Source: Tubiluchus corallicola (Eukaryota; Priapulida; Priapulimorpha; Priapulimorphida; Tubiluchidae). From it: DNA of 64,000 nucleotides. The DNA is taken from positions 22,885-86,884 of the forward strand of contig JAQGDQ010000211.1 of the NCBI GenBank assembly GCA_030141605.1. Reading direction: 5' to 3'. Position numbers and translations under genes: made by a program. Shown in pieces: positions 1 through 64,000 of this stretch. The stretch's first letter is position 1. Each line of letters starts with the position of its first letter. The notes under the pieces were generated by a model. The model was not told the DNA's origin and made no database searches. It saw nothing but the letters and a program-made list of their open reading frames with translations.

Positions 1-42
1 GCATTAAAATGCAAGTCTCAACTAAAACGTACACTACAATAC

Positions 43-177
43 CTTCAGTTCGCTTCTGCGCATTGCTAACGCATTTTCTTTCTCTTCCAGCGGGGAATAA
101 GTGTTTTGCTGAACAGTCGGACGACTGTTTCTGGCTCTCAGCAGGCGAGAAATCCAACACTTTAAATGGCAGTCTTG
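43..177 (-). CDS. CHAF1A: CHAF1A exon 3 (continues off the left edge)
   Basis: A 135-base exon between acceptor ATCACTCTTTCAG and donor GTATTG, with 44 full codons and no stop. It begins ARLPFKVLDFSP, which completes the PIP-like motif split across the exon 2/3 junction. On the opposite strand the same bases also look like an exon (see rejected items), but only the minus reading joins the upstream exons in phase. Confidence 0.7.
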
Positions 178-2935
178 CTGAAAGAGTGATAATCAAAAAA
201 AAAATTTCAAACACTGCAATCTGACTATCATTAACTTTATGTTGGACTCGATCATCAAGAAGAAATTTACATGCCTGAATTTGACAATGGCTAATTTTGC
301 GGGACTCGGCATTTTCTTTATCATTTTTGCCAACTGATAACTGTTTCTGCCACTAAAGGTAGTCAGCCTAAAGTGGAGCGGCTTGGCTGTTTTTCTCCCC
401 TACCCAACCGAGTGCCAAATTGGGTCGCCATGAGGCACGTGCGTCTCCTTTTAGCTATTTGTCGCTGGAATATGGCCGGTTGGCACCCCCAAGGGGGTAG
501 GAGTATGACTTTGCTATCAGTCTGAGAGGCTGCGAGGTCAGCCTCTGCCAGTAAGAGAGTCACGTTCAGACTGCAAACTATTTAAGCTTGTTGCCCAGCA
601 AGCTTAAGCCGTAAATGGCACTACCCGTGGTGCACTTCCACTTTTGTTTTCGATACTTGGATGTTTCCCATGCGTCTCCTAAGCCACTTAGTGGTAAAAT
701 GTGGCCGGTTGGCACCCTCGTAAGGATTAGGAGTACGGCTTGCTCAACAGTCTGTGAGGTTGCCCTCTCATCTGAATTAGAATTAACTGTTTTGAGGTAT
801 TACATACTCGAACTAACGAATTGTATATTTCTTCACTGCACATAGTGGAAATACTGTGATCAGTAATAGTTACTGTGTTCTAAATCCACTCAAAATAAAG
901 TTGATATATATATAAAGTACGTGAATTAAACTACAGATAGTGTATACTAGATCATTTGAAAACCCTTACGAAACTGTGATAATCGTACCCTTACTAATCT
1001 TTAACTACGGATATACACTGTCAAAAAAAGAAATATTTACCTTGTTTAAGTCTTTTTGCTGGTGGGCTGCATACAGGACTAGTCGATTTTAAATTTTCTT
1101 CCTCTTCTGGAAATAACAACTACATTTAAAACTTCTCGTCAATAACAAATAACAAATATATTTCCTCAGTAAGTGTAAACCATTGTGACATGCAAGTGAA
1201 TTGAATTTATTGATTGACAGGGATGAAACATACGCAAGATATATTATACAAGAGAATGTTTACACTACAGTTAAACAGCTGAAAATTCTGATTTTCAAAT
1301 GACGTCACTACAGTTTCATTCATAATCATAACCATCACCAGGGATAAGGATGACAAATTGCAAAAAACTCTAAAACGTGCCGGGGGTTTGGGGGCCGTGT
1401 AGGCCCCATGGGGGTTTAAGGGGGCGAAGCAACAAATTGCAATTTTGTGACCTCTAAGTGTACTTAAAAAGGGGACTAAGTGGATTTTTTTTCAAAATTT
1501 TTTTTTAAAGCTTTGTGAATATTTAAAGGTGAATTGTGGAACACTAAAAATTAGTTGAAATCAAAGTTTGTTTAATTCCCACTGGTTAGCAGAACTGCTT
1601 TAAATTTTTACAATGCACATTTTTCATGCTTTGTTTTTTTAGTTTCGCATTACTAAATTATCCTATAATTATTGTACAGTCTCTTTTTGTATCACGAACG
1701 GGCATGTTCTCATAATTATGATTAAGCTGGCAACACTACTCGGCTGTTAATATATCGTTTTGCAGGAAAATTTGAAACTTTTAGCTTCCAATACAATGAG
1801 CATCATACAAAACGGCAACCCTGGCTAAAAGCTAATAAGGGAAAGAACAACGCTATAATAATGATTGCTTTTTACGTTTTAAATTAAAAAAAAAGATTTT
1901 ATGTGACTGCATCAAGTCCGCGACAACTCCGTGACTACAAAATTCCCGGACGAGTGAGTGATAAAAAATTACCTGGGTGATTAGCAGAAACAGAAGGCGC
2001 TATTACACTTTCGCACCGCCTAGCTTTTTCTAGGTTATTACTCGTTTTTAGGCTCGTAAGTCATCATTCTATTATTCTTACGTCATCAGTGAATGTTTCC
2101 GCTAATCTAATTGTAATTTAATAATATATTTAGGTATAATTACCAATAATTACGCTGTATTCACAGTTCTACACCTATACAGGGCGTATCGCCATCTTGT
2201 TTGTGTGTGTAGTCACGTGACGAATTTCGTACTAGTTTATGCATCATCAGGGCCTAGCTTAAAAGGCACGTGACACACTTTCATCTTCACCGCATTTACG
2301 AAATAAAGAAAAAACTTTACTTTTTTATAATCTAATAGTAATAATACTGCAGTAATAAATAAAATTAACGATAAATAACTGCAGTGGTCTAAAATAATTT
2401 CCCGCGATACGATACAAACTCCCGTAGCTGCAACCCTAATAATCATAAATTATGCGAAGAAACTAAAAATACAGGTTAAGGGCCACACACGTCACTGCGC
2501 GAGAGCGATTGCGCATCAGTGGTGTAAACACGGTTATTCATGTGCAGCTTTTAATGGCGGCGGTAGGTAAGTAATGCGTGATTTTAATCTGGACTTATAA
2601 AGCGTAAGAAGCAATAATATTATGGGAATATGGTGTATATTACGCCTGTTGGTCTGCTTTCTGGCCTGCAGGCGTGAAAACAGCCAATAGGCCAGGAACA
2701 GCTAGGCGGTGCGAAAGTGTAATAGCGCCAAAACAGAAGTATTGCCATCGGCCATTGATTGGCTGGTGGGAATTAATTTGGTAGTAATGTTAGAGTAAAA
2801 TAATCAAAATAACAGTCACTTACTAGCAGTTCCTTCATCTTTTAAAGGTAGGTCAGAGTCACTTGCACCAGAGTGCACAGTCTCGTGACTAGCACTAGCA
2901 GACATCACAATGGCGTGACGAGGCAAGCAATCCAT
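43..2935 (-). CDS. CHAF1A: CHAF1A, chromatin assembly factor 1 large subunit (5' part, three exons)
   Basis: This is the 5' end of a minus-strand gene, joined from exons 2935-2824, 1106-1041 and 177-43, with the rest beyond the left edge. The junctions are canonical (donors GTAAGT, GTAAAT, GTATTG; acceptors after TTATTTCCAG and ACTCTTTCAG) and every phase fits (1+2, 1+2, then 1), giving 104 codons without a stop. Recognition rests on the motif KRLKQARLPFKVLDF at about residues 55-69, which matches the PCNA-binding (PIP-like) segment near the N-terminus of CAF-1 p150, where QARLPFK is also found. The rest of the N-terminus is Ser/Glu-rich and basic, as expected for this poorly conserved part. 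CAF-1 deposits H3-H4 on newly replicated DNA in the nucleus. No KER or ED domain is in the window, so the name rests on one motif plus context. Confidence 0.72.
178..1040. other. CHAF1A intron 2, with an imperfect internal duplication
   Basis: No coding signal was seen other than the flanking exons. It contains two diverged copies of an unidentified segment (about 424-545 and 660-775) that share GTGCGTCTCC-like, ATGGCCGGTTGGCACCC and TAGGAGTA words about 235 bp apart. Confidence 0.45.
424..775. repeat. diverged direct duplication (two copies, about 235 bp apart)
   Basis: The copies at about 424-545 and 660-775 share the words CGTCTCCT, TGGCCGGTTGGCACCC, TAGGAGTA and CAGTCTGxGAGG in the same order. 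The family was not recognised; it may be the tail of a retroelement. Confidence 0.45.
1041..1106 (-). CDS. CHAF1A: CHAF1A exon 2
   Basis: A 66-base exon bounded by a pyrimidine-rich acceptor (GTTGTTATTTCCAG) and a GTAAAT donor. In the phase set by exon 1 it reads KEEENLKSTSPVCSPPAKRLKQ-like sequence (start KEEENLK, end SPPAKRLKQ), including a basic nuclear-localisation-like run. It is too short for an ORF search and was found by splice-site logic. Confidence 0.7.
1339..1470 (-). repeat. partial copy of the CAGGGATGAGAAT-terminus element
   Basis: It begins CAGGGATAAGGATGAC and contains GCAACAAATTGCAATTTTG. It matches, in reverse complement, the right half of the element at 28151-28661. The left half is missing. 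Confidence 0.6.
1996..2729. mobile_element. 734-bp non-autonomous DNA transposon with about 28-bp terminal inverted repeats
   Basis: The ends are GGCGCTATTACACTTTCGCA (left) and its reverse complement TGCGAAAGTGTAATAGCGCC (right), extending inward through CCGCCTAG. No transposase ORF is present. Flanks are A-rich and similar (AACAGAA on both sides, offset by three bases), so the target duplication is unclear. It lies in CHAF1A intron 1. The superfamily is not assigned. Confidence 0.75.
2824..2935 (-). CDS. CHAF1A: CHAF1A exon 1 (coding part)
   Basis: This holds 37 codons plus one base and ends at a consensus GTAAGT donor (plus-strand acttac at 2818-2823). The first in-frame ATG is at 2935; a second is at 2905 and could be the real start. 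The frame stays open upstream, so an earlier non-ATG part or a 5' exon is not excluded. The encoded peptide is Ser/His/Asp-rich. Confidence 0.6.
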
Positions 2936-3378
2936 ATCTTCTGGCAGATGCAGTACCTTAGTAGCGAGTACTTATAACAAATCAATAGTTAAAAGTGAAA
3001 AAAGTGCAACAGTTACAGCATTAGTATTATCGTAAAAATGGATTAACACAGAGGTTAATTGGTTACATACACGGGTACATACTGTGCGCCAAATATACGA
3101 CGACTACTACTAAATTACTTTTTTAAAATTAGTCAATGACGCTTAGCGAAAATTATGTAGGTTTAAGAAGCAACTTACAAGTGCAGATGTTTCCTAGAAC
3201 AATTACGTCAATTTTTGCCTAGATAACAATCGCACTTCACACAGCTGCACAAAACACAAGCTAAAATTTGGCGGCGTTTACTTTGCAAAAGTATTGAAGT
3301 TGAGAAAAGAATTAGGTTGTACGTTTATTGGTGCGTTTTATCCACTTGGATTTCAGGATATTGGCGTACATGAGAAAT
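2936..3378. promoter_or_regulatory. divergent CHAF1A/GBA2 intergenic promoter region
   Basis: About 440 bp separates the CHAF1A ATG (2935, minus) from the GBA2 ATG (3379, plus), so the two genes probably share a bidirectional promoter. An E2F-like TTTGGCGG at 3267-3274 would suit the S-phase gene CHAF1A. No TATA box is evident at a position that fits either start. The region's role is inferred from position only. Confidence 0.5.
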
Positions 3379-3575
3379 ATGGCTCCTGCCGTGGAGGAAA
3401 GTTTGAGTGCAAAAGCAAAATGCAAAAATGATCTGTCTTTAAGTCAGTTAGTGGTGGATGGAGTACCTAAGTATGGGTGGCGTGTAAGGCTCGATAAAAT
3501 ATTTCCAGAACATTGGAAACCCTTTGACGTGCCTCGATTACACGAACTTGTAGCATTGTTCTGGTTGATGATTAG
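3379..3575 (+). CDS. GBA2: GBA2 exon 1
   Basis: Residues 1-65 plus two bases of Arg66. [16 protein letters not shown] matches the conserved N-terminal block of GBA2. Donor GTGGGT at 3576. ATG 3379 has A at -3 and G at +4; ATG 3370 is three codons upstream in frame. Confidence 0.85.
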
Positions 3576-6500
3576 GTGGGTAGGCTATGAACAAATTACT
3601 TTGTCAGATTAAAACACCAAGTGTAACTGCATCGTAACCGCTCAGACTTGCTAACCTTTGGTTTTTCACCACCCTTTCTCCTAAGTTCATTTGTATTTTT
3701 GTATCTTTTATTGTTAAATTAATGTAAATTTATGGAGAGAAGTAAATTACTAATCTAATCGTGTAATAATTGCGTTGCAATGCAAGTTTGGGACTGGTTA
3801 ATCTGGTCGACCTTCATACCACTGCTTTCATACCTTATTGTCTCAGTATGCAACGTTGTGCCCGGTCATAGACATAGACATAGACATAGAACATTTATTT
3901 TCTCCATTTGTTTGACATGACAAGTTTTTTTAAATATTACTTAATTATAGTAGTGCAGCAGGGCAGGGAAGGACCATAGGGTCATCTAGTCTCCTGCCCT
4001 GTCTTATAATTAAATTAGTATATTAAAAGTAAATGGTGAGACTGCGGATGACAAAATCAAATAGGAAAAAAATAATAATAATAAACAGTATAAATGAAAA
4101 CAGTATAGGTGAAAACAAAAAATAATAAAGTTAGATGACACCTAAATCTAAACAAAACAATACAATTAATACAAGTAATTATGATTATTACCGTATTTTC
4201 CCGTGTATAAGAGACCCTTTTTTGCTCAGAATTTTCACTTTAAAAATAGGGGGTCTCTTATACATGGGAGTAAGTCTTTTCAATAAGATGCATAAATTGT
4301 GACACTAATGATTTTAAAGAAATAAGTGCTCTACAACTGTTTTGCGTGTCGCGTTCGACTATGAAGTGGTTGTAAGCAATACAAGCATCGTGACACAGGC
4401 ATTATCTCCTCGTTTTCTCTTTTCCTGTTACAGGTTTGCAGGTACGCACTTTAATATATACCAGTACTCTTTTTCTACAACACATTAACTGGTTTTATTT
4501 TGTTTTCAGTACCGCACTGAGTTGAAAAAAGTTGTACTTTACCCTCTAAAAATGTCCGTCTGAAAAAACTTTTTTCCAGAATTTTTGCCTAAAAATTGAA
4601 GGGGTCTCTTATACACAAGGGTCTCTTATACACGGGAAAATACGGTATATATATTTTCAAATAGGGGCCTTATTGACAGGGGATTTTGACTGTATGGAGA
4701 GATAAAATAAGTATCAAAAAAAGTGTAATATAGAAAATTTAAGAGAAAAAGTAAGTATAAGAAAGAGCAACAATTACTTAGGAGATGAGAAGAAAAAAAA
4801 AACACTTGATAGCTTGCTTATTAGTCTTACAAGTTATGTATTACAGGTATATTCATTTAGTAAGAATTTTGTGTATTTTTTGAAAGCAGAAAATAAGCTA
4901 CCTCCAAAGGTATCTTTTGGCAACGAGTTCCATAATTTAACTCCTCGTGATTTTAAGCTATTGAAACCATGTCGGGTAAAAAATCTCTCCACAAAATACT
5001 GTTCATTAGAAGCAGCTCTTGTGGAGTAGGAATGTATATTAGAAACATTAGTGAAATATTCACTAAAAAGTTCGGGTAATAAACCAGCATTGAATTTATA
5101 CATAAATTTGAACAACTCAAGATTGTAAATATCTCTTACTTTTAAAATTTCTAATTTTACGAACGATGGTGTAGCGTGATCATAATTGCGAGCAAAAGTT
5201 ATTAATTTTACTATTTTGTTTTGTTGTGTCTGTATTAATTTTTGAATTGATGCAAAAGCCGTACCCCATGTTAAGATGGAATATTGTAAATAAGGGAAAA
5301 CTAACGAATTATATAGAAGTTTCAGAATATATTGGTCAACGTGGTGCCTTACTTTTAAAATTGTTCCAGTAATTCGACTTAATTTGTATGTTATGTGTTT
5401 TATATGTGGTTCCCAAGTTAATTTATTATCAATGAGTAGGCCCAAGTATTTGATGTTGTCTGTTTCTTCAATTTTGTGTTTGTTTATTATAATATGAAAT
5501 TTTGGATTATTAGCATTGTTAATTTGCTTATTGTTGATTATCATAAATTTGGTTTTTTTGTAGTTAATTGATAGCTGGTTTGCCCTCATCCACAGGTCCA
5601 TTTTTTTCATTTCGTCATTAACAGATTTTTGCAGATTATTTATATTGGAGTCAGACATGAACAAATTAGTGTCATCGGCAAATATTCGGGTTCGAAAGTT
5701 GCTGCATGTGGGAAGATCGTTAATATAAATTAAGAATAGAAGAGGTCCTAAATTAGAGCCTTGTGGCACTCCACACGATATGTGTTTATAGTCTGATGAT
5801 ACATTGTTAATAGATATGAATTGTTTTCTGTTAGTTAGATATGACTGAATTAGTTGCAAAGGTAGACCTCTGATGCCATAATGGTTTAATTTGACTATTA
5901 GTATACTATGCTGTACGGTATCAAAAGCTTTTGATAAGTCTAAAAATATTCCGCAGTTCAGTAATTTTTTGTCAGTGTCTAGAGAGATCGCGTCTATTAA
6001 TTCGGATACAGCAAGGGCAGTTGAATAATTTTTTCTGAAACCAAACTGGTATTTACTTAGGATATTACTTTTCACAACAAACTGGTATAATCTCTTGTAA
6101 ATTAGCCTCTCAAAAACTTTTGATACTGGTGATAAGAGAGATATTGGTCTGTAATTGCCAGGTTCATGTGCAGAGCCAGTTTTATATAAAGGAATAACTT
6201 TTGCTATTTTTAATATATTTGGAAAAGTTCCAGCATTAACCGATTTATTAAACAGTAATGTGAGTATTGGTGAAATAATTTGACTTGCAGATTTAAAAAA
6301 AGATATTGGTATATTTTGTGGTCCTGGTGATTTGTTTGAATTAAGTGTGTTTAAAAGTGTGCATGTTTCATTTTCAGTAATAGGATTAATGAAAAAAGAA
6401 TTTGGGTTAGGGTTTTTTAGAAAGTCAGTAAAATTAACGTTAGGTTTAGGTATTTTGGCAGCCATGTCAGGGCCTATATTTACAAAAAACTCATTTAGTT

Positions 6501-9500
6501 TACTGGCAATATCATATGTATCTGTATAGTCCACATTATTTATTGTTAACTTACTTGGTGTTTGTCGTGTTTTTGGATCAGTTTTTATAATACTGTTTAT
6601 TGTTTCCCAAGTTTTTTTCATGTTATTCTTGTGTTTTTGCAGTGTTTCAGTGTAATATTGTTTTTTTGATGATTCTTTGACATGATTTAATTTATTTGAG
6701 TAGGATTTGTAGTAGATTTGTTTGTATAAATTATTTGAGAGTTTGTGTGATTTGTAAAGACGTGATCTGGTTTTAATACTATTTATAATTCCTTTAGTGA
6801 TCCATGGTTTTTGAAATGTAATAGTGTCTTTCCTAGACAGAGTTTGCAAAGGAAAATGATTATTAAACACATTGAAGAGTATTTCATTAAATTTGCTAAA
6901 TCCCTCATTAGTTTCCAAGTCATTAAAATTTATTTTGGCTAATTCTAGCTGCAGGTTATTTAAAAAATTTTGTTCAGTTGAATTTTTAAAATTTCTTGGG
7001 GTGATTTTGTTGGATTTGATTTTCAGTTTAGTATGCTTTATAATTGCAAACATAGGAAGATGGTCGGCTACTTGATAAAGCAAAATTCCAGGTGTTACGT
7101 GGTTGGTGAGGTCATTTGTATAAATATGATCAATGAGTGTATTAGTGTGATGAATTATTCTTGTTGGTTTAGTTATAATTGGCACAAAATTATTAGAGAA
7201 TAACATGTTTGTATAATTTGTCACTGAGGTTTTGCTGTCACTATGTAGTAAATTAATATTTATGTCACCGCATATATAGCAAAATTTGTTAGTTCTGTTA
7301 ATTTGGTCAATAAATGGATGGGCTTCTGGCGAGAACCACTTTTCACAGCCATTTGCATTGATATGGTAGGACTAGGTGCTGCCATTGGGTACTGGATACC
7401 GGCTTGCCAAGTGCTGAATTGTATATTAAAAAGTTACTCAAAAATATATAATTAGATTTATATCTATGTCTATGAAAGTAGCACAGATGTATTGTCTGTA
7501 TCCATTATTAACATCATCTGGTCATGATGTCGACTTTTTGCAGAACACAGCCCCAGCGATGCCGACATAAAGACAATGCAAGAATACTACTATTGTGTTC
7601 ATTTGACGTACCATTTGTCAGATTCCTCCTGTGTGTAAAAAAAGTTCGTACATGCAGAACTACATTTATTTGATTTTTTCCTAGAGCTGCTTCTATGTGG
7701 AAATTTCTAATATTCACAAATTGGATGAATACACAGGTAAAACAGAAAGCCAAACTCAAAACGTAATGGCAGGCTAATAGACAACTCTTTATTCCAACAA
7801 CTAACATGTGATTTTTTTCTAACAGAATTGGATAGTTTGAAAAGCAGTTCTTGAGAGAAGTTTCCCCCCTTCCTTAATTTTATGTTGGGACTCCTTAACC
7901 TCTTTTTGTTTTTCTTCTTTTATTTTCCAATTTTTCACCCTCTGTAGCTTTTTGCCTAATCTGATGTGCCATTTGAAGAAAAATATTAATCAGTGGATTG
8001 TCTTAGAAATAATGAACAACTTTGTTTAATTTCAGATATTTTTGCTGGTGGATCAGGTTAAAATTGGCAGGGAAAACGCCTTTCATTGACCAAATCCTTC
8101 CTCTGAAATGCCAACAAATTTACGGTACGTGATTGACTGAAATTGATTTTTTGTGGTATGATTAGGGTTGCCAATTTAGAAAAATAGAAACACGGGACAC
8201 TCTAAAAATCTCGCTCTCTGTTTAGTGTTACTATATATAAAATTTTTGCATACCTAACGCACCCAGACCAATATATTATCTAAAAGTAGAGACACAAGTT
8301 CAAAACATTAAGCAAGTTGCAGTCACATCAGTTTTGTGTGAACTTCTAGCGTCATCAGTTTCTTCGTTATATTTGGGTTACTTTCATCAAAAGAATCTGA
8401 GAAAAGAAAGTCTAATTACTTGAAACAGAACTAAATATGGGACATTTGGTGTATCTAAGAGGTCAGTATGGGTCAAGAGACAAACTTATCAAACATGGGA
8501 CATGTCCCATATCTGGCAACCCTATGTATGAAGGGACTGCTGAAGTATTATTTTTAAAGTGCCTGATATTTTGTATGTACAGATATACCTGTATATCTGT
8601 GTAAGCAAATGTATGTATGTGTACTGTAGGGAACTAGATGAATATAAATATATTTGTATTGTACTGACGGCGAAATGCCATTTGTTTACATTATGCACCA
8701 CTTTTCGAAAATCTCAATTCTTGTAACACTCTTTTGGTCTCAATAAATTTGAAAATTTTCTCTTTTCCTACTTTGCTTCATGCTGGTTTGAGGATGAACC
8801 ATTATCTGTCGGAGGAATAATATAACAACAGCAAAATGCTAATTGTTTTCACCCCCACCCCTGCACTGTAATGGTTCTGTCCGTTACGAAGCCATTGCAC
8901 ACTGGCCTCTATAAATACGCTGGGATGTAATAGTTCTGCCATCTCAGCACCTGTTCCACACAGGCATGGAGGACATAAAAGAGCAACCTGGCAATTTATA
9001 ATCAAACATTTGGTGTTCCTGTGTGTTTATTTGAGAAATTCGCATGGACCAGGAGTATCAGCGTCACCGAAATTAATTACTTAATAGTTCAGCAAAGTTG
9101 AAGTGTCACTTCCATCTGTACTAAGCAACTATGAATCATGCATTTGATGCGGTGCTGCATGAGCGGCATGAACATAATTAGTTTGTTGCAGACATCAGCC
9201 TCATTCGTGATCTCTTAACTTACCACATGAGTAGATTTCTGACTATAAGCGTTCCAAAAACAGAGTTACTGCTTTAACTTCAAGTTAACTGGTTTGTTTT
9301 GTCGTATTAAATCCCCACGCATAATACATTTAAAAAACCTCATTTAAAGTGTCACTTTTTGTGGGGATTTCCAGGTGTGCCACTAGGGGGTTTAGGATGC
9401 GGTACGATAGGTCGAGGGTGGAGAGGAGAGTTCTGCCGTTATCAGCTCATTCCAGGAATGTATGAACACAAGACAGTACGTGCCAACCAGGTACAGTGTT

Positions 9501-12500
9501 AATAATTTCTGCAAGACTTCGCTTATGACAATCTTAGGTTCTTAGGTCTGCTTAGGTCTTAGGTTTGACTTCCAGTAGAGTGCAAATTTTTCATACTTCC
9601 TAATATGGTATTACTTTCATGCATGTATATGGTTCTGTTACAGAGCCATAATGTTGGAATGAAGAGGGAATTATTGATAATTGAAATACTAAAATCAGAC
9701 TTAATCCGAAAAGAAGGAAATGTTGTGAAAAAGTGGGGACATATACGGTTAAAACACCGCAACTTTATTAAAACTTTTAATTTGCGTAGTTAAAAAAATC
9801 TTGTGAAACGTTTCGACAAAGCTACTGCTGTCATCATCAGTGGTAAATTTTTACAAACATACAACTAGTTTATGTAGGCGGTGCCTGCAGTATAGAACAT
9901 TATGCGCTAATTATATATTTACAACAGCTCATTTCCTTTTGGCTTTTGTAAAAACATAATTAGTGCATAAGTTACTGTATCAATTTCTTTTCTACTGGTC
10001 TGCTTAATCATTACCTATTTGGCTTTTATAAATACATAATTAATGCATAATGTTCTATATTGTAGGTTCTGCCTATATAAACTGGTTGTATGTTTGTAAA
10101 AATTTAATACTGATGATGACAGCAGTAGCTCTCTCGAAACGTTTGGCATGATTTTTTAGCTATGTAAATTAAAAGTTTTAATAAAGTTGTGGTGTTTTAA
10201 CTATAAATCTTTTTAAGTGCCTGCAATAAAAAAATTGACTTGAAAGTGGGGAGAGATCTAGATTTGAACTAGGCACCTTTGCGTCACAAGTTAAATGTAT
10301 TGCCGCAGATCTCCTTGTGACCTTATAGCCAATGTTAATTTAGTTTTTTATGTCATTGTACTTTCGTATTTTAGTTTATAGTAACGATAAGGCGACGTGG
10401 CAGAACCGTCTATCAACAAGTTCTCAGTCCTCATCGAAGTTCTAAATCGTCGCTGAAGTCATGGCGGTGGGGTTTTAACCCGAAGAAGGCGTTCTACCAC
10501 GCCCTCTATCCACGTTCGTGGTCTGTTTACGATATCGAAGAATACAACGTGAGGCTTATCTGTAAGCAAATCTCTCCCATCATTCCTCACAATTACAAAG
10601 TGAGTCGACACATTTTCTGTTATTGTGTGATTTCTAACTTAGGTTACATTTGATTGTAGATTGTCTGAATGTGTGCAGTTGATGCTGTATGAATGGCTTC
10701 TTATGTACAGGGTGTCCAATAAGTCACTATACACTACATTTTCTTAATTTTTTAACATTTTATTTTCTAAAATGTTTTAAACTTGGTTCGGATGAACTAA
10801 AACTGTCGGCAATTCTTTTGGTCAAATTAGAGGAAAATATGAAAAGAACTGCAACACTAGGAGGCGTTGCTATTTTCGCTGCTTTCTTCAGAGATATCAA
10901 AAGCTTCGGCGACAAATCCAATCGCAAGTCGGATGTCTTGCATTGAGTGTCTTTTTGCTGTCCATGTAAGTTGAAGAAGGGATGCAAATTGTTGGAAAAC
11001 TACAGTTGTCGGTAGTGAGAGAAAAGTGCGGTCCATGTGGTGCTCTGAGTTTCTGCCAAACTTCAGTTGGCGACCGAAAAACCTCTAAGGTTACTGTCAT
11101 CACCATGTCAACGGTATTCAGTCGAAAAATAAATGAAAAGAATTGCTAACGCTCCTTTTTGACTTTTGTTGAGATCAATTTAAACCGAAAAATAGAAATC
11201 AAAGTTTATAGGGACTTTTGAGACACCCAGTATTTCAACTCACTAGTTGCACACTGCAACCCATACTGTATGTCAAAGGCTACTTAGTGTCTTACACCTG
11301 GCAGGGACTGGACTGGAACTTAGCTAATTGTAATGACAACTTTCAAAGATGACTCACCGAATCAACAGAGGTGCCTGGCTACTTTCGGAATCTGTACATC
11401 CTCCTAAGTTAGGTAAAGAACCAGAATCAGTACGGCAAATGGAACTAGTCAAACAATTGTTGTAAACGTTAATTTGTGTGTTTTGTGAGTAGTAATATAT
11501 TATGAATCATACGGCTCGTACAGCATAAATCTGATAATCGATCTTTGCTCTTCTATCTTTTTTATTCGTTGACGTTTCGATGAATTTTGTCAAATTTCAT
11601 TTTTAGATTTTTTCATCTCATGCAATGATAGTTGGCGTACCCACCTTACATCTTAATTTTCTCTTCTTTTTTCCTAAAAACACTGGTGAAAGTTTCATTT
11701 TGCAGTATAAAAAGTAGTATTTTAACATCAATAATACTGCAAAAACATTTCTGATAATTAAATAATAAATTAAAAACTTATTAAGGGCTGGCGAACCCAA
11801 CTATTGATGACGTCAACTGACTTAATTTTCAACATCAAAAACATTCCATGACGGTGTTGCACGTGTTTGTAAAAGCGAAAATTGAAGTACAGTGCTACTG
11901 CATGATATTCAGTGTGTTGTGTAAAACTAGGCAAGCTTTAAGATAAAAATTCAAAGCTCAAATTCACCGCTGCGCTGACGCATGAGCTGTTGAATGTGTG
12001 CATTTCGTCACAAACTAACGCATCTGAACTGAGAGGTACAACACCGGTTTTTTGTGCATTGTATATGCAAAGTGCAGGCACTAGTGACTGTCTAACTAGC
12101 GAATGGCAAAGTGCTTGAAACAGCGAACAGCTAGTGGCGCGAACCTGAAAATGTGTTTGTTCGGTAATAATTCTTTCACGTAAGTCATTTTTGAAAAAAT
12201 AGTACGTTTCCTTTTCCTTTAATATATTTTAAAGAGTAGATCGTTTTGACCTGCAATTTAAAATTGGGTCTGATTTTGCTTTAATTAAGATTTTCGGAAT
12301 ACGTGCAGTCGATGCTGGATGAATGACTTCTTATGTACGGGGTGTTCCAAAAGTTACTATACACTTTACTTTTTCTTCATTTTTTTAACAAACCGAGCAA
12401 AATGTTTGAAAATTGGCACAGATGAACTGAAACTTTTGCAATTCTGATAGTGAAATTAGAGTTTACGGTTTAAGATTAGGTCCAATTTTACTGTAAGGTT

Positions 12501-15262
12501 TAACTATATAGTTGTGAGTTTCTGTAGCGTAATCAGATCACCTGCACATATGCCAACTTTGGTTTGTTCAGTATTTTTTATTTACTCTTGGCTATGGCGC
12601 TTTGACCTGAAAAAAACTGAGCACAAAGTTATCGCATTGGACTCATGTTAGCTGTGAACTACTTATGTAATGTAGGACAGTTTATCTGAAAGATTTAGTG
12701 CTATATTGATAAACTACAAACTTTTTACCGCATTGAGAAGCAATTTAGTTCCTTCTTAAATACATAAATCAAACCGCTAACTCTGTTACTGTGGTTTTAT
12801 TTATCTCACTTTGACTTGGCTATGACTATGTATTTGTAGATTATTCGCTTGCGAAGTAACCTGTAAAGAGGTCTGTTTCGTCGTGATCTTTTTGCTGTTC
12901 TTCTTTGTGTAATAAGCCCTTTCACACTTCCAGCAATTGACGATGATGGTAAAAAGGTCAAAGGTTAACTAAACCTAACATCGTTATCTGAACGAAACAA
13001 CGCATTTGTTTGCAATTTGTGGCACCCATGCTGTTGTAATAGTCACAATTCTTGGCGCTAATTTTTGCTTCAATTGTGTCATTTTACGTGGATTGGTGGA
13101 TTGCTGATGCTATTTTGTTAGCTGGTTTTCTCAGAATAACTCGTTAGTTTAAAACTATACGCGTGTAATATATAGTAAAATAACCACTTTTCACCTGTTT
13201 AACCTACGAATAGTTACATACATAAGGTCACGTGATGGTTGTAGTTAAGCAAGAAGAGCTGGGTACACTTGACCTTTGACCTACAGCAACTACGCTTGCA
13301 CCTAGCGAAACTGTGAACAGGTTTATTATGTTTTCACTTATTTGAAAGGGGGCTATAACTCAGCTAGTAGACCAGCTAGAAGCTGAAATTTGGCACAATG
13401 TGCTTTGCTTAAAGCTGATGTGAATTGGGACAGAATGAGCTGTGAAGGAAAAAAACATGTAATTTCGTAAATTCAAAAAGTCAGTATCTCCAGTTCTGTA
13501 CACGAGAATTGTGCAAAACTTGGCGCTGCCTCCACTACTGTTCTTGTTGTTGTTGTTGATGCTGTTGCTGTTGTTATTGCTGTTGTTGCTGTTGTTGTTG
13601 TTATTGTTGGTGTTGTTGTTGATGTTGCTGCTACTGCTGCGTTGTTGTTGCTGCTGGTGCTATTATTATTATTATTATTATGTTGTCGTTGTTGTTGTTA
13701 TTATTATTATAAGCTTTAAGCGAGCAATCCAATGCTTCACATTCCGGACTAATTTATGGCCCTTTCAAGCAATCGTTAATAATGGAATATTTTTGTTTAC
13801 AGGACTCTTGTCTTCCGGTTGCTGTGTTCGTTTGGGAAGTCGAGAATACTTCGGACGAACCGTACGAGATTAGCATAACGTTCACGTTTAAGAATGGCAT
13901 GGGTGTTCCTGCTGACAGGTACGACATTTGGGCCGCGCCTCTTACGTGCTACTATGTTCACGCAGGAATGTTTGTGGCAGTACTGGAACTTTTACCATTG
14001 TCAAGACAGATCTTATAACGTGAGCTGCTGAACTTGCAGAGCTGTCTCAGACACGTTTGGATTTGGCTGCATCTCCCGTAATGAGGTGAACAGCCAGAAT
14101 CGGCATGGCAAATGAAACCTCCCAAAGCAACTTGTTTGTTAATTTTCGCCATTGTGTACATACCGTGACCTCTCGGCCATATTTCTTTTAATAAATGACA
14201 GTGTTGGATTGCAGATTTAATCTGCTAATTTTTCTTTGGAATCTATGTTTTCTGTGAAAAACTGCTGAATTTTCTGGACGAAATAAATGCAAAAAGTTTA
14301 TAACTCTGCCAGCAGTACTGCCACAATCACTACTGCTTTGAACGTAATGTTATTTGATATCCAACATTTAAATGTTCCATTCTACATGGCTTCCTCAGGG
14401 ACTGCATACGTAAATGGACGACATTCAGTATAACGATTAAACAGAATTTTGCCATTTTGTAATTTGTAATTCATTATCCAGTTCAGCATAATTTTTAAGT
14501 AAGTAAAAAAATTATTTGTCTCTGAATGTTACAAAATAAACATAAACAAAAGCTAAAAACTAAAATAAAGACGGGAAAGAGACGGGGTGGCGAAAAGACC
14601 AAGGGTCACCAAGTCAACCTCCTCTATCCAAACTGAAGAAAATTAAGTGACCTGTCAAGTAAGGTATGTACAAATGAAAATAATCAGCAACTTAACCAAA
14701 AAAAAAATGAGGCAACAAGTTCAAATGAGTTTAAATTTAGAAACAGTAAATAAATTTGGCCATGAGAAGAGGCAAAATTTAAATTAGCAAACACAACGGA
14801 AAATTTAAACTCCTTAAAAACAAAACTAATAATTACATATAAATCAAGAACTCAAACCAACATAAGAAGCAAAAAAAATGAAGCAATATCAAGTCATGAG
14901 TAAATCATCACCAGGTCACCAACTATAATTACAAATTACATTATCACATTGTAACTGTTGTAAATCAAATCAGTCGTAGTTACAATAATTTTAACGAAAT
15001 TATATTGATAAGCTATTATGTGATATAGTTAGGGAAAAAATGCAACTATAATTATACTAATTGTAATAGAACTACATTAATACAGTTACTAAACTACCTA
15101 GTAGTATATTAACCAGAAGTACATGCAGCATGGTGGGTGAATAATTCATTTAATTTCAATAAATCTTCAATTCATTGAAATGAGACATTATCACAAGTCC
15201 GACTTTCATTATGGCTTATATAAAGCTTGAGAGAAAGTCCATGCGTAGAATACGTAATTATT

Positions 15263-15349
<87 letters not shown>

Positions 15350-18300
15350 GCTGCTGCTGCTGCTGCTGTTGTTGTTAATTAATTAATAATTATTAATAAA
15401 TCCTACTGTTTTTTGTCACCAAGGGCAGCTGTTTCTTAGAATAGTCTATCATGTCTGAGACAGTTTCTATGGTTATAAGATAAACAGTTAATAAAAGTCT
15501 ACAGTCACTTTTTTTTCAGGGAGGGTTACAGATTTACAGAATAGCTTACTATCTCCAAGACAATTTCTATGAGTAGAATACAAATGTTTAATAAAAGCCC
15601 ACAGTTTTTTTATCAGGGAGGGTGGCTGTTACGTAGAATTGCTTACCATGCTTGAGACATTTCTTACAGGTAGACTACAAAATTATTAATAAAAGCCTGC
15701 CATCTTTTCAGGGAGGGTGGCTGTTTTGTAGAATTGCTTGTAACCATGCCTGAGACATTTCTTACAGGTAGACTACAAAATTATTAATAAAAGTCTGCCA
15801 TCTTTTCAGGGAGGGTGGCTGTTTCATAGAATTGCTTACCATGCCTGAGACATTTCTTACAGATAGACTACAAAATTGTTAATAAAAGCCTGCCATCTTT
15901 TTATCAGGGAGGGTGGCTGTTTCGTAGAATTGCTTGTAACCATGCTTGAGGCATTTCTTACAGGTAGACTACAGAATTATTAACAAAAGCCTGCCGTCTT
16001 TTTACCAGGGAGGGTGGCTGTTTCACAGAATCTTTCCTCACCGACAATCTTGAATCTGGCGTAGGAGGAGTAAAAATACATCAGCAGTTTAAAGGGATGC
16101 CTTGTGTATACGGAATTGCAGCCGCTGCAAAGGTGCGTCTGATTAAGAATGTTAAATGTACATCAGTTTCTCTTAATTCAATAATAATGTTCAAAGATGG
16201 CGACACGAACCCTGTTATCTGAACATGCGTAAAATGGCGACATCTATTTTGCGAAAGGGGAAGCACTATACGCTAGCGCTTCTTTTAAAGTTTCGTGGTT
16301 GACACTTCTCACTTGGTTACATTCATTGTGCTAAGCACGTCGACGAAAAATTGCTCCTTGTGATTTATTGATTTTTCGTTACTTTCGTTGTCTGTAGAAA
16401 GGAGTTGATATCTCGCACAAGCTGTCGTGGAATCCTAGGGGCGATGGTGCTGACATCTGGATGGAGTTGTATCAGTCCGGATGCTTGTCAGGAGAATGCG
16501 GTACCGATCGGATTTTTTTTACGTTATTGTTAAAAAATGAGTGTTTAAGATATTGATTTTTTTATACACAATTTTAATACCTGTCCTACGGTTAATAGAT
16601 TAATATTTCCTTAACATCTTATAATATAATACTATTAGTATTGGAATCGAGAATCTTTGTTAAAATATTGCATAGCTGCCCAAAAAGCAAAGTGTTTCAG
16701 TTTCAGAGTTTCGGATTTAGCATTCCTTCCATTTTATCAGGGGCGGCTCGTAGCTAAAATTCGTGGGGTGCTGCTTCAGAAAATTTTTAGCCATTGTTTT
16801 AATTCTGTGTAAAACGAAACAAACATATGTACTTTTAATGTCGTAAATTGTAATTGTAATTTTTTACGAACAAAAATATGAAAGTTTATACATAAGCTTG
16901 ATAAAATTCTAAACAAGGAAAATGTTTTGACTGTGACAACACACACTGTGTGAGCGACAGTACTTTCTCTACCTAGCAGCAGATGCTGGCAGTGCAGAGT
17001 ACAGCGTGTTATCTCAGACATGTGTGCATGGCTGCATGCGCAAAACAGCCAAACATGCCACTGTGCTGGTCTGTCAAGCAAACAGTACTACGCTCTCGTG
17101 ATCTGGTTCAGTACAAGTATGAAGAAAGAACTAAAGGAAAAAAGACTTATTATATTGAATATTACCAATCATATTGAGTGATAATAGGGGGTGCTGCAGT
17201 TCCACAGTATCTATACACAAGCCGCCACTGTATTTTACTGTAATAGCCATTTTTATCTATTATTACTGTAACACCGCGAACTCTGTAATAACTGTTCAGT
17301 GTGGCCGAAAAAAGTACTTTTGCACATACTGTCTGTTCATTTGTTATTAAGAATTGAATTCAAATTAAATTGAGTTTAGCAGTTTCAAATTAAATCAGAC
17401 TCAAACTTGACACGAATTGGAACATTCAATGCATTCGAACGTGAATTTAAACGTTCCACGTACAGCGTTAGTATTTACTGCTTACTGATTATTGCAAGTA
17501 TTAGATTCTTCTGGGTCGTAGTGCCGTTCTTGTATGTTTATGTACTGCATTTTTGTATATTATGTTCTTATGATTACGTTCGTAGGTCAGAGTGTGGGTC
17601 GCATTGCCGTTCTTGTATGTTTACATACTAAATTTTTGTATATTAAGTTCTTATGATTACGTTCGTAGGTCATAGTGTGGATTGCAGTGCCGTTCTTGTA
17701 TGTTTACGTACTGCATTTTGGTATATTATGTTCTTATGATTACGTTCGTAGGTCGGAGTGTGGGTTGTAGTGCCGTTCTTGTATGTTTATGTACTGCATT
17801 TTTGTATATTATGTTCTTATGATTACGTTCGTAGGTCAGAGTGTGGGTTGTAGTGCCATTCTTGTATGTTTATGTACTGCATTTTTGTATATTATGTTCT
17901 TATGATTACGTTCGTAGGTCGGAGTGTGGGTTGTAGTGCCGTTCTTGTATGTTTATGTACTGCATTTTTGTATATTATGTTCTTATGATTACGTTCGTAG
18001 GTCAGAGTGTGGGTTGTAGTGCCATTCTTGTATGTTTATGTACTGCATTTTTGTATATGATGTTCTTATGATTACGTTCGTAGGTCGGAGTGTGGGTTGT
18101 AGTGCCGTTCTTGTATGTTTATGTACTGCATTTTTGTATATTATGTTCTTATGATTACGTTCGTAGGTCGGAGTGTGGGTTGTAGTGCCATTCTTGTATG
18201 TTTATGTACTGCATTTTTGTATATGATGTTCTTATGATTACGTTCGTAGGTCAGAGTGTGGGTTGTAGTGCCGTTCTTGTATGTTTATGTACTGCATTTT

Positions 18301-21300
18301 TGTATATTATGTTCTTATGATTACGTTGGTAGGTCGGAGTGTGGGTTGTAGTGTCATTCTTGTATGTTTATGTACTGCATTTTTGTATATTAAGTTCTTA
18401 TGATTACGTTCGTACGTCAGAGTATGGGTTGTAGTGCCGTTCTTGTATGTTTATGTACTGCGTTTTTGTATATTAAGTTCTTATGATTACATTCGTAGGT
18501 CGGAGTGTGGGTTGTAGTGCCGTTCTTGTATGTTTATGTACTGCGTTTTTGTATATTAAGTTCTTATGATTACATTCGTAGGTCGGAGTCATGTAACCAA
18601 GCGAGGCCAGGAAATAGCATGTGCCATTTCTTCGCGAGTCACAGCGTATCCTGGTACTCCTGCGTCTCTTCAGATGTGCTGCGTCTGGGACATGCCCAGG
18701 ATCCAGTTTGGGGCAAAGCGACAGTTTTACTATAGGTGCGTTTCTACAGACGTGTACTGTTTCATGTTGTACTGCATCTTCATATTTTGCTCTTCTTTGG
18801 CTGTTTGCTGAATTATTTTTGAGTGTAAAATTTTTAGTCGTTACTAGGAAGTGCGTAGGATAGGGTCTGTTTGTCTGCCTGTCTGCTTCAAATACCCACA
18901 CCAGTCAGTCAGTCAGCCAGTAGGTGCTTCAGAATTCTCTGACGACAGTCATTTTCAGCATTGTCTGTCATCATGTCTCTGGAGTCACATGTCCTCTAAC
19001 ATGACCTTCCTGATCACTTTACTCCATGCTGCCCTGTCACCCGCAACCTCCCATGTCTCTGTATTTTTGATATCTAATGGTGTGTTGATAAGATCTTTTT
19101 GGATGAAATTGATGTAAGTTTGCAGCAGTCGTTAGTTTTTTTCTTTCTGCAGTGCTTCTTTGAAAGCTGATTTTAATGGACTGTCATCTGGTAGTCGTAT
19201 AACATGTCCTGTCCATCTTAATCTTCTCCTTTTGATTTTAATTGTCCATTCCTCTGTCTTGACTTTATTGTACAAATCCTGGTTTGATATTTTCTTTGGT
19301 CATTTTATTCCTAGAATGTTCCTGCAGTTTCTTCTTTGAAATGCATCAATTTCTGACTCGTGTTGTGCTTTGATTGTCCATAATTCTGAGTTATTGAGAA
19401 ACACAGTTTCCACAAGTGCAGCAAAGATTTTTAATTGGCAGATCTAAACTGTTCCTCTTACTTTTAAAAAATTTTTGTCTATTTTCGGAAGGAAAATTTG
19501 AACCGATTTTTCTACGATTCGCGTAGAGAGAAACCATAATGCAACGAATACCTTTTCAAAGAATTTTCGTGTAAGATATATTCCTCTGCATTGGCAGATA
19601 AGCTATCAGACAACATGTTTAGAAATAAAACCGTCACCACTAACTATGAATTACATTATAATGCACAAACAGAGTATTACACACCCACAATGTGCTGGGG
19701 CTAAGATACAGAGACAAACACATGGGGGTATTTGATGGAGAGATTTGTGCCATCACCTCTGTAGATAGCAGGTGAAATGATGAAAATTATTAAAAAACAA
19801 ACTCATATGTTGGTTTGCCGGACAAAAACGGGCTTGCCGGACAAAAACGAACAAAAAAGTCCGAATTTGCCGACTGTCCATATTTTCGGATAGTAAACTA
19901 ATACAGTAGGCTCGTGGTAATGTAGAATCAATCGCTTAACTGTCTCAGAAACATCTGCTGCGGGCCACTGCTATGCAAAAAGTATGTAAAAACGGTCAGC
20001 AATTGACTCAAATAACTCTGCATAATTGACTCTATTGACTCTGATGTAATGATGTAAGCAAAGTGACGGCCCGCCAAGTGTCTACGAGCTCGTGAAATAA
20101 CGGACTGTGTCCTTAGTAATGCCGGACTTTTTAACGGTCCAGATTTTGTCCGAATTTTCCAATAGCCATAAAAGTGAGGTCCTTCAAACCGAGATATGAG
20201 TGTATAAACAGGTAATACCAGAAACCTTAGCTCGTTTAGAATGACTCCTGCTTGTTTCATACACGGTCTGCACTTGTTTATGTGATTTAAATCAGTTTTT
20301 GGAAAAATTTCCAAGGTAAATTTGTTTAGACCGTTTTACTTGCTATATTAATATTAAACTATTTGATAATTGGCTCTTTAAGGGCAGGCAGGATGATTTT
20401 TCATATACTACCCCATTTTCAAGTACGGTAAAAAATATACATTTCAACACAATTAATACTGTGAAAGCATTTCAGATAATTAAATAATAGATTAAAATCT
20501 TAATTAATGCCGTGCTAGCCCAACTATTGGTGACATCACAAACTAACATAATTTTCAACAGCAAAAATATTCCTTAAGCGTGTTGCACGTGTTTGCGAAA
20601 GCAAAAATTGAAGTACAGTGCTACTGTGAGATATTCAGTGCATTGCACTAAAAATTAGCAAGTTTTAAGATAAAAATTCAAATTTTTAAATTTACGCTAT
20701 GTTCATATATGAGCTGTCGAATATGTGTAGTTCGTCACAAACTAACATGTGAAGTGAGAGGTACAGCACCTGTTTTTTGGGCATTGCGTTTCCGAAATAC
20801 AGGCGCTGGTGCCCGTCTAACTATCGAATGGCGAAATGCGTGTAACAGCAAAGAACTAGTGGCGCTAACGCGAAAATGTGTTTGTGTGGTAATAACTGTT
20901 TTACGTAAGTCATTTTTGAAATAGTATGTTTCATGTCAATCTTTTAAAGAATAGGCTGTTTTGATGTACAGTTTAAGATTGGGTCTGGTTTTGCTTTAAG
21001 TGTGCACTTTTCTAGAATTTTTGCGCATAATCTTTTAAATTTGATAGAAAGGCAGAAATTTTTTTATTGGCTGTTGTGTCCTCTTCAGGCAATAAAATGG
21101 ACTGAATGGAATTTTTGCAGGCGCTACACTCGCTGGTTTGGCAGGAACGGCAACGCAGCACCAGCTCTGTGTGCATATGCTTTAAACAATTACAGAAAAT
21201 GGGACAAAGCAATAAACGCCTGGATCAAGCCAATACTCACAGATACGTAAGTTCACTTTTTACTTTTAAGGTGTGGTGGATGACTCTGGTTTAAAAGATT

Positions 21301-24300
21301 TCTGGTCTTGCTGTATGAGATTCGCGAAGTGCCAATAATAAAGTACATGGGCACTCTTCTAAACACCGAAGATGATCATAAAAGTAGAAAGGAACAAGCA
21401 GTGAATGCTTTCTTCAACGCAAGAATGTATTAACCGGCAAGAAATTAAGTCTTAACGTAAGACTTCGATTATTTAATACTTACGTTACCAGCATATTTAT
21501 GTACAACAGCGAAACTGGGGGTTTAACGATCACTCAAGAAAAGCAGATTGACACATTTCATAGAAGTCTTCTTAGAAAAGTTTTAAAGATAAGGTGGCCA
21601 TACATAATCAAAAATGAAGATTTATACACCAGAACGAAAGAAACTTCTTGGAGTTGAAAAGTGAAGATCTGAAGATTAAGATGGCTAAGACATCTTCTAA
21701 GATTACCAAATGAAACACCAGTAAGAATCATCTTAAAAGAAGCCTTAAAACCTTGGAAAAACCACCTGGCAAAACTAAAAACAACTTGAATAGCTAAGAT
21801 AAATAAAAATCTTCAATCAAATCTAACTTCAGGAATAAAAGAACTTGCTGTTAGCTGCAGATAGGAGTGGGTGGAATACTCTAAAAATGATAAAGCCTCA
21901 ATATCAACAAAAATGTAATGGGACCTTGAAGGTTGCTACATGTTAGCATCGCATAGTGCAATTCATCACTCTTGAATGTTATTGTATCATTTAATGATCA
22001 CTTTTTGTTGGCACAAGTGTTTGTGGTGTATTACACAACAGTTGACATTCACTGCAACTGTTTGTGGTCTGTTAGACAACAGCTAACATTCACTGTAACT
22101 ATTTATGGTGTGCTAACTGCAATTCTTGAGCTATTAGTCGTTCTAAGTGACTTGATAAAGGAAGACCGGACCCAATTGTAAACTGTAGCTACCCTAATAA
22201 TAAAACAAAACGTAATAAATGGGACGTAATAAAATAATAAAAACGAGACGTGCAGATAAGAGAAACGGAAAATAATAATACTACACTTTCTAATCACAAG
22301 TACTTCAAGGTGTGGGAATAGCTGAGCGGTCATATTGTGTGACGGTCATAGTTCCACAGTTAAGCAACAGTGAATCTGGTAAGAAAACTCAATTCTGCCT
22401 GGCACGAATCACCTCTCTTAGGTAAGTTAAAGACAGACATACATCTCATGTCTGACCAAAGCTAAAGCATTTCAACTAGTTTTGTATCTCATCCTAGAGC
22501 ATTATTCCTGCTAAAGAGCTAACTACGTTCCCATCCCACCACAATCGAAAAAGAAAAATTTAAGTAGCCAATACAGTACCATCTTGCATGTCTGTATAAA
22601 AAAGGGTGTTGGAAATATAATCACAAATCGAATCAAATCAGAAATGGGCACACATTTGTTTTTTAAAGGAAAACTGCAAGATTTTTCATATCCTACCCCA
22701 TTTTGAAGTACAGTAAAAACTACACATTTTAAGACCTATGACATCGCTGAAGCATTTGTGATAATTTAATAATAGCTTAAAAACTTAATTAATGGGCGGT
22801 GAGCCCCGCTAATGATGGCACAAATGAACATTATTTTCAGCATAAACATTCCTAGAACATGTTTGCGAAAGCGAAAATTGAAGTACAGTGCTACTGTAAG
22901 ATATTCAGTGTGATATACAAAAAGTACATCAGAACTGAATAACATTTGAACTGACAGTTACAGCACCTGTTTTTTTGTTCAATGCATTTCTCAGATGTGG
23001 GCGCTAGTGCCCATCTAACCAGCGAATGGTGAAATAGCCGTGTGAAGGCGAAATTATGAAATTAGGTTTTGGTGGTAATAATTCTTTCAAGTAAGTCACA
23101 CTTGAAAATTTTCAATATTTTATAGGGTCGATTGTTTTCAGCTACAGTTTACGAGTGGGTCCTGTTTTCCTTTATCAAATGACTTAGATGGACTAATGGC
23201 TGAAGAATTGCAGTTAGTACACCATAAATACTAAATGGTGAATGAATGTCAGTTGTTGTGTAACACGCCACAAACAGTTACGTTGAATGTCAACTGTTGT
23301 GTAATACAGCACAAACAGTTATGGTGAATGTCAACTGTTAAGTAACACACCAAAAACACTTGTGGCAACAGAAAGTGTTCTTTAAATGATACAATAACAT
23401 TCAAAAATGATGAATTGCACTCTGCCGGTCTCATAAGCAATAGGTCAGGTCCAGTAATAAATTTGGGGTTGATTATTATAAAATATGGAAAATTCACATT
23501 TGACCAAATTTTTGCTGCTTTCTACTTTGCAGCATCAAAGCGTAGATTTAACTATGCCGACTTATGGACGGTTTTGGTTTGCAAGCACACGTATATAAAC
23601 ATATATAAATTTTGTTTAAATTTAGATGTCTACCTAGCTGGTACAAGTCAGCCCTGTTTAACGAGTTGTACTTCATATCTGACGGAGGCACAATCTGGGT
23701 GGATGTTGCGCAGGAAAAGGGCTTCTGTCCCGCACTCAATAACAATTCACAGCTCACTCACGAGTACGGCAAATTTGCTTACTTAGAAGGTACTGTATTT
23801 GTACAGGTTGTTGCAAAAGAAACAGTCAATCAAATTTAATGCTTTAAACATACGAATGCTGCAGCATTCAAACTCCATAGACATAGAACATTTATTTTCT
23901 CCAATTAGTTTAACATCAAAAGTTTTTTAAATATTAAGTAATTATAATCATGGAGTAGGGAAGGGAAGGAGAACAGGGTCATCTAGTCTCCTGCCCTTTC
24001 TTATAAATAGATTAGTATATTAAAAATTAACGGTGATGCTGCAGATAACAAAAACAAATAAGAAAAAATGATAAAAGAAACAGTATAAATGATACAAAAT
24101 ATCCAAAATATCTGAAAACAAAAAATAATAAAGTTATTACCTAAATCTAAACAAAACAATACAATTATTCAGTAATTAGGATTATTATATGTAGTAGTTT
24201 CAAATGGGGTCTTATTAACAGGGGAATTTGACCAAGGTTAGTGAGTAAAAAAAATAAGCACAAAAGTGTAATATGAGAAAAAGTAAGTATAAGAAGGAGC

Positions 24301-27300
24301 TTAGGAGATGAGGAGAAAAAAGAAAAAAATTTGCTTATTAGTCTTACAAGTTATGTACTACCGGTATGTATTGAAGAATGTCTTTTTGCACTAATGTTTT
24401 TCTTTTACTAATAGGTATCTTTACGACCACGACCTTTGTTACTTTATTAATAAAAGGTATAAATCAATTAAAATGAAATTACTCATTCATCACTTTCATC
24501 ACAGCCTATATCTTTATCTGTTTCCACTTGGAAAATGCTCTTAGCTTATAACCAGCAAATACCAGTGATACAAAAAATTTTGAATATATTATTGTAACAT
24601 TATACAATTATAGTTATTACTATAAGTATAATGTATAATTTAATCTCTTCTCCCCCACTTAAATCTGAGTATATATATCATTGTATACACAAGTAAGCAA
24701 TATGGTGCATTGTAATACAAATAAGTGATACATTGACAGATAATCACATAATTCATATTCATAACTATTTAAAAAAAAATTTCACTCTTTAAGGCTCACT
24801 TAAAATCATAATTACATATTATGTTTTCCTTAACTTTCAGGTTTATTGCTCTTATACCACTGCTATTATTACATCATTTACTTCATCCTTAATTACATTA
24901 AGTTATCTACAGAAGCACGCATAACTATAATCATTTTTTCATTTAAGTAAGGTGAGTGTGTTAATGACCGTATGGTCGTACACTTACCTCGCACTACTCA
25001 AATCTTTTATTTAAAGTTTATTAATGTGTATGATATTGTATTTTGATGTGTGAAAATAAATTCATAGTTCATAGTTCAAAGTGAAGTCATACAAAGGTAT
25101 ATGTAGGAAAGTAGGAATAATGAAAGAAACAATATAGTATTGTTTTAATGCAGAAGACTAAGTTAATTTTGTCATTTTTATTATATTTTGACTGCTCTGT
25201 TTGTTTTGTGACACCCTGTACTTCCTCTGTGTGTCACATTCTTAAGCATTTAAGTTGTCGATTCTTTCGTGTTTGATAAACACTAATCTTAATGTTTTTT
25301 ATGCATAAGACACACACTGAAAGCCACGAACTAACAGTATGTGACACATCCTGCTTAACTGTGGCGGGACGAGAACCCGTCAAGTTGTAAACGATAAGAC
25401 TTTAAAATGAGGTACTGAACTGATAGTGGTGTCTTACCCTTGCTTGGATATGTATACATCCTCCCTCTATGGAGTGAATGATGAAAGGCAGTGTGGTAAA
25501 TGAAACCATTTCCCGCTGGTCGCCCATCCACGTTCTACTCATACTCACCATTGCTTGCCTTAGATTGCAAAGCACTCGTAGGTACTAATATTTATAAATT
25601 TCTTTTTTAGGTCAGGAATATAGAATGTACAATACTTACGATGTTCATTATTACGCTTCTTTTGCACTCGCCATGCTGTGGCCAAAATTAGAGCTTTCGC
25701 TACTATATGATTTTGGTATGTATCGAGCAAGTGATGTTTATAAACAACGTCCAGTCATTAACGAAGGGCTTTAACGATGATAATTTAAGTAAGTACAGTA
25801 TGACATCGTTATAGCAAACCTGCTTTTGACCCAGAGTACTCTATAGCTAAGATATGCTATAAGTGTACGTGGTAGTAATATGTATATGACTACCGGATAG
25901 ATGGGCAAGCATGTGTAAAAGTCCATAATAACTTACAATTACATTGTAATGCAGGCAACGGGGCCCAGTAAAAACTCCATAATAACTTACAATTGCATTG
26001 TAATGCAGGCAACGGGGCCCAGTAAAAACTCCATAATAACTTACAATTACATTGTAATGCAGGCAACGGGGCCCAGTAAAAAGTCCATAATAACTTACAA
26101 TTACATTGTAATGCAGGCAACGGGGCCCAGTAAAAAGTCCATAATAACTTACAATTACATTGTAATACAGGCAACGGGGCCCAGTAAAAACTCCATAATA
26201 ACTTACAATTGCATTGTAATGCAGGCAACGGGGCCCAGTAAAAAGTCCATAATAACTTACAATTGCATTGTAATGCAGGCAATGGGGCCCAGTAAAAAGT
26301 CCATAATAACTTACAATTGCATTGTAATGCAGGCAATGGGGCCCAGTAAAAAGTCCATAATAACTTACAATTGCATTGTTATGCAGGCAACGGGGACCAT
26401 AATAACGCTGTACTATAGAAAATATAAATGGCTAAGTAGGTGTATCAAACTTACCAAGAAAAGGTTCGAACTGTCCTGGAGGAATAATGGGGTAGCCAAC
26501 TCCCACATGGGTGTGTTGGTGTGTGTGCACATGCCTTTATATTCACGTGAATGCGCTGTATTCAAAGCTGTTACGCTACTTAAATAAATGACGAAAGTTC
26601 ATTTTCTTTTGCGAATTTGCAAAACCGGCGTGTAGGTGATAATCCATGTTCGCTATAATGGTGTTATACTTTACGTGTAAAAGATTGCAATCCGTTCAAG
26701 GGTGATACCTGTTCAACTTCGTCTAGTGAATGATGAGAATCAATTTGAATTTAACTAAGTGAAGTAGTGTAGTTCTGGGGTATTTTGTATGCAAAATGTG
26801 TGCTCCAAACAAGTATACTGGCACTCAGGCTAAAGTGTCACGATAGAAATGTAAAAATAAATATACGCGGACAGAAAAATAGTTCTAATAACGTACTAGT
26901 GAGCTAACGCACTCTCTAAAAATACCTTTACGTGCATTTTGACCTTTTAGCATCTGTAATCCAGTATGAAGACAAGGAGCCAATCAAGTACATGTTTGAA
27001 GGGCAGACGGATTTTCGCAAAGAGCAGAATAGTGTCCCGCATGACATGGGTGATCCAGGTTAGTTTAATTTAGACTGAATAAGAGGCTTGTGCATGAAAT
27101 CATTTATTTGCTACTGTCACAGTATCGTTTATATCGCTTAAAGCACAAGAAAACCGTCCACTTACATAAAGCTTAAAAAATTCGTCTTGAAATTTTAAAC
27201 CGCTTACGTACTGCCTTTTTGCATACAGGGCTTGCGTCGGCGGTAACGCTGTATAAAACATGTAAATTTAAACTTCCGTGATGACCGTTAAGTGCAGCCA

Positions 27301-30300
27301 TAAGTCATTTAAAAGTAAAGTTTAAAATTATTATATCTTTTAAATAAGACTAAAAATACGTTTTTGGTTTGTGAGTGGCGCACCCTGGAGGGTGAGCCAG
27401 CGACATTTTACCAATTTGGACGAACATTTTAAATGATTATTTCTAGTTACATAAGTCGTTCCACCAGGTAAGTGAAATGCTAAGTAATATAGGTTTGCAT
27501 TGAAAGTTTTTTGGGACATAATTTAACATTTCCTTTTCTTCCCCTGATTTACGTTTGTGTAGGTGACGTCATGTAATGGCGCGTGCGGAACAGTATTGCG
27601 GGAGATTTAAAATAAAAACAAACGAAAAATCCTTTCAACGCGAATACGATATGTGCATAAAATTGCTGTAAAGTAGTATAATTTTTTAAGGCGATTTTTC
27701 TGAAACCAACTTCAGGTGCCCCGTTTCTTGTTCTTTAATGCTACTAGCCGCCTTTGCATATTTCTGTGTTTTGTACAGCAAAAGAAGTCAGAAATCTTTT
27801 ATGCTATAGCATATTTGTATAGCTTAAATGCTACAAAATTTGAATAATTAGAGATCTAGAGATTTATTGGCATACAAAAAACATAATAACACAGCATAAC
27901 AAGCATAACAACAGCTAGAGAAATGTGCAGGTAGCCAAAAAAACAAAAAATACAGATCTATATATTAAAATAAACAACTACAACATATCACAAAATTTAA
28001 AATATATATTTTTATGACATAAATACTTAATTTAACATTGACTATTAGCAACTGCTGTTATTGATAGATAATAGGCATTTCTTATGGTAGTAAATAATTA
28101 TAAATACAGTATTTTGCATACCGAGATACAAATTATGCATACTTTAACTTCAGGGATGAGAATTTTCCGCGGATGCGCGGAATTCCGAGTTTTTGGAAGA
28201 CCAGTAGTGCCATTTTTGTAAATCGCGTAAATTCATTGATAAAATTTTTAAGGACCCAGTACTTCATTTCACAAGCTGACCGCTAGTTGGCAGGCCTTCG
28301 CTTTGTTTACATCACGTACATCAGTGTAACCACGTGTATATCTCTATGTATAAACATATAGAATCAATTGTGTGGAGTTATTTGAGTCAATTGCAGACAG
28401 TTTTTGCTTAGGAGCGGCCAGTACTTAGGCATTTTTGGGAGAATTAGGTATCATGTATCCTTGATAGTTGGATATTTTAAGTTATGCATCAAACAAGGTA
28501 ATTGATATTTTAAGTCTACTTAGAGGCTCTCTGTGGTCACAAAATTGCAATTTGTTGCTGGCTCCAAGGGGCTCTGCCACTCAACCTCATTGGGGGCCTA
28601 GGTGGCCCCAAAACCCCTGGCCTGTTTCGGAGTTTTTTGCAAATTATCATTCTCATCCCTGTAACTTATGTTAAACTATTAAAGCAGTCGAGTACAAATT
28701 TAGAAACAGAGGCTACAATTACGGTCCTAAAAGAAATATAAATTTGTTTCGTTTTCTTGTTGATGTTCCATGTGAGTAATCATGATTGCTTGTTGTCTGA
28801 GGTGAGAATTCCTGTAGTGTCCCATTATAGTTTAAGCATTTTAATACAATTATAAAGATTTTAATGCAGTTGTAACAGAAATGCATTGTATCGTGTGTCT
28901 GCTTGCAAACCAAAGCCGTCCGTAAGTCGGTACAGTTAAAACTACGTTATGCTGCTTCAAAGTAGAATGCGTCAAAAATTTGGTCAAAAGTCAATTTTCC
29001 GTATTTTATAACAATCAACACTAAATATATTGGAATTTCATATTCTAGAATCAAATTATCAATAAAGTGTTCAAAAAACACTAAACTTAAATTTTATAAC
29101 TCCTTACCCACTTTTCTGGCTAGAACTTACCGTATATACTCGCATATAAGCCGACCCCCTAAAACTGCTTTAAAATGGCCAGTTTTTGCAAAAACCCGTA
29201 TATAAGCCGACCATCAACTTGTCTAATTTCAAAATCATTGTCACTACCACCCTCATCGTCTGACTTTACATTACAAACCCGTATACATTTTTAATATTTT
29301 TTATCTAATGAATACAAAAAGCAGACTTTTATTGAAATGTGAATTTTTTCTAAAAAAAAAAGTGGGTGGACGGCGATCCGCCACGATCCCCCTCCAATAC
29401 ACCACTGGTGACACACAACAAAATAAAGAGTCAGATAGCGATGAAAATGTGTGGCTGGAAAATTGGCATTAGTGTCTGTCCTTGTGTTCATTTTGTTTCA
29501 TGCGCATATAAGCCGACCCCCTGATTTCAGTATTGTATTATATAGTTCTAAATTCGGCTTATATGCGAGTATATACGGTAGTACTGCAATTGTAAAAAAG
29601 CTAGTATTTTCTAACTCTGATTGTAGCTTGTGGAAGCAGTCATTTTGCTTCGGTTTTTTTCTGTTGCCAAGTCCAGATCTTCATCAGGAAGAGCCCTTTA
29701 CTGGATTCAAACATAACTTCAACGTGCTCTTGCAAAGTCTGCAGCAAGTGTTTTGTAGAAATGCGACAAAAAACAATCGCTGACTTTAATAGTGATTTTC
29801 TCAAGATTATGTTTTTCAGTGCGCAGCCTGCACCTCAACTTCAACATGGATTATCTCAGCTTTGAAATAACATAGAGTGATGAGCTTTGTATCAAAATGA
29901 TCCTCATGAATAACTAGAAAAGCTTAATTGCCGACTTGTGGACGATTTTACCACGCAAATGCACACTTTTTTACATATATATTTCTGACTTGTGTTTTCA
30001 TACCGCCTGCGAATAGATTCTCTCTTTTCTCTACTTGATGTATGATCTATGGTCTAAATGTATGATCTATGCTCTAAATGTGTGATCTATGGTCTAAATG
30101 TATGATCTATGGTCTAAATGTGTGATCTATGGTCAAAAAAAGTAAAGTATAAAATGATTATTTTTCTAGACGATGAACCCTGGGAAAGAATTAACGCTTA
30201 CATCATACACCATACCGGTGACTGGAAAGATCTGAATCTGAAATTTGTACTGCAAGTTTACCGAGACTATTTGCTGGAAAATGACGTACAGCTGCTTAAA

Positions 30301-33300
30301 GACATGTGGCCAATCATCTTGGTTAGTTGATTTAATGCAATTTGTGTTTTATACTGTTGGTGTCAGAACAGAAGGGCCTAGGTTCGAGTCTCAGTCAAGG
30401 TGCAAAATTTTTCTGACTTTCTAATTTGATATTATTTTGTTTCGCTTGTTTTTATTTGGTTTAATGCAATTCGTGTTTTATACTGTTGGTGTCAGAACAG
30501 AAGGGCCTGGGTTCGAGTCTCAGTCAAGGTGCAAAATTTTTCCGACTTTCTAATTTTATATTATTTTGTTTCGCTTGTTTTTATTAATGACTGTTAACTA
30601 CTAGTGTGTTTTATTAATTCATTCTTTCGCGATGGATGTCCACGAGAATTAAGAGATGACATCGTTGCTCTTAGAGTTCTCCAAGTGAGATACGTACTGT
30701 TTTCCAGCTACCAAACAAGCTGTAGATTCTTTAATGTCAAGCTTAGAAAATCTCAGAGCATTGTCAAGTGAATTTAATTTTTGACTGGTACCCTATAACA
30801 TTTTTTTTAGTTTTAGAAGCCTATTAGGTAGACGAGTTACGTCATTTCTAATTTCTAGCAAAGCAAGAATGGGACCCATGCCCCGATGGAGCGTAAGAAT
30901 AGGCGCTGTCTTTATGTAATCTCGACACACAAAGGGGACAGGTAGATAGCCCATCGCTCGGGCACCGTCCTTACCCCAGTACTGTACCGTTCAGGGAGTC
31001 AGTTAAGATGAGTAGGTCTAAGAAGGCAGATTTGTTTGAGTAGTGAATGGTTCGTGAACTCCATGAGTAGGATTTGAACTTTAAACTTTTGGCTCAGCAG
31101 TTATACGTCACCGGCAGTTATTTCAACTTGTTCAAAGTTAACTATATTTCTGCATACAGTTTATATAGAAATTGTTATATTGGTTATATTTTGTATATTT
31201 GTTATGTTTTGTATATTTGTTGTTTCTTGTATTTATTATATTTTGTATATTTGTTTTATTTGTTATGTTTGTTATATTTTGTATATTTGTCATGTTTGTT
31301 ATGTTTTGTATATTTGTTTTGTTTACTATGTTTTGTATATTAGTTATGTTTGTTATATTTGTTATATTTCATATATTTGTTATGTTTGTTACGTTTTGTA
31401 TGTTTGTTATGTTTGATATATTTGTTATGTTTCGTATATTTGTTATGTTTGTTACGTTTTGTATGTTTGTTATGTTCGATATATTTGTTATGTTTCGTAT
31501 ATTTGTTATATTTTGTATGTTTGTTATATTTGTTATGTTTATTATATTTATATTGCAGAGTTTAATGGATAAAGGTTTAGAACAAGACACTGATGGAGAT
31601 GGAATTATTGATAACCGGGGTGCTGATCAAACTTATGATTCCTGGAAAATGCACGGTGCAAGGTACCGTTAAGTTCACTGCTATAAAAAACAACATATAG
31701 TAACCACGCAAATGTATACATGAGCACATTGAAGTTGTGTTTAAATCCAGTAGAGGGCTCTTCCTGACATAGATCTGGGCTTGACAACAGAAAAAACCCG
31801 AAGCAACATGAGCTACTATCAGAGTTTGAAAATTACAGGTTTCTTACAAATGCAGTACTAGTTTCTTTTTAATAAACTGCAGTGTATGAACGCCTGAGTG
31901 ACTCCAATCTACAGGTAAGTGTACAGGTAAAAGACTGGTCACATGACCTGTTTAAAAGGAAACCAATTTATAACAGAAAAGAGGGGGTAATACAACTATA
32001 AATGAGCACACTTGGTTTTTGTCAAACTTTCTTGTTCTGCTAGTGCCTACTGTGGAGGATTATGGCTTGCTGCATTAAAGGTCACCTGCACAATCGCGGA
32101 ATTGCTAGGTCACACGGACGAATGCTACAGGTTTGCCACTGTGTTGGAGAAGGCCAGTAAATCTTATCAGAAGAAGCTGTGGAACGGTAAGATCGTTTAG
32201 CTGTACTTTTTGGTTAATAACCATCTACAGTTCTGCTCTCAGCGGGATAGAAACCTACAGTCAACCTCGGATATAAGGGACACCTCCAGACCGGAAAAAA
32301 TCGTTCCTTATATCCGATGTCCCTTATAGCCAAAGTTGAGTCAGACCGAGGGTGTATCTAGACCTGTACTTTTCTGTACTATTACCCATATTTTTATGGA
32401 TTATTGCTGCACATTCAGTGCAAACGGTATGTAGGAAGCTCCTTCAGTGATGCGAGATGTATGTGACCGCGGAAACCGAGCTGTTCGAAGGCCGAGTTTG
32501 CGAAAATTTGAGGTTAAAAATCGATCAATTTCGCTTTGATCATAGGGCCCCTTATATGCAAGGTAATTTACCTGGGTTTCTATTACATGGGACCTGAAGA
32601 TATCGTCAATATAACTGAAAGTCCCTCATATCCGAGTACTTTATATACAAAGATTTTTACATTTGAAAGACGTTAAGAAAAATCGGGACTGGTTTTGGTG
32701 GTCCCTTATAAGCGAGTATGTTATACCCGAGATGGATTGTATTAAAATTTGGCAGTAGACAAAGTTAATGTTTGAGAAAAATGTTAGAAATTTTCAGCAA
32801 AAAAATTACAATAAGTGCCTCGTGTAATTAGTAACATTAATTCAAAGTCGCGATCACTTCACGCATGGGTGCTCTCACTTTGAAAGAAACATGACGTAAT
32901 CTGGTTGCCGTGCAACCGATATAAACACTTATCCCACCAGGTGGTTGAGGGAACTTCTTTTGCTACGGCAGTTACTGTTATCAACTATCAGCGATCTAAA
33001 ACGTTAAATGAGAGATTATTAATACATTTTTGCTTTTGATGAATGTTACCCAGAATATAATGAAGGCCAGCTAGGACTGATAATACAATAATCTCCAACT
33101 CGGCTAGTTTACGGCGACAAAGTAACAGAATAACTATTTTAGCAGTCTAAAACTGAAATATATAAGTTAGGTAAACCACCCGGCACCTACTGTATGTGCG
33201 CAGACTTTCAGTGCTTATCCGTCATTATATTGCGTAGTACTTATCCATTGTGGGGTAATAATTCTGTAGATTGATGCTATGTGAACACTTTAACCCTTTC

Positions 33301-36300
33301 ATTACTAACCCTTACACTGCTGCCCAAGTTTTTCTTGTAAAGGATGAAGATTCTTGTAAAGCTCGGCACTAACCGCAATCACCCAAGTCTGTTTATTTCA
33401 CTGCTACGGCTATTGCAAAAACACCATAGAAAAGTTTAACAGCCGTGGGATTGGGGTTGCTTCGCAACAAGTAATGCTAACCAGCCAATCAGCGCCTGAG
33501 GGCAGGCGCATTCCATAATACTGTACTGTATAGTATGTTCTCATGCAAAATTGCTTGTTGATAGTTGGTGAAACGTATGTTTAGTTGATTGTTCTGCATT
33601 CTTATAAAATAATTACATATTGTGGATTACTAATATGACTTCTGAATATATGATGTGCTTATTTGTGTGGGTGTGTACGTGCATGCGTGCGTGCATTAAT
33701 GTGTGCCTGGATGTGTGTGTGTGTGTGTGTGTGCGTGCGTGCGTGCATGCGTACAAATAAAAATAATTTTCAATATTTGTGTTTATTAGCATGTGACTGT
33801 TTGTTTATTTACAAGATTCTGTTTTAGTAACACACCACCAGAAGTTATTGTCAAACATGTAAAAACCAAATTGACCCTGTTAAAAAGCAACTACGTAGTG
33901 AAAGGGTTAAGGTTATTGCGACTTGAGCCAATTGCTAATTTTTACATAAACACGATTAACGAATATTTAATCAGCTAGTATAGCGGAATTTTTGAGTGAA
34001 CTGCAGAAGCTTTGTTATGCTTCAGTGCTGACCTGGTGGATTTTTTTCCAAATATGTCGTCAGCGAGGTTCATTATTTTAGTGAGAGATAAGAATAACTT
34101 GAATTCCTTTTTAAGCAAGGCAATTCATGTGCGTATGTTACGTGGTAATTTCAATATTTTAAAATGTATATTAAAATAGAATGAATGTTGTGTGAGGGCT
34201 GGTTTTTCCTTTAACAACACCGTGACCATTCAGCTGCTTGCCCGTGTTATTCATTACAACTGTACCGTTTACTGTTGCAGGGCAGTATTACCGGTTTGAT
34301 AGCAGTAAACGTTCTTGTAGTAACAGCATCATGTCTGATCAGATGGCTGGGTATTGGTATCTCAAAGCTTGCGGAGTGGAAGATAACGTAAGTGCTTTTA
34401 ATTTCTAGTTAATTTTTTTGTGTAAATGCATTCCAGACAGGGGCATTTCAAGTATTTATCATGCCTTAGGCTGGTACAGTGGAACCGCATCTTACGAAAA
34501 CCCTATTATATGAAAAATTCAGCATTCGAATCGGGCTTCGAAGAAATTTCCTTCCCATTTAACGAAAAAATATTCAAGATACGAAAACGAAAATCGAAAT
34601 ACGAAAACCGACAGCGGTCCTCCCAGAATGAGTTTCGTAGCATCACGGGAATGCTTTGTTGTGCTCTTATTTCACGTGAACGCATTCAATAACCGTGGGT
34701 CTGAAAAATATGAAAGTGGTAGGAGTTTAAGTGCTATCTCAGGGTAGTTTGAGTGAAACCCTTCGACAATTGGTCATTAACGAACATATTTATTTCCGGT
34801 GGGTGCAATATTTACACTTTATGTGACTGTTTTCGGGGGGCTGGAATGAATTACGCCATTTATATGGTAAATCTTGTCTCATAATACTAAAATTCCAAGA
34901 TATGAATTAATTTCGTATCTGGAGGTATCACTGTAGTTCTGTCCCGCCCATCTCTATTGTGAATTTATAGTTGTTTATGTAGTGAGAAGCTTAAACAATT
35001 ACTTGTGGTGTATTAGAAACACTATTAGCTTCTAGTTGCTCATTATATTTGCAGTGCAGTGCTCTTGTATAGAAGCAGGCTGCACAACTGCTTGTTATTT
35101 AATACCTTGCACCTGTTTGCTATTTAAGAGTCATTCCGTGAGAAAATCAGCAAAATAGTGGAAGGTGACAAATCACCGATTTTGTTCATATTCACAGGGT
35201 TTGATGGTCCCCTCAGATGTACTCCACAGCCAAAATATTAGATTTCAGAAATGAGCCGTTTCTGAGAAAAGCCGCCATTTTGATTTTTTTCGGATTTTGG
35301 CCATTTTGGCGTAAAAAATTGCCCATTATTTCTCACGTTATTACAGACAGTAAATGAGCGATCCAGCACTAGTTAATTGGTGATATATATAGTAGGGGTC
35401 TTACCCTACCGTACCATTATCGTTGCCAAATTGAACCTCCTTTTCAGTTGGTGTCATCAGATTGCAAAAGATACGTGTCTGCTGCTGCTGAATTTAGACG
35501 CCATTTTGAAATCCCCATAACTCCACTGGGGATTTGGGGGACTAATCAATATATTTTTATTTGCAGCTTGACTAGTCCTACAAATGCATGAAATAAAATT
35601 TTGGCCAGCGATCTCCCAAGAGTCCAGAATTTTTAGCCAAAGTTGCTCTTTTTTGCCATTTTCACAACCTTGACCTATATTTAGCTATTCGCTTTGGATG
35701 ACGGTGTTGCCATTAGAATCGATACAAAGTGCAGCAACGTCAATGTTTATAGTAATAATGGACTGGCTTTACATGTCTGGGCACTCCTAGCAACCAGGCC
35801 CCTCATCAGGGGCCGCATTCCCTTCGAAGGGCCCCTGTGACGATTACAACATAGTGATTTTTATAATCTGTATAAAACACGGAATAATTTCATGTACATA
35901 ATAACAGTTTCGTGTACAACCTGGGCACTCCTAGCAACCAGGCCCCTCATCAGGGGCCGCATTCCCTTCGAAGGGCCCCTGTGACGATTACAACATAGTG
36001 ATTTTTATAATCTGTATAAAACACGGAATAATTTCATGTACATAATAACAGTTTCGTGTACAAGTGCTCGGGCTATATACCTATGGCCTGTGGATCAATA
36101 CGGGGGCCTCGGGAGGGCCCCACTGTCTTGACTGAAAAATAGACTTCAGTCAAAAAGGTTTAGTATCGCTTTGCTAAACAAGATTCTAAAGTAAGGCGGA
36201 CAAGGCGAGGCAAGGCACTATTTGTGAAATTGTGTTGAAACCGCCGCGAGCATCGAATATAACATGTTGCGAACCAATTTTTAAAACGCGCACAGCTTTG

Positions 36301-39300
36301 TGTGGTCTTGTATTCAACAGGCGAATAGTTGTCAGTCCCTGATATTTTTCCTCAAATCAATTCAAGTTAATAGTTAGTTAGTTACTAATACCTTGGTGTG
36401 ACAACTTCGACAACCAGACTTCTGCTTACTAACAACGGGCGTTAACAAAAAAACTGGTTAAGAAACGCAGCAAAGGCCAGTACGACCCTGCCTCGGACTC
36501 TGTGTAACGTATGTTTCAAGCCATTCGCTCATATTGTATTTAACCGCCAGGTTTCCACCGTCTCGTAAAGATATACGCATATACACCGACTACCATATTC
36601 AACTAAACTCTAACGAGAATCAGGGCGCTGACGCTTATAATCGCAAATTTTCAAAATAGCAAAAAGGCAACAACAAATTCTTTACGTCCACGACTATTTT
36701 TTATTCGCCAATATTCAATGAAAAGTCGCACTATAGTAAATAATAATAAGCTAATAATTGATAATACATACAGTAAGCTGCTACTATGTGTTGCTATGGT
36801 AACCTCCTTATCAAAAGAGACAGAGAGAGACACAGAGAGACAGAGAGAGAGAGTCACAGAGAGACAGAGAGAGAGAGTCACAGAGAGACAGAGAGAGTCA
36901 CAGAGAGACAGAGAGAGACACATAGAGATAGAGAGAGAGACACACAGAGACAGAGAGAGACACAGAGAGAGAGAGACACACAGAGAGGCAGATGGAGACA
37001 CAGAGAGACAGAAAGAGAGACACACAGAGAGAGACAGAGACAGACAGAGACAGAGAAAGAGACACAGAGAGAGAGACAGAAACAGAGAGAGAGAGAGAGA
37101 CAGAGAGAGAGAGACAGAGAGAGACAGACAGAGACACAAAGAGACACAGAGAGACAGAGAGAGACAGAGAGAGGCACAGAGAGACGGAGAGAGACACAGA
37201 GAGACAGAGAGAGACACAGAGAGACACATAGAGACAGAGAGACTCAGACACAGTGAGACAGAGAGAGACACAGAGAGACACAGAGAGACAGAGAGAGACA
37301 CAGAGAGACAGAGAGAGACACAGAGAGAGACAGAGAGAGAGACAGAGAGAGACACAGAGAGACAAAGAGAGACACAGAGAGGCAGATGGAGAGACAGAGA
37401 GAGACACACAGAGACAGAGAGACACAGAGAGACAGACAGAGACATAAAAAGAGACAGAGAGAGACACAGAGAGACAGAGACAGAGAGAGAAACACAGAGA
37501 GAGACACAGAGAGACAGACAGAGACACAAAGAGACAGAAAGCGACGGAGAGAGACACAGAGAGACAGAGAGAGGCACAGAGACACAGAGAGAGACAGAGA
37601 GAGACACACACAGAGAGACAGAGAGAGACACAGAGAGGGACACAGAAAGACAGAGAGACAGACAGAGACAGAGACAGAGAGTGACACAGAGAGAGACACA
37701 GAGAGACAGAGACAGACACAGAGAGAGAGAGAGGACACAGAGAGACAGAGAGAGACAAAGAGAGACAGAGACAGAGAGAGACAGAGAGAGGCACAGAGAC
37801 ACAGAGAGAGACAGAGAGAGACACAGAGAGACACACACAGAGAGACAGAGAGAGACACAGAGAGGGACACAGAAAGACAGAGAGACAGACAGAGACAGAG
37901 ACAGAGAGAGAGACAGACAGAGACACAGAGAGACAGAGAGAGACAGAAACTGTAATTTATCGTTTCTTTTTGAAATTTGCATTTTTTATTCAGAATTATT
38001 AATAATTCGTACTAATTTTTTTACGATTTATGTCACATTCAAGATCGAATCTCGTCAATTTATGGACGAGCTGGCCAAAATTTTATTAATGATCTAATAT
38101 GCCTGGTCAAGCTGTAAATAAACATATATTAATTATACTTCAAATACCCGCCCCAGTGGAGTTATGAGAATTTTAAAACAAGGTGTCATTCAGACTGTAG
38201 CAGACACGCATCTTTCATGAGCTCATGATACCTACTGAAAGAGAATCTCAATTCATCAAACTCAATGTGGCAATAGGGCAAGACCCCTACTATATATACC
38301 ACAGAGCAACTAGTCCTGGATCATTCATTTACTGCCTGTAATGATGTGACAAATATAGGTCATTTTTTTACGTCAAAATGGCCAAAATCCGAAAAAAATC
38401 AAAATGGCGGCCTATCTCCGAAACGGCTCATTTTTGATATCTAATATTTTGGCTGTGGGGTACATCTGAGGGGATCATCCAACCCTGTGAATATGAACAA
38501 AATCGGTGATTTGTCACCTTCCACTATTTTTTGACTTTTGCATGGTTTTCTCGCGGAATGACTCTTAATATTTATATAAAAGCTGTAGTCAGTAACTGCC
38601 TGTGGTGTGTTATAAAATGCGCCCTTCACATGAATATGAAAGTTTACACATTTTCCGAGGAGAATGAGAATTTTTCTTAAAATGTGACGCCTTCAAACGT
38701 TGGCACCCTAGGGCCTAGGCTATAGCCTAGTTAACCTATTGATTAATACGTCTCTGGTTACAGACACAATATAATGAACCCGCAGTTATTAAATTTTGAA
38801 TCTAAACCTCCCTGAAAGGAAATATGTTAAAAGTCTGGATTTGAACCTGGCACCTTTGGACTAATACTACCAACCAGAACGGTTGGTTCTAAACAACAAC
38901 TTTCTTGGTTGTTTTTTTAAGCAGTCTGACATACTTTAAGCAGATATCTGCAGCTTTCAGTGACAGGGTTAATACTAGCATGGGGTGTGTGGCAGGCCTG
39001 GCACCTATCTCATTACCAAGAATAATTCTTTAGAATGAAATCAAATGTGTCTTGGTCAGAGTTGATTCATGTTACCCTTTCCTCATGAATCAAATACCTG
39101 GAAGCACCATGAGAACTAAAACGTCTCAGATAATTTTCTAGGCTGCCACCCACCAACTTACTAATCAGGTTTGGCATCGCTTAACTTCGGTTGCTAAGTT
39201 CCTACCATGGAGATTTGATTTACTTCTGTTGTCGTAAAGGTACTTCCGGAGCAGAACGTCCGGACGGCTCTCAACACGGTCTTCAAGTTCAACGTGGAAT

Positions 39301-41939
39301 TGTTCGAAGGAGGAACAATGGGTGCCGTGAATGCAATGAAGCCAGACGGGAAGCCAGAGATCTGCTGCCTACAAGCCGAAGAGAGTTGGACGGGAACGTC
39401 GTATGCCGTCGCCGCCACCATGATACAAGAGGTGAGAGTGTTATTGTGGTCTTTTGTATCGGTTCTCTTCCACGGGGACGTCGTATGCCGTCGCCGCCAC
39501 CATGATACAAGAGGTGAGAGTGTTATTGTGGTCTTTTGTATCGGTTCTCTTCCACGGGGACGTCGTATGCCGTCGCCGCCACCATGATACAAGAGGTGAG
39601 AGTGTTATTGTGGTCTTTTGTATCGGTTCTCTTCCACGGGGACGTCGTATGCCATCGCCGCTACCATGATACAAGAGGTGAGAGTGTTATTGTGGTATTT
39701 TGTATCGGTTCTCTTCCACGGGGACGTCGTATGCCGTCGCCGCCACCATGATACAAGAGGTGAGAGTGTTATTGTAGTCTTTTGTATCGGTTCTCTTCCA
39801 CGGGGACGTCGTGTGCCGTCGCCGCCACCATGATACAAGAGGTGAGAGTGTTATTGTGGTCTTTTGTATCGGTTCTCTTCCACGGGGACGTCGTATGCCA
39901 TCGCCACCACCATGATACAAGAGGTGAGAGTGTTATTGTGGTCTTTTGTATCGGTTCTCTTCCACGGGGACGTCGTATGCCGTCGCCGCCATCATGATAC
40001 AAGAGGTGAGAGTGTTATTGTGGTCTTTTGTATCGGTTCTCTTCTTCCATGATCGTTTAGTCATACATTGCATTGGTAAAAATACACTGAACTGCAGTTT
40101 TACAGTTCAAGTCTGTTTGTTTTAAAATAAATCGCTTTTCTCTTTTGACTGTTCCAACCATTAATAAGAGATATGAATGATAAGAGATAACCTTTTCCAG
40201 TTAGCCAAACTTTGAAGCAGTTTAAAGCCTGCTTCACCAGAGACAGTACATACGTCCTCCTTCCTAAAGAGCTAGAATCGGTACGGCAAATGAAACCACC
40301 CAGACTATTATTACAGTCAAACCTCGTTGTAATGCCAAGTCTAGGACACCACTAAATATGGCAGCTGAGATGGTGGTAAGGTGAGGTTCATTAAATATCA
40401 AAGCCATTGTACTGTGTCACCTCTATTTTGTTTCCTAGTTAATTTTAATATGTCACAAATAGTATAATATTATTATACAGTGTTCCCTCGCTACTTCGCG
40501 GTTCGTTTATCGCGGGTTTTCAAAAGTATTAATGTCAAATATTTATCGCTGTTTCGCGGGTTTTTGCGGTACTCCGTCTAAAGTATTTTTGCACATGCGT
40601 GGTACGTATTATACAGTAATGTATAGATTTGATGAATTTTGCATAGAAAATCACAAAATGTATAAAAATGTATTAAAAAAATTAATTCTAGCATTAAAAG
40701 AATATTATAAATGATAAAAATTACTATTTGCAATAAATAGTGTATTTATTCGGCCGATGAATACACACCAAAAACGAAATGTAGTACTTGCGCCCGCTTG
40801 AGATGCTACTTGCTGACGTGAAATTGTACAGAACACATAAAGACTTAAAATAATGTATAACTACTAAAATAAGTATAGCGTCCCTACTTCGCGGAAATTC
40901 CCTTATTTAACCGATAAGTGAAGGAACATTGTACATGCAACAATACATGTGTTATACTGTACGTTTTTGCTGCATTAACAAAATTAATGCAGGTGTAGTT
41001 CTACGGTGATGCATTGCAAAACTTTTAGGTAACACAATGTGTCATAGCAGTCCTGTCAATCTTGCGAAATACTGCTGTTTCCTCGTAAGAGAAACATGCA
41101 GCTACGCAGCCCACCCGTGCTCCCAACGTAACATTACTAGATGATTATGACTACAAATAGCTGCCCCATATAACTTGACCTTGAGTCAAACAGCTATTGA
41201 ATTTACATCAATTCAGTACTGAACTAAAGCTACGCAATTCTTGTACTTTATTCCTTGTTCAAAACCCCAACATTCACTTTCATACAGTTACTTGCAACAA
41301 GACATAAATCTTAATTCAAACACCATAATTGTTTTTTCTGTTCAGTGGCCATTGTTTGTACAATAGAATGGCTGTTTTGCAGCAACAATTCAACATACTT
41401 TATCTTGGCTGGTGTTATAATGGTATATTTATCATGTAAAACAGACTTTCGTTGCAGCAGATACGTTAGCAGATGGCGGTAGGCGAATTTGGCAGTATTC
41501 TCTGTATTTAATACATTCTCGAAATCAGTACAGGGCAATAGTTGACATTATGGCGAGGCTGGCGTTATAACAGGTGGCAGTATAATGAGATTCGATTGTG
41601 TTATTATTATCATTATTATTACCTCAATGCTTTGAATAAATGCCATTTAGTTAAGGTGATACCTGTCTTATTTTTGATCAACGATTAAATTCTTTTGTCA
41701 TTTTAATTTTAGAAATTTTCTTGATCTTGCAGGGATTAGTCGAGCAAGGTTTCAAGACAGCCGAAGGCGTGTACAGAAGCTGCTACGACCGTCTGGGACT
41801 TGGTTTCCAGACTCCGGAAGCTTTGTATGCCAAGCGGAAGAAGTTTCGGGCACTTGCTTACATGCGGCCGCTGTCCATCTGGGCCATACAGTGGGCAGTT
41901 GAAAGAGTTGTAGACTTGCATAAGTTACATTCGTCATAA
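3379..41939 (+). CDS. GBA2: GBA2, non-lysosomal glucosylceramidase (GH116), 18 exons
   Basis: GBA2 hydrolyses glucosylceramide to glucose and ceramide at cytosolic faces of ER/Golgi/plasma membranes. Exons: 3379-3575, 8036-8124, 9375-9490, 10375-10599, 13803-13918, 16009-16132, 16398-16500, 18582-18735, 21121-21246, 23626-23789, 25611-25715, 26951-27058, 30170-30321, 31559-31662, 32044-32186, 34281-34387, 39240-39431, 41733-41939. All junctions are GT-AG, all phases match, and the sum is 2532 bases (843 aa plus stop; human GBA2 is about 927). The N-terminal beta domain spans about residues 60-400 and the (alpha/alpha)6 catalytic domain about 415-843. By comparison with the family, the nucleophile is Glu471 (motif YLEG) and the acid/base is Asp620 (ADQTYD), 149 residues apart as expected. 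The sugar-binding Glu804/Arg814 region is kept. Start: ATG 3379 has a better context than ATG 3370; an acceptor-like TTTCAG at 3356 leaves open an extra 5' exon. Introns are packed with transposons. Confidence 0.93.
3867..7375 (-). mobile_element. non-LTR retrotransposon (CR1/Jockey-type LINE), 5'-truncated, open reverse transcriptase
   Basis: A minus-strand reading frame runs without a stop from about 7375 to 4834. It starts in the C-terminal part of an APE endonuclease (CGDININ, like the GDxN motif) and continues through a reverse transcriptase with [31 protein letters not shown] and the catalytic FADDTNLF. The C-terminal LWNSLP motif is present. The 3' UTR runs to 3867 and ends in a (TCTATG)n tail. 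The first part of the endonuclease and any ORF1 are absent. Absence of stops over about 850 codons implies a young insertion. It is antisense in GBA2 intron 1 and is itself interrupted by a DNA transposon at 4191-4645. Confidence 0.9.
4191..4645. mobile_element. 455-bp TA-target MITE nested in the LINE 3' UTR
   Basis: Termini CCGTATTTTCCCGTGTATAA / TTATACACGGGAAAATACGG, flanked by TA on both sides (4189-4190, 4646-4647). The related LINE fragment at 23876-24365 has the uninterrupted site, which confirms the insertion. Internal shorter copies of the GGGTCTCTTATACA word lie next to each terminus. No transposase. It is of Tc1/mariner/pogo type by its TA target (inference). Confidence 0.88.
8036..8124 (+). 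CDS. GBA2: GBA2 exon 2
   Basis: An 89-base exon, acceptor TTTAATTTCAG and donor GTACGT. Ends with [17 protein letters not shown], which matches the GBA2 block preceding the Gly-rich PLGGIGGG motif. Confidence 0.9.
8163..8524. mobile_element. 362-bp hAT-type MITE
   Basis: Ends TAGGGTTGCCA / TGGCAACCCTA, with imperfect 8-bp flanks (GGTATGAT and TGTATGAA). Contains repeated GGGACAT words and no ORF. In GBA2 intron 2. Confidence 0.7.
9375..9490 (+). CDS. GBA2: GBA2 exon 3
   Basis: A 116-base exon, acceptor GATTTCCAG and donor GTACAG. It encodes [19 protein letters not shown] and GMYEHKTV, the Gly-rich signature of the GBA2 N-terminal domain. Confidence 0.93.
9810..9840 (-). ncRNA. hammerhead ribozyme-like core, left arm
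   Basis: The minus strand reads CTGATGA, then TGACAGC-AGTA-GCTTTGT, then CGAAAC. The middle can form a short, imperfect stem II. No canonical GUC/GUH cleavage triplet is seen at the expected place, so it may be inactive. Confidence 0.35.
10110..10140 (+). ncRNA. hammerhead ribozyme-like core, right arm
   Basis: The plus strand reads CTGATGA, TGACAGC-AGTA-GCTCTCT, CGAAAC. GACAGC can pair with GCTCTC (five of six pairs) around an AGTA loop, in the stem II position. The following ACGTTT could form a minimal stem III. The cleavage triplet is not evident. Confidence 0.4.
10245..10330 (-). repeat. tRNA-like (SINE head?) fragment
   Basis: The minus strand has GGTGCCTAGTTCAAATCTAG, which is B-box-like. 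Similar GGTGCCAGGTTCAAATCC occurs at 38836-38905 (minus). No complete cloverleaf was seen. Confidence 0.3.
10375..10599 (+). CDS. GBA2: GBA2 exon 4
   Basis: A 225-base phase-0 exon (75 codons), acceptor CGTATTTTAG and donor GTGAGT. It includes [23 protein letters not shown] and [13 protein letters not shown], all aligned with human GBA2. Confidence 0.93.
10676..11240 (+). repeat. interspersed repeat, copy a (second copy at 12303-12480)
   Basis: TGCAGTTGATGCTG(T)ATGAATG, CTTCTTATGTAC and the following ACACT(A)TACTTT and GATGAACT words recur in the same order at 12303-12480. Family unknown. Open frames here have no recognisable product. Confidence 0.5.
11690..12290 (+). repeat. TTAA-flanked 0.6-kb repeat, copy 1
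   Basis: Shares GCGAAAATTGAAGTACAGTG, GAGGTACA(A/G)CACC and the TTTTGCTTTAA end with copies at 20382-20995, 22667-23170 and 62783-63401. The left end is diverged; the right end is followed by TTAA at 12291-12294. Confidence 0.65.
13541..13712 (+). repeat. TTG/TGC/TTA-rich microsatellite
   Basis: Compound trinucleotide repeat (TTG, CTG, TTA units) about 90 bp upstream of the exon 5 acceptor. It produces a spurious Leu-rich open frame. Confidence 0.85.
13803..13918 (+). CDS. GBA2: GBA2 exon 5
   Basis: Begins after TTGTTTACAG and ends before GTACGA. Encodes [20 protein letters not shown] and [10 protein letters not shown]. It ends with two bases of the Arg248 codon. Confidence 0.92.
13919..15240. 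other. GBA2 intron 5, first part: no gene seen
   Basis: AT-rich sequence. A stretch at about 14560-14640 (GACCAAGGGTCACCAAGTCAACC) recalls the LINE 3' UTR wording GACCATAGGGTCATCTAGTC at 3970, so it may be an old relative. Nothing else was recognised. Confidence 0.4.
15262..15376 (+). repeat. (TTG)n microsatellite
   Basis: About 100 bp of uninterrupted TTG, then CTG units, ending GTTGTTAATTAATTAA. Confidence 0.95.
15400..16050 (+). repeat. minisatellite containing the exon 6 acceptor and exon edge (about 7 copies)
   Basis: The unit is 87-101 bp. CAGGGAGGGTGGCTGTTTC-type words occur at 15527 (diverged), 15614, 15709, 15807, 15905 and 16006, with a more diverged start near 15410. Each unit holds a pyrimidine-rich acceptor (TTTTxTCAG) plus about 20-25 bases resembling the start of exon 6, then TTGCTTACCATGCCTGAGAC, TTTCTTACAGGTAGACTAC and ATTAATAAAAGCCTGCC. 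The last unit is the true acceptor. Confidence 0.92.
16009..16132 (+). CDS. GBA2: GBA2 exon 6
   Basis: A 124-base exon encoding [19 protein letters not shown] and ending [13 protein letters not shown]; donor GTGCGT. The acceptor TTTTTACCAG is the last of a tandem series of near-identical acceptors (15400-16050), and the first 20-25 exon bases are repeated in that array. Only this copy continues into the conserved coding sequence. Confidence 0.88.
16398..16500 (+). CDS. GBA2: GBA2 exon 7
   Basis: A 103-base exon after GTTGTCTGTAG, encoding [20 protein letters not shown] and [14 protein letters not shown]. Its donor GTACCG is weak, but the phase (1) fits exon 8 exactly. Confidence 0.88.
16738..17230. 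mobile_element. 493-bp hAT-type non-autonomous element
   Basis: Ends CAGGGGCGGCT / AGCCGCCACTG, flanked by imperfect 8-bp repeats (CATTTTAT, TATTTTAC). A second copy in the opposite orientation enters the window end at about 63752. In GBA2 intron 7. Confidence 0.8.
17505..18590 (+). repeat. 83-bp minisatellite containing the exon 8 acceptor and exon edge (about 13 copies)
   Basis: Strict 83-bp period (TGCCGTTCTTGTATGTTTA at 17522, 17605, 17688 and so on). Each unit ends with ATGATTACGTTCGTAG followed by GTCGGAGT or GTCAGAGT, which are the intron 7 acceptor and the first eight bases of exon 8. Units are highly alike, so the array is young or homogenised. The final unit runs into exon 8. Confidence 0.95.
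18582..18735 (+). CDS. GBA2: GBA2 exon 8
   Basis: A 154-base exon encoding [19 protein letters not shown] and [16 protein letters not shown]; donor GTGCGT. Its acceptor (ATTACATTCGTAG) plus the first eight exon bases form the edge of an 83-bp minisatellite lying just upstream. Only the last copy continues as exon. Confidence 0.9.
18950..19470 (-). mobile_element. LINE reverse transcriptase C-terminal relic
   Basis: The minus strand translates, with one in-frame stop, to [38 protein letters not shown] and [20 protein letters not shown], the typical C-terminal end of a non-LTR retrotransposon polyprotein. It is a relic in GBA2 intron 8. Confidence 0.75.
19904..20202. mobile_element. possible TA-target MITE remnant
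   Basis: Right end GAGATATGAGTG followed by TA, and left end TA-CAGTAGGCTCGTGG. The right end resembles pogo/Tigger-type termini, but the two ends match each other poorly. GCCGGAC/GTCCGAA words are repeated around it. Confidence 0.3.
20382..20995 (+). repeat. TTAA-flanked 0.6-kb repeat, copy 2 (best ends)
   Basis: A 614-bp copy flanked by TTAA on both sides (20378-20381, 20996-20999). Left end GGGCAGGCAGGATGATTTTT, right end GGGTCTGGTTTTGCT. The ends are not clear inverted repeats. No conserved ORF among copies. Confidence 0.7.
21121..21246 (+). CDS. GBA2: GBA2 exon 9
   Basis: A 126-base exon after GAATTTTTGCAG with donor GTAAGT, encoding [20 protein letters not shown] and INAWIKPIL. Conserved end of the N-terminal domain and linker. 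Confidence 0.93.
21310..21900 (+). mobile_element. LINE reverse transcriptase C-terminal relic
   Basis: Shifting frames read [57 protein letters not shown] and [20 protein letters not shown], the same type of C-terminal domain as the relic at 18950-19470. Several frameshifts and stops. In GBA2 intron 9, directly after exon 9. Confidence 0.78.
22667..23170 (+). repeat. TTAA-flanked 0.6-kb repeat, copy 3
   Basis: Begins after TTAA with GGAAAACTGCAAGATTTTTC and ends near CCTGTTTTCC. Shares GCGAAAATTGAAGTACAGTG with the other copies and carries internal deletions. Confidence 0.65.
23225..23400. repeat. diverged tandem/inverted CACAACAGTTGACATTCA-type repeat (with 21972-22120)
   Basis: The words GTGTAACAC..CACAAACAG and GAATGTCAACTGTTGTGTAA recur every 40-45 bp here on the minus strand. 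At 21972-22120 the same words are on the plus strand (ACAACAGTTGACATTCACTG). It is an inverted pair of short tandem arrays flanking copy 3 of the TTAA repeat. Confidence 0.6.
23430..23600 (+). repeat. interspersed repeat, copy a (inverted copy at 28890-29030)
   Basis: GGTTGATTATTATAAAATAT through GGTTTGCAAGCA is found in reverse complement at 28890-29030. It lies just upstream of exon 10. Family unknown. Confidence 0.6.
23626..23789 (+). CDS. GBA2: GBA2 exon 10
   Basis: A 164-base exon encoding [20 protein letters not shown] and ending EYGKFAYLE. The last full codon is Glu471, the predicted catalytic nucleophile. Acceptor TTAAATTTAG, donor GTACTG. Confidence 0.94.
23876..24365 (-). mobile_element. 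LINE 3' UTR fragment, same family as 3867-7375
   Basis: Begins with the CATAGACATAGAACATTTAT tail and follows the 3' UTR of the large LINE closely up to CTTACAAGTTATGTACTA. Severely 5'-truncated. It lacks the MITE, so it shows the empty site near 24186. Confidence 0.88.
24400..25078 (+). mobile_element. retroelement 3'-end repeat (inverted copy at 59225-59760)
   Basis: Ends GTGTGAAAATAAATTCATAG followed by TTCATAGTTC units, a typical non-LTR tail. Most of it recurs in the opposite orientation at 59225-59760 (shared GTGAGTGTGTTAATGACCGT and ACTTAAGTGGGGGAGAAGAG words). Confidence 0.65.
25611..25715 (+). CDS. GBA2: GBA2 exon 11
   Basis: A 105-base exon encoding [20 protein letters not shown] and [14 protein letters not shown], the best conserved helix region of GH116. 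Acceptor TTTCTTTTTTAG, donor GTATGT. Confidence 0.95.
25923..26400 (+). repeat. 54-bp minisatellite (about 9 copies)
   Basis: The unit begins CCATAATAACTTACAATT and contains GCAGGCAACGGGGCCCAGTA. The period is exactly 54 bp (25923, 25977, 26031 ... 26355) with few substitutions. Because 54 is a multiple of 3 and the unit lacks stops in two frames, both strands look open. Not adjacent to a splice site (exon 11 ends at 25715). Confidence 0.95.
26951..27058 (+). CDS. GBA2: GBA2 exon 12
   Basis: A 108-base exon encoding [18 protein letters not shown] and SVPHDMGDP. The PHDxGDP motif is typical of the family. Acceptor GACCTTTTAG, donor GTTAGT. Confidence 0.93.
27080..27725 (+). repeat. 0.65-kb interspersed repeat, copy a (inverted copy at 60000-60660)
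   Basis: GCAGTGAxxACCGTTA, GCACCCTGGAGGGTG and CTGATTTACGTTTGTGTAGG-like words to GATTTTTCTGAAACCAACTT match the minus strand of 60000-60660 over most of their length. No ORF. Confidence 0.7.
27726..28150. other. GBA2 intron 12, AT-rich stretch with no recognisable feature
   Basis: A-rich sequence with no ORF, known repeat or terminal inverted repeats that I can see. Confidence 0.4.
28151..28661. mobile_element. 511-bp MITE with CAGGGATGAGAAT termini
   Basis: Ends CAGGGATGAGAAT / ATTCTCATCCCTG, flanked by an exact 6-bp TAACTT on each side (28145-28150, 28662-28667). The interior holds GGGGGCCTAGGTGGCCCC. A partial copy is at 1339-1470. hAT-like by terminal bases, although an exact 8-bp duplication is not seen. 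Confidence 0.8.
28890..29030 (-). repeat. interspersed repeat, copy b
   Basis: Reverse-complement match to 23430-23600, from GCTTGCAAACCAAAGCCGTC to ACAATCAACAC. Confidence 0.6.
29130..29578. mobile_element. 449-bp TA-target MITE
   Basis: Perfect ends CCGTATATACTCGCATATAA / TTATATGCGAGTATATACGG, flanked by TA (28-29 and 79-80 of 29.1 and 29.5 kb). Internal extra copies of ATATAAGCCGACC lie near 29200 and 29505. The architecture resembles the MITE at 4191-4645. In GBA2 intron 12. Confidence 0.9.
30037..30135 (+). repeat. 20-bp tandem repeat (about 5 copies)
   Basis: Unit TGTATGATCTATGGTCTAAA, ending 34 bp before exon 13. It does not include the acceptor. Confidence 0.92.
30170..30321 (+). 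CDS. GBA2: GBA2 exon 13
   Basis: A 152-base exon encoding [39 protein letters not shown] and LKDMWPIIL. Donor GTTAGT. A 20-bp repeat lies just upstream and a 129-bp duplication just downstream. Confidence 0.94.
30328..30588 (+). repeat. 129-bp tandem duplication starting beside the exon 13 donor
   Basis: Copies start at TTTAATGCAATT (30331 and 30460). Each contains GGTTCGAGTCTCAGTCAAGG, a tRNA B-box-like word. The first copy begins about nine bases after the donor; the second is preceded by TTGG, so the donor itself may just be included. Confidence 0.85.
31160..31550 (+). repeat. TTGTTATGTTTTGTATA-type AT-rich tandem repeat
   Basis: Imperfect units of about 15-25 bp (TTTGTTATGTTTGTTA, TTTTGTATAT), ending against the acceptor tract of exon 14. 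All three plus frames are long and open but of low complexity. Confidence 0.9.
31559..31662 (+). CDS. GBA2: GBA2 exon 14
   Basis: A 104-base exon encoding [19 protein letters not shown] and [15 protein letters not shown]. Asp620 in ADQTYD is the predicted acid/base catalyst. Acceptor TTATATTGCAG, donor GTACCG. Confidence 0.94.
32044..32186 (+). CDS. GBA2: GBA2 exon 15
   Basis: A 143-base exon encoding [20 protein letters not shown] and [13 protein letters not shown]. Acceptor TTGTTCTGCTAG, donor GTAAGA. Confidence 0.94.
32258..32739 (+). mobile_element. 482-bp TA-target MITE (CAGTCAACCTCGG family), copy 1
   Basis: Left end CAGTCAACCTCGGATATAAG; right end ATACCCGAGATGGATTG; TA at 32256-32257 and 32740-32741. 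Contains many copies of (C)CCTTATA. Related copies at 43986 and 54823. pogo/Tigger-like termini. Confidence 0.85.
32805..33225 (+). repeat. interspersed repeat, copy a (inverted copy about 46680-47075)
   Basis: GTGTAATTAGTAA..ATT and GATCACTTCACGCATGGGTG match, in reverse complement, GATCACTTCATGCTTGGGCG-type sequence at 46985-47060. The outer parts are more diverged. Confidence 0.45.
33660..33765 (+). repeat. (GT)n / GTGC microsatellite
   Basis: GTGTGTGTGTGTGTGTGC followed by GTGC units. Confidence 0.9.
34281..34387 (+). CDS. GBA2: GBA2 exon 16
   Basis: A 107-base exon encoding [20 protein letters not shown] and [15 protein letters not shown]. Acceptor TACTGTTGCAG, donor GTAAGT. Phase 0 at its 3' end. 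Confidence 0.94.
34477..34933. mobile_element. 457-bp TA-target MITE (pogo/Tigger-like)
   Basis: Left end CAGTGGAACCGCATCTTACG; right end (reverse complement) CAGTGATACCTCCAGATACG; TA on both sides (34475-34476, 34934-34935). In GBA2 intron 16. Confidence 0.82.
35777..36064 (+). repeat. perfect 144-bp tandem duplication
   Basis: The copies 35777-35920 and 35921-36064 appear identical. Each starts CTGGGCACTCCTAGCAACCA and contains the hairpin GGCCCCTCATCAGGGGCC and the palindrome CCCTTCGAAGGG. Identity implies a very recent duplication or an assembly duplication. Confidence 0.95.
36814..37950 (+). repeat. (GAGACA)n-type satellite, about 1.1 kb
   Basis: Imperfect AGAGACAGAGAGAGACACAG units, almost pure purine plus C on the plus strand. 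It gives very long open frames on both strands (Arg/Glu/Thr-rich on plus; Ser/Leu/Cys-rich on minus) that are compositional artefacts. Confidence 0.97.
38836..38905 (-). repeat. tRNA-like (SINE head?) fragment
   Basis: Minus strand: TTGGTAGTATTAGTCC, then GGTGCCAGGTTCAAATCC, an A-box-like then B-box arrangement. No full tRNA fold was confirmed. Confidence 0.35.
39240..39431 (+). CDS. GBA2: GBA2 exon 17
   Basis: A 192-base phase-0 exon encoding [16 protein letters not shown] and [13 protein letters not shown]. Its final 36 bases together with the donor (GAG|GTGAGA) and about 46 intron bases are repeated seven more times downstream. Use of the first donor (39432) joins in frame to exon 18. Reading on into the repeat gives about 51 foreign codons and a stop near 39587. 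Confidence 0.92.
39395..40040 (+). repeat. 82-bp minisatellite containing the exon 17 3' edge and donor (8 donor copies)
   Basis: GAG|GTGAGAGTG donors occur at 39429, 39511, 39593, 39675, 39757, 39839, 39921 and 40003, exactly 82 bp apart. Each unit carries the last 36 exon bases (ACGTCGTATGCCGTCGCCGC through ATACAAGAG), the donor and about 46 intron bases (ending TCGGTTCTCTTCCACGGGG). Differences between units are only a few single bases. Confidence 0.97.
40478..40932. mobile_element. 455-bp TA-target MITE (pogo/Tigger-like)
   Basis: Left end CAGTGTTCCCTCGCTACTTC; right end (reverse complement) CAATGTTCCTTCACTTATCG; TA on both sides (40476-40477, 40933-40934). In GBA2 intron 17. Confidence 0.82.
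41733..41939 (+). CDS. GBA2: GBA2 exon 18 (terminal coding exon)
   Basis: A 207-base exon after TTGATCTTGCAG, encoding [26 protein letters not shown] and [20 protein letters not shown], then TAA. Glu804 and Arg814 correspond to the glucose-binding pair known in bacterial GH116. The tail after the conserved core is short (HKLHSS) compared with human. Confidence 0.95.
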
Positions 41940-42143
41940 TGGTAATAATTGATGTGAATGTTGTATGTGCAATTTTGTTACGTTGTTTAATGAATGTCCA
42001 CCCCGGTATTGAAAGATCTGCATGAATTGCATTTTAGTTTTTGGAAGACGGTATTGTTGTTTAAAAGGGTCACAATAACGCCAATAATGTTTCTGTTTTT
42101 ATCTCATTTTGTCTCAAGTCAATCATCGTGTAAAAACAGAACA

Positions 42144-42314
42144 CCTGTTGATTCACCGCACAGATATGGACCTGTTGATACGCAGCACAGATATGGGCCC
42201 ATTGATACACCACACAGGTATGGGCCTGTTGATACACTGCACGGATATGGGCCCGTTGATACACCGCGCAGATTTGGGCCCGTTGATACACCACACAAAT
42301 ATGGGCCTGTTGAT
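42144..42314 (+). repeat. 27-bp minisatellite, left part
   Basis: Unit CCTGTTGATACACCGCACAG+ATATGGG, period 27 (42144, 42171 ... 42306). It continues at 42749 after an inserted hAT element. It starts 205 bp after the GBA2 stop, so it may lie in the 3' UTR. Confidence 0.95.
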
Positions 42315-42748
42315 AAGGGGTGAGCACCGAACGTTCGAGTTTGAACATTCGAATCGAATTCGAACGCTCGAATTTGATTCGAACGAGTTTTTTTAGTTCG
42401 AACTCGATTCGAATCCAAAACTATAGATTCGAATAATTCAGCACTTCAATCACATATGTTCCTGATCATTAAAATGATTGAAACATCATACAATTAGCAT
42501 AATTTAGCTGTGATTTCTGCGCACAACTTTAAGCAAATTACTAGTCATTTTATTGCAGAACAAAATCTAGTGACATGCATGATCTTTGTAAGACTAATTT
42601 TTACTGGTGGTTCGAAAACTTGTTCGAAAATCGTTCAGTCTCAATTCGAATTCGAACCAAATTCGAAACACTGAAGTTCTGTTCGATTCGAATGTCACAA
42701 ATTCGGTTCGATTCGAATTCGCTTTCCGGTAGAGAATTCTCACCCCTA
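42315..42748. mobile_element. 434-bp hAT-type MITE inserted in the 27-bp array
   Basis: Ends AAGGGGTGAG / CTCACCCCTA; interior rich in TTCGAATTCGAA words. CTGTTGAT flanks both sides, but that word is also part of the 27-bp unit, so it does not independently prove the 8-bp duplication. Confidence 0.85.
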
Positions 42749-42990
42749 CTGTTGATACACCGCACAGATACGGGCCTGTTGATACACTACACAGATATGA
42801 GCCTGTTGATACACCGCACAGATATGGGCCTGTTGATACACTGCACAGGTATGGACCTGTTGATACACTGCACAGATATGGGCCCACTGATACACCGCAC
42901 AGGTATGGGCCTGTTGGTACACCGCACAGATATGGGCACGTTGATGCACGGTACGGATATGGGCCCATTGATACACCACACGGATTTCTC
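42749..42990 (+). repeat. 27-bp minisatellite, right part (about 9 copies)
   Basis: The same unit and phase as 42144-42314, resuming directly after the hAT element. Confidence 0.95.
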
Positions 42991-42999
42991 TACGGAAAT

Positions 43000-43980
43000 T
43001 TGCACATTCATACTGAAAGTGATTTTAAGAAAAATTATAACTTAACATGACTATTGCCTACGACTTTAACGTGCTTATGCTGTTGATTGGTTAGTTAGAA
43101 AAAATCTGTACGTATTTTTCGAAAAATTCTCATGACAGGCGATCTGTATGAATCTCCATATAAACAGCAAATTTTTTTCCTTCCCGAATTTTATATAAAC
43201 TATACCATTTAAAACGGTGTGAATTAATCCAATGCAGAAAACAATGCTGAAATATTATACTGTTTGTAAGCCGGGCTTAAAAGTGAAATTTCCATAATAG
43301 GTGGCATGCAGACTATCAGTTGGCACTTTAAACTGCAAAATAAGTCATTATAGTGGAAGTGTAATTATTGCTGTATGATTGTTTAAGGTGCACATATCTC
43401 AGAAGTGAGAAAATTACTTTGTAGGTGTCGTAAATTAAACACTAAACGAAATAAAAGATCATTAAAAATTTTCCTCTTTCCTTTTCCGTTACCGATAAGG
43501 AACAAAATTTAATGAAACCTAAGGAAGGGATGGCAGGAGCATCTAATTTAGCCAATTTATTTATTTGTAAATAGTTAAATTGCTAGTTTTTTTATGTTGT
43601 AATTGACTTACAACTTATGTTATTAGAGGAGCATTAAAATAAAAGGTTTCGATGTATCAAAATGTGTAGTCAAACGTTTTTGTACTGCTTACTTTGGAAC
43701 TGCAAAAAAAGTCTGGCATTATAGCAAGATGCATTAACATCTACGTGTCTTGCAAATATAGATATTTTGTTAATGCTTTAAAGTAATAGTAAGATCATGA
43801 TGGTAAAGTTTCAGGATTTATTGCACAGGTATTTGCAGTCATACAGTGACTAAATTGAAAGACACAAGACTTTTCGCAAAGCTCTTCAGTGTCCAATTCT
43901 GCAATTATATCAAAATTTTAGGTAAAAGCACAAAACTAAAATTGTTGCTGAAAGCAGCCATGTTTGTTACTGCATAAAAT
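43000..43980. other. GBA2 downstream region, no further gene seen
   Basis: AT-rich. An AATAAA at about 43646 could serve as a poly(A) signal for GBA2, but it is 1.7 kb past the stop and unproven. Confidence 0.35.
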
Positions 43981-43985
43981 TAGTA

Positions 43986-44190
43986 CAGTCAACCTCGGAT
44001 ATAAGGGACACCTCGGGACCGGAAAAAAATGGCCCTTATATCCGATGTCCCTTATAGCCGAAGTTGAGTCAGACCGAGGGTGTATCTAGACCTGTACTTT
44101 TATTCATATTTTATGGGTTATTGCTACATATTCAGTGCAAATGGTATGTAGGAAGCTTCTTCAGTGATGCGGGATGAGAGCAAATGTTTT
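43986..44190 (+). mobile_element. CAGTCAACCTCGG MITE, copy 2 (truncated)
   Basis: Left end after TA identical in type to 32258; homologous up to about CTTCAGTGATGCGGGATG, then cut. The right end is missing. Confidence 0.8.
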
Positions 44191-44704
44191 GCATAATTTG
44201 GATACCATTGGAAAGCAACAATAAACGTTTAGATAATCGTATTTACATCAAATTAATGTTTTAATAAATTTGTTATAAACAAATTGTATTTGTTATTCCC
44301 TATTTTATTTGTTCATGCTATTATTATTATTATTTAGCTGCATATTTTTAATGGATAAATGCCAAAATGTTATGTAATTGCTAAAGTTATGTTATTATTG
44401 TGTTGTTATTATTGTAATTATTATTGTTATTATAAGTAACATTATGCTATTATATAAGTGCATGTTCAATTGTAGATATCTAGTTCTATTGCTAATTCAT
44501 GATGGTGCATACAATGACAGAAGGGACTATTTTATGAAAAAACTCTTCCTTAACTACCACCTCAGAAAATTCCGAAGAAAAGGTTACTTAGTAACTAGGA
44601 TTGCTTAATAAATTTATTCAAAATTACTATGATTCGGATATTCTGACATGAAATACATCGATAAAATCATCTAGAAACGGATCTTACTGGTCTAGACTCA
44701 GCTG

Positions 44705-45150
44705 TGCAGTTTTGTATGTGTCTATGCACGTCTATCTTGTTTTAAGTTTGTCTGCACATGTCTTTGTTGCTTTGAATGTGTCTATGCAGGTCTGTCTTGT
44801 TTTATGGTGTATCTGCGCATGTCTTTGTTGCTTTGAACGTGTCTGTGCAGGTTTGTCTTGTTTTATGGTGCATTCTTTTACAAGTGTTGTGCAACAAGTT
44901 GCGTGAAAAGTTGCCAAGTCGTTCCCACTGCGAGTTTACTCTCAGAGAGAAGTTACACAACAAGTTACAGGAGTACTCTGGACGTCTGAACTCACCATTA
45001 GATGTATCTGCACATGTCTTTGTTGCTTTGAACGTGTCTGTGTGTGTCTACCTTGTTATGGACATGTCTGTGCATGTCTTTACTGTTCAGAATGCAACTG
45101 TGCAGGTCCATATTGTCTGGACACATCTCCAGTGTCCATGGACGCTTGTA
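44705..45150 (+). repeat. diverged tandem repeat (CTGCACATGTCTTTGTTGC), interrupted
   Basis: Units of about 30 and 60 bp with GTCTTTGTTGCTTTGAA(C/T)G and TGTCTTGTTTTATGG, at 44705-44875 and again at 45005-45150. An unrelated stretch of about 130 bp (44876-45004) separates them. Confidence 0.75.
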
Positions 45151-45548
45151 CATGCTCGGCTAGTAAATAATAGGTTAATTAGCATTTTACAGTCTTCTAT
45201 TAATTGATGAAAAATTGTAGTTCGCCATTTTCACATGAATGCATAAAAGTTTTTGTCTGATAAGTGATCAAGTGTTTCTTGTAATTACAGTCTCTTTTAC
45301 AGCTTTTCTATAGTTTTACTTTTGATATTTTATACTACAATTACATAGCAGTAGAACAAAAATAGGTAGTTCAAACCTTGAATCTGTTTCATTCAATTAC
45401 AGTTTGTAATGTAGCAACTCCATCAAAGGTTTTAAACTCGATGTTCTTGCATTTTCGTTGTATACAAGTTGTACTGTTGCTTAATGACGACTCGTATCCA
45501 TGACAGTACGTTGATTTACATAGTAACTAGCATGTGGTCGTGGTGTTA

Positions 45549-46260
45549 GGTCCGTGTCACACAGAGAAAGCCGTAAGGAGCAAGCCATAATCCACAATAA
45601 TCCGTAAGCCATAAGGTGCCTTCCGCCCAAAGGCGCATGTCGTATTCCGCGGTACGCAACTTGCTCTGTGTAACTAGCAAGACGTTCTGCTTGCCACAAT
45701 CCATTTTTCGGTGGGATTCATCAAACTACTATAATTTAATATAATAGACACTATAGTTTAATAGTTAATGTAACTTTACCCATTACTGAATAACAGATTG
45801 TCAGTCGCATACACTGCATAATATGATTTACTGGTACGAATGCATGTAGTATACATTTTTATGTGTATTGTAGTAATAGTGCTGTGGGTTAAAAATACTT
45901 TTTAATGTTTATACTACATCGCTGTTATGAATTCTTATGATATAAATGAATTTTGTATAGAAAAGCTTAATTACACTAATTTTCACATTAGCGGCAAGCA
46001 AAAATGCCTTATGGTAAATGAAATTAATGGCCAAATTCATTTCGCCACAAGGCGCTTTTTGAACCGCTCAAAACGGCTTATGAGGAGCCTACCGCATATT
46101 ATGGCAGACAGCTTACGGTAGGCAAGTCGCAGCAGGCGGAAGACGACAAATGGATTATCTGTTTAACAGGGACCATTTGTTAGCATACGTTCATTTTTCA
46201 TGAGGCGGGTTTTTCGCCTCACGGCTTACGGATTATGTTCAGCTCTGTCTGACACGGGAC
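45549..46260. mobile_element. 712-bp Harbinger-like MITE
   Basis: Ends GGTCCGTGTCACACAGAG / CTCTGTCTGACACGGGAC, flanked by TTA (45546-45548, 46261-46263), the PIF/Harbinger target. The subterminal GGCTTACGG-type word recurs in both orientations. No transposase. Confidence 0.82.
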
Positions 46261-46263
46261 TTA

Positions 46264-49200
46264 GTAATAATACATACCGCATACATTTCTGTCATAATAT
46301 TCATTGTCGTACATGTGAATTTTAATTGATGTTTATCTTAGAAAAATTAGGTTTATTTATTAAATTGCCAAGCCATGGTTTAAAAGTTATCGTGCTAATG
46401 TGAGAATTACATGTTGGCTCTTATGAGTTAATAAATTGAAATTATTGCATAATTTGTTGTTATTGTTTTGTTAAAACACAGTCAATGTTTAACTAATGTA
46501 ACATTTGTAACAACAACACTGGAGGTGTGGTTGGAAAATGCTTTGCAAACTACTAAATAACTACTAATGTAATTCAAATTTACATTATTTGTTCAGTTTA
46601 GTAAACAATATTTATGCTGAATTTAGCCTGATTAAAGAAAGAAAAGTCACTCAGTATTTTGGGTTTATTTTTCTTTTACGACTTGAACTTGGAAAAACAA
46701 CAAAGAAGTTTGTTAAAAACTGCCTGTAAAGCATAAATTTAAAATATACTGCCTCTGAATAGAAATTTTCAGGCGTGGTGGTTGCATGACGTAACGGGGA
46801 GACTTCGTAAGTGCGTCATTGCTTTCCATAAGCGTGCACTGCTTAAACTAATTCAAACTTCTGCAGCTTACCTAGTCTTCAAGGAAAAATATTACAAAAT
46901 CAGCTATCTAATTTTTTTGTAAAAACATGCTTTCGATGAAGATTGGCAGTGCGCTACATTTCCTCAAGACGTCACCAGAAGAAGGGGCATTGAAATTGGG
47001 AGCGCCCAAGCATGAAGTGATCACGAATAAAGAAATTTTACTAATTACACATAGTGCTTATTGCAGTACAATTATTAAATCCGTTTAACAGTTTACGCGA
47101 ACATTGAAATAAGCCTAACACACTTGGCCTTTCCTTTAACTCTTATATGCATTACTCAAGTTTAGGATCTGAGTAGCACTTTTGCTAGCGAAGTGCAATG
47201 AAAAAAATCAGATTGAATGTAATGGACACTGTCCTGTCCTGTAATATGAAATAATAATAATAATCTTTAATCTAATAAGTCAGCTTAATATGTGCAAATA
47301 CTAGTATGAACATAAACATTTGAACAATATTCAGATTCGATCTCTTATAATTTATCATTTATGAATGGCATATGAATTGTGACTGCTTGGTAGTCCGTTG
47401 ACTCATGAGGTTTATTCGAAGTTACGGTCATTGGTGGTCGCGGATACAAACCTAGAACTTATTAAATAAAATTTATTAAACTTATTGAGGAACAAAATGT
47501 TTATTATGGCACTCAAACTAAATTCACAGAAAGTAATTAAAACTTAATAACATTGTCCGTCTCGGTAATCCTAACCTGCCGTGAGTACGTGTGAGTCCTC
47601 TCAAACCTCAGCTCAGAGGATATCTCTGGAGGCACCAGCCCGCAAACAATGCCAGTGCGCATGCACAGTTGAAATTCAGAGAATTTTCACCCTGGCGCCA
47701 TCTTCTAGGTAACACACTAAATTCGTGGTAGTTACATAAATATAACCAATATCATTGCTATTAACTGTCAACCGAGTTGAAGTGACGTTAACATAAATTA
47801 TACGCTTTTATGTTACGTACAACCTTGTGAGATCTGTACTGATAATAAACATACATGCACGCGAGGTTGCAGGCGTGAACGTGATACTAAATCAGAAGCG
47901 AATGTCAATGTCCGCTGATAACACAATAACAAATATTTATAGTTATAGTAACTATATTATTTATTTACTGACAGCAAGTCATAACATACATAAATTAACA
48001 TGGGGGCCCCTGGACTATTGCCAAGTGTGTCTACGTAAAGACGGTTGAACTACAAAAGTGAAACAATTTATGCTTTTTTACACGGACGGTCCCCCATTGT
48101 TGTTGAGTGTTGAAAAAGATATTTGAAACACAACGCTATATGCACTTTAATATGCCGTACGCTAGGCAACATATGTCTACAAGAAAACTTCAGAGCAAAA
48201 TTATAACATTGCCAACACAGGCATCTAAAATTAGCTATATTAACATCAATAATTAGCAAACAATAACATTAACAATCACTCGTAGCCCAGCTATTTGTGC
48301 AAGTTCAATGAATAACTACACAAAAACAATAAACAGCTCTTCCTTTCTCACTCTAACCTCATTGAAATACTAATCGACAATAATGATATACAAAACCGGT
48401 TTTTATTCGTGAACGCCTAATTTTTCTGGTGTTTTTTTTCCTACAATGATTAATGTATATACTATACAGTTTCTATCAGACAGCTAGTAGCAAGGGAATA
48501 TCTAAATAGCAAGTGCACCATGTTCTTGCCAGCCAAAGTTTGTGTTTTTATTCAGTGGAGGTTTTAAATTATGCATTTCTCCTTCACTGAAGGAAGTCCA
48601 TCACACATAGTAAGGATCATGTTGCAACCTTATAATTTAAACAAGAAAATATCACACTTAGGGGCCCATCCACATATTACAATCTCAAGTTTACGGCAGG
48701 TAGGTGGCAGGAAATGCACTGACGGTTTCCAGTTAATTAACACAAGTGATGTTGTTGCCTGTTCTTGGGAGCAGAAAGAATAAAGCTACATCAGTGTAAC
48801 ATTGATATCAATACAAGAGGTAGGTAGATGGTGGGGCATACGATAATGCCATCATAACGCATAGTAGGTAGGTCCTCAAAATCGGCTGAAAACTTGATAT
48901 CGTTATACGTGAATGCCCCATAGGGCTAGCTTGTCATACGGGGGTAAAACATCACCACTGCCTAGCGTGTTACAGCTTGAAAAAATGTACATGTATAAAC
49001 TTAGCACGTTGTAAGCACCATTTATGTTCAATAGCAATCAAATTAGCTACATATCATTAAAATCTACTTTATAGTCAAATAAAATTATAGTTAAATTCAT
49101 GTCTTTTCAAATCTACTGACCATTGTGTGTTAAATTGAAGTCGCCAATGTTGCTAATATTTGTTACGGTTTTATTAAGCTGCTACTATTATAAACAAAAT

Positions 49201-49289
49201 ATTCAAGTCGTCAACTCAGAATGTTTACTTCAATTTTTTGTTTTTCGTAACAATTACAATCCGACATTAGTGACATCATCCAGTTATGT
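46264..49289. other. intergenic, GBA2-DLST: no gene seen
   Basis: AT-rich with scattered short frames and no homology I recognise. At about 46985-47060 there is an inverted match to 32815-32900. A TGCGCATGC word near 47655 is NRF1-like, without supporting context. Confidence 0.4.
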
Positions 49290-49920
49290 CAGAGGCGTAG
49301 CAAAGGGGACAACGGGGGATGGGAGGGCAATCATCCCCGAGCACAGGGTGTGAGGTCACACGATTCTTCTACAGCTTAATGACTGTTAATTATTAATCAC
49401 TAATCCGATATTAGCAATTAACAAAGTTTTCAAACTATAAGAAAATTATCTAGACAGAGATCATCGTAGCTGGCTGAATTACAACATACAGCCTAGAAAA
49501 AAGCTAATGTTGTTACTCAATGGCATGTGTAGGGTGGCCTAGCAGATTTGGAAGAAAACGTGGCGTTATTCTCTAATAATTATGCGGTTATGGTGTTTTT
49601 CTCTATTGTAAAAAACCTGTAGTGTTCTCATTGTTCCTGCATCTTTCATAACCTTTGCATGTTATAATGCTGGAGCTAAATGTTTAACGACTTTCGTGTT
49701 ACGAGCTGCTTAGCAAGAGCAATGCAATACCGCAAATCAAACTCGGGGTGATTCCTGGAAAAAACGGTTCATCCCATTATATGTCGAAAAAGGAAAGTGA
49801 GGCTCAGGGATGCAAAAAACATGTACAATTTGTAGCTTCACCCACGAAACAAATGAACAGAACATGAAAAGCGTAGGGCGTCAGAAGTTTTTATCCCCGG
49901 AAACACTTGCTACGCCACTG
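49290..49920. mobile_element. 631-bp hAT-type element, non-autonomous
   Basis: Ends CAGAGGCGTAGCAA / TTGCTACGCCACTG; 8-bp flanks AGTTATGT and AGTTGAGT (6/8). No transposase ORF. Confidence 0.8.
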
Positions 49921-49928
49921 AGTTGAGT

Positions 49929-50824
49929 ATGACAGAGAAAAATGCACACAGGACTCACTGGTCTATATGAATTTGGTATGTGGATTGGTTATTTGCCACG
50001 TAACCAGTGAAAGCCACTATCTTTACCCAATACAAGCAGCAATTATGTTAAAATAGTTTCCGGCTAGCTAATATGCTATCCAAGCAATACCGAAGTCTAT
50101 AATAATGCCGATTACATATAAATGAATAGCTCTGTCGAAGTTAATGGTTAGAAATGGATTAGAATTGAATGTCTGTCTATCCGAAGTACAGTACGGTTCT
50201 ACGGTCAGTAAGGCTGCGCGACTGTGCGTAAGCTTTGATAGTGAATATGCAAATTTGTATATCACTGCGTAGTATAATTTAACCTAACTAACTGCATTGA
50301 CTATCTATTTTATTCTATGTTTCAAATACCTACTCGTATCCACTAAATACTTTTCACTAATAGTGAGGTAGGACAATAAAAATAGATGCCTCTTTGTGAT
50401 AAAAATACGAAACGGAATGAATTTTCCGAGATTCACCCATTTTCAAGGTCAAGGTGATAATGTATTATCACTAGGTAGTAAAAATAACCTTTTGAGCTTT
50501 ATTTAAATCCGCCACGAGTTGTTTCTAAACTTACGATTTCAAAACCATCTATATTTGCGTATTGAACAAGTAACAATATCGTGCAGTTTTTATTTTGAAC
50601 ATAAATTAGCCTGTAACAGATGTGAGGAGGAAATTAGTTATCGATTTAAATTAACGAATACTTAAAAACAAATAAGTTAACACTACAGTAGACATGTAAG
50701 CAGTATTATGCGCATGAGAACGGAACTGCTACGATAGAATAAACGACAAAGCTAAAAAAACAGAGTAGTACACAATGACTAAAACAACCGTGACAGTTGC
50801 ACTCAAGAATTGAAAAACAGCACA
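49929..50824. other. DLST downstream region
   Basis: AT-rich sequence after the DLST stop (minus strand). TTTATT at about 50587 is an AATAAA on the DLST strand and a candidate poly(A) signal. Nothing else was recognised. Confidence 0.35.
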
Positions 50825-52101
50825 TCAGAGGTTGAGAAGCAAAGTTCTGGGATCTTCTACACACGCTTTGATCTTTCTTAGAAAGAAAACGGCTTCTCTG
50901 CCGTCGATTAGCCTGTGATCGTACGTCAGTGCAACGTACATCATCGGCCTGATTTCCACCTTACCCTGGACAGCAACTGGTCTGTCAAATACTCCATACA
51001 TGCCTAGAATAGCTGACTGGGGTGGATTGATGATGGGGGTACCAAACAGTCCACGAAAAACGCCACCATTACTAATACTAAATGTGCCTCCTTCCATATC
51101 TTCTATCTCTAATTCTCCTTTTCGGGCTTTTTCTCCCAGTTCGCCGATGTACAATTCGATGTCAGCATAGTTCATACTCTCGCAGCCTCTGATGACCGGA
51201 ACTACAAGACCTTTCGGTGTGGCTACAGCAACACTGATGTCACAGTAATCCCTGTAAACTATTTCGTTTCCTTCTATAACTGCATTAACTATGGGTTGGT
51301 CTTGTAGCGCGTACGCTGATGCTTTCACGAAAGCCGACATGAATCCAAGTTTTATGTTAAATTTCTTCATAAATTCGTCTTTGTACTGCTTTCTCATTTC
51401 TAAAATGTTAGACATGTCCACTTCGTTGAAAGTTGTTAACATAGCACACGTATTTTGAGCCTCTTTTAGTCTCTCTGCAATGGCAAGCCTCATCCTCGTC
51501 ATTTTCATTCGAGATTCCGTTCGCGTCCCTGTGATTGTCTTCGGCGCCTGACCTGGCTTCAACGGCCTTGTAGTAACTGTTGTTGGCGGAGTTTGTGGCG
51601 TGACTATTCGTTGTGGTTTAATATCGGAAACGGGAGTAGAAGATATAGGAGCAGCGGGGATGGGCGGAACGGGAGGTAGGCTGTCGGGTATTGCTCCGGC
51701 AGCTGATGGTGGCGGTGGAGGGGGCTCAGAAATGGGTGGTGGAGGAGCAGGTGCATCGGGCCGCTTCTCAGCTGGTTCTGACTCTGCGACTTTTTCACCT
51801 TTGGTGTCTAGTTTAACAAGTTCAGTGCCAGGAGTTACCGTTGCACCGTCTTCCACCAAGAGTTCAGTTATAACTCCAGACTGCGGTGCAAGAACTGGTA
51901 TTGATGTTTTAGCTGTCTCTATTTCACCAACTGCTTCATTAGCTTCTACAAAGTCGCCAACCGCTTTACTCCATATCATGTCGCCTTCAGTAATTGATTC
52001 AGCGAAACTAGGACATTTGATCACATATTCCTCGTGCAATATGGCTCCAGTGTGAAAACTGCGATATCCTTTTCTGCATAACCGAAAAGCATGACAAGAA
52101 C
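50825..52101 (-). CDS. DLST: DLST exon 2 (lipoyl domain, linker and catalytic core)
   Basis: One large 1277-base exon. It begins [20 protein letters not shown] and passes directly into the lipoyl domain. An in-frame ATG does not begin the lipoyl domain; the first residues need exon 1. The stop lies at 50825-50827. Confidence 0.95.
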
Positions 52102-53640
52102 CTAAAATTTGTAAATGTTCAGTTGATAATAAAACGAGTCAGTTATCCTTAGCTTCTGATACTTTCTTTAACACGCACTACGAATATACTTTTGCATAAT
52201 TATATGATGTGCAAGTGTGCGTTTTTCATCATAGAGCCTGACACAAACCATCTGGCTATGTGTACACAAATACTCTCAGATTTTTTAGAAAAAAAGGAGA
52301 TACTGTTAAAACTATCCTGATAAGAAGGTTCTTCTAATGGTAGAGAGTAATGGTCACCCTGTCAGACACACGCAGCATCACTTATCGGCGTGTATGACAA
52401 CCCGTCATACATAAGTTTTAATGCATATAGTTTATAGCTCTAAGTTCAGTTAGTAGTGGCGAAAGAATCGAACTGGATCAAGTTGAATTTTTTATTTATT
52501 TGTCTCATACAAAAACAATATACAGCAAAGTGTTAGTGACAAAGCAGTTAACGAGAGAGACGCTGTGGAGAAATCCAGTTTTAACAAAGTATCATAACTC
52601 AAACCAAAGCCAGAAGTTTGTCGCAAAATGTTCTAAAGCTAGTTGTTGTTAAACAGTTCATCACTAAATGAGCTAGGTTATTAATCAAATAATTACTGTA
52701 ATTACTTATCTACTGACATTTTTGTTAATACTTAGTTGATACACTATTTGTACCTGTTCTCGAACTTTGGCATCTCACTATTGTTTATTATAGCAATACT
52801 ATAGTTATAGATCAGTGGTTCTTAACATGGGATCGATCGAACCCTAGGGGTTCGGTGAGTCGATCTCAGGGGTTCGGCAGAGGACGCTGGACATAAAAAC
52901 GAAGAAAAGGAACAGATTTTGCTGTGAAAATGACATGAGAGTGGCACTTGCCAAGGTGAAGCCACGCATATCTGAACTGGTCTCTCAAAGGCAACAGCAG
53001 TAGTCACACTGATTTGCAGGTATGTAATTTGTTGTGAGTTTATGCATTGTGTTGGTTTTGTTCTTTGAACAAGGTGATGTTCATGCAAGGCTCATTTTGT
53101 GTACCAGTAAAAAACATATCTATGAAACGTATGAAACTGGTGGGGTTCGGTACCTCCAACAAGGTTAAGAACCACTGTTACAGATCATTTTGTGACTGAA
53201 TTAAAGAAGTAAGTAAAAATGACTTTCTAGACCTATATTATTATTAATAATAGTTTTAATACTAATACTATGGTTTTCATAGAAATACTTTTATATCTAT
53301 ATACTCTATACTTTTATAGATCGACGCATGCACATTCACAATTGCCGACACTGATCAATAATCCAAGTACTTCAGGAAATAAAGAACCCACTAACGTGAC
53401 CGTCAAATTAAACCAATACACAATCTGTTTCTTAATACTAGCGGTATTAAGTTTACCGGCTCTGGACAGACTGGTCTTACCAATTTTGTTAACTGTTTGT
53501 AGCTGTTGCGAGTGTCTTGTCATTAGTAACAATTTAACATTCGCCTTGTTACTTTGCGCTACACATCTTGCTCCAATTACTCGACAACCTCCTCTAACAA
53601 TATCTCGCGATAACCTCCCAGATAAAATCATTGCAGCCAT
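50825..53640 (-). CDS. DLST: DLST, dihydrolipoyllysine-residue succinyltransferase (E2 of 2-oxoglutarate dehydrogenase)
   Basis: Exons 53640-53481 and 52101-50825 join (phase 1+2, donor GTAAGA, acceptor AAATTTTAG) into 478 codons. The protein is a mitochondrial matrix TCA-cycle enzyme that transfers succinyl from a lipoyl arm to CoA. Domains: basic, Ser/Arg-rich targeting peptide (about 1-70); lipoyl domain (about 78-152) with lipoyl-lysine Lys118 in EIETAKTS; Pro/Ala-rich linker (about 153-235); catalytic acetyltransferase-like core (about 245-478) with [39 protein letters not shown] and the active-site [10 protein letters not shown] (His449, Asp453). No E3-binding domain is seen, as in other animal DLST. 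Slightly longer than human (453 aa). The lipoyl motif has Ala where most DLSTs have Asp (ETDKT). Confidence 0.96.
52813..53177. mobile_element. 365-bp hAT-type element in the DLST intron
   Basis: Ends CAGTGGTTCTTAAC(A) / GGTTAAGAACCACTG, with 8-bp flanks TTATAGAT and TTACAGAT. GGGGTTCGG lies inside both ends. On the plus strand the middle reads [18 protein letters not shown], like the C-terminal tail of a hAT transposase, so it is probably an internally deleted copy. Confidence 0.85.
53481..53640 (-). CDS. DLST: DLST exon 1
   Basis: 53 codons plus one base from ATG 53640, rich in Arg, Ser and Ala and poor in acidic residues, as expected for a mitochondrial presequence. It ends AACAAAATTG before GTAAGA. 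Confidence 0.85.
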
Positions 53641-54120
53641 CTTGAACTCACACAGTCACTGACACACTCACGACTGCTCACTGTTAAACTAGCGCCCGAT
53701 TCGTTCGAGTTATTGCAATATTTTCTATTTGTTACATCATTCTCGTTCTCCTCACTCCGGAACGTCTTATGATTGGTTGCTATGCTAAAGCATCGTTTCG
53801 TTTACTTGCTTTTGTATTTTGATTATATTTTACTTGGAATTGCAGATCCGGTATCATTGGGGATTTACTGCCATGAAAATGACGAAATGATTGTGCGGCC
53901 GGCAGCAACCAAATAAAAATTGCGAAAGACAATTTAATTTCAAGATTTTTTCAACTAAAGTTTAATAATAATAACTGAGAACAACAGAAATGTAAATTTA
54001 ACACTCTAAAGCCTAAACAGCCAAATAATGAAACGCTCAGTCGAAAGTCATTTTTGTAAAAATTATCAGTCTGTCGAAATTAATGCCTGTTTGCCACATT
54101 TGGTTGCAGACACTGTGAGA
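53641..54120. promoter_or_regulatory. DLST 5' flank
   Basis: The region upstream of the DLST ATG should hold its promoter. No TATA box is evident. On the plus strand, 53846-53916 has an acceptor (TTGGAATTGCAG) followed by a short open frame ending in TAA, of unknown meaning. Confidence 0.3.
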
Positions 54121-54400
54121 GCCAATTAAATTCAATTTCGTTTATTGCGCATATAGATTACAGGTACACTGTCAAGTAAAGAAAGAGTACTCAAAACTAA
54201 AACTACAATATATACTAAAATTATGTAGGTATACTAAATAATGTTTACAAATAAGTTATAAAGAAATGCTAAAAACCTGCAAAGGCACGCATAGCTATGA
54301 AAAATGGATATAAAAATTGTCACAGTCAGTACAATAACGACAAAAGTCAATTAATTGTAGGTTTGCAACATCATAAAAATATGCAAAATTTTTAAATGGT
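54121..54400 (-). mobile_element. retroelement 3'-end fragment (minus)
   Basis: The minus strand ends GCGCAATAAACGAAATTGAA, a typical non-LTR 3' end with its poly(A) signal. The upstream part is unrecognised. Confidence 0.4.
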
Positions 54401-54822
54401 GTAGTGCAGTGAGACACTTGACTGTCACAAGGGGTTTCAACCACAATGAAGCATGAGCCAATGAAATAGATTCAGAAATAGATGATACCGTCTAGTAGTC
54501 ACCATCTACACTTACCAGGTCTTTTATTTCTCAGTTTTGCAGCCAAGCGCACTCCTACCCTCCGTCATTTCTCACCCTTACTTTCTTATAAACACACATT
54601 GTTTTTTACACGGTGTTTCGGTCCAGGTATTAAACTGTCATCATTCCCAAAAATTATTACTTGCTTAGTGCAAACAATTTCCTTGTTGTGATAGGCTTTC
54701 ACCAGCTGTACAGGATTTTTTATGCTAAATATTTTTGCTCCTGTAATTTGTATTAAAAAGGTGTTTTATGTCAGATCACTAGACGATTGCAATTACTTCC
54801 CACAGGAGTGAGAAATCTAATA

Positions 54823-55272
54823 CAGTCAACCTCGGGTATAATGTACTCACTTATAAGGGACACGCCAGTACCGATCCCGATTTTTTGTAATGTAAAAATC
54901 TTCGTGTATAAGATACTCGGATATTAGGGACTTTCAGTTATAAGGGACGATATCTTCAGGTCCCGCGTAATAGAAACCCAGTTAAATTGCCTCGCATATA
55001 ATGATTAAAGCGAAATTGATCGAATTTTAACCTCAATTTTTTGCAAGCTCGGCCTTCGAACAGCTCACATATACCTCACATGTGCTTCCTACATACTGTT
55101 TGCACTGAATGTGTAGCAATAATCCATAAAAATATGGGCAAAAGTACAGAAAAGTACAGGTCTCGATACACCCTCTGTCTGACTCAACTTCGGCTATAAC
55201 TTATAAGGGACATCGGATATAAGGGACGGGTGTTTCCGGTCCGAAGGTGTCCCTTATATCCAAAGTTGACTG
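54823..55272 (-). mobile_element. CAGTCAACCTCGG MITE, copy 3 (450 bp)
   Basis: Left end CAGTCAACCTCGGGTATAAT, right end ATCCAAAGTTGACTG, TA on both sides. Opposite orientation to the copy at 32258. Confidence 0.87.
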
Positions 55273-57600
55273 TATATGTTTCTATATATTGCTTGCTTAA
55301 AATTTTGAACTGCCTGGTATTAATATATTGTTTTGATATTGGTATGCAAAAATAAAGAGCAGAATATTCTTCGTCAGATGATTAAATCAAGTCACGAGGA
55401 TGGAAAACAAATAATACAATTCCGAAACTATAAACAAAACTTCAAACTAAGCAATGACATGCAAATAATTTTGGATCTCTGAAAGCTCCAATAAGAGCAA
55501 CTGTTACTCAACAAGAAACTCAGCAGAAAACTTCCGTAGATTGAAAACATTCCATACAGTAAATTCACTGCAAGTCGGTAGTCAGCTTTCACCGGCTAGC
55601 TTATAACATTAACAGTTGTGGCAAGACTGAAATTTAGCTCATTAGTCAGGTTAATACGCTGAGATAAGATAGTAGAATGCCAGATGCACCTTGTCTATGT
55701 ATTCAACCTGTTTCAACGAAATAAACGGTCAAATTGTAGTCACTTATCCATAACTTGTCAGGCTTAATGTTGCTTAGCTTGATCACTAATCATACACCAT
55801 GACCACTCTGCTGGTTCACTCTCTTTGATTCCAGTTCTCCATATATCAAAGTTTGTAATGCTGCTACTACAAACGTGAATCAATTAGCAAGATTTTTTAC
55901 CTTTAAGCTACTCAGTCAGTCGGTCAATCAGCGAGACAGCCAAACAATCAAACTGTCAGTCAAGTTATTTTAAATTGATTATTTATAGAAAATCAACATA
56001 GCCCGTACATGTGCTGCAGTCAACGTGCTCACTCACCAATAGAAAAACAGGTATATTACACCTGCTCATACTCGAGAAAAACAGCGATCATAAGAAAGCA
56101 GAAGAGAACACCTTGCCCCAAGCAATAGCTGTCACATATACAATTAACAAGGAGGATGTCCAGATACATTATATCTGAGGACAACTTGCTGCAGTGTTTA
56201 TGTATATTTCTATTGCCTTGCGGTCAATAAAAGTGCTGATATTGTCACATTTAACAGTAAGTGCATTGTGACTTGATATTAATTATTGATTTGTTTATTA
56301 TAACACATACATATATACATGCGCCCTCTATTTGCAGTGCTATAACAGTTAAAAGCATTTACATTCCATATTTAACAACTTACTATAGCTATGCTAGCAT
56401 TGTATTATCATTACCTTCGTAACTGACATTAATAAGAATTTTCTAAAATTAATTAGTCCTGTTTGATTAGTGACAAAATAAAATTATCTAACAAAATATT
56501 AGCAAAGATAATTACAATCAGATTATCACGACAAATTAAAATTTAATTGACATCTTGGTGCTGTAAAACGCGTACAGAGTTTTCACGTTTAATGCGACTT
56601 GCGAATTTACAATTAAACAACAGGTGATGTGGGGTTTGCCTCCCATCTAAACACAATAACCATGTGGGGTTTGCCTCCCCTCTAAACATAATAACCAATA
56701 TTGAACAGCAAATCATTAAAGTTGCCTTGACCTGCTAGAAGTGTGCAAGGTAAAACCTCAAGTTTTCTATTGCCTCTCTGTACTGGAATATTCCAGAACG
56801 CTGTACTTAATTATTGATGATATACATTGAAAGATTTAAACTGTCAGAGTGCCATTTCAATTTGATTAGATACAGGCTTACAGAGTTTGATTATATGGGC
56901 TCTGGATGAATAGGAAAACAGAAGACTTAATTTAAGATGCGGCTGGTAGCTGATGTTTTTACCGAGTTAAGAGATATGTTTGGGTGAAAACAGAACAATT
57001 CAATCCAGTTCAAGTTTATTTGCCTGATGGACAATTCGAGAAGAATGGGTGCATAATATGGCTAGTGTGATGACAGAAACGTTTTCAACAGAAGTTAATA
57101 CCACTCAAATACTTTATTGCACGAAAAATCAGCACAGAAATGTTTCATATAACTGGATTAACTTGATTATTTACAGCACAGGTAAAGAACAGACAACTGG
57201 CAAACAGACAACAAAGCTTTACATGTCTGCCACAGATGGCGCCACGTACATGAATTTTATAAGTAGATTAACGAAAAAATTGCAGCTAATTCTGCTACAG
57301 TTAGTTCATGTCAGAATTATAATAATTAAAAATAGGTGGCGTTTTGGAAAAAGCAACAGTTCACTTAGCAGCCACCCTTAGTAATCAAACAGCTAGCTCG
57401 AGAAAGTTGCTGATGCTAAAAGAAATATGTGGATTACAAAAGCACGAGAGCCTTCTACACTTAGGAAAGCCTGTGTATATCTTATTCTAAAAACTTTACA
57501 AAGAGATACTCAGCTAGTATACATCGATTTGCATGAAATGCTTATAACGTGACCCGAGCCGATTCGTTATTACGAATATTGCCCTAAGATGAGTCACTGA
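55273..57600. other. intergenic, DLST-lectin: no gene seen
   Basis: AT-rich. A direct doublet GATGTGGGGTTTGCCTCCC / CATGTGGGGTTTGCCTCCC lies at about 56623-56682. A 110-codon plus frame at 57049-57381 has no recognisable domain and is probably chance. Confidence 0.35.
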
Positions 57601-57639
57601 ACCAATAGAAGTGTTTCGGTTACATTTCAGGAATATAGC

Positions 57640-57731
57640 AAAGGTTTACACATGATACCGCCGGGAGTGAGTATCGAACCCATGCCACTCGAATGAACCG
57701 CTGGAATTCTACCACTCGGCTACAGACCTTG
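57640..57731 (-). ncRNA. tRNA-related sequence (SINE head or tRNA pseudogene)
   Basis: Minus strand: GTCTGTAGCCGAGTGGTAG (A box TAGCCGAGTGG), then 35 bases later GGGTTCGATACTCAC (B box with one change). The spacing suits a Ser/Leu-type tRNA with a variable arm, but a full acceptor stem was not confirmed. Confidence 0.5.
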
Positions 57732-57736
57732 CAATG

Positions 57737-58118
57737 TAATAATAATAATAATAAATAACTTGTTTAAGCAGAATTTTAGGAATTAGAAAGGGCGGTTGCA
57801 CAATTAGTGTGTGTAGAGTGTATTTAGTGTATATAGAGTGTATTGTCGTTTTTTCTCCTCTTTTCCTCCTTCCTATCCCCATTCTTACTATTTTTTTCCA
57901 TTCCATCATTTCTTCTGAATCTAATCATTCTTTCATTCACTCATTTGTGCCACCCTAACAAGCCAAGCTTTCAAGGTGTCATACAGCAACTCTTTTATTT
58001 GGTTAATTTGACTTAATCAACGTTTTTTACCTATACTGTTTCTTTTTTCAGTAATATTGTTTGTTGATGTATTGTATATGTATTGCTGGAGTGAAATAAA
58101 TTGATTGATTGATTGATT
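57737..58118 (+). mobile_element. non-LTR retrotransposon 3' end with (TTGA)n tail
   Basis: Ends GGAGTGAAATAAATTGATTGATTGATTGATT, i.e. AATAAA followed by four TTGA units, as in CR1/L2-type tails. The upstream part is a pyrimidine-rich UTR with no coding. Confidence 0.6.
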
Positions 58119-58227
58119 TACGCATTTTACATCTAAACAGCCTTCACATTGCTTATAATTTACAGCTAATTAAGAATTTGTTTGGCATGAATAATCAGAA
58201 AATGAGATATATTTTAGTTGCAGGACC

Positions 58228-58869
58228 ATGATTCTTTATTGGTTGTTAGTAGCTGTGTGGTGCTACAACATCGCACAAGTAATGACAGATTCGGATAAAT
58301 GTGTTTTCACTCTCACTTACGATCCGTCGAGAAATGGTCAGTCTGCCAACAGTGTTTCAAATTCACTGCAGGCCATAGAAGCAAAATTATTCAGTGTGTT
58401 AAACTCTCTACGGACAATGGAGACAAGAATTCTCAACCTAGAAAATCTTGTGAGAACAAACTCAGCTCAAGTGGTCGACGACGGATTCGTTACTGTCGGA
58501 GGACGATGGATTATTAGGGGTTTTGCGATCCAGCGACCGTGGAGCAAGGCACGTGACTTTTGTAGAACTGTAGGAGCCGAACTTGTTGTCATCGATTCAA
58601 AGCAAAAACACGATGCAGTGAAACGATACACTGAATTAAACTTTGAATTAAACTGCAAATATCAAATGGGAATTTGGATCAACGGTAAAGGCTTTGACGG
58701 CTCATACATAACCTCAACAGGCGAGGAAGTCGACTACTTGGACTGGACCGAAGGTGAACCTGATTCTACTGCTGGATGCCTGGCAATATGGTATCAAGAA
58801 GATTATAAACATGTTACAGTAGATTGTCCTAATGCAAGATACTTTATCTGTGAAAAGAAGCAGGCTTGA
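58228..58869 (+). CDS. secreted C-type lectin domain protein
   Basis: A 213-residue protein, probably secreted. Residues 1-17 are a signal peptide (MILYWLLVAVWCYNIAQ). Residues about 44-76 (SLQAIEAKLFSVLNSLRTME...) show Leu/Ile at heptad spacing and may form a short coiled coil for oligomerisation. Residues about 86-210 are a C-type lectin domain: WSKARDFCRTVGAELVVIDS, GIWINGKGFDGSY, WTEGEPDS, GCLAIW and YFICEKK. The four canonical Cys are C112-C208 and C184-C200. The EPD motif lies at 177-179. The usual WND calcium-binding motif before C200 is absent (HVTVDC), so sugar binding may be altered or lost. An acceptor (ATTTTAGTTGCAG) four bases before the ATG suggests a separate 5' UTR exon. No paralogue name can be given. 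Confidence 0.9.
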   Translation: MILYWLLVAVWCYNIAQVMTDSDKCVFTLTYDPSRNGQSANSVSNSLQAIEAKLFSVLNSLRTMETRILNLENLVRTNSAQVVDDGFVTVGGRWIIRGFAIQRPWSKARDFCRTVGAELVVIDSKQKHDAVKRYTELNFELNCKYQMGIWINGKGFDGSYITSTGEEVDYLDWTEGEPDSTAGCLAIWYQEDYKHVTVDCPNARYFICEKKQA

Positions 58870-59224
58870 TACAAAAATACTACAAACAGATATTGAACAC
58901 TAATTTGTCCCACGTCGTACAAAGTCATTGAACTAAGCTGTATGTAATCCGATCAGAAATTTAGTCAACTCAATTAAGTTGTCAATTCTGACTTAATTTA
59001 TGTTCTAATAATCTTTATTTTAACATTTTCAAGGATATTCCGTGTACTTAAATTTTTATATTGTAACGTAGAGTGTATGGTGTTGGTTCGCTAATTCACA
59101 GCATAGTTGTGAAAACGTAAAAAAGCAGCAGTGAAAGTGAAATTATTGATTTAAGTAACTCGCCAGATGGCTAATCCATTGTGCGTCCATTGTTATTACG
59201 GAACAGGTGCCCTGTGCATCAGCC

Positions 59225-59760
59225 CATTGAACTATGAATTTTATTTCACACATCAAAAGATACAATATCAAACACATTAATAAACTTTAAATAAAATTAT
59301 TTGAGTAGTGAGAGGTGAGTGTACGACCATACGGTCATTAACACACTCACCTTACTTAAATGAAAAAATGATTATAGTTATGCGTGCTTCTGTAGATAAC
59401 TTAATGTAAATAAGGATGAAGTAAATGATGTAATAATAGCAATGATATAAGAGCAATAAACCTGAAAGTTGAGAAAGGAAAACATAATATGTAATTACGA
59501 CTTTGAGTGAGCCTTGATGAGTGAAAAATTATTTATTAAATAGTTACGAATATGAATTATGTGATTATGTGTCAATGCACCACTTACTTGTACTACAATG
59601 CACCATATTGCTTACTTGTATATACAATGATATACATATACACATATATGTACCCAAATTTAAGTGGGGGAGAAGAGATTAAATTATATATTATACTTGT
59701 AGTAATAACTACAATTTTATAGAACATTTAAATATAATTGATGGTAGTAATGTAGCCATT
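59225..59760 (-). mobile_element. retroelement 3'-end repeat, inverted copy of 24400-25078
   Basis: Reverse-complement match, from the AATAAAATTCATAGTTC tail at its right-hand (minus) end through ACTTAAATTTGGGTAC. Shorter than the other copy. Confidence 0.65.
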
Positions 59761-59999
59761 AACGGATGAGGCCATTCTTTAGCGACGGTTTTATACCTGC
59801 TATTCAATGCCACTATGTAACGGCTTCGCATAGAGGAGACCACCAAGATGTAGAGGGGCGGGTCGAAAATAAATGGTATTCAGCCCATGTAACACAATTT
59901 ATCAAATGGAATTGCATGTTTCCAGACATCTTAATGAAATTTTCACTGTGCTACAATGGGAAGTCAAGAAGGTACAGCCTGGAAGGACAAGAAAGGGGG

Positions 60000-60660
60000 T
60001 ACCTGAAGTAGGTTTCAGAAAAATCGCATTAAAAAATTATTTTATAGCAATTTTATGCGTATATCGTGTTCGCCTTGAAAAGATTTTTTGTTGTTTTCAT
60101 TTTAAATCTCCCACAATACTGTTCTGACTCCGCCATTACGTGACGTCATATACGCACAACATAAATCAGGGTAAGAAAAGTAAATGTTAAACTATGTCCC
60201 AAAAAAGTTTCCGTGCAAAATTATATTACTTAGCATTTTGTTTACCTGCTTGAAGACTTATGTAACTAGAAAAACAAATTATTAATTATTTAAAATACTT
60301 TCACCAATTGGTAAGATGTCGCTGACACACCCTCCAGGGTGCACCACTCACTAACCAAAAATGTATTTTTAATTTTATTGACAAGATACAGTAATTTAAA
60401 ATTTTACTTAGTTAGTGACGCGTGCGCTACGAATGCTCTGATTTTTTTTCAAACTTTACTCAGTATTATCTAAACTCGTTTCAAATGACTTATCGTCAAA
60501 ATGGCTGAGTCTAACGGTCATCGCGGGAGTTTAAATTTACATGTTGCATACAGCATTACTGCCGACGCAAGCCCTGTATGCAAAAAGGCAGTACACAAGT
60601 GGTATAAAATATCAAGATGAATTTTTCAAGTTTTATGTAATTGGATGGTTTTCATGTTCT
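60000..60660 (-). repeat. 0.65-kb interspersed repeat, copy b
   Basis: Inverted copy of 27080-27725, including the CCAGGGTGCACCACTCAC and GATTTTTCTGAAACC words. It directly follows the retroelement repeat at 59225. Confidence 0.7.
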
Positions 60661-61227
60661 TAATACTGCAAGGTGGGACTACATTTGCAAGATGAAAATC
60701 TCCCTACCAACTGGTTAAAGCACAAATCTACTAAACACCTTTTGTTCACAGAGGCCTCAGTTGTTCACAGATAAAATTACTAATTTAAATAAGAACAATT
60801 GCACGGAGCAACTTAAATTAATTTTATTGCAGTAAGAACAACACATGAACAACATACAAACACATTCTTCTAACAGAAACTGAATATAAACAATGCCAGT
60901 CACCAGTAACAGTACTTATTTTTAAATGTACATGCTTTTTTAAATACATTGTTAAAATGTAAATGCTGCAAAGACTTTTTAGCAGAACAATAGCATTACT
61001 GATCAGAAATGTTCATAAATGCCAAGTTTGAAGTATCTACTGAAGAGCAGTCAAATGAACTGATGACAAATGTTCCTAGGGTCACACTGCTAACAGCCGA
61101 CGTTAACCTACCATTATGTAATGCTAATTCTATTAAAATGGCTGCGTTGTTTGAGTTAACCTACCAACCCTTAATCCAGATGTAACCAATGGCCCAAATA
61201 AAGTTAACCGGTGACTACTTAACAGGC

Positions 61228-61320
61228 GTCTATGGCCATATCACGTTGAAAACACTGGTTCTCGTCTGATCACCGAAGTTAAGCAATGTAGAGCCTGGTT
61301 AGTACTTGGATGGGTGACCG
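61228..61320 (+). rRNA. 5S rRNA-derived sequence, 3'-truncated
   Basis: GTCTATGGCCATATCACGTT, TCTCGTCTGATCACCGAAGT and TAGTACTTGGATGGGTGACC follow the first 93 bases of animal 5S rRNA. The internal promoter region is largely kept (AAGTTAAGCA, TTGGATGGGTGACCG). The last 25 or so bases needed to close helix I are missing, so it is a pseudogene or the head of a 5S-derived SINE. Confidence 0.88.
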
Positions 61321-62040
61321 CTGACTCTGGCAGCTCCCGCAGCCAATCTGGTGCCAAACGTATCACTCCGCTTTCCCTTGGACTACACCAGGGAGGAAGA
61401 GAGAGGGTTCCTGTTGTCTGGGCAACTCAGGATCTCCATACACCTTGCTCAGGCGTGCGCCCTGGAGACATTCAAGGATCACATTGCTCAGCCACAGTCG
61501 ACGCTGTAGCTCCATCAATGTGATCAATAACTGACTCTCATGGCGCACACTCCATTGTCTTCCGAGACAGAAGGATGCCAACAACTTACAGGCTAAAATA
61601 TTTTGGTTGCCATGGAAACTGAGTAAGAGTAAGAAACGTCGGTTCGTCTTTGACCGTACCTTTTTCATCAGCACCTCTTCCTTTACTTGGCAAATCCTCC
61701 GTTTAGGAATATTTCTCTTTTTTCTGAAACACGAAAAATCACTACTGAGCAAAATCTTTGCCGAGAAGAACGAACGTCACCACTTAGACGTTTTCGGTGA
61801 ACCTTTCGGTGTGACTTCTTCGGGACACAGAGACACACTGATCACATTTTGGTTAGTGTGACTGTGACAGTGCGAGAAACAGCAGCTTTCAAAGCAAACT
61901 GACATCACTGCTGTTAAACAAAACAGCAGAGCATATGGAATGCTGATATTATACTGCATCCTGGTATTCAACTCTCTGGAGCTATGTTATTATGTTAACG
62001 ATTATAGTTGTGGCGGGACTGAGACTTAGCTCATCAATAA
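61321..62040. other. sequence following the 5S-derived head, unidentified
   Basis: GC-richer than its surroundings to about 61550, with frames on both strands and no domain recognised. It could be the body of a 5S-SINE or an unrelated insertion. Confidence 0.3.
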
Positions 62041-62094
62041 GAATAATCCTTCAAGTCTAAGATGAGAGACACTGGAAAGTCTATTAGATTTTAA

Positions 62095-62520
62095 TAGATT
62101 TATTTTGCAATAAACATATACATTACATTACATGTGCACGATAATCAGTTTTTGTTAATACAAAAATATGATACAATTCATGAATACTGTGCTAGAGACC
62201 TAAGAAGCTAGCTTATGGTAGGCCACTAGAATTAGTTACGAAAAAAATTACAATATATACAGATACAACATTACAATATATACAAATATAAATACGGGTG
62301 GGAAGTAATAAAAATATTATTATACTATACAAATTTTTGAAAATGAAAAACAACAAATCATGATTGAGTGATCAGTTATATGTTTCAAGCAAGTTTAATT
62401 TATATTTTTTTTTAAATATGGAAAGCGAGTTGGCATTTTTAATAGCTGGAGCAATTGAATTCCATATGTAAGGGCCATTGTATTTAATAGAAAATTTTCT
62501 AACATTAGTGTTGCGGATAT
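62095..62520 (-). mobile_element. LINE 3' end with reverse transcriptase C-terminal peptide
   Basis: The minus strand reads RKFSIKYNGPYIWNSIAPAI, KNANSLSIFKKKYKLNLL and a stop, the usual C-terminal end of CR1/Jockey-type ORF2 (GPxxWNSxP...). It is followed by a 3' UTR ending near 62095. Confidence 0.78.
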
Positions 62521-62782
62521 GAGATATGCTTCAGTAAACAAGTTTATCACCTACAAATTCATAAGGCCCAACATACAGTTTCAATATGCTTACCCTGTCC
62601 CACACACCTTTGAACAGAGATTCCGTGCATCGAGTCTACCTCCACCTGAGTGCGTTGGTCAACAGACTGGACAATGGGCTTCCCATCCTGAACACTCCAA
62701 CATAGAGAAGCAACGGCTAAAACAAGAAACGCTTTATTACCATTTAATTACATAATTCTTGTATAAGTCTACGCATGTTTAA

Positions 62783-63401
62783 ACCAGAACCGGACTCAAT
62801 CTTAAACTGTAGGTGAAAACAATCTACTCTTCACAATATTGAAAGGAAATATAGTATTTTTTTCAAAAACGACTTACATGAAAGAATTGTTACCAACCAA
62901 AAAAACCAATTTGACGCTCACGGCATTAGTTCTTCCCTGTTACATGCATTTCACCATTCGCTAGTTAGACGGACACTAGCGCCTGCATTTCGGAAATGCA
63001 TTGCACAAAAAGCAGGTGCTGTACCTCTCAGTTCGGATGTGCTAGTTTGTGAGAGGTATAAACACATGTTCGATACCTTATGCATGAGCACAGGGGCAAA
63101 TCTGAAATTTTATTTTAAAACTTACCTAGTTTTAGTACAGCACATTGAATATCTTACAGTAGCGCTGTACTTCAATTTTCACTTTCACAAACACGTGTAA
63201 CACACTCGTGGAATATTTTTGACGTTGAAAATTATGTTAGTTTGTGATGTCATCAATGGTTGGGCTCGCCCGCCGTTAATTAAGATGTTAATTTGTTATT
63301 TAATTATTAGAAACGCTTTTGCAGTATTAATTGTGTTAAAACGTATACTTTTTACCTGACTTGAAAATGGAGTAGTATATGAAAAATCATCCTGTCTTCC
63401 T
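62783..63401 (-). repeat. TTAA-flanked 0.6-kb repeat, copy 4
   Basis: A 619-bp reverse-orientation copy with TTAA on both sides (62779-62782, 63402-63405). It shares TGAAAATTGAAGTACAGCGC and GAACTGAGAGGTACAGCACC with copies 1-3. Confidence 0.72.
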
Positions 63402-63601
63402 TTAAGAAAATGTAAAACAAAAATTGCAAAAATTCTAAGTCTTAAGTTGATTTGTTGACGAAATTAACTGTGTAAATCATGTTGATGATTAAAAACTAAG
63501 TCAAGTAGCTAAAAACAAGTGGAAAATGAACAAAAATAAATAATAACAAAAAGGAAAGACTTTCTTATATTATTTGTAATTAATAAATTAATTTACAGAT
63601 G

Positions 63602-63753
63602 ATTAAATTGCAAATGCAAAATGGGAATTTGGGACAATGGGAAAGGCTCTGGCAACTCAATTATAACCACAGCAGGAACAGATGTCAGATTTCTTGGGCT
63701 GGCTCGAAGGTGAACCAGATTCTGCTGGTGGGTGCCTGGCAATATGGCACTGA
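63602..63753 (+). pseudogene. C-type lectin domain pseudogene fragment
   Basis: Homologous to residues about 141-188 of the lectin at 58228-58869: LNCKCKMGIWDNGKGSGN, ITTAGTDVRF, then after a one-base frameshift LGWLEGEPDSAGGCLAIWH. It starts right after an acceptor-like TTTACAG and stops where a hAT-type element begins. Frameshift plus truncation make it non-functional. Confidence 0.85.
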
Positions 63754-64000
63754 GTGGCAGTTCGTGTATAGTTATTGTGGAACTGCAACACCCCCTATTT
63801 TCACTCGATATTATTGATAATATTCAATATAATAAGTCTTTTTTATTTAGTTCTTTCTTTATACTTGTACCGAACTAAAGCAGGTGAGGGTAGTACTGTT
63901 TGCTTCACAGCCCAGCACAGTGGTGTTTGGCTGTTGTGGGCATGCGGTCAAGTGCGTATGTCTGAACCCAGGTAGAGAAAGTACTGTCGCTCACACAGTT
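63752..64000 (-). mobile_element. hAT-type element, second copy of 16738-17230 (cut by the window end)
   Basis: From GTGGCAGTTCGTGTATAG it follows the reverse complement of the 16738 element (CTGTGGAACTGCAxCACCCC, AATATTCAATATAATAAGTC, GTAGAGAAAGTACTGTCGCT) to the last base. It lacks a clean CAGTGGCGG end. Confidence 0.82.

Follow-up and report, generated by a model that had tools for sequence, protein, structure and literature searches.

The GBA2 gene analyzed here is crossed at its splice junctions, two acceptors and one donor, by three mutually unrelated minisatellites, as located by TRF and exon mapping. The existence of these arrays is far beyond chance, and they are a real example of an already known kind of repeat, the 'mirages' first described in lancelets. 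We consider it quite probable that the three are mirage-type minisatellites that arose from chance tandem duplication across splice junctions and expanded later. What follows from this arrangement for splicing, whether exon edges attract such duplications, and how the arrays compare with known systems are discussed below.

Three arrays across the splice junctions of GBA2

The window is the whole 64,000-nucleotide stretch of DNA that was analyzed, part of a genome assembly of 2344 contigs and 343.5 Mb, with a G+C content of 36.2% over 247 kb of fetched loci, overlapping stretches counted. Exon mapping places a complete GBA2 gene (GH116 glucosylceramidase) at 3370..41939 on the forward strand, with 18 coding exons and 17 introns. 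Its coding frame, 846 aa upon translation, is uninterrupted, and a Pfam search finds both GH116 domains, PF12215 and PF04685. After merging, TRF reports 21 arrays in the window, 14 of them within GBA2, where they occupy 13.8% of the gene's length. An earlier note on this DNA described three of the 17 introns as having acquired independent, unrelated arrays that each include both sides of a junction; TRF and exon mapping confirm that description, and the periods it gave (about 95, 83 and 82 bp) agree with those found by TRF (95-98, 83 and 82 bp). The arrays, the exons they enter and the dispersed repeat related to the third array lie in the window as follows.

15420..16031, + strand: array 1, with a TRF core at 15609-16031; units of 95-98 bp, 4.3 copies in the core
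16009..16132, + strand: exon 6, into which array 1 reaches 23 bp
17512..18589, + strand: array 2, 83 bp x 13.0 by TRF; the unit carries 8 nt of exon 8 along with the 3' splice site
18582..18735, + strand: exon 8, into which array 2 reaches 8 bp
39240..39431, + strand: exon 17, whose last 42 bp are repeated in array 3
39390..40044, + strand: array 3, 82 bp x 8.0 by TRF
40013..40251, + strand: dispersed-repeat copy, whose first 34-36 bp lie within the array-3 unit

The unit of array 1 includes the 3' splice site and about 23 nt of exon 6, and older, more diverged copies, recognized by eye, extend upstream of the TRF core back to about 15420. Array 2 occupies about half of its host, intron 7 (1,070 of 2,081 bp), and introns 5 and 17, the hosts of arrays 1 and 3, measure 2,090 and 2,301 bp. 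Each unit of array 3 combines 42-43 nt of exon 17, the donor GAG|GTGAGA and 39 nt of intron. All three arrays span the boundary, as mirage-type minisatellites do, with coding overlaps of 23, 8 and 42 bp for arrays 1, 2 and 3, and both boundary types are affected, two arrays sitting at acceptors and one at a donor. The AG or GT is intact in 6/6 units of array 1, 12/13 of array 2 and 8/8 of array 3 when the authentic copy is counted. The arrays thereby supply 24 extra splice sites (5 + 12 + 7), 23 of which keep their AG or GT, the exception being one of the 12 extra acceptors of array 2 (AG kept in 11); this is the mirage pattern of splice signals in many but not all units. Within array 2, adjacent units are 0.88-0.92 similar toward the ends vs 0.94-0.98 in the middle.

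The units differ in origin. Genome searches, in which very common words were skipped, found units 1 and 2 nowhere outside GBA2, and unit 3 elsewhere solely via its intronic 34-36 bp. These belong to a dispersed repeat that occurs in at least four other places at 74-85% identity; three of those four copies align mutually over about 480-500 bp, and the similarity to array 3 begins 6-8 nt into the intron. Judged by these alignments, the intronic half of array 3 is derived from the dispersed repeat, which is new here. Two other copies of the repeat, the ones printed, read TTCCACGATCG, and exon 17 reads GGACGGGAACG. The joint of array 3 reads TTCCACGGGGACG, its units joining exon ACGGG to repeat TTCCACG, and the window's own last copy of the repeat has diverged at the breakpoint, where it reads TTCTTCCATGATCG. 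At the founding breakpoints of array 3, exon and repeat seem to have 3 bp in common (ACG), as in microhomology-mediated duplication.

The window contains further features beside these arrays. Intron 1 of GBA2 holds a retroelement on the opposite strand (4834-7371, -), whose open frame of 845 aa encodes a reverse transcriptase domain (PF00078). An inverted repeat in intron 9 (21951-23425), with 165-nt arms that are 84% complementary and separated by 1145 nt, carries 41-bp minisatellites in each arm and resembles a foldback element. A 144-bp tandem duplication in intron 16 (35777-36063, by TRF) has two copies of 100% identity and is either very recent or an assembly join. At 50828-52138 on the reverse strand, an intronless open frame of 437 aa, in which Pfam finds lipoyl and 2-oxoacid dehydrogenase acyltransferase domains, is a possible retrogene.

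Consequences of the extra splice sites

In-silico splicing yields the normal 846-aa protein only from the copy that adjoins the exon body, in each of the three arrays. The other 24 copies are damaging: 23 add a stop inside the extra repeat sequence, and one, the extra donor of array 3 that comes first (39514), shifts the frame, so that translation ends within the last exon and the C-terminus is no longer the normal one. The damaging sites are not the weaker ones. Scored with a crude matrix built from GBA2's own sites, in which one of 17 training donors was misplaced through a wrong exon 1 end, 11 of the 12 extra acceptors of array 2 equal the authentic acceptor to one decimal, four of the five in array 1 outscore it, and all eight donors of array 3 are identical across the nine scored bases. 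Site strength does not account for the choice, and therefore the splicing machinery must select by position, presumably through exon definition; we infer that the exon-proximal copy is the one used in splicing.

The origin of such arrays can be pictured in two steps. The founding event would have been a chance tandem duplication with one breakpoint in the exon and the other in the intron, and the array would have grown afterwards through slippage or unequal exchange. After a duplication of this kind, one intact junction would stay beside the exon body and the remaining copies would become intron, an outcome that should be near-neutral provided that the spliceosome keeps to the exon-proximal copy. 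The recurrence in GBA2 needs no special cause, because the minisatellite load is high and duplications across junctions would be nearly neutral. The earlier note had suggested that redundancy of splice sites is either tolerated or selected, and the two halves of this suggestion part ways: toleration is plausible because an intact junction is always left and the reading frame stays open, and selection is unsupported because none of the 24 extra sites would leave the protein intact.

With 24 rival sites in a single gene, most of them equal to the real ones, GBA2 offers a ready test of how the spliceosome chooses among near-identical sites. A wider proposal, which we advance tentatively and with slightly more doubt than belief, is that a protostome genome acquired mirage-type arrays independently and on a wide scale, that the exon-proximal copy is used regardless of the number or strength of its rivals, and that the protein-damaging decoys of GBA2 could serve as a natural test of exon definition versus first-AG scanning.

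Arrays and exon edges in GBA2 and beyond

Random placement of the 14 arrays within GBA2 gives a mean of 2.9 junction crossings against the three observed (P(>=3) = 0.59), in a test that took exon 1 as 3340-3573 where the gene model has 3370-3575. When placements with more than 45 bp of coding overlap are forbidden, the mean falls to 0.63 crossings and P to 0.022, under a limit picked post hoc, after the data had been seen. Other arrays of the gene lie in introns, some of them close to exons, without crossing into them.

25917..26399, + strand: 54-bp array within intron 11, belonging to a dispersed element (25917-26538)
30323..30585, + strand: 129-bp two-copy duplication, beginning 1 bp beyond the end of exon 13 (TRF, and by eye)
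31172..31549, + strand: 63-bp array, stopping 9 bp short of exon 14, which it abuts without crossing (TRF)

The 129-bp duplication had been noted earlier as starting beside the exon 13 donor. It does start 1 bp past the exon, but the donor itself is not duplicated, because the second copy, inspected by eye, has no GT there. A 20-bp array ends 31 bp ahead of the same exon. A second array of the 54-bp unit lies on another contig (C153, locus L055) with 134 bp of common flank; the array thus came with the dispersed element and was therefore probably not seeded in GBA2.

Exon edges were also sampled elsewhere in the genome. The search listed 101 SNF, 93 myosin and 100 dynein matches, from which 82 rows were chosen by eye in 26 SNF and 30 myosin loci (80 of the 82 enter the array-load figure), the four SNF loci whose whole domain lies in a single frame (L009-L012) being excluded. 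Together with 20 dynein rows this made 102, of which 87 had the required 400 bp of flank and were processed and 15 were dropped; the 87 rows have 174 edges, 128 called and 46 uncalled. The sample is small, drawn from conserved genes, and includes some near-identical duplicate exons, such as two myosin copies on contig C917.

Arrays cover 2 of the 128 edges, or 1 of 128 strictly, because one edge in an SNF gene (contig C716) was miscalled inside an array; inspected by eye, the 43-bp array starts only beyond the donor, with about 20 bp between the two. The remaining case, in another SNF gene (contig C1988), is a 27-bp two-copy duplication across the donor, and is a young stage of the process behind the GBA2 arrays. 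Two further arrays come close without crossing: a small one past the donor of a dropped row (C51:247685), and a 20/60-bp array (L086 424-695, contig C45) that stops about 8 bp short of a dynein exon. Intronic points 25, 40, 60 and 80 bp from the edge are covered in 3, 3, 2 and 3 cases of 128, and those at 120, 160, 200, 250, 300 and 400 bp in 6, 6, 5, 2, 6 and 4. Edge and intron interior, at 2 against 6 of 128, do not differ significantly (P = 0.28), and within the 128-edge sample arrays are not overrepresented at the edges. The earlier note's suggestion that borders are preferred seeds for tandem duplication is thus unsupported on both counts, the three crossings equaling the random mean and the sampled edges showing no excess over interiors.

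The sampled SNF and myosin loci have an array load of 4.75% (7,392 of 155,568 bp), about a third of that of GBA2, and this load alone predicts 6.1 covered edges of 128. The 3 of 34 edges crossed in GBA2 compare with 1/128 at Fisher P = 0.029 and with 2/128 at P = 0.063, a comparison biased by the selection of GBA2 because of its arrays. We conclude that the three crossings mostly reflect the high array load of GBA2 (13.8% vs 4.75%); these values and the conditional placement result leave some probability to a modest local or edge effect.

The sampled gene families also drew attention to several duplications. Contigs C45, C2048, C2100, C2197 and C2212 share one set of dynein exon matches, with identical scores, indicating a large recent duplication or unmerged haplotypes. 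C1957:73573-74553 and C2045:99981-100961 each hold a complete dynein AAA_6 domain within a 4097-aa open frame, in contrast to the other dynein matches, which are split into short exons; a retrocopy or foreign DNA could account for them. On C917, two myosin-head exons (20757-21788 and 92822-93853) have identical scores on opposite strands, as in an inverted duplication or an assembly fold.

Four other explanations can be weighed against chance duplication and later expansion. Exon/intron borders might be mutational hot spots for tandem duplication here; co-transcriptional R-loops could be one cause, seeding by splice-site motifs another. The stricter Fisher comparison and the conditional placement test both lean this way, as do the three further GBA2 arrays that come to within 1, 9 and 31 bp of an exon and the arrays found near the dynein exon and past the SNF donor; with edges elsewhere no more covered than intron interiors and fewer than array load predicts, and with GBA2 chosen on account of its arrays, we regard hot spots as improbable. 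A still smaller chance attaches to selection maintaining the extra sites, as spares or as a regulatory splicing switch, to which the retention of AG or GT at 23 of 24 sites might be credited. Recent expansion by itself would be expected to leave the dinucleotides intact, because the units are on average 94% identical in array 2 and 97% in array 3; moreover, every extra site breaks the protein, and the exonic part of array 3 is less alike (95.5%) than its intronic part (98.7%), though two of the seven variable sites in the exonic part do no more than distinguish the authentic copy, close to the breakpoint.

Assembly error, which might have collapsed or inflated the arrays, has a precedent in one amphioxus globin array that was aberrantly assembled in a draft (PMC3087553). 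In GBA2 the copies differ from one another, the gene around them is intact, and three unrelated units share the same anatomy; we therefore think such an error very unlikely to explain the arrays, and copy numbers could nonetheless be off. Scarcely credible, finally, is the idea that tandem duplication created the introns themselves and left the arrays as its mark, the introns not being old ones to which arrays were added. In potato RdRp, cross-boundary duplication did produce a new intron (PMC4974935), and about half of intron 7 is array 2, but arrays 1 and 3 make up less than one third of their introns, and a new intron should be mainly repeat.

Host lineage and known systems

The mir-2 and bantam microRNA families mark protostomes. 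A genome search found seven mir-2 matches above the gathering score, in two clusters, and one bantam match at 55.9 bits, below the cut-off of 61 (E = 1.2e-8); because of these matches the host is most likely a protostome and not a lancelet. A myosin exon matches the PDB chains 3jbh (478.6 bits), Myosin-7 (473.5) and 5w1a (467.3), from tarantula, human and fly, about equally and leaves the lineage undecided. A search for COX1 (PF00115) found no match. The GFP family has no match in the genome, a weak test in that it lacked a positive control. A probable protostome host is new relative to the mirages of lancelets, cephalochordates being the taxon of first description and not a defining feature. 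Among the open-licence papers listed, judged mostly from titles and abstract openings, none reports mirages from a protostome; an abalone gene considered as a candidate has a minisatellite in intron 3, with boundary crossing not mentioned in the passages checked.

Boundary-crossing repeats are known from several organisms. In human paralogs, variable internal tandem repeats lie at exon-intron boundaries (PMC2812944), as the GBA2 arrays do; the human repeats can yield new introns or alternative transcripts in segmental duplications, whereas the GBA2 model needs no extra site. In potato RdRp, a new intron with splice signals inherited from the parent arose from a duplication over one intron-exon boundary (PMC4974935). 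Crossing of a boundary by tandem duplication and parental splice signals are common to both genes, whereas no new intron is evident in GBA2; duplication of this kind is one proposed first step of intron gain.

The earlier note knew of no named system of this kind, and one had in fact been described: amphioxus mirages are minisatellite-like tandem duplications across intron-exon boundaries, 5' and 3' alike (PMC3087553; see also PMC3902484), reported for Adh, TnC, globins and PGBD5 (PMC3902484). The BflGb6 globin array has six units on one haplotype and three on the other, BflGb9 has one duplicate, and Adh3 data together with globin RT-PCR suggest that regular splicing is undisturbed by mirages (PMC3087553). 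As in Adh3, TnC, BflGb6/BflGb9 and PGBD5, the GBA2 repeats span boundaries of both types and carry AG or GT in many units, and the middle copies of array 2 are homogenized like those of the amphioxus globin array. The amphioxus examples come from lancelets, with globin RT-PCR and known haplotype length differences, whereas the GBA2 arrays are known from the sequence of one assembly; GBA2 in turn has three arrays in one gene, one of them apparently founded on a dispersed repeat, in a host that is most likely a protostome. The mirage pattern thus appears to extend from lancelets to a likely protostome, which suggests that it follows minisatellite abundance and needs no lancelet-specific cause.
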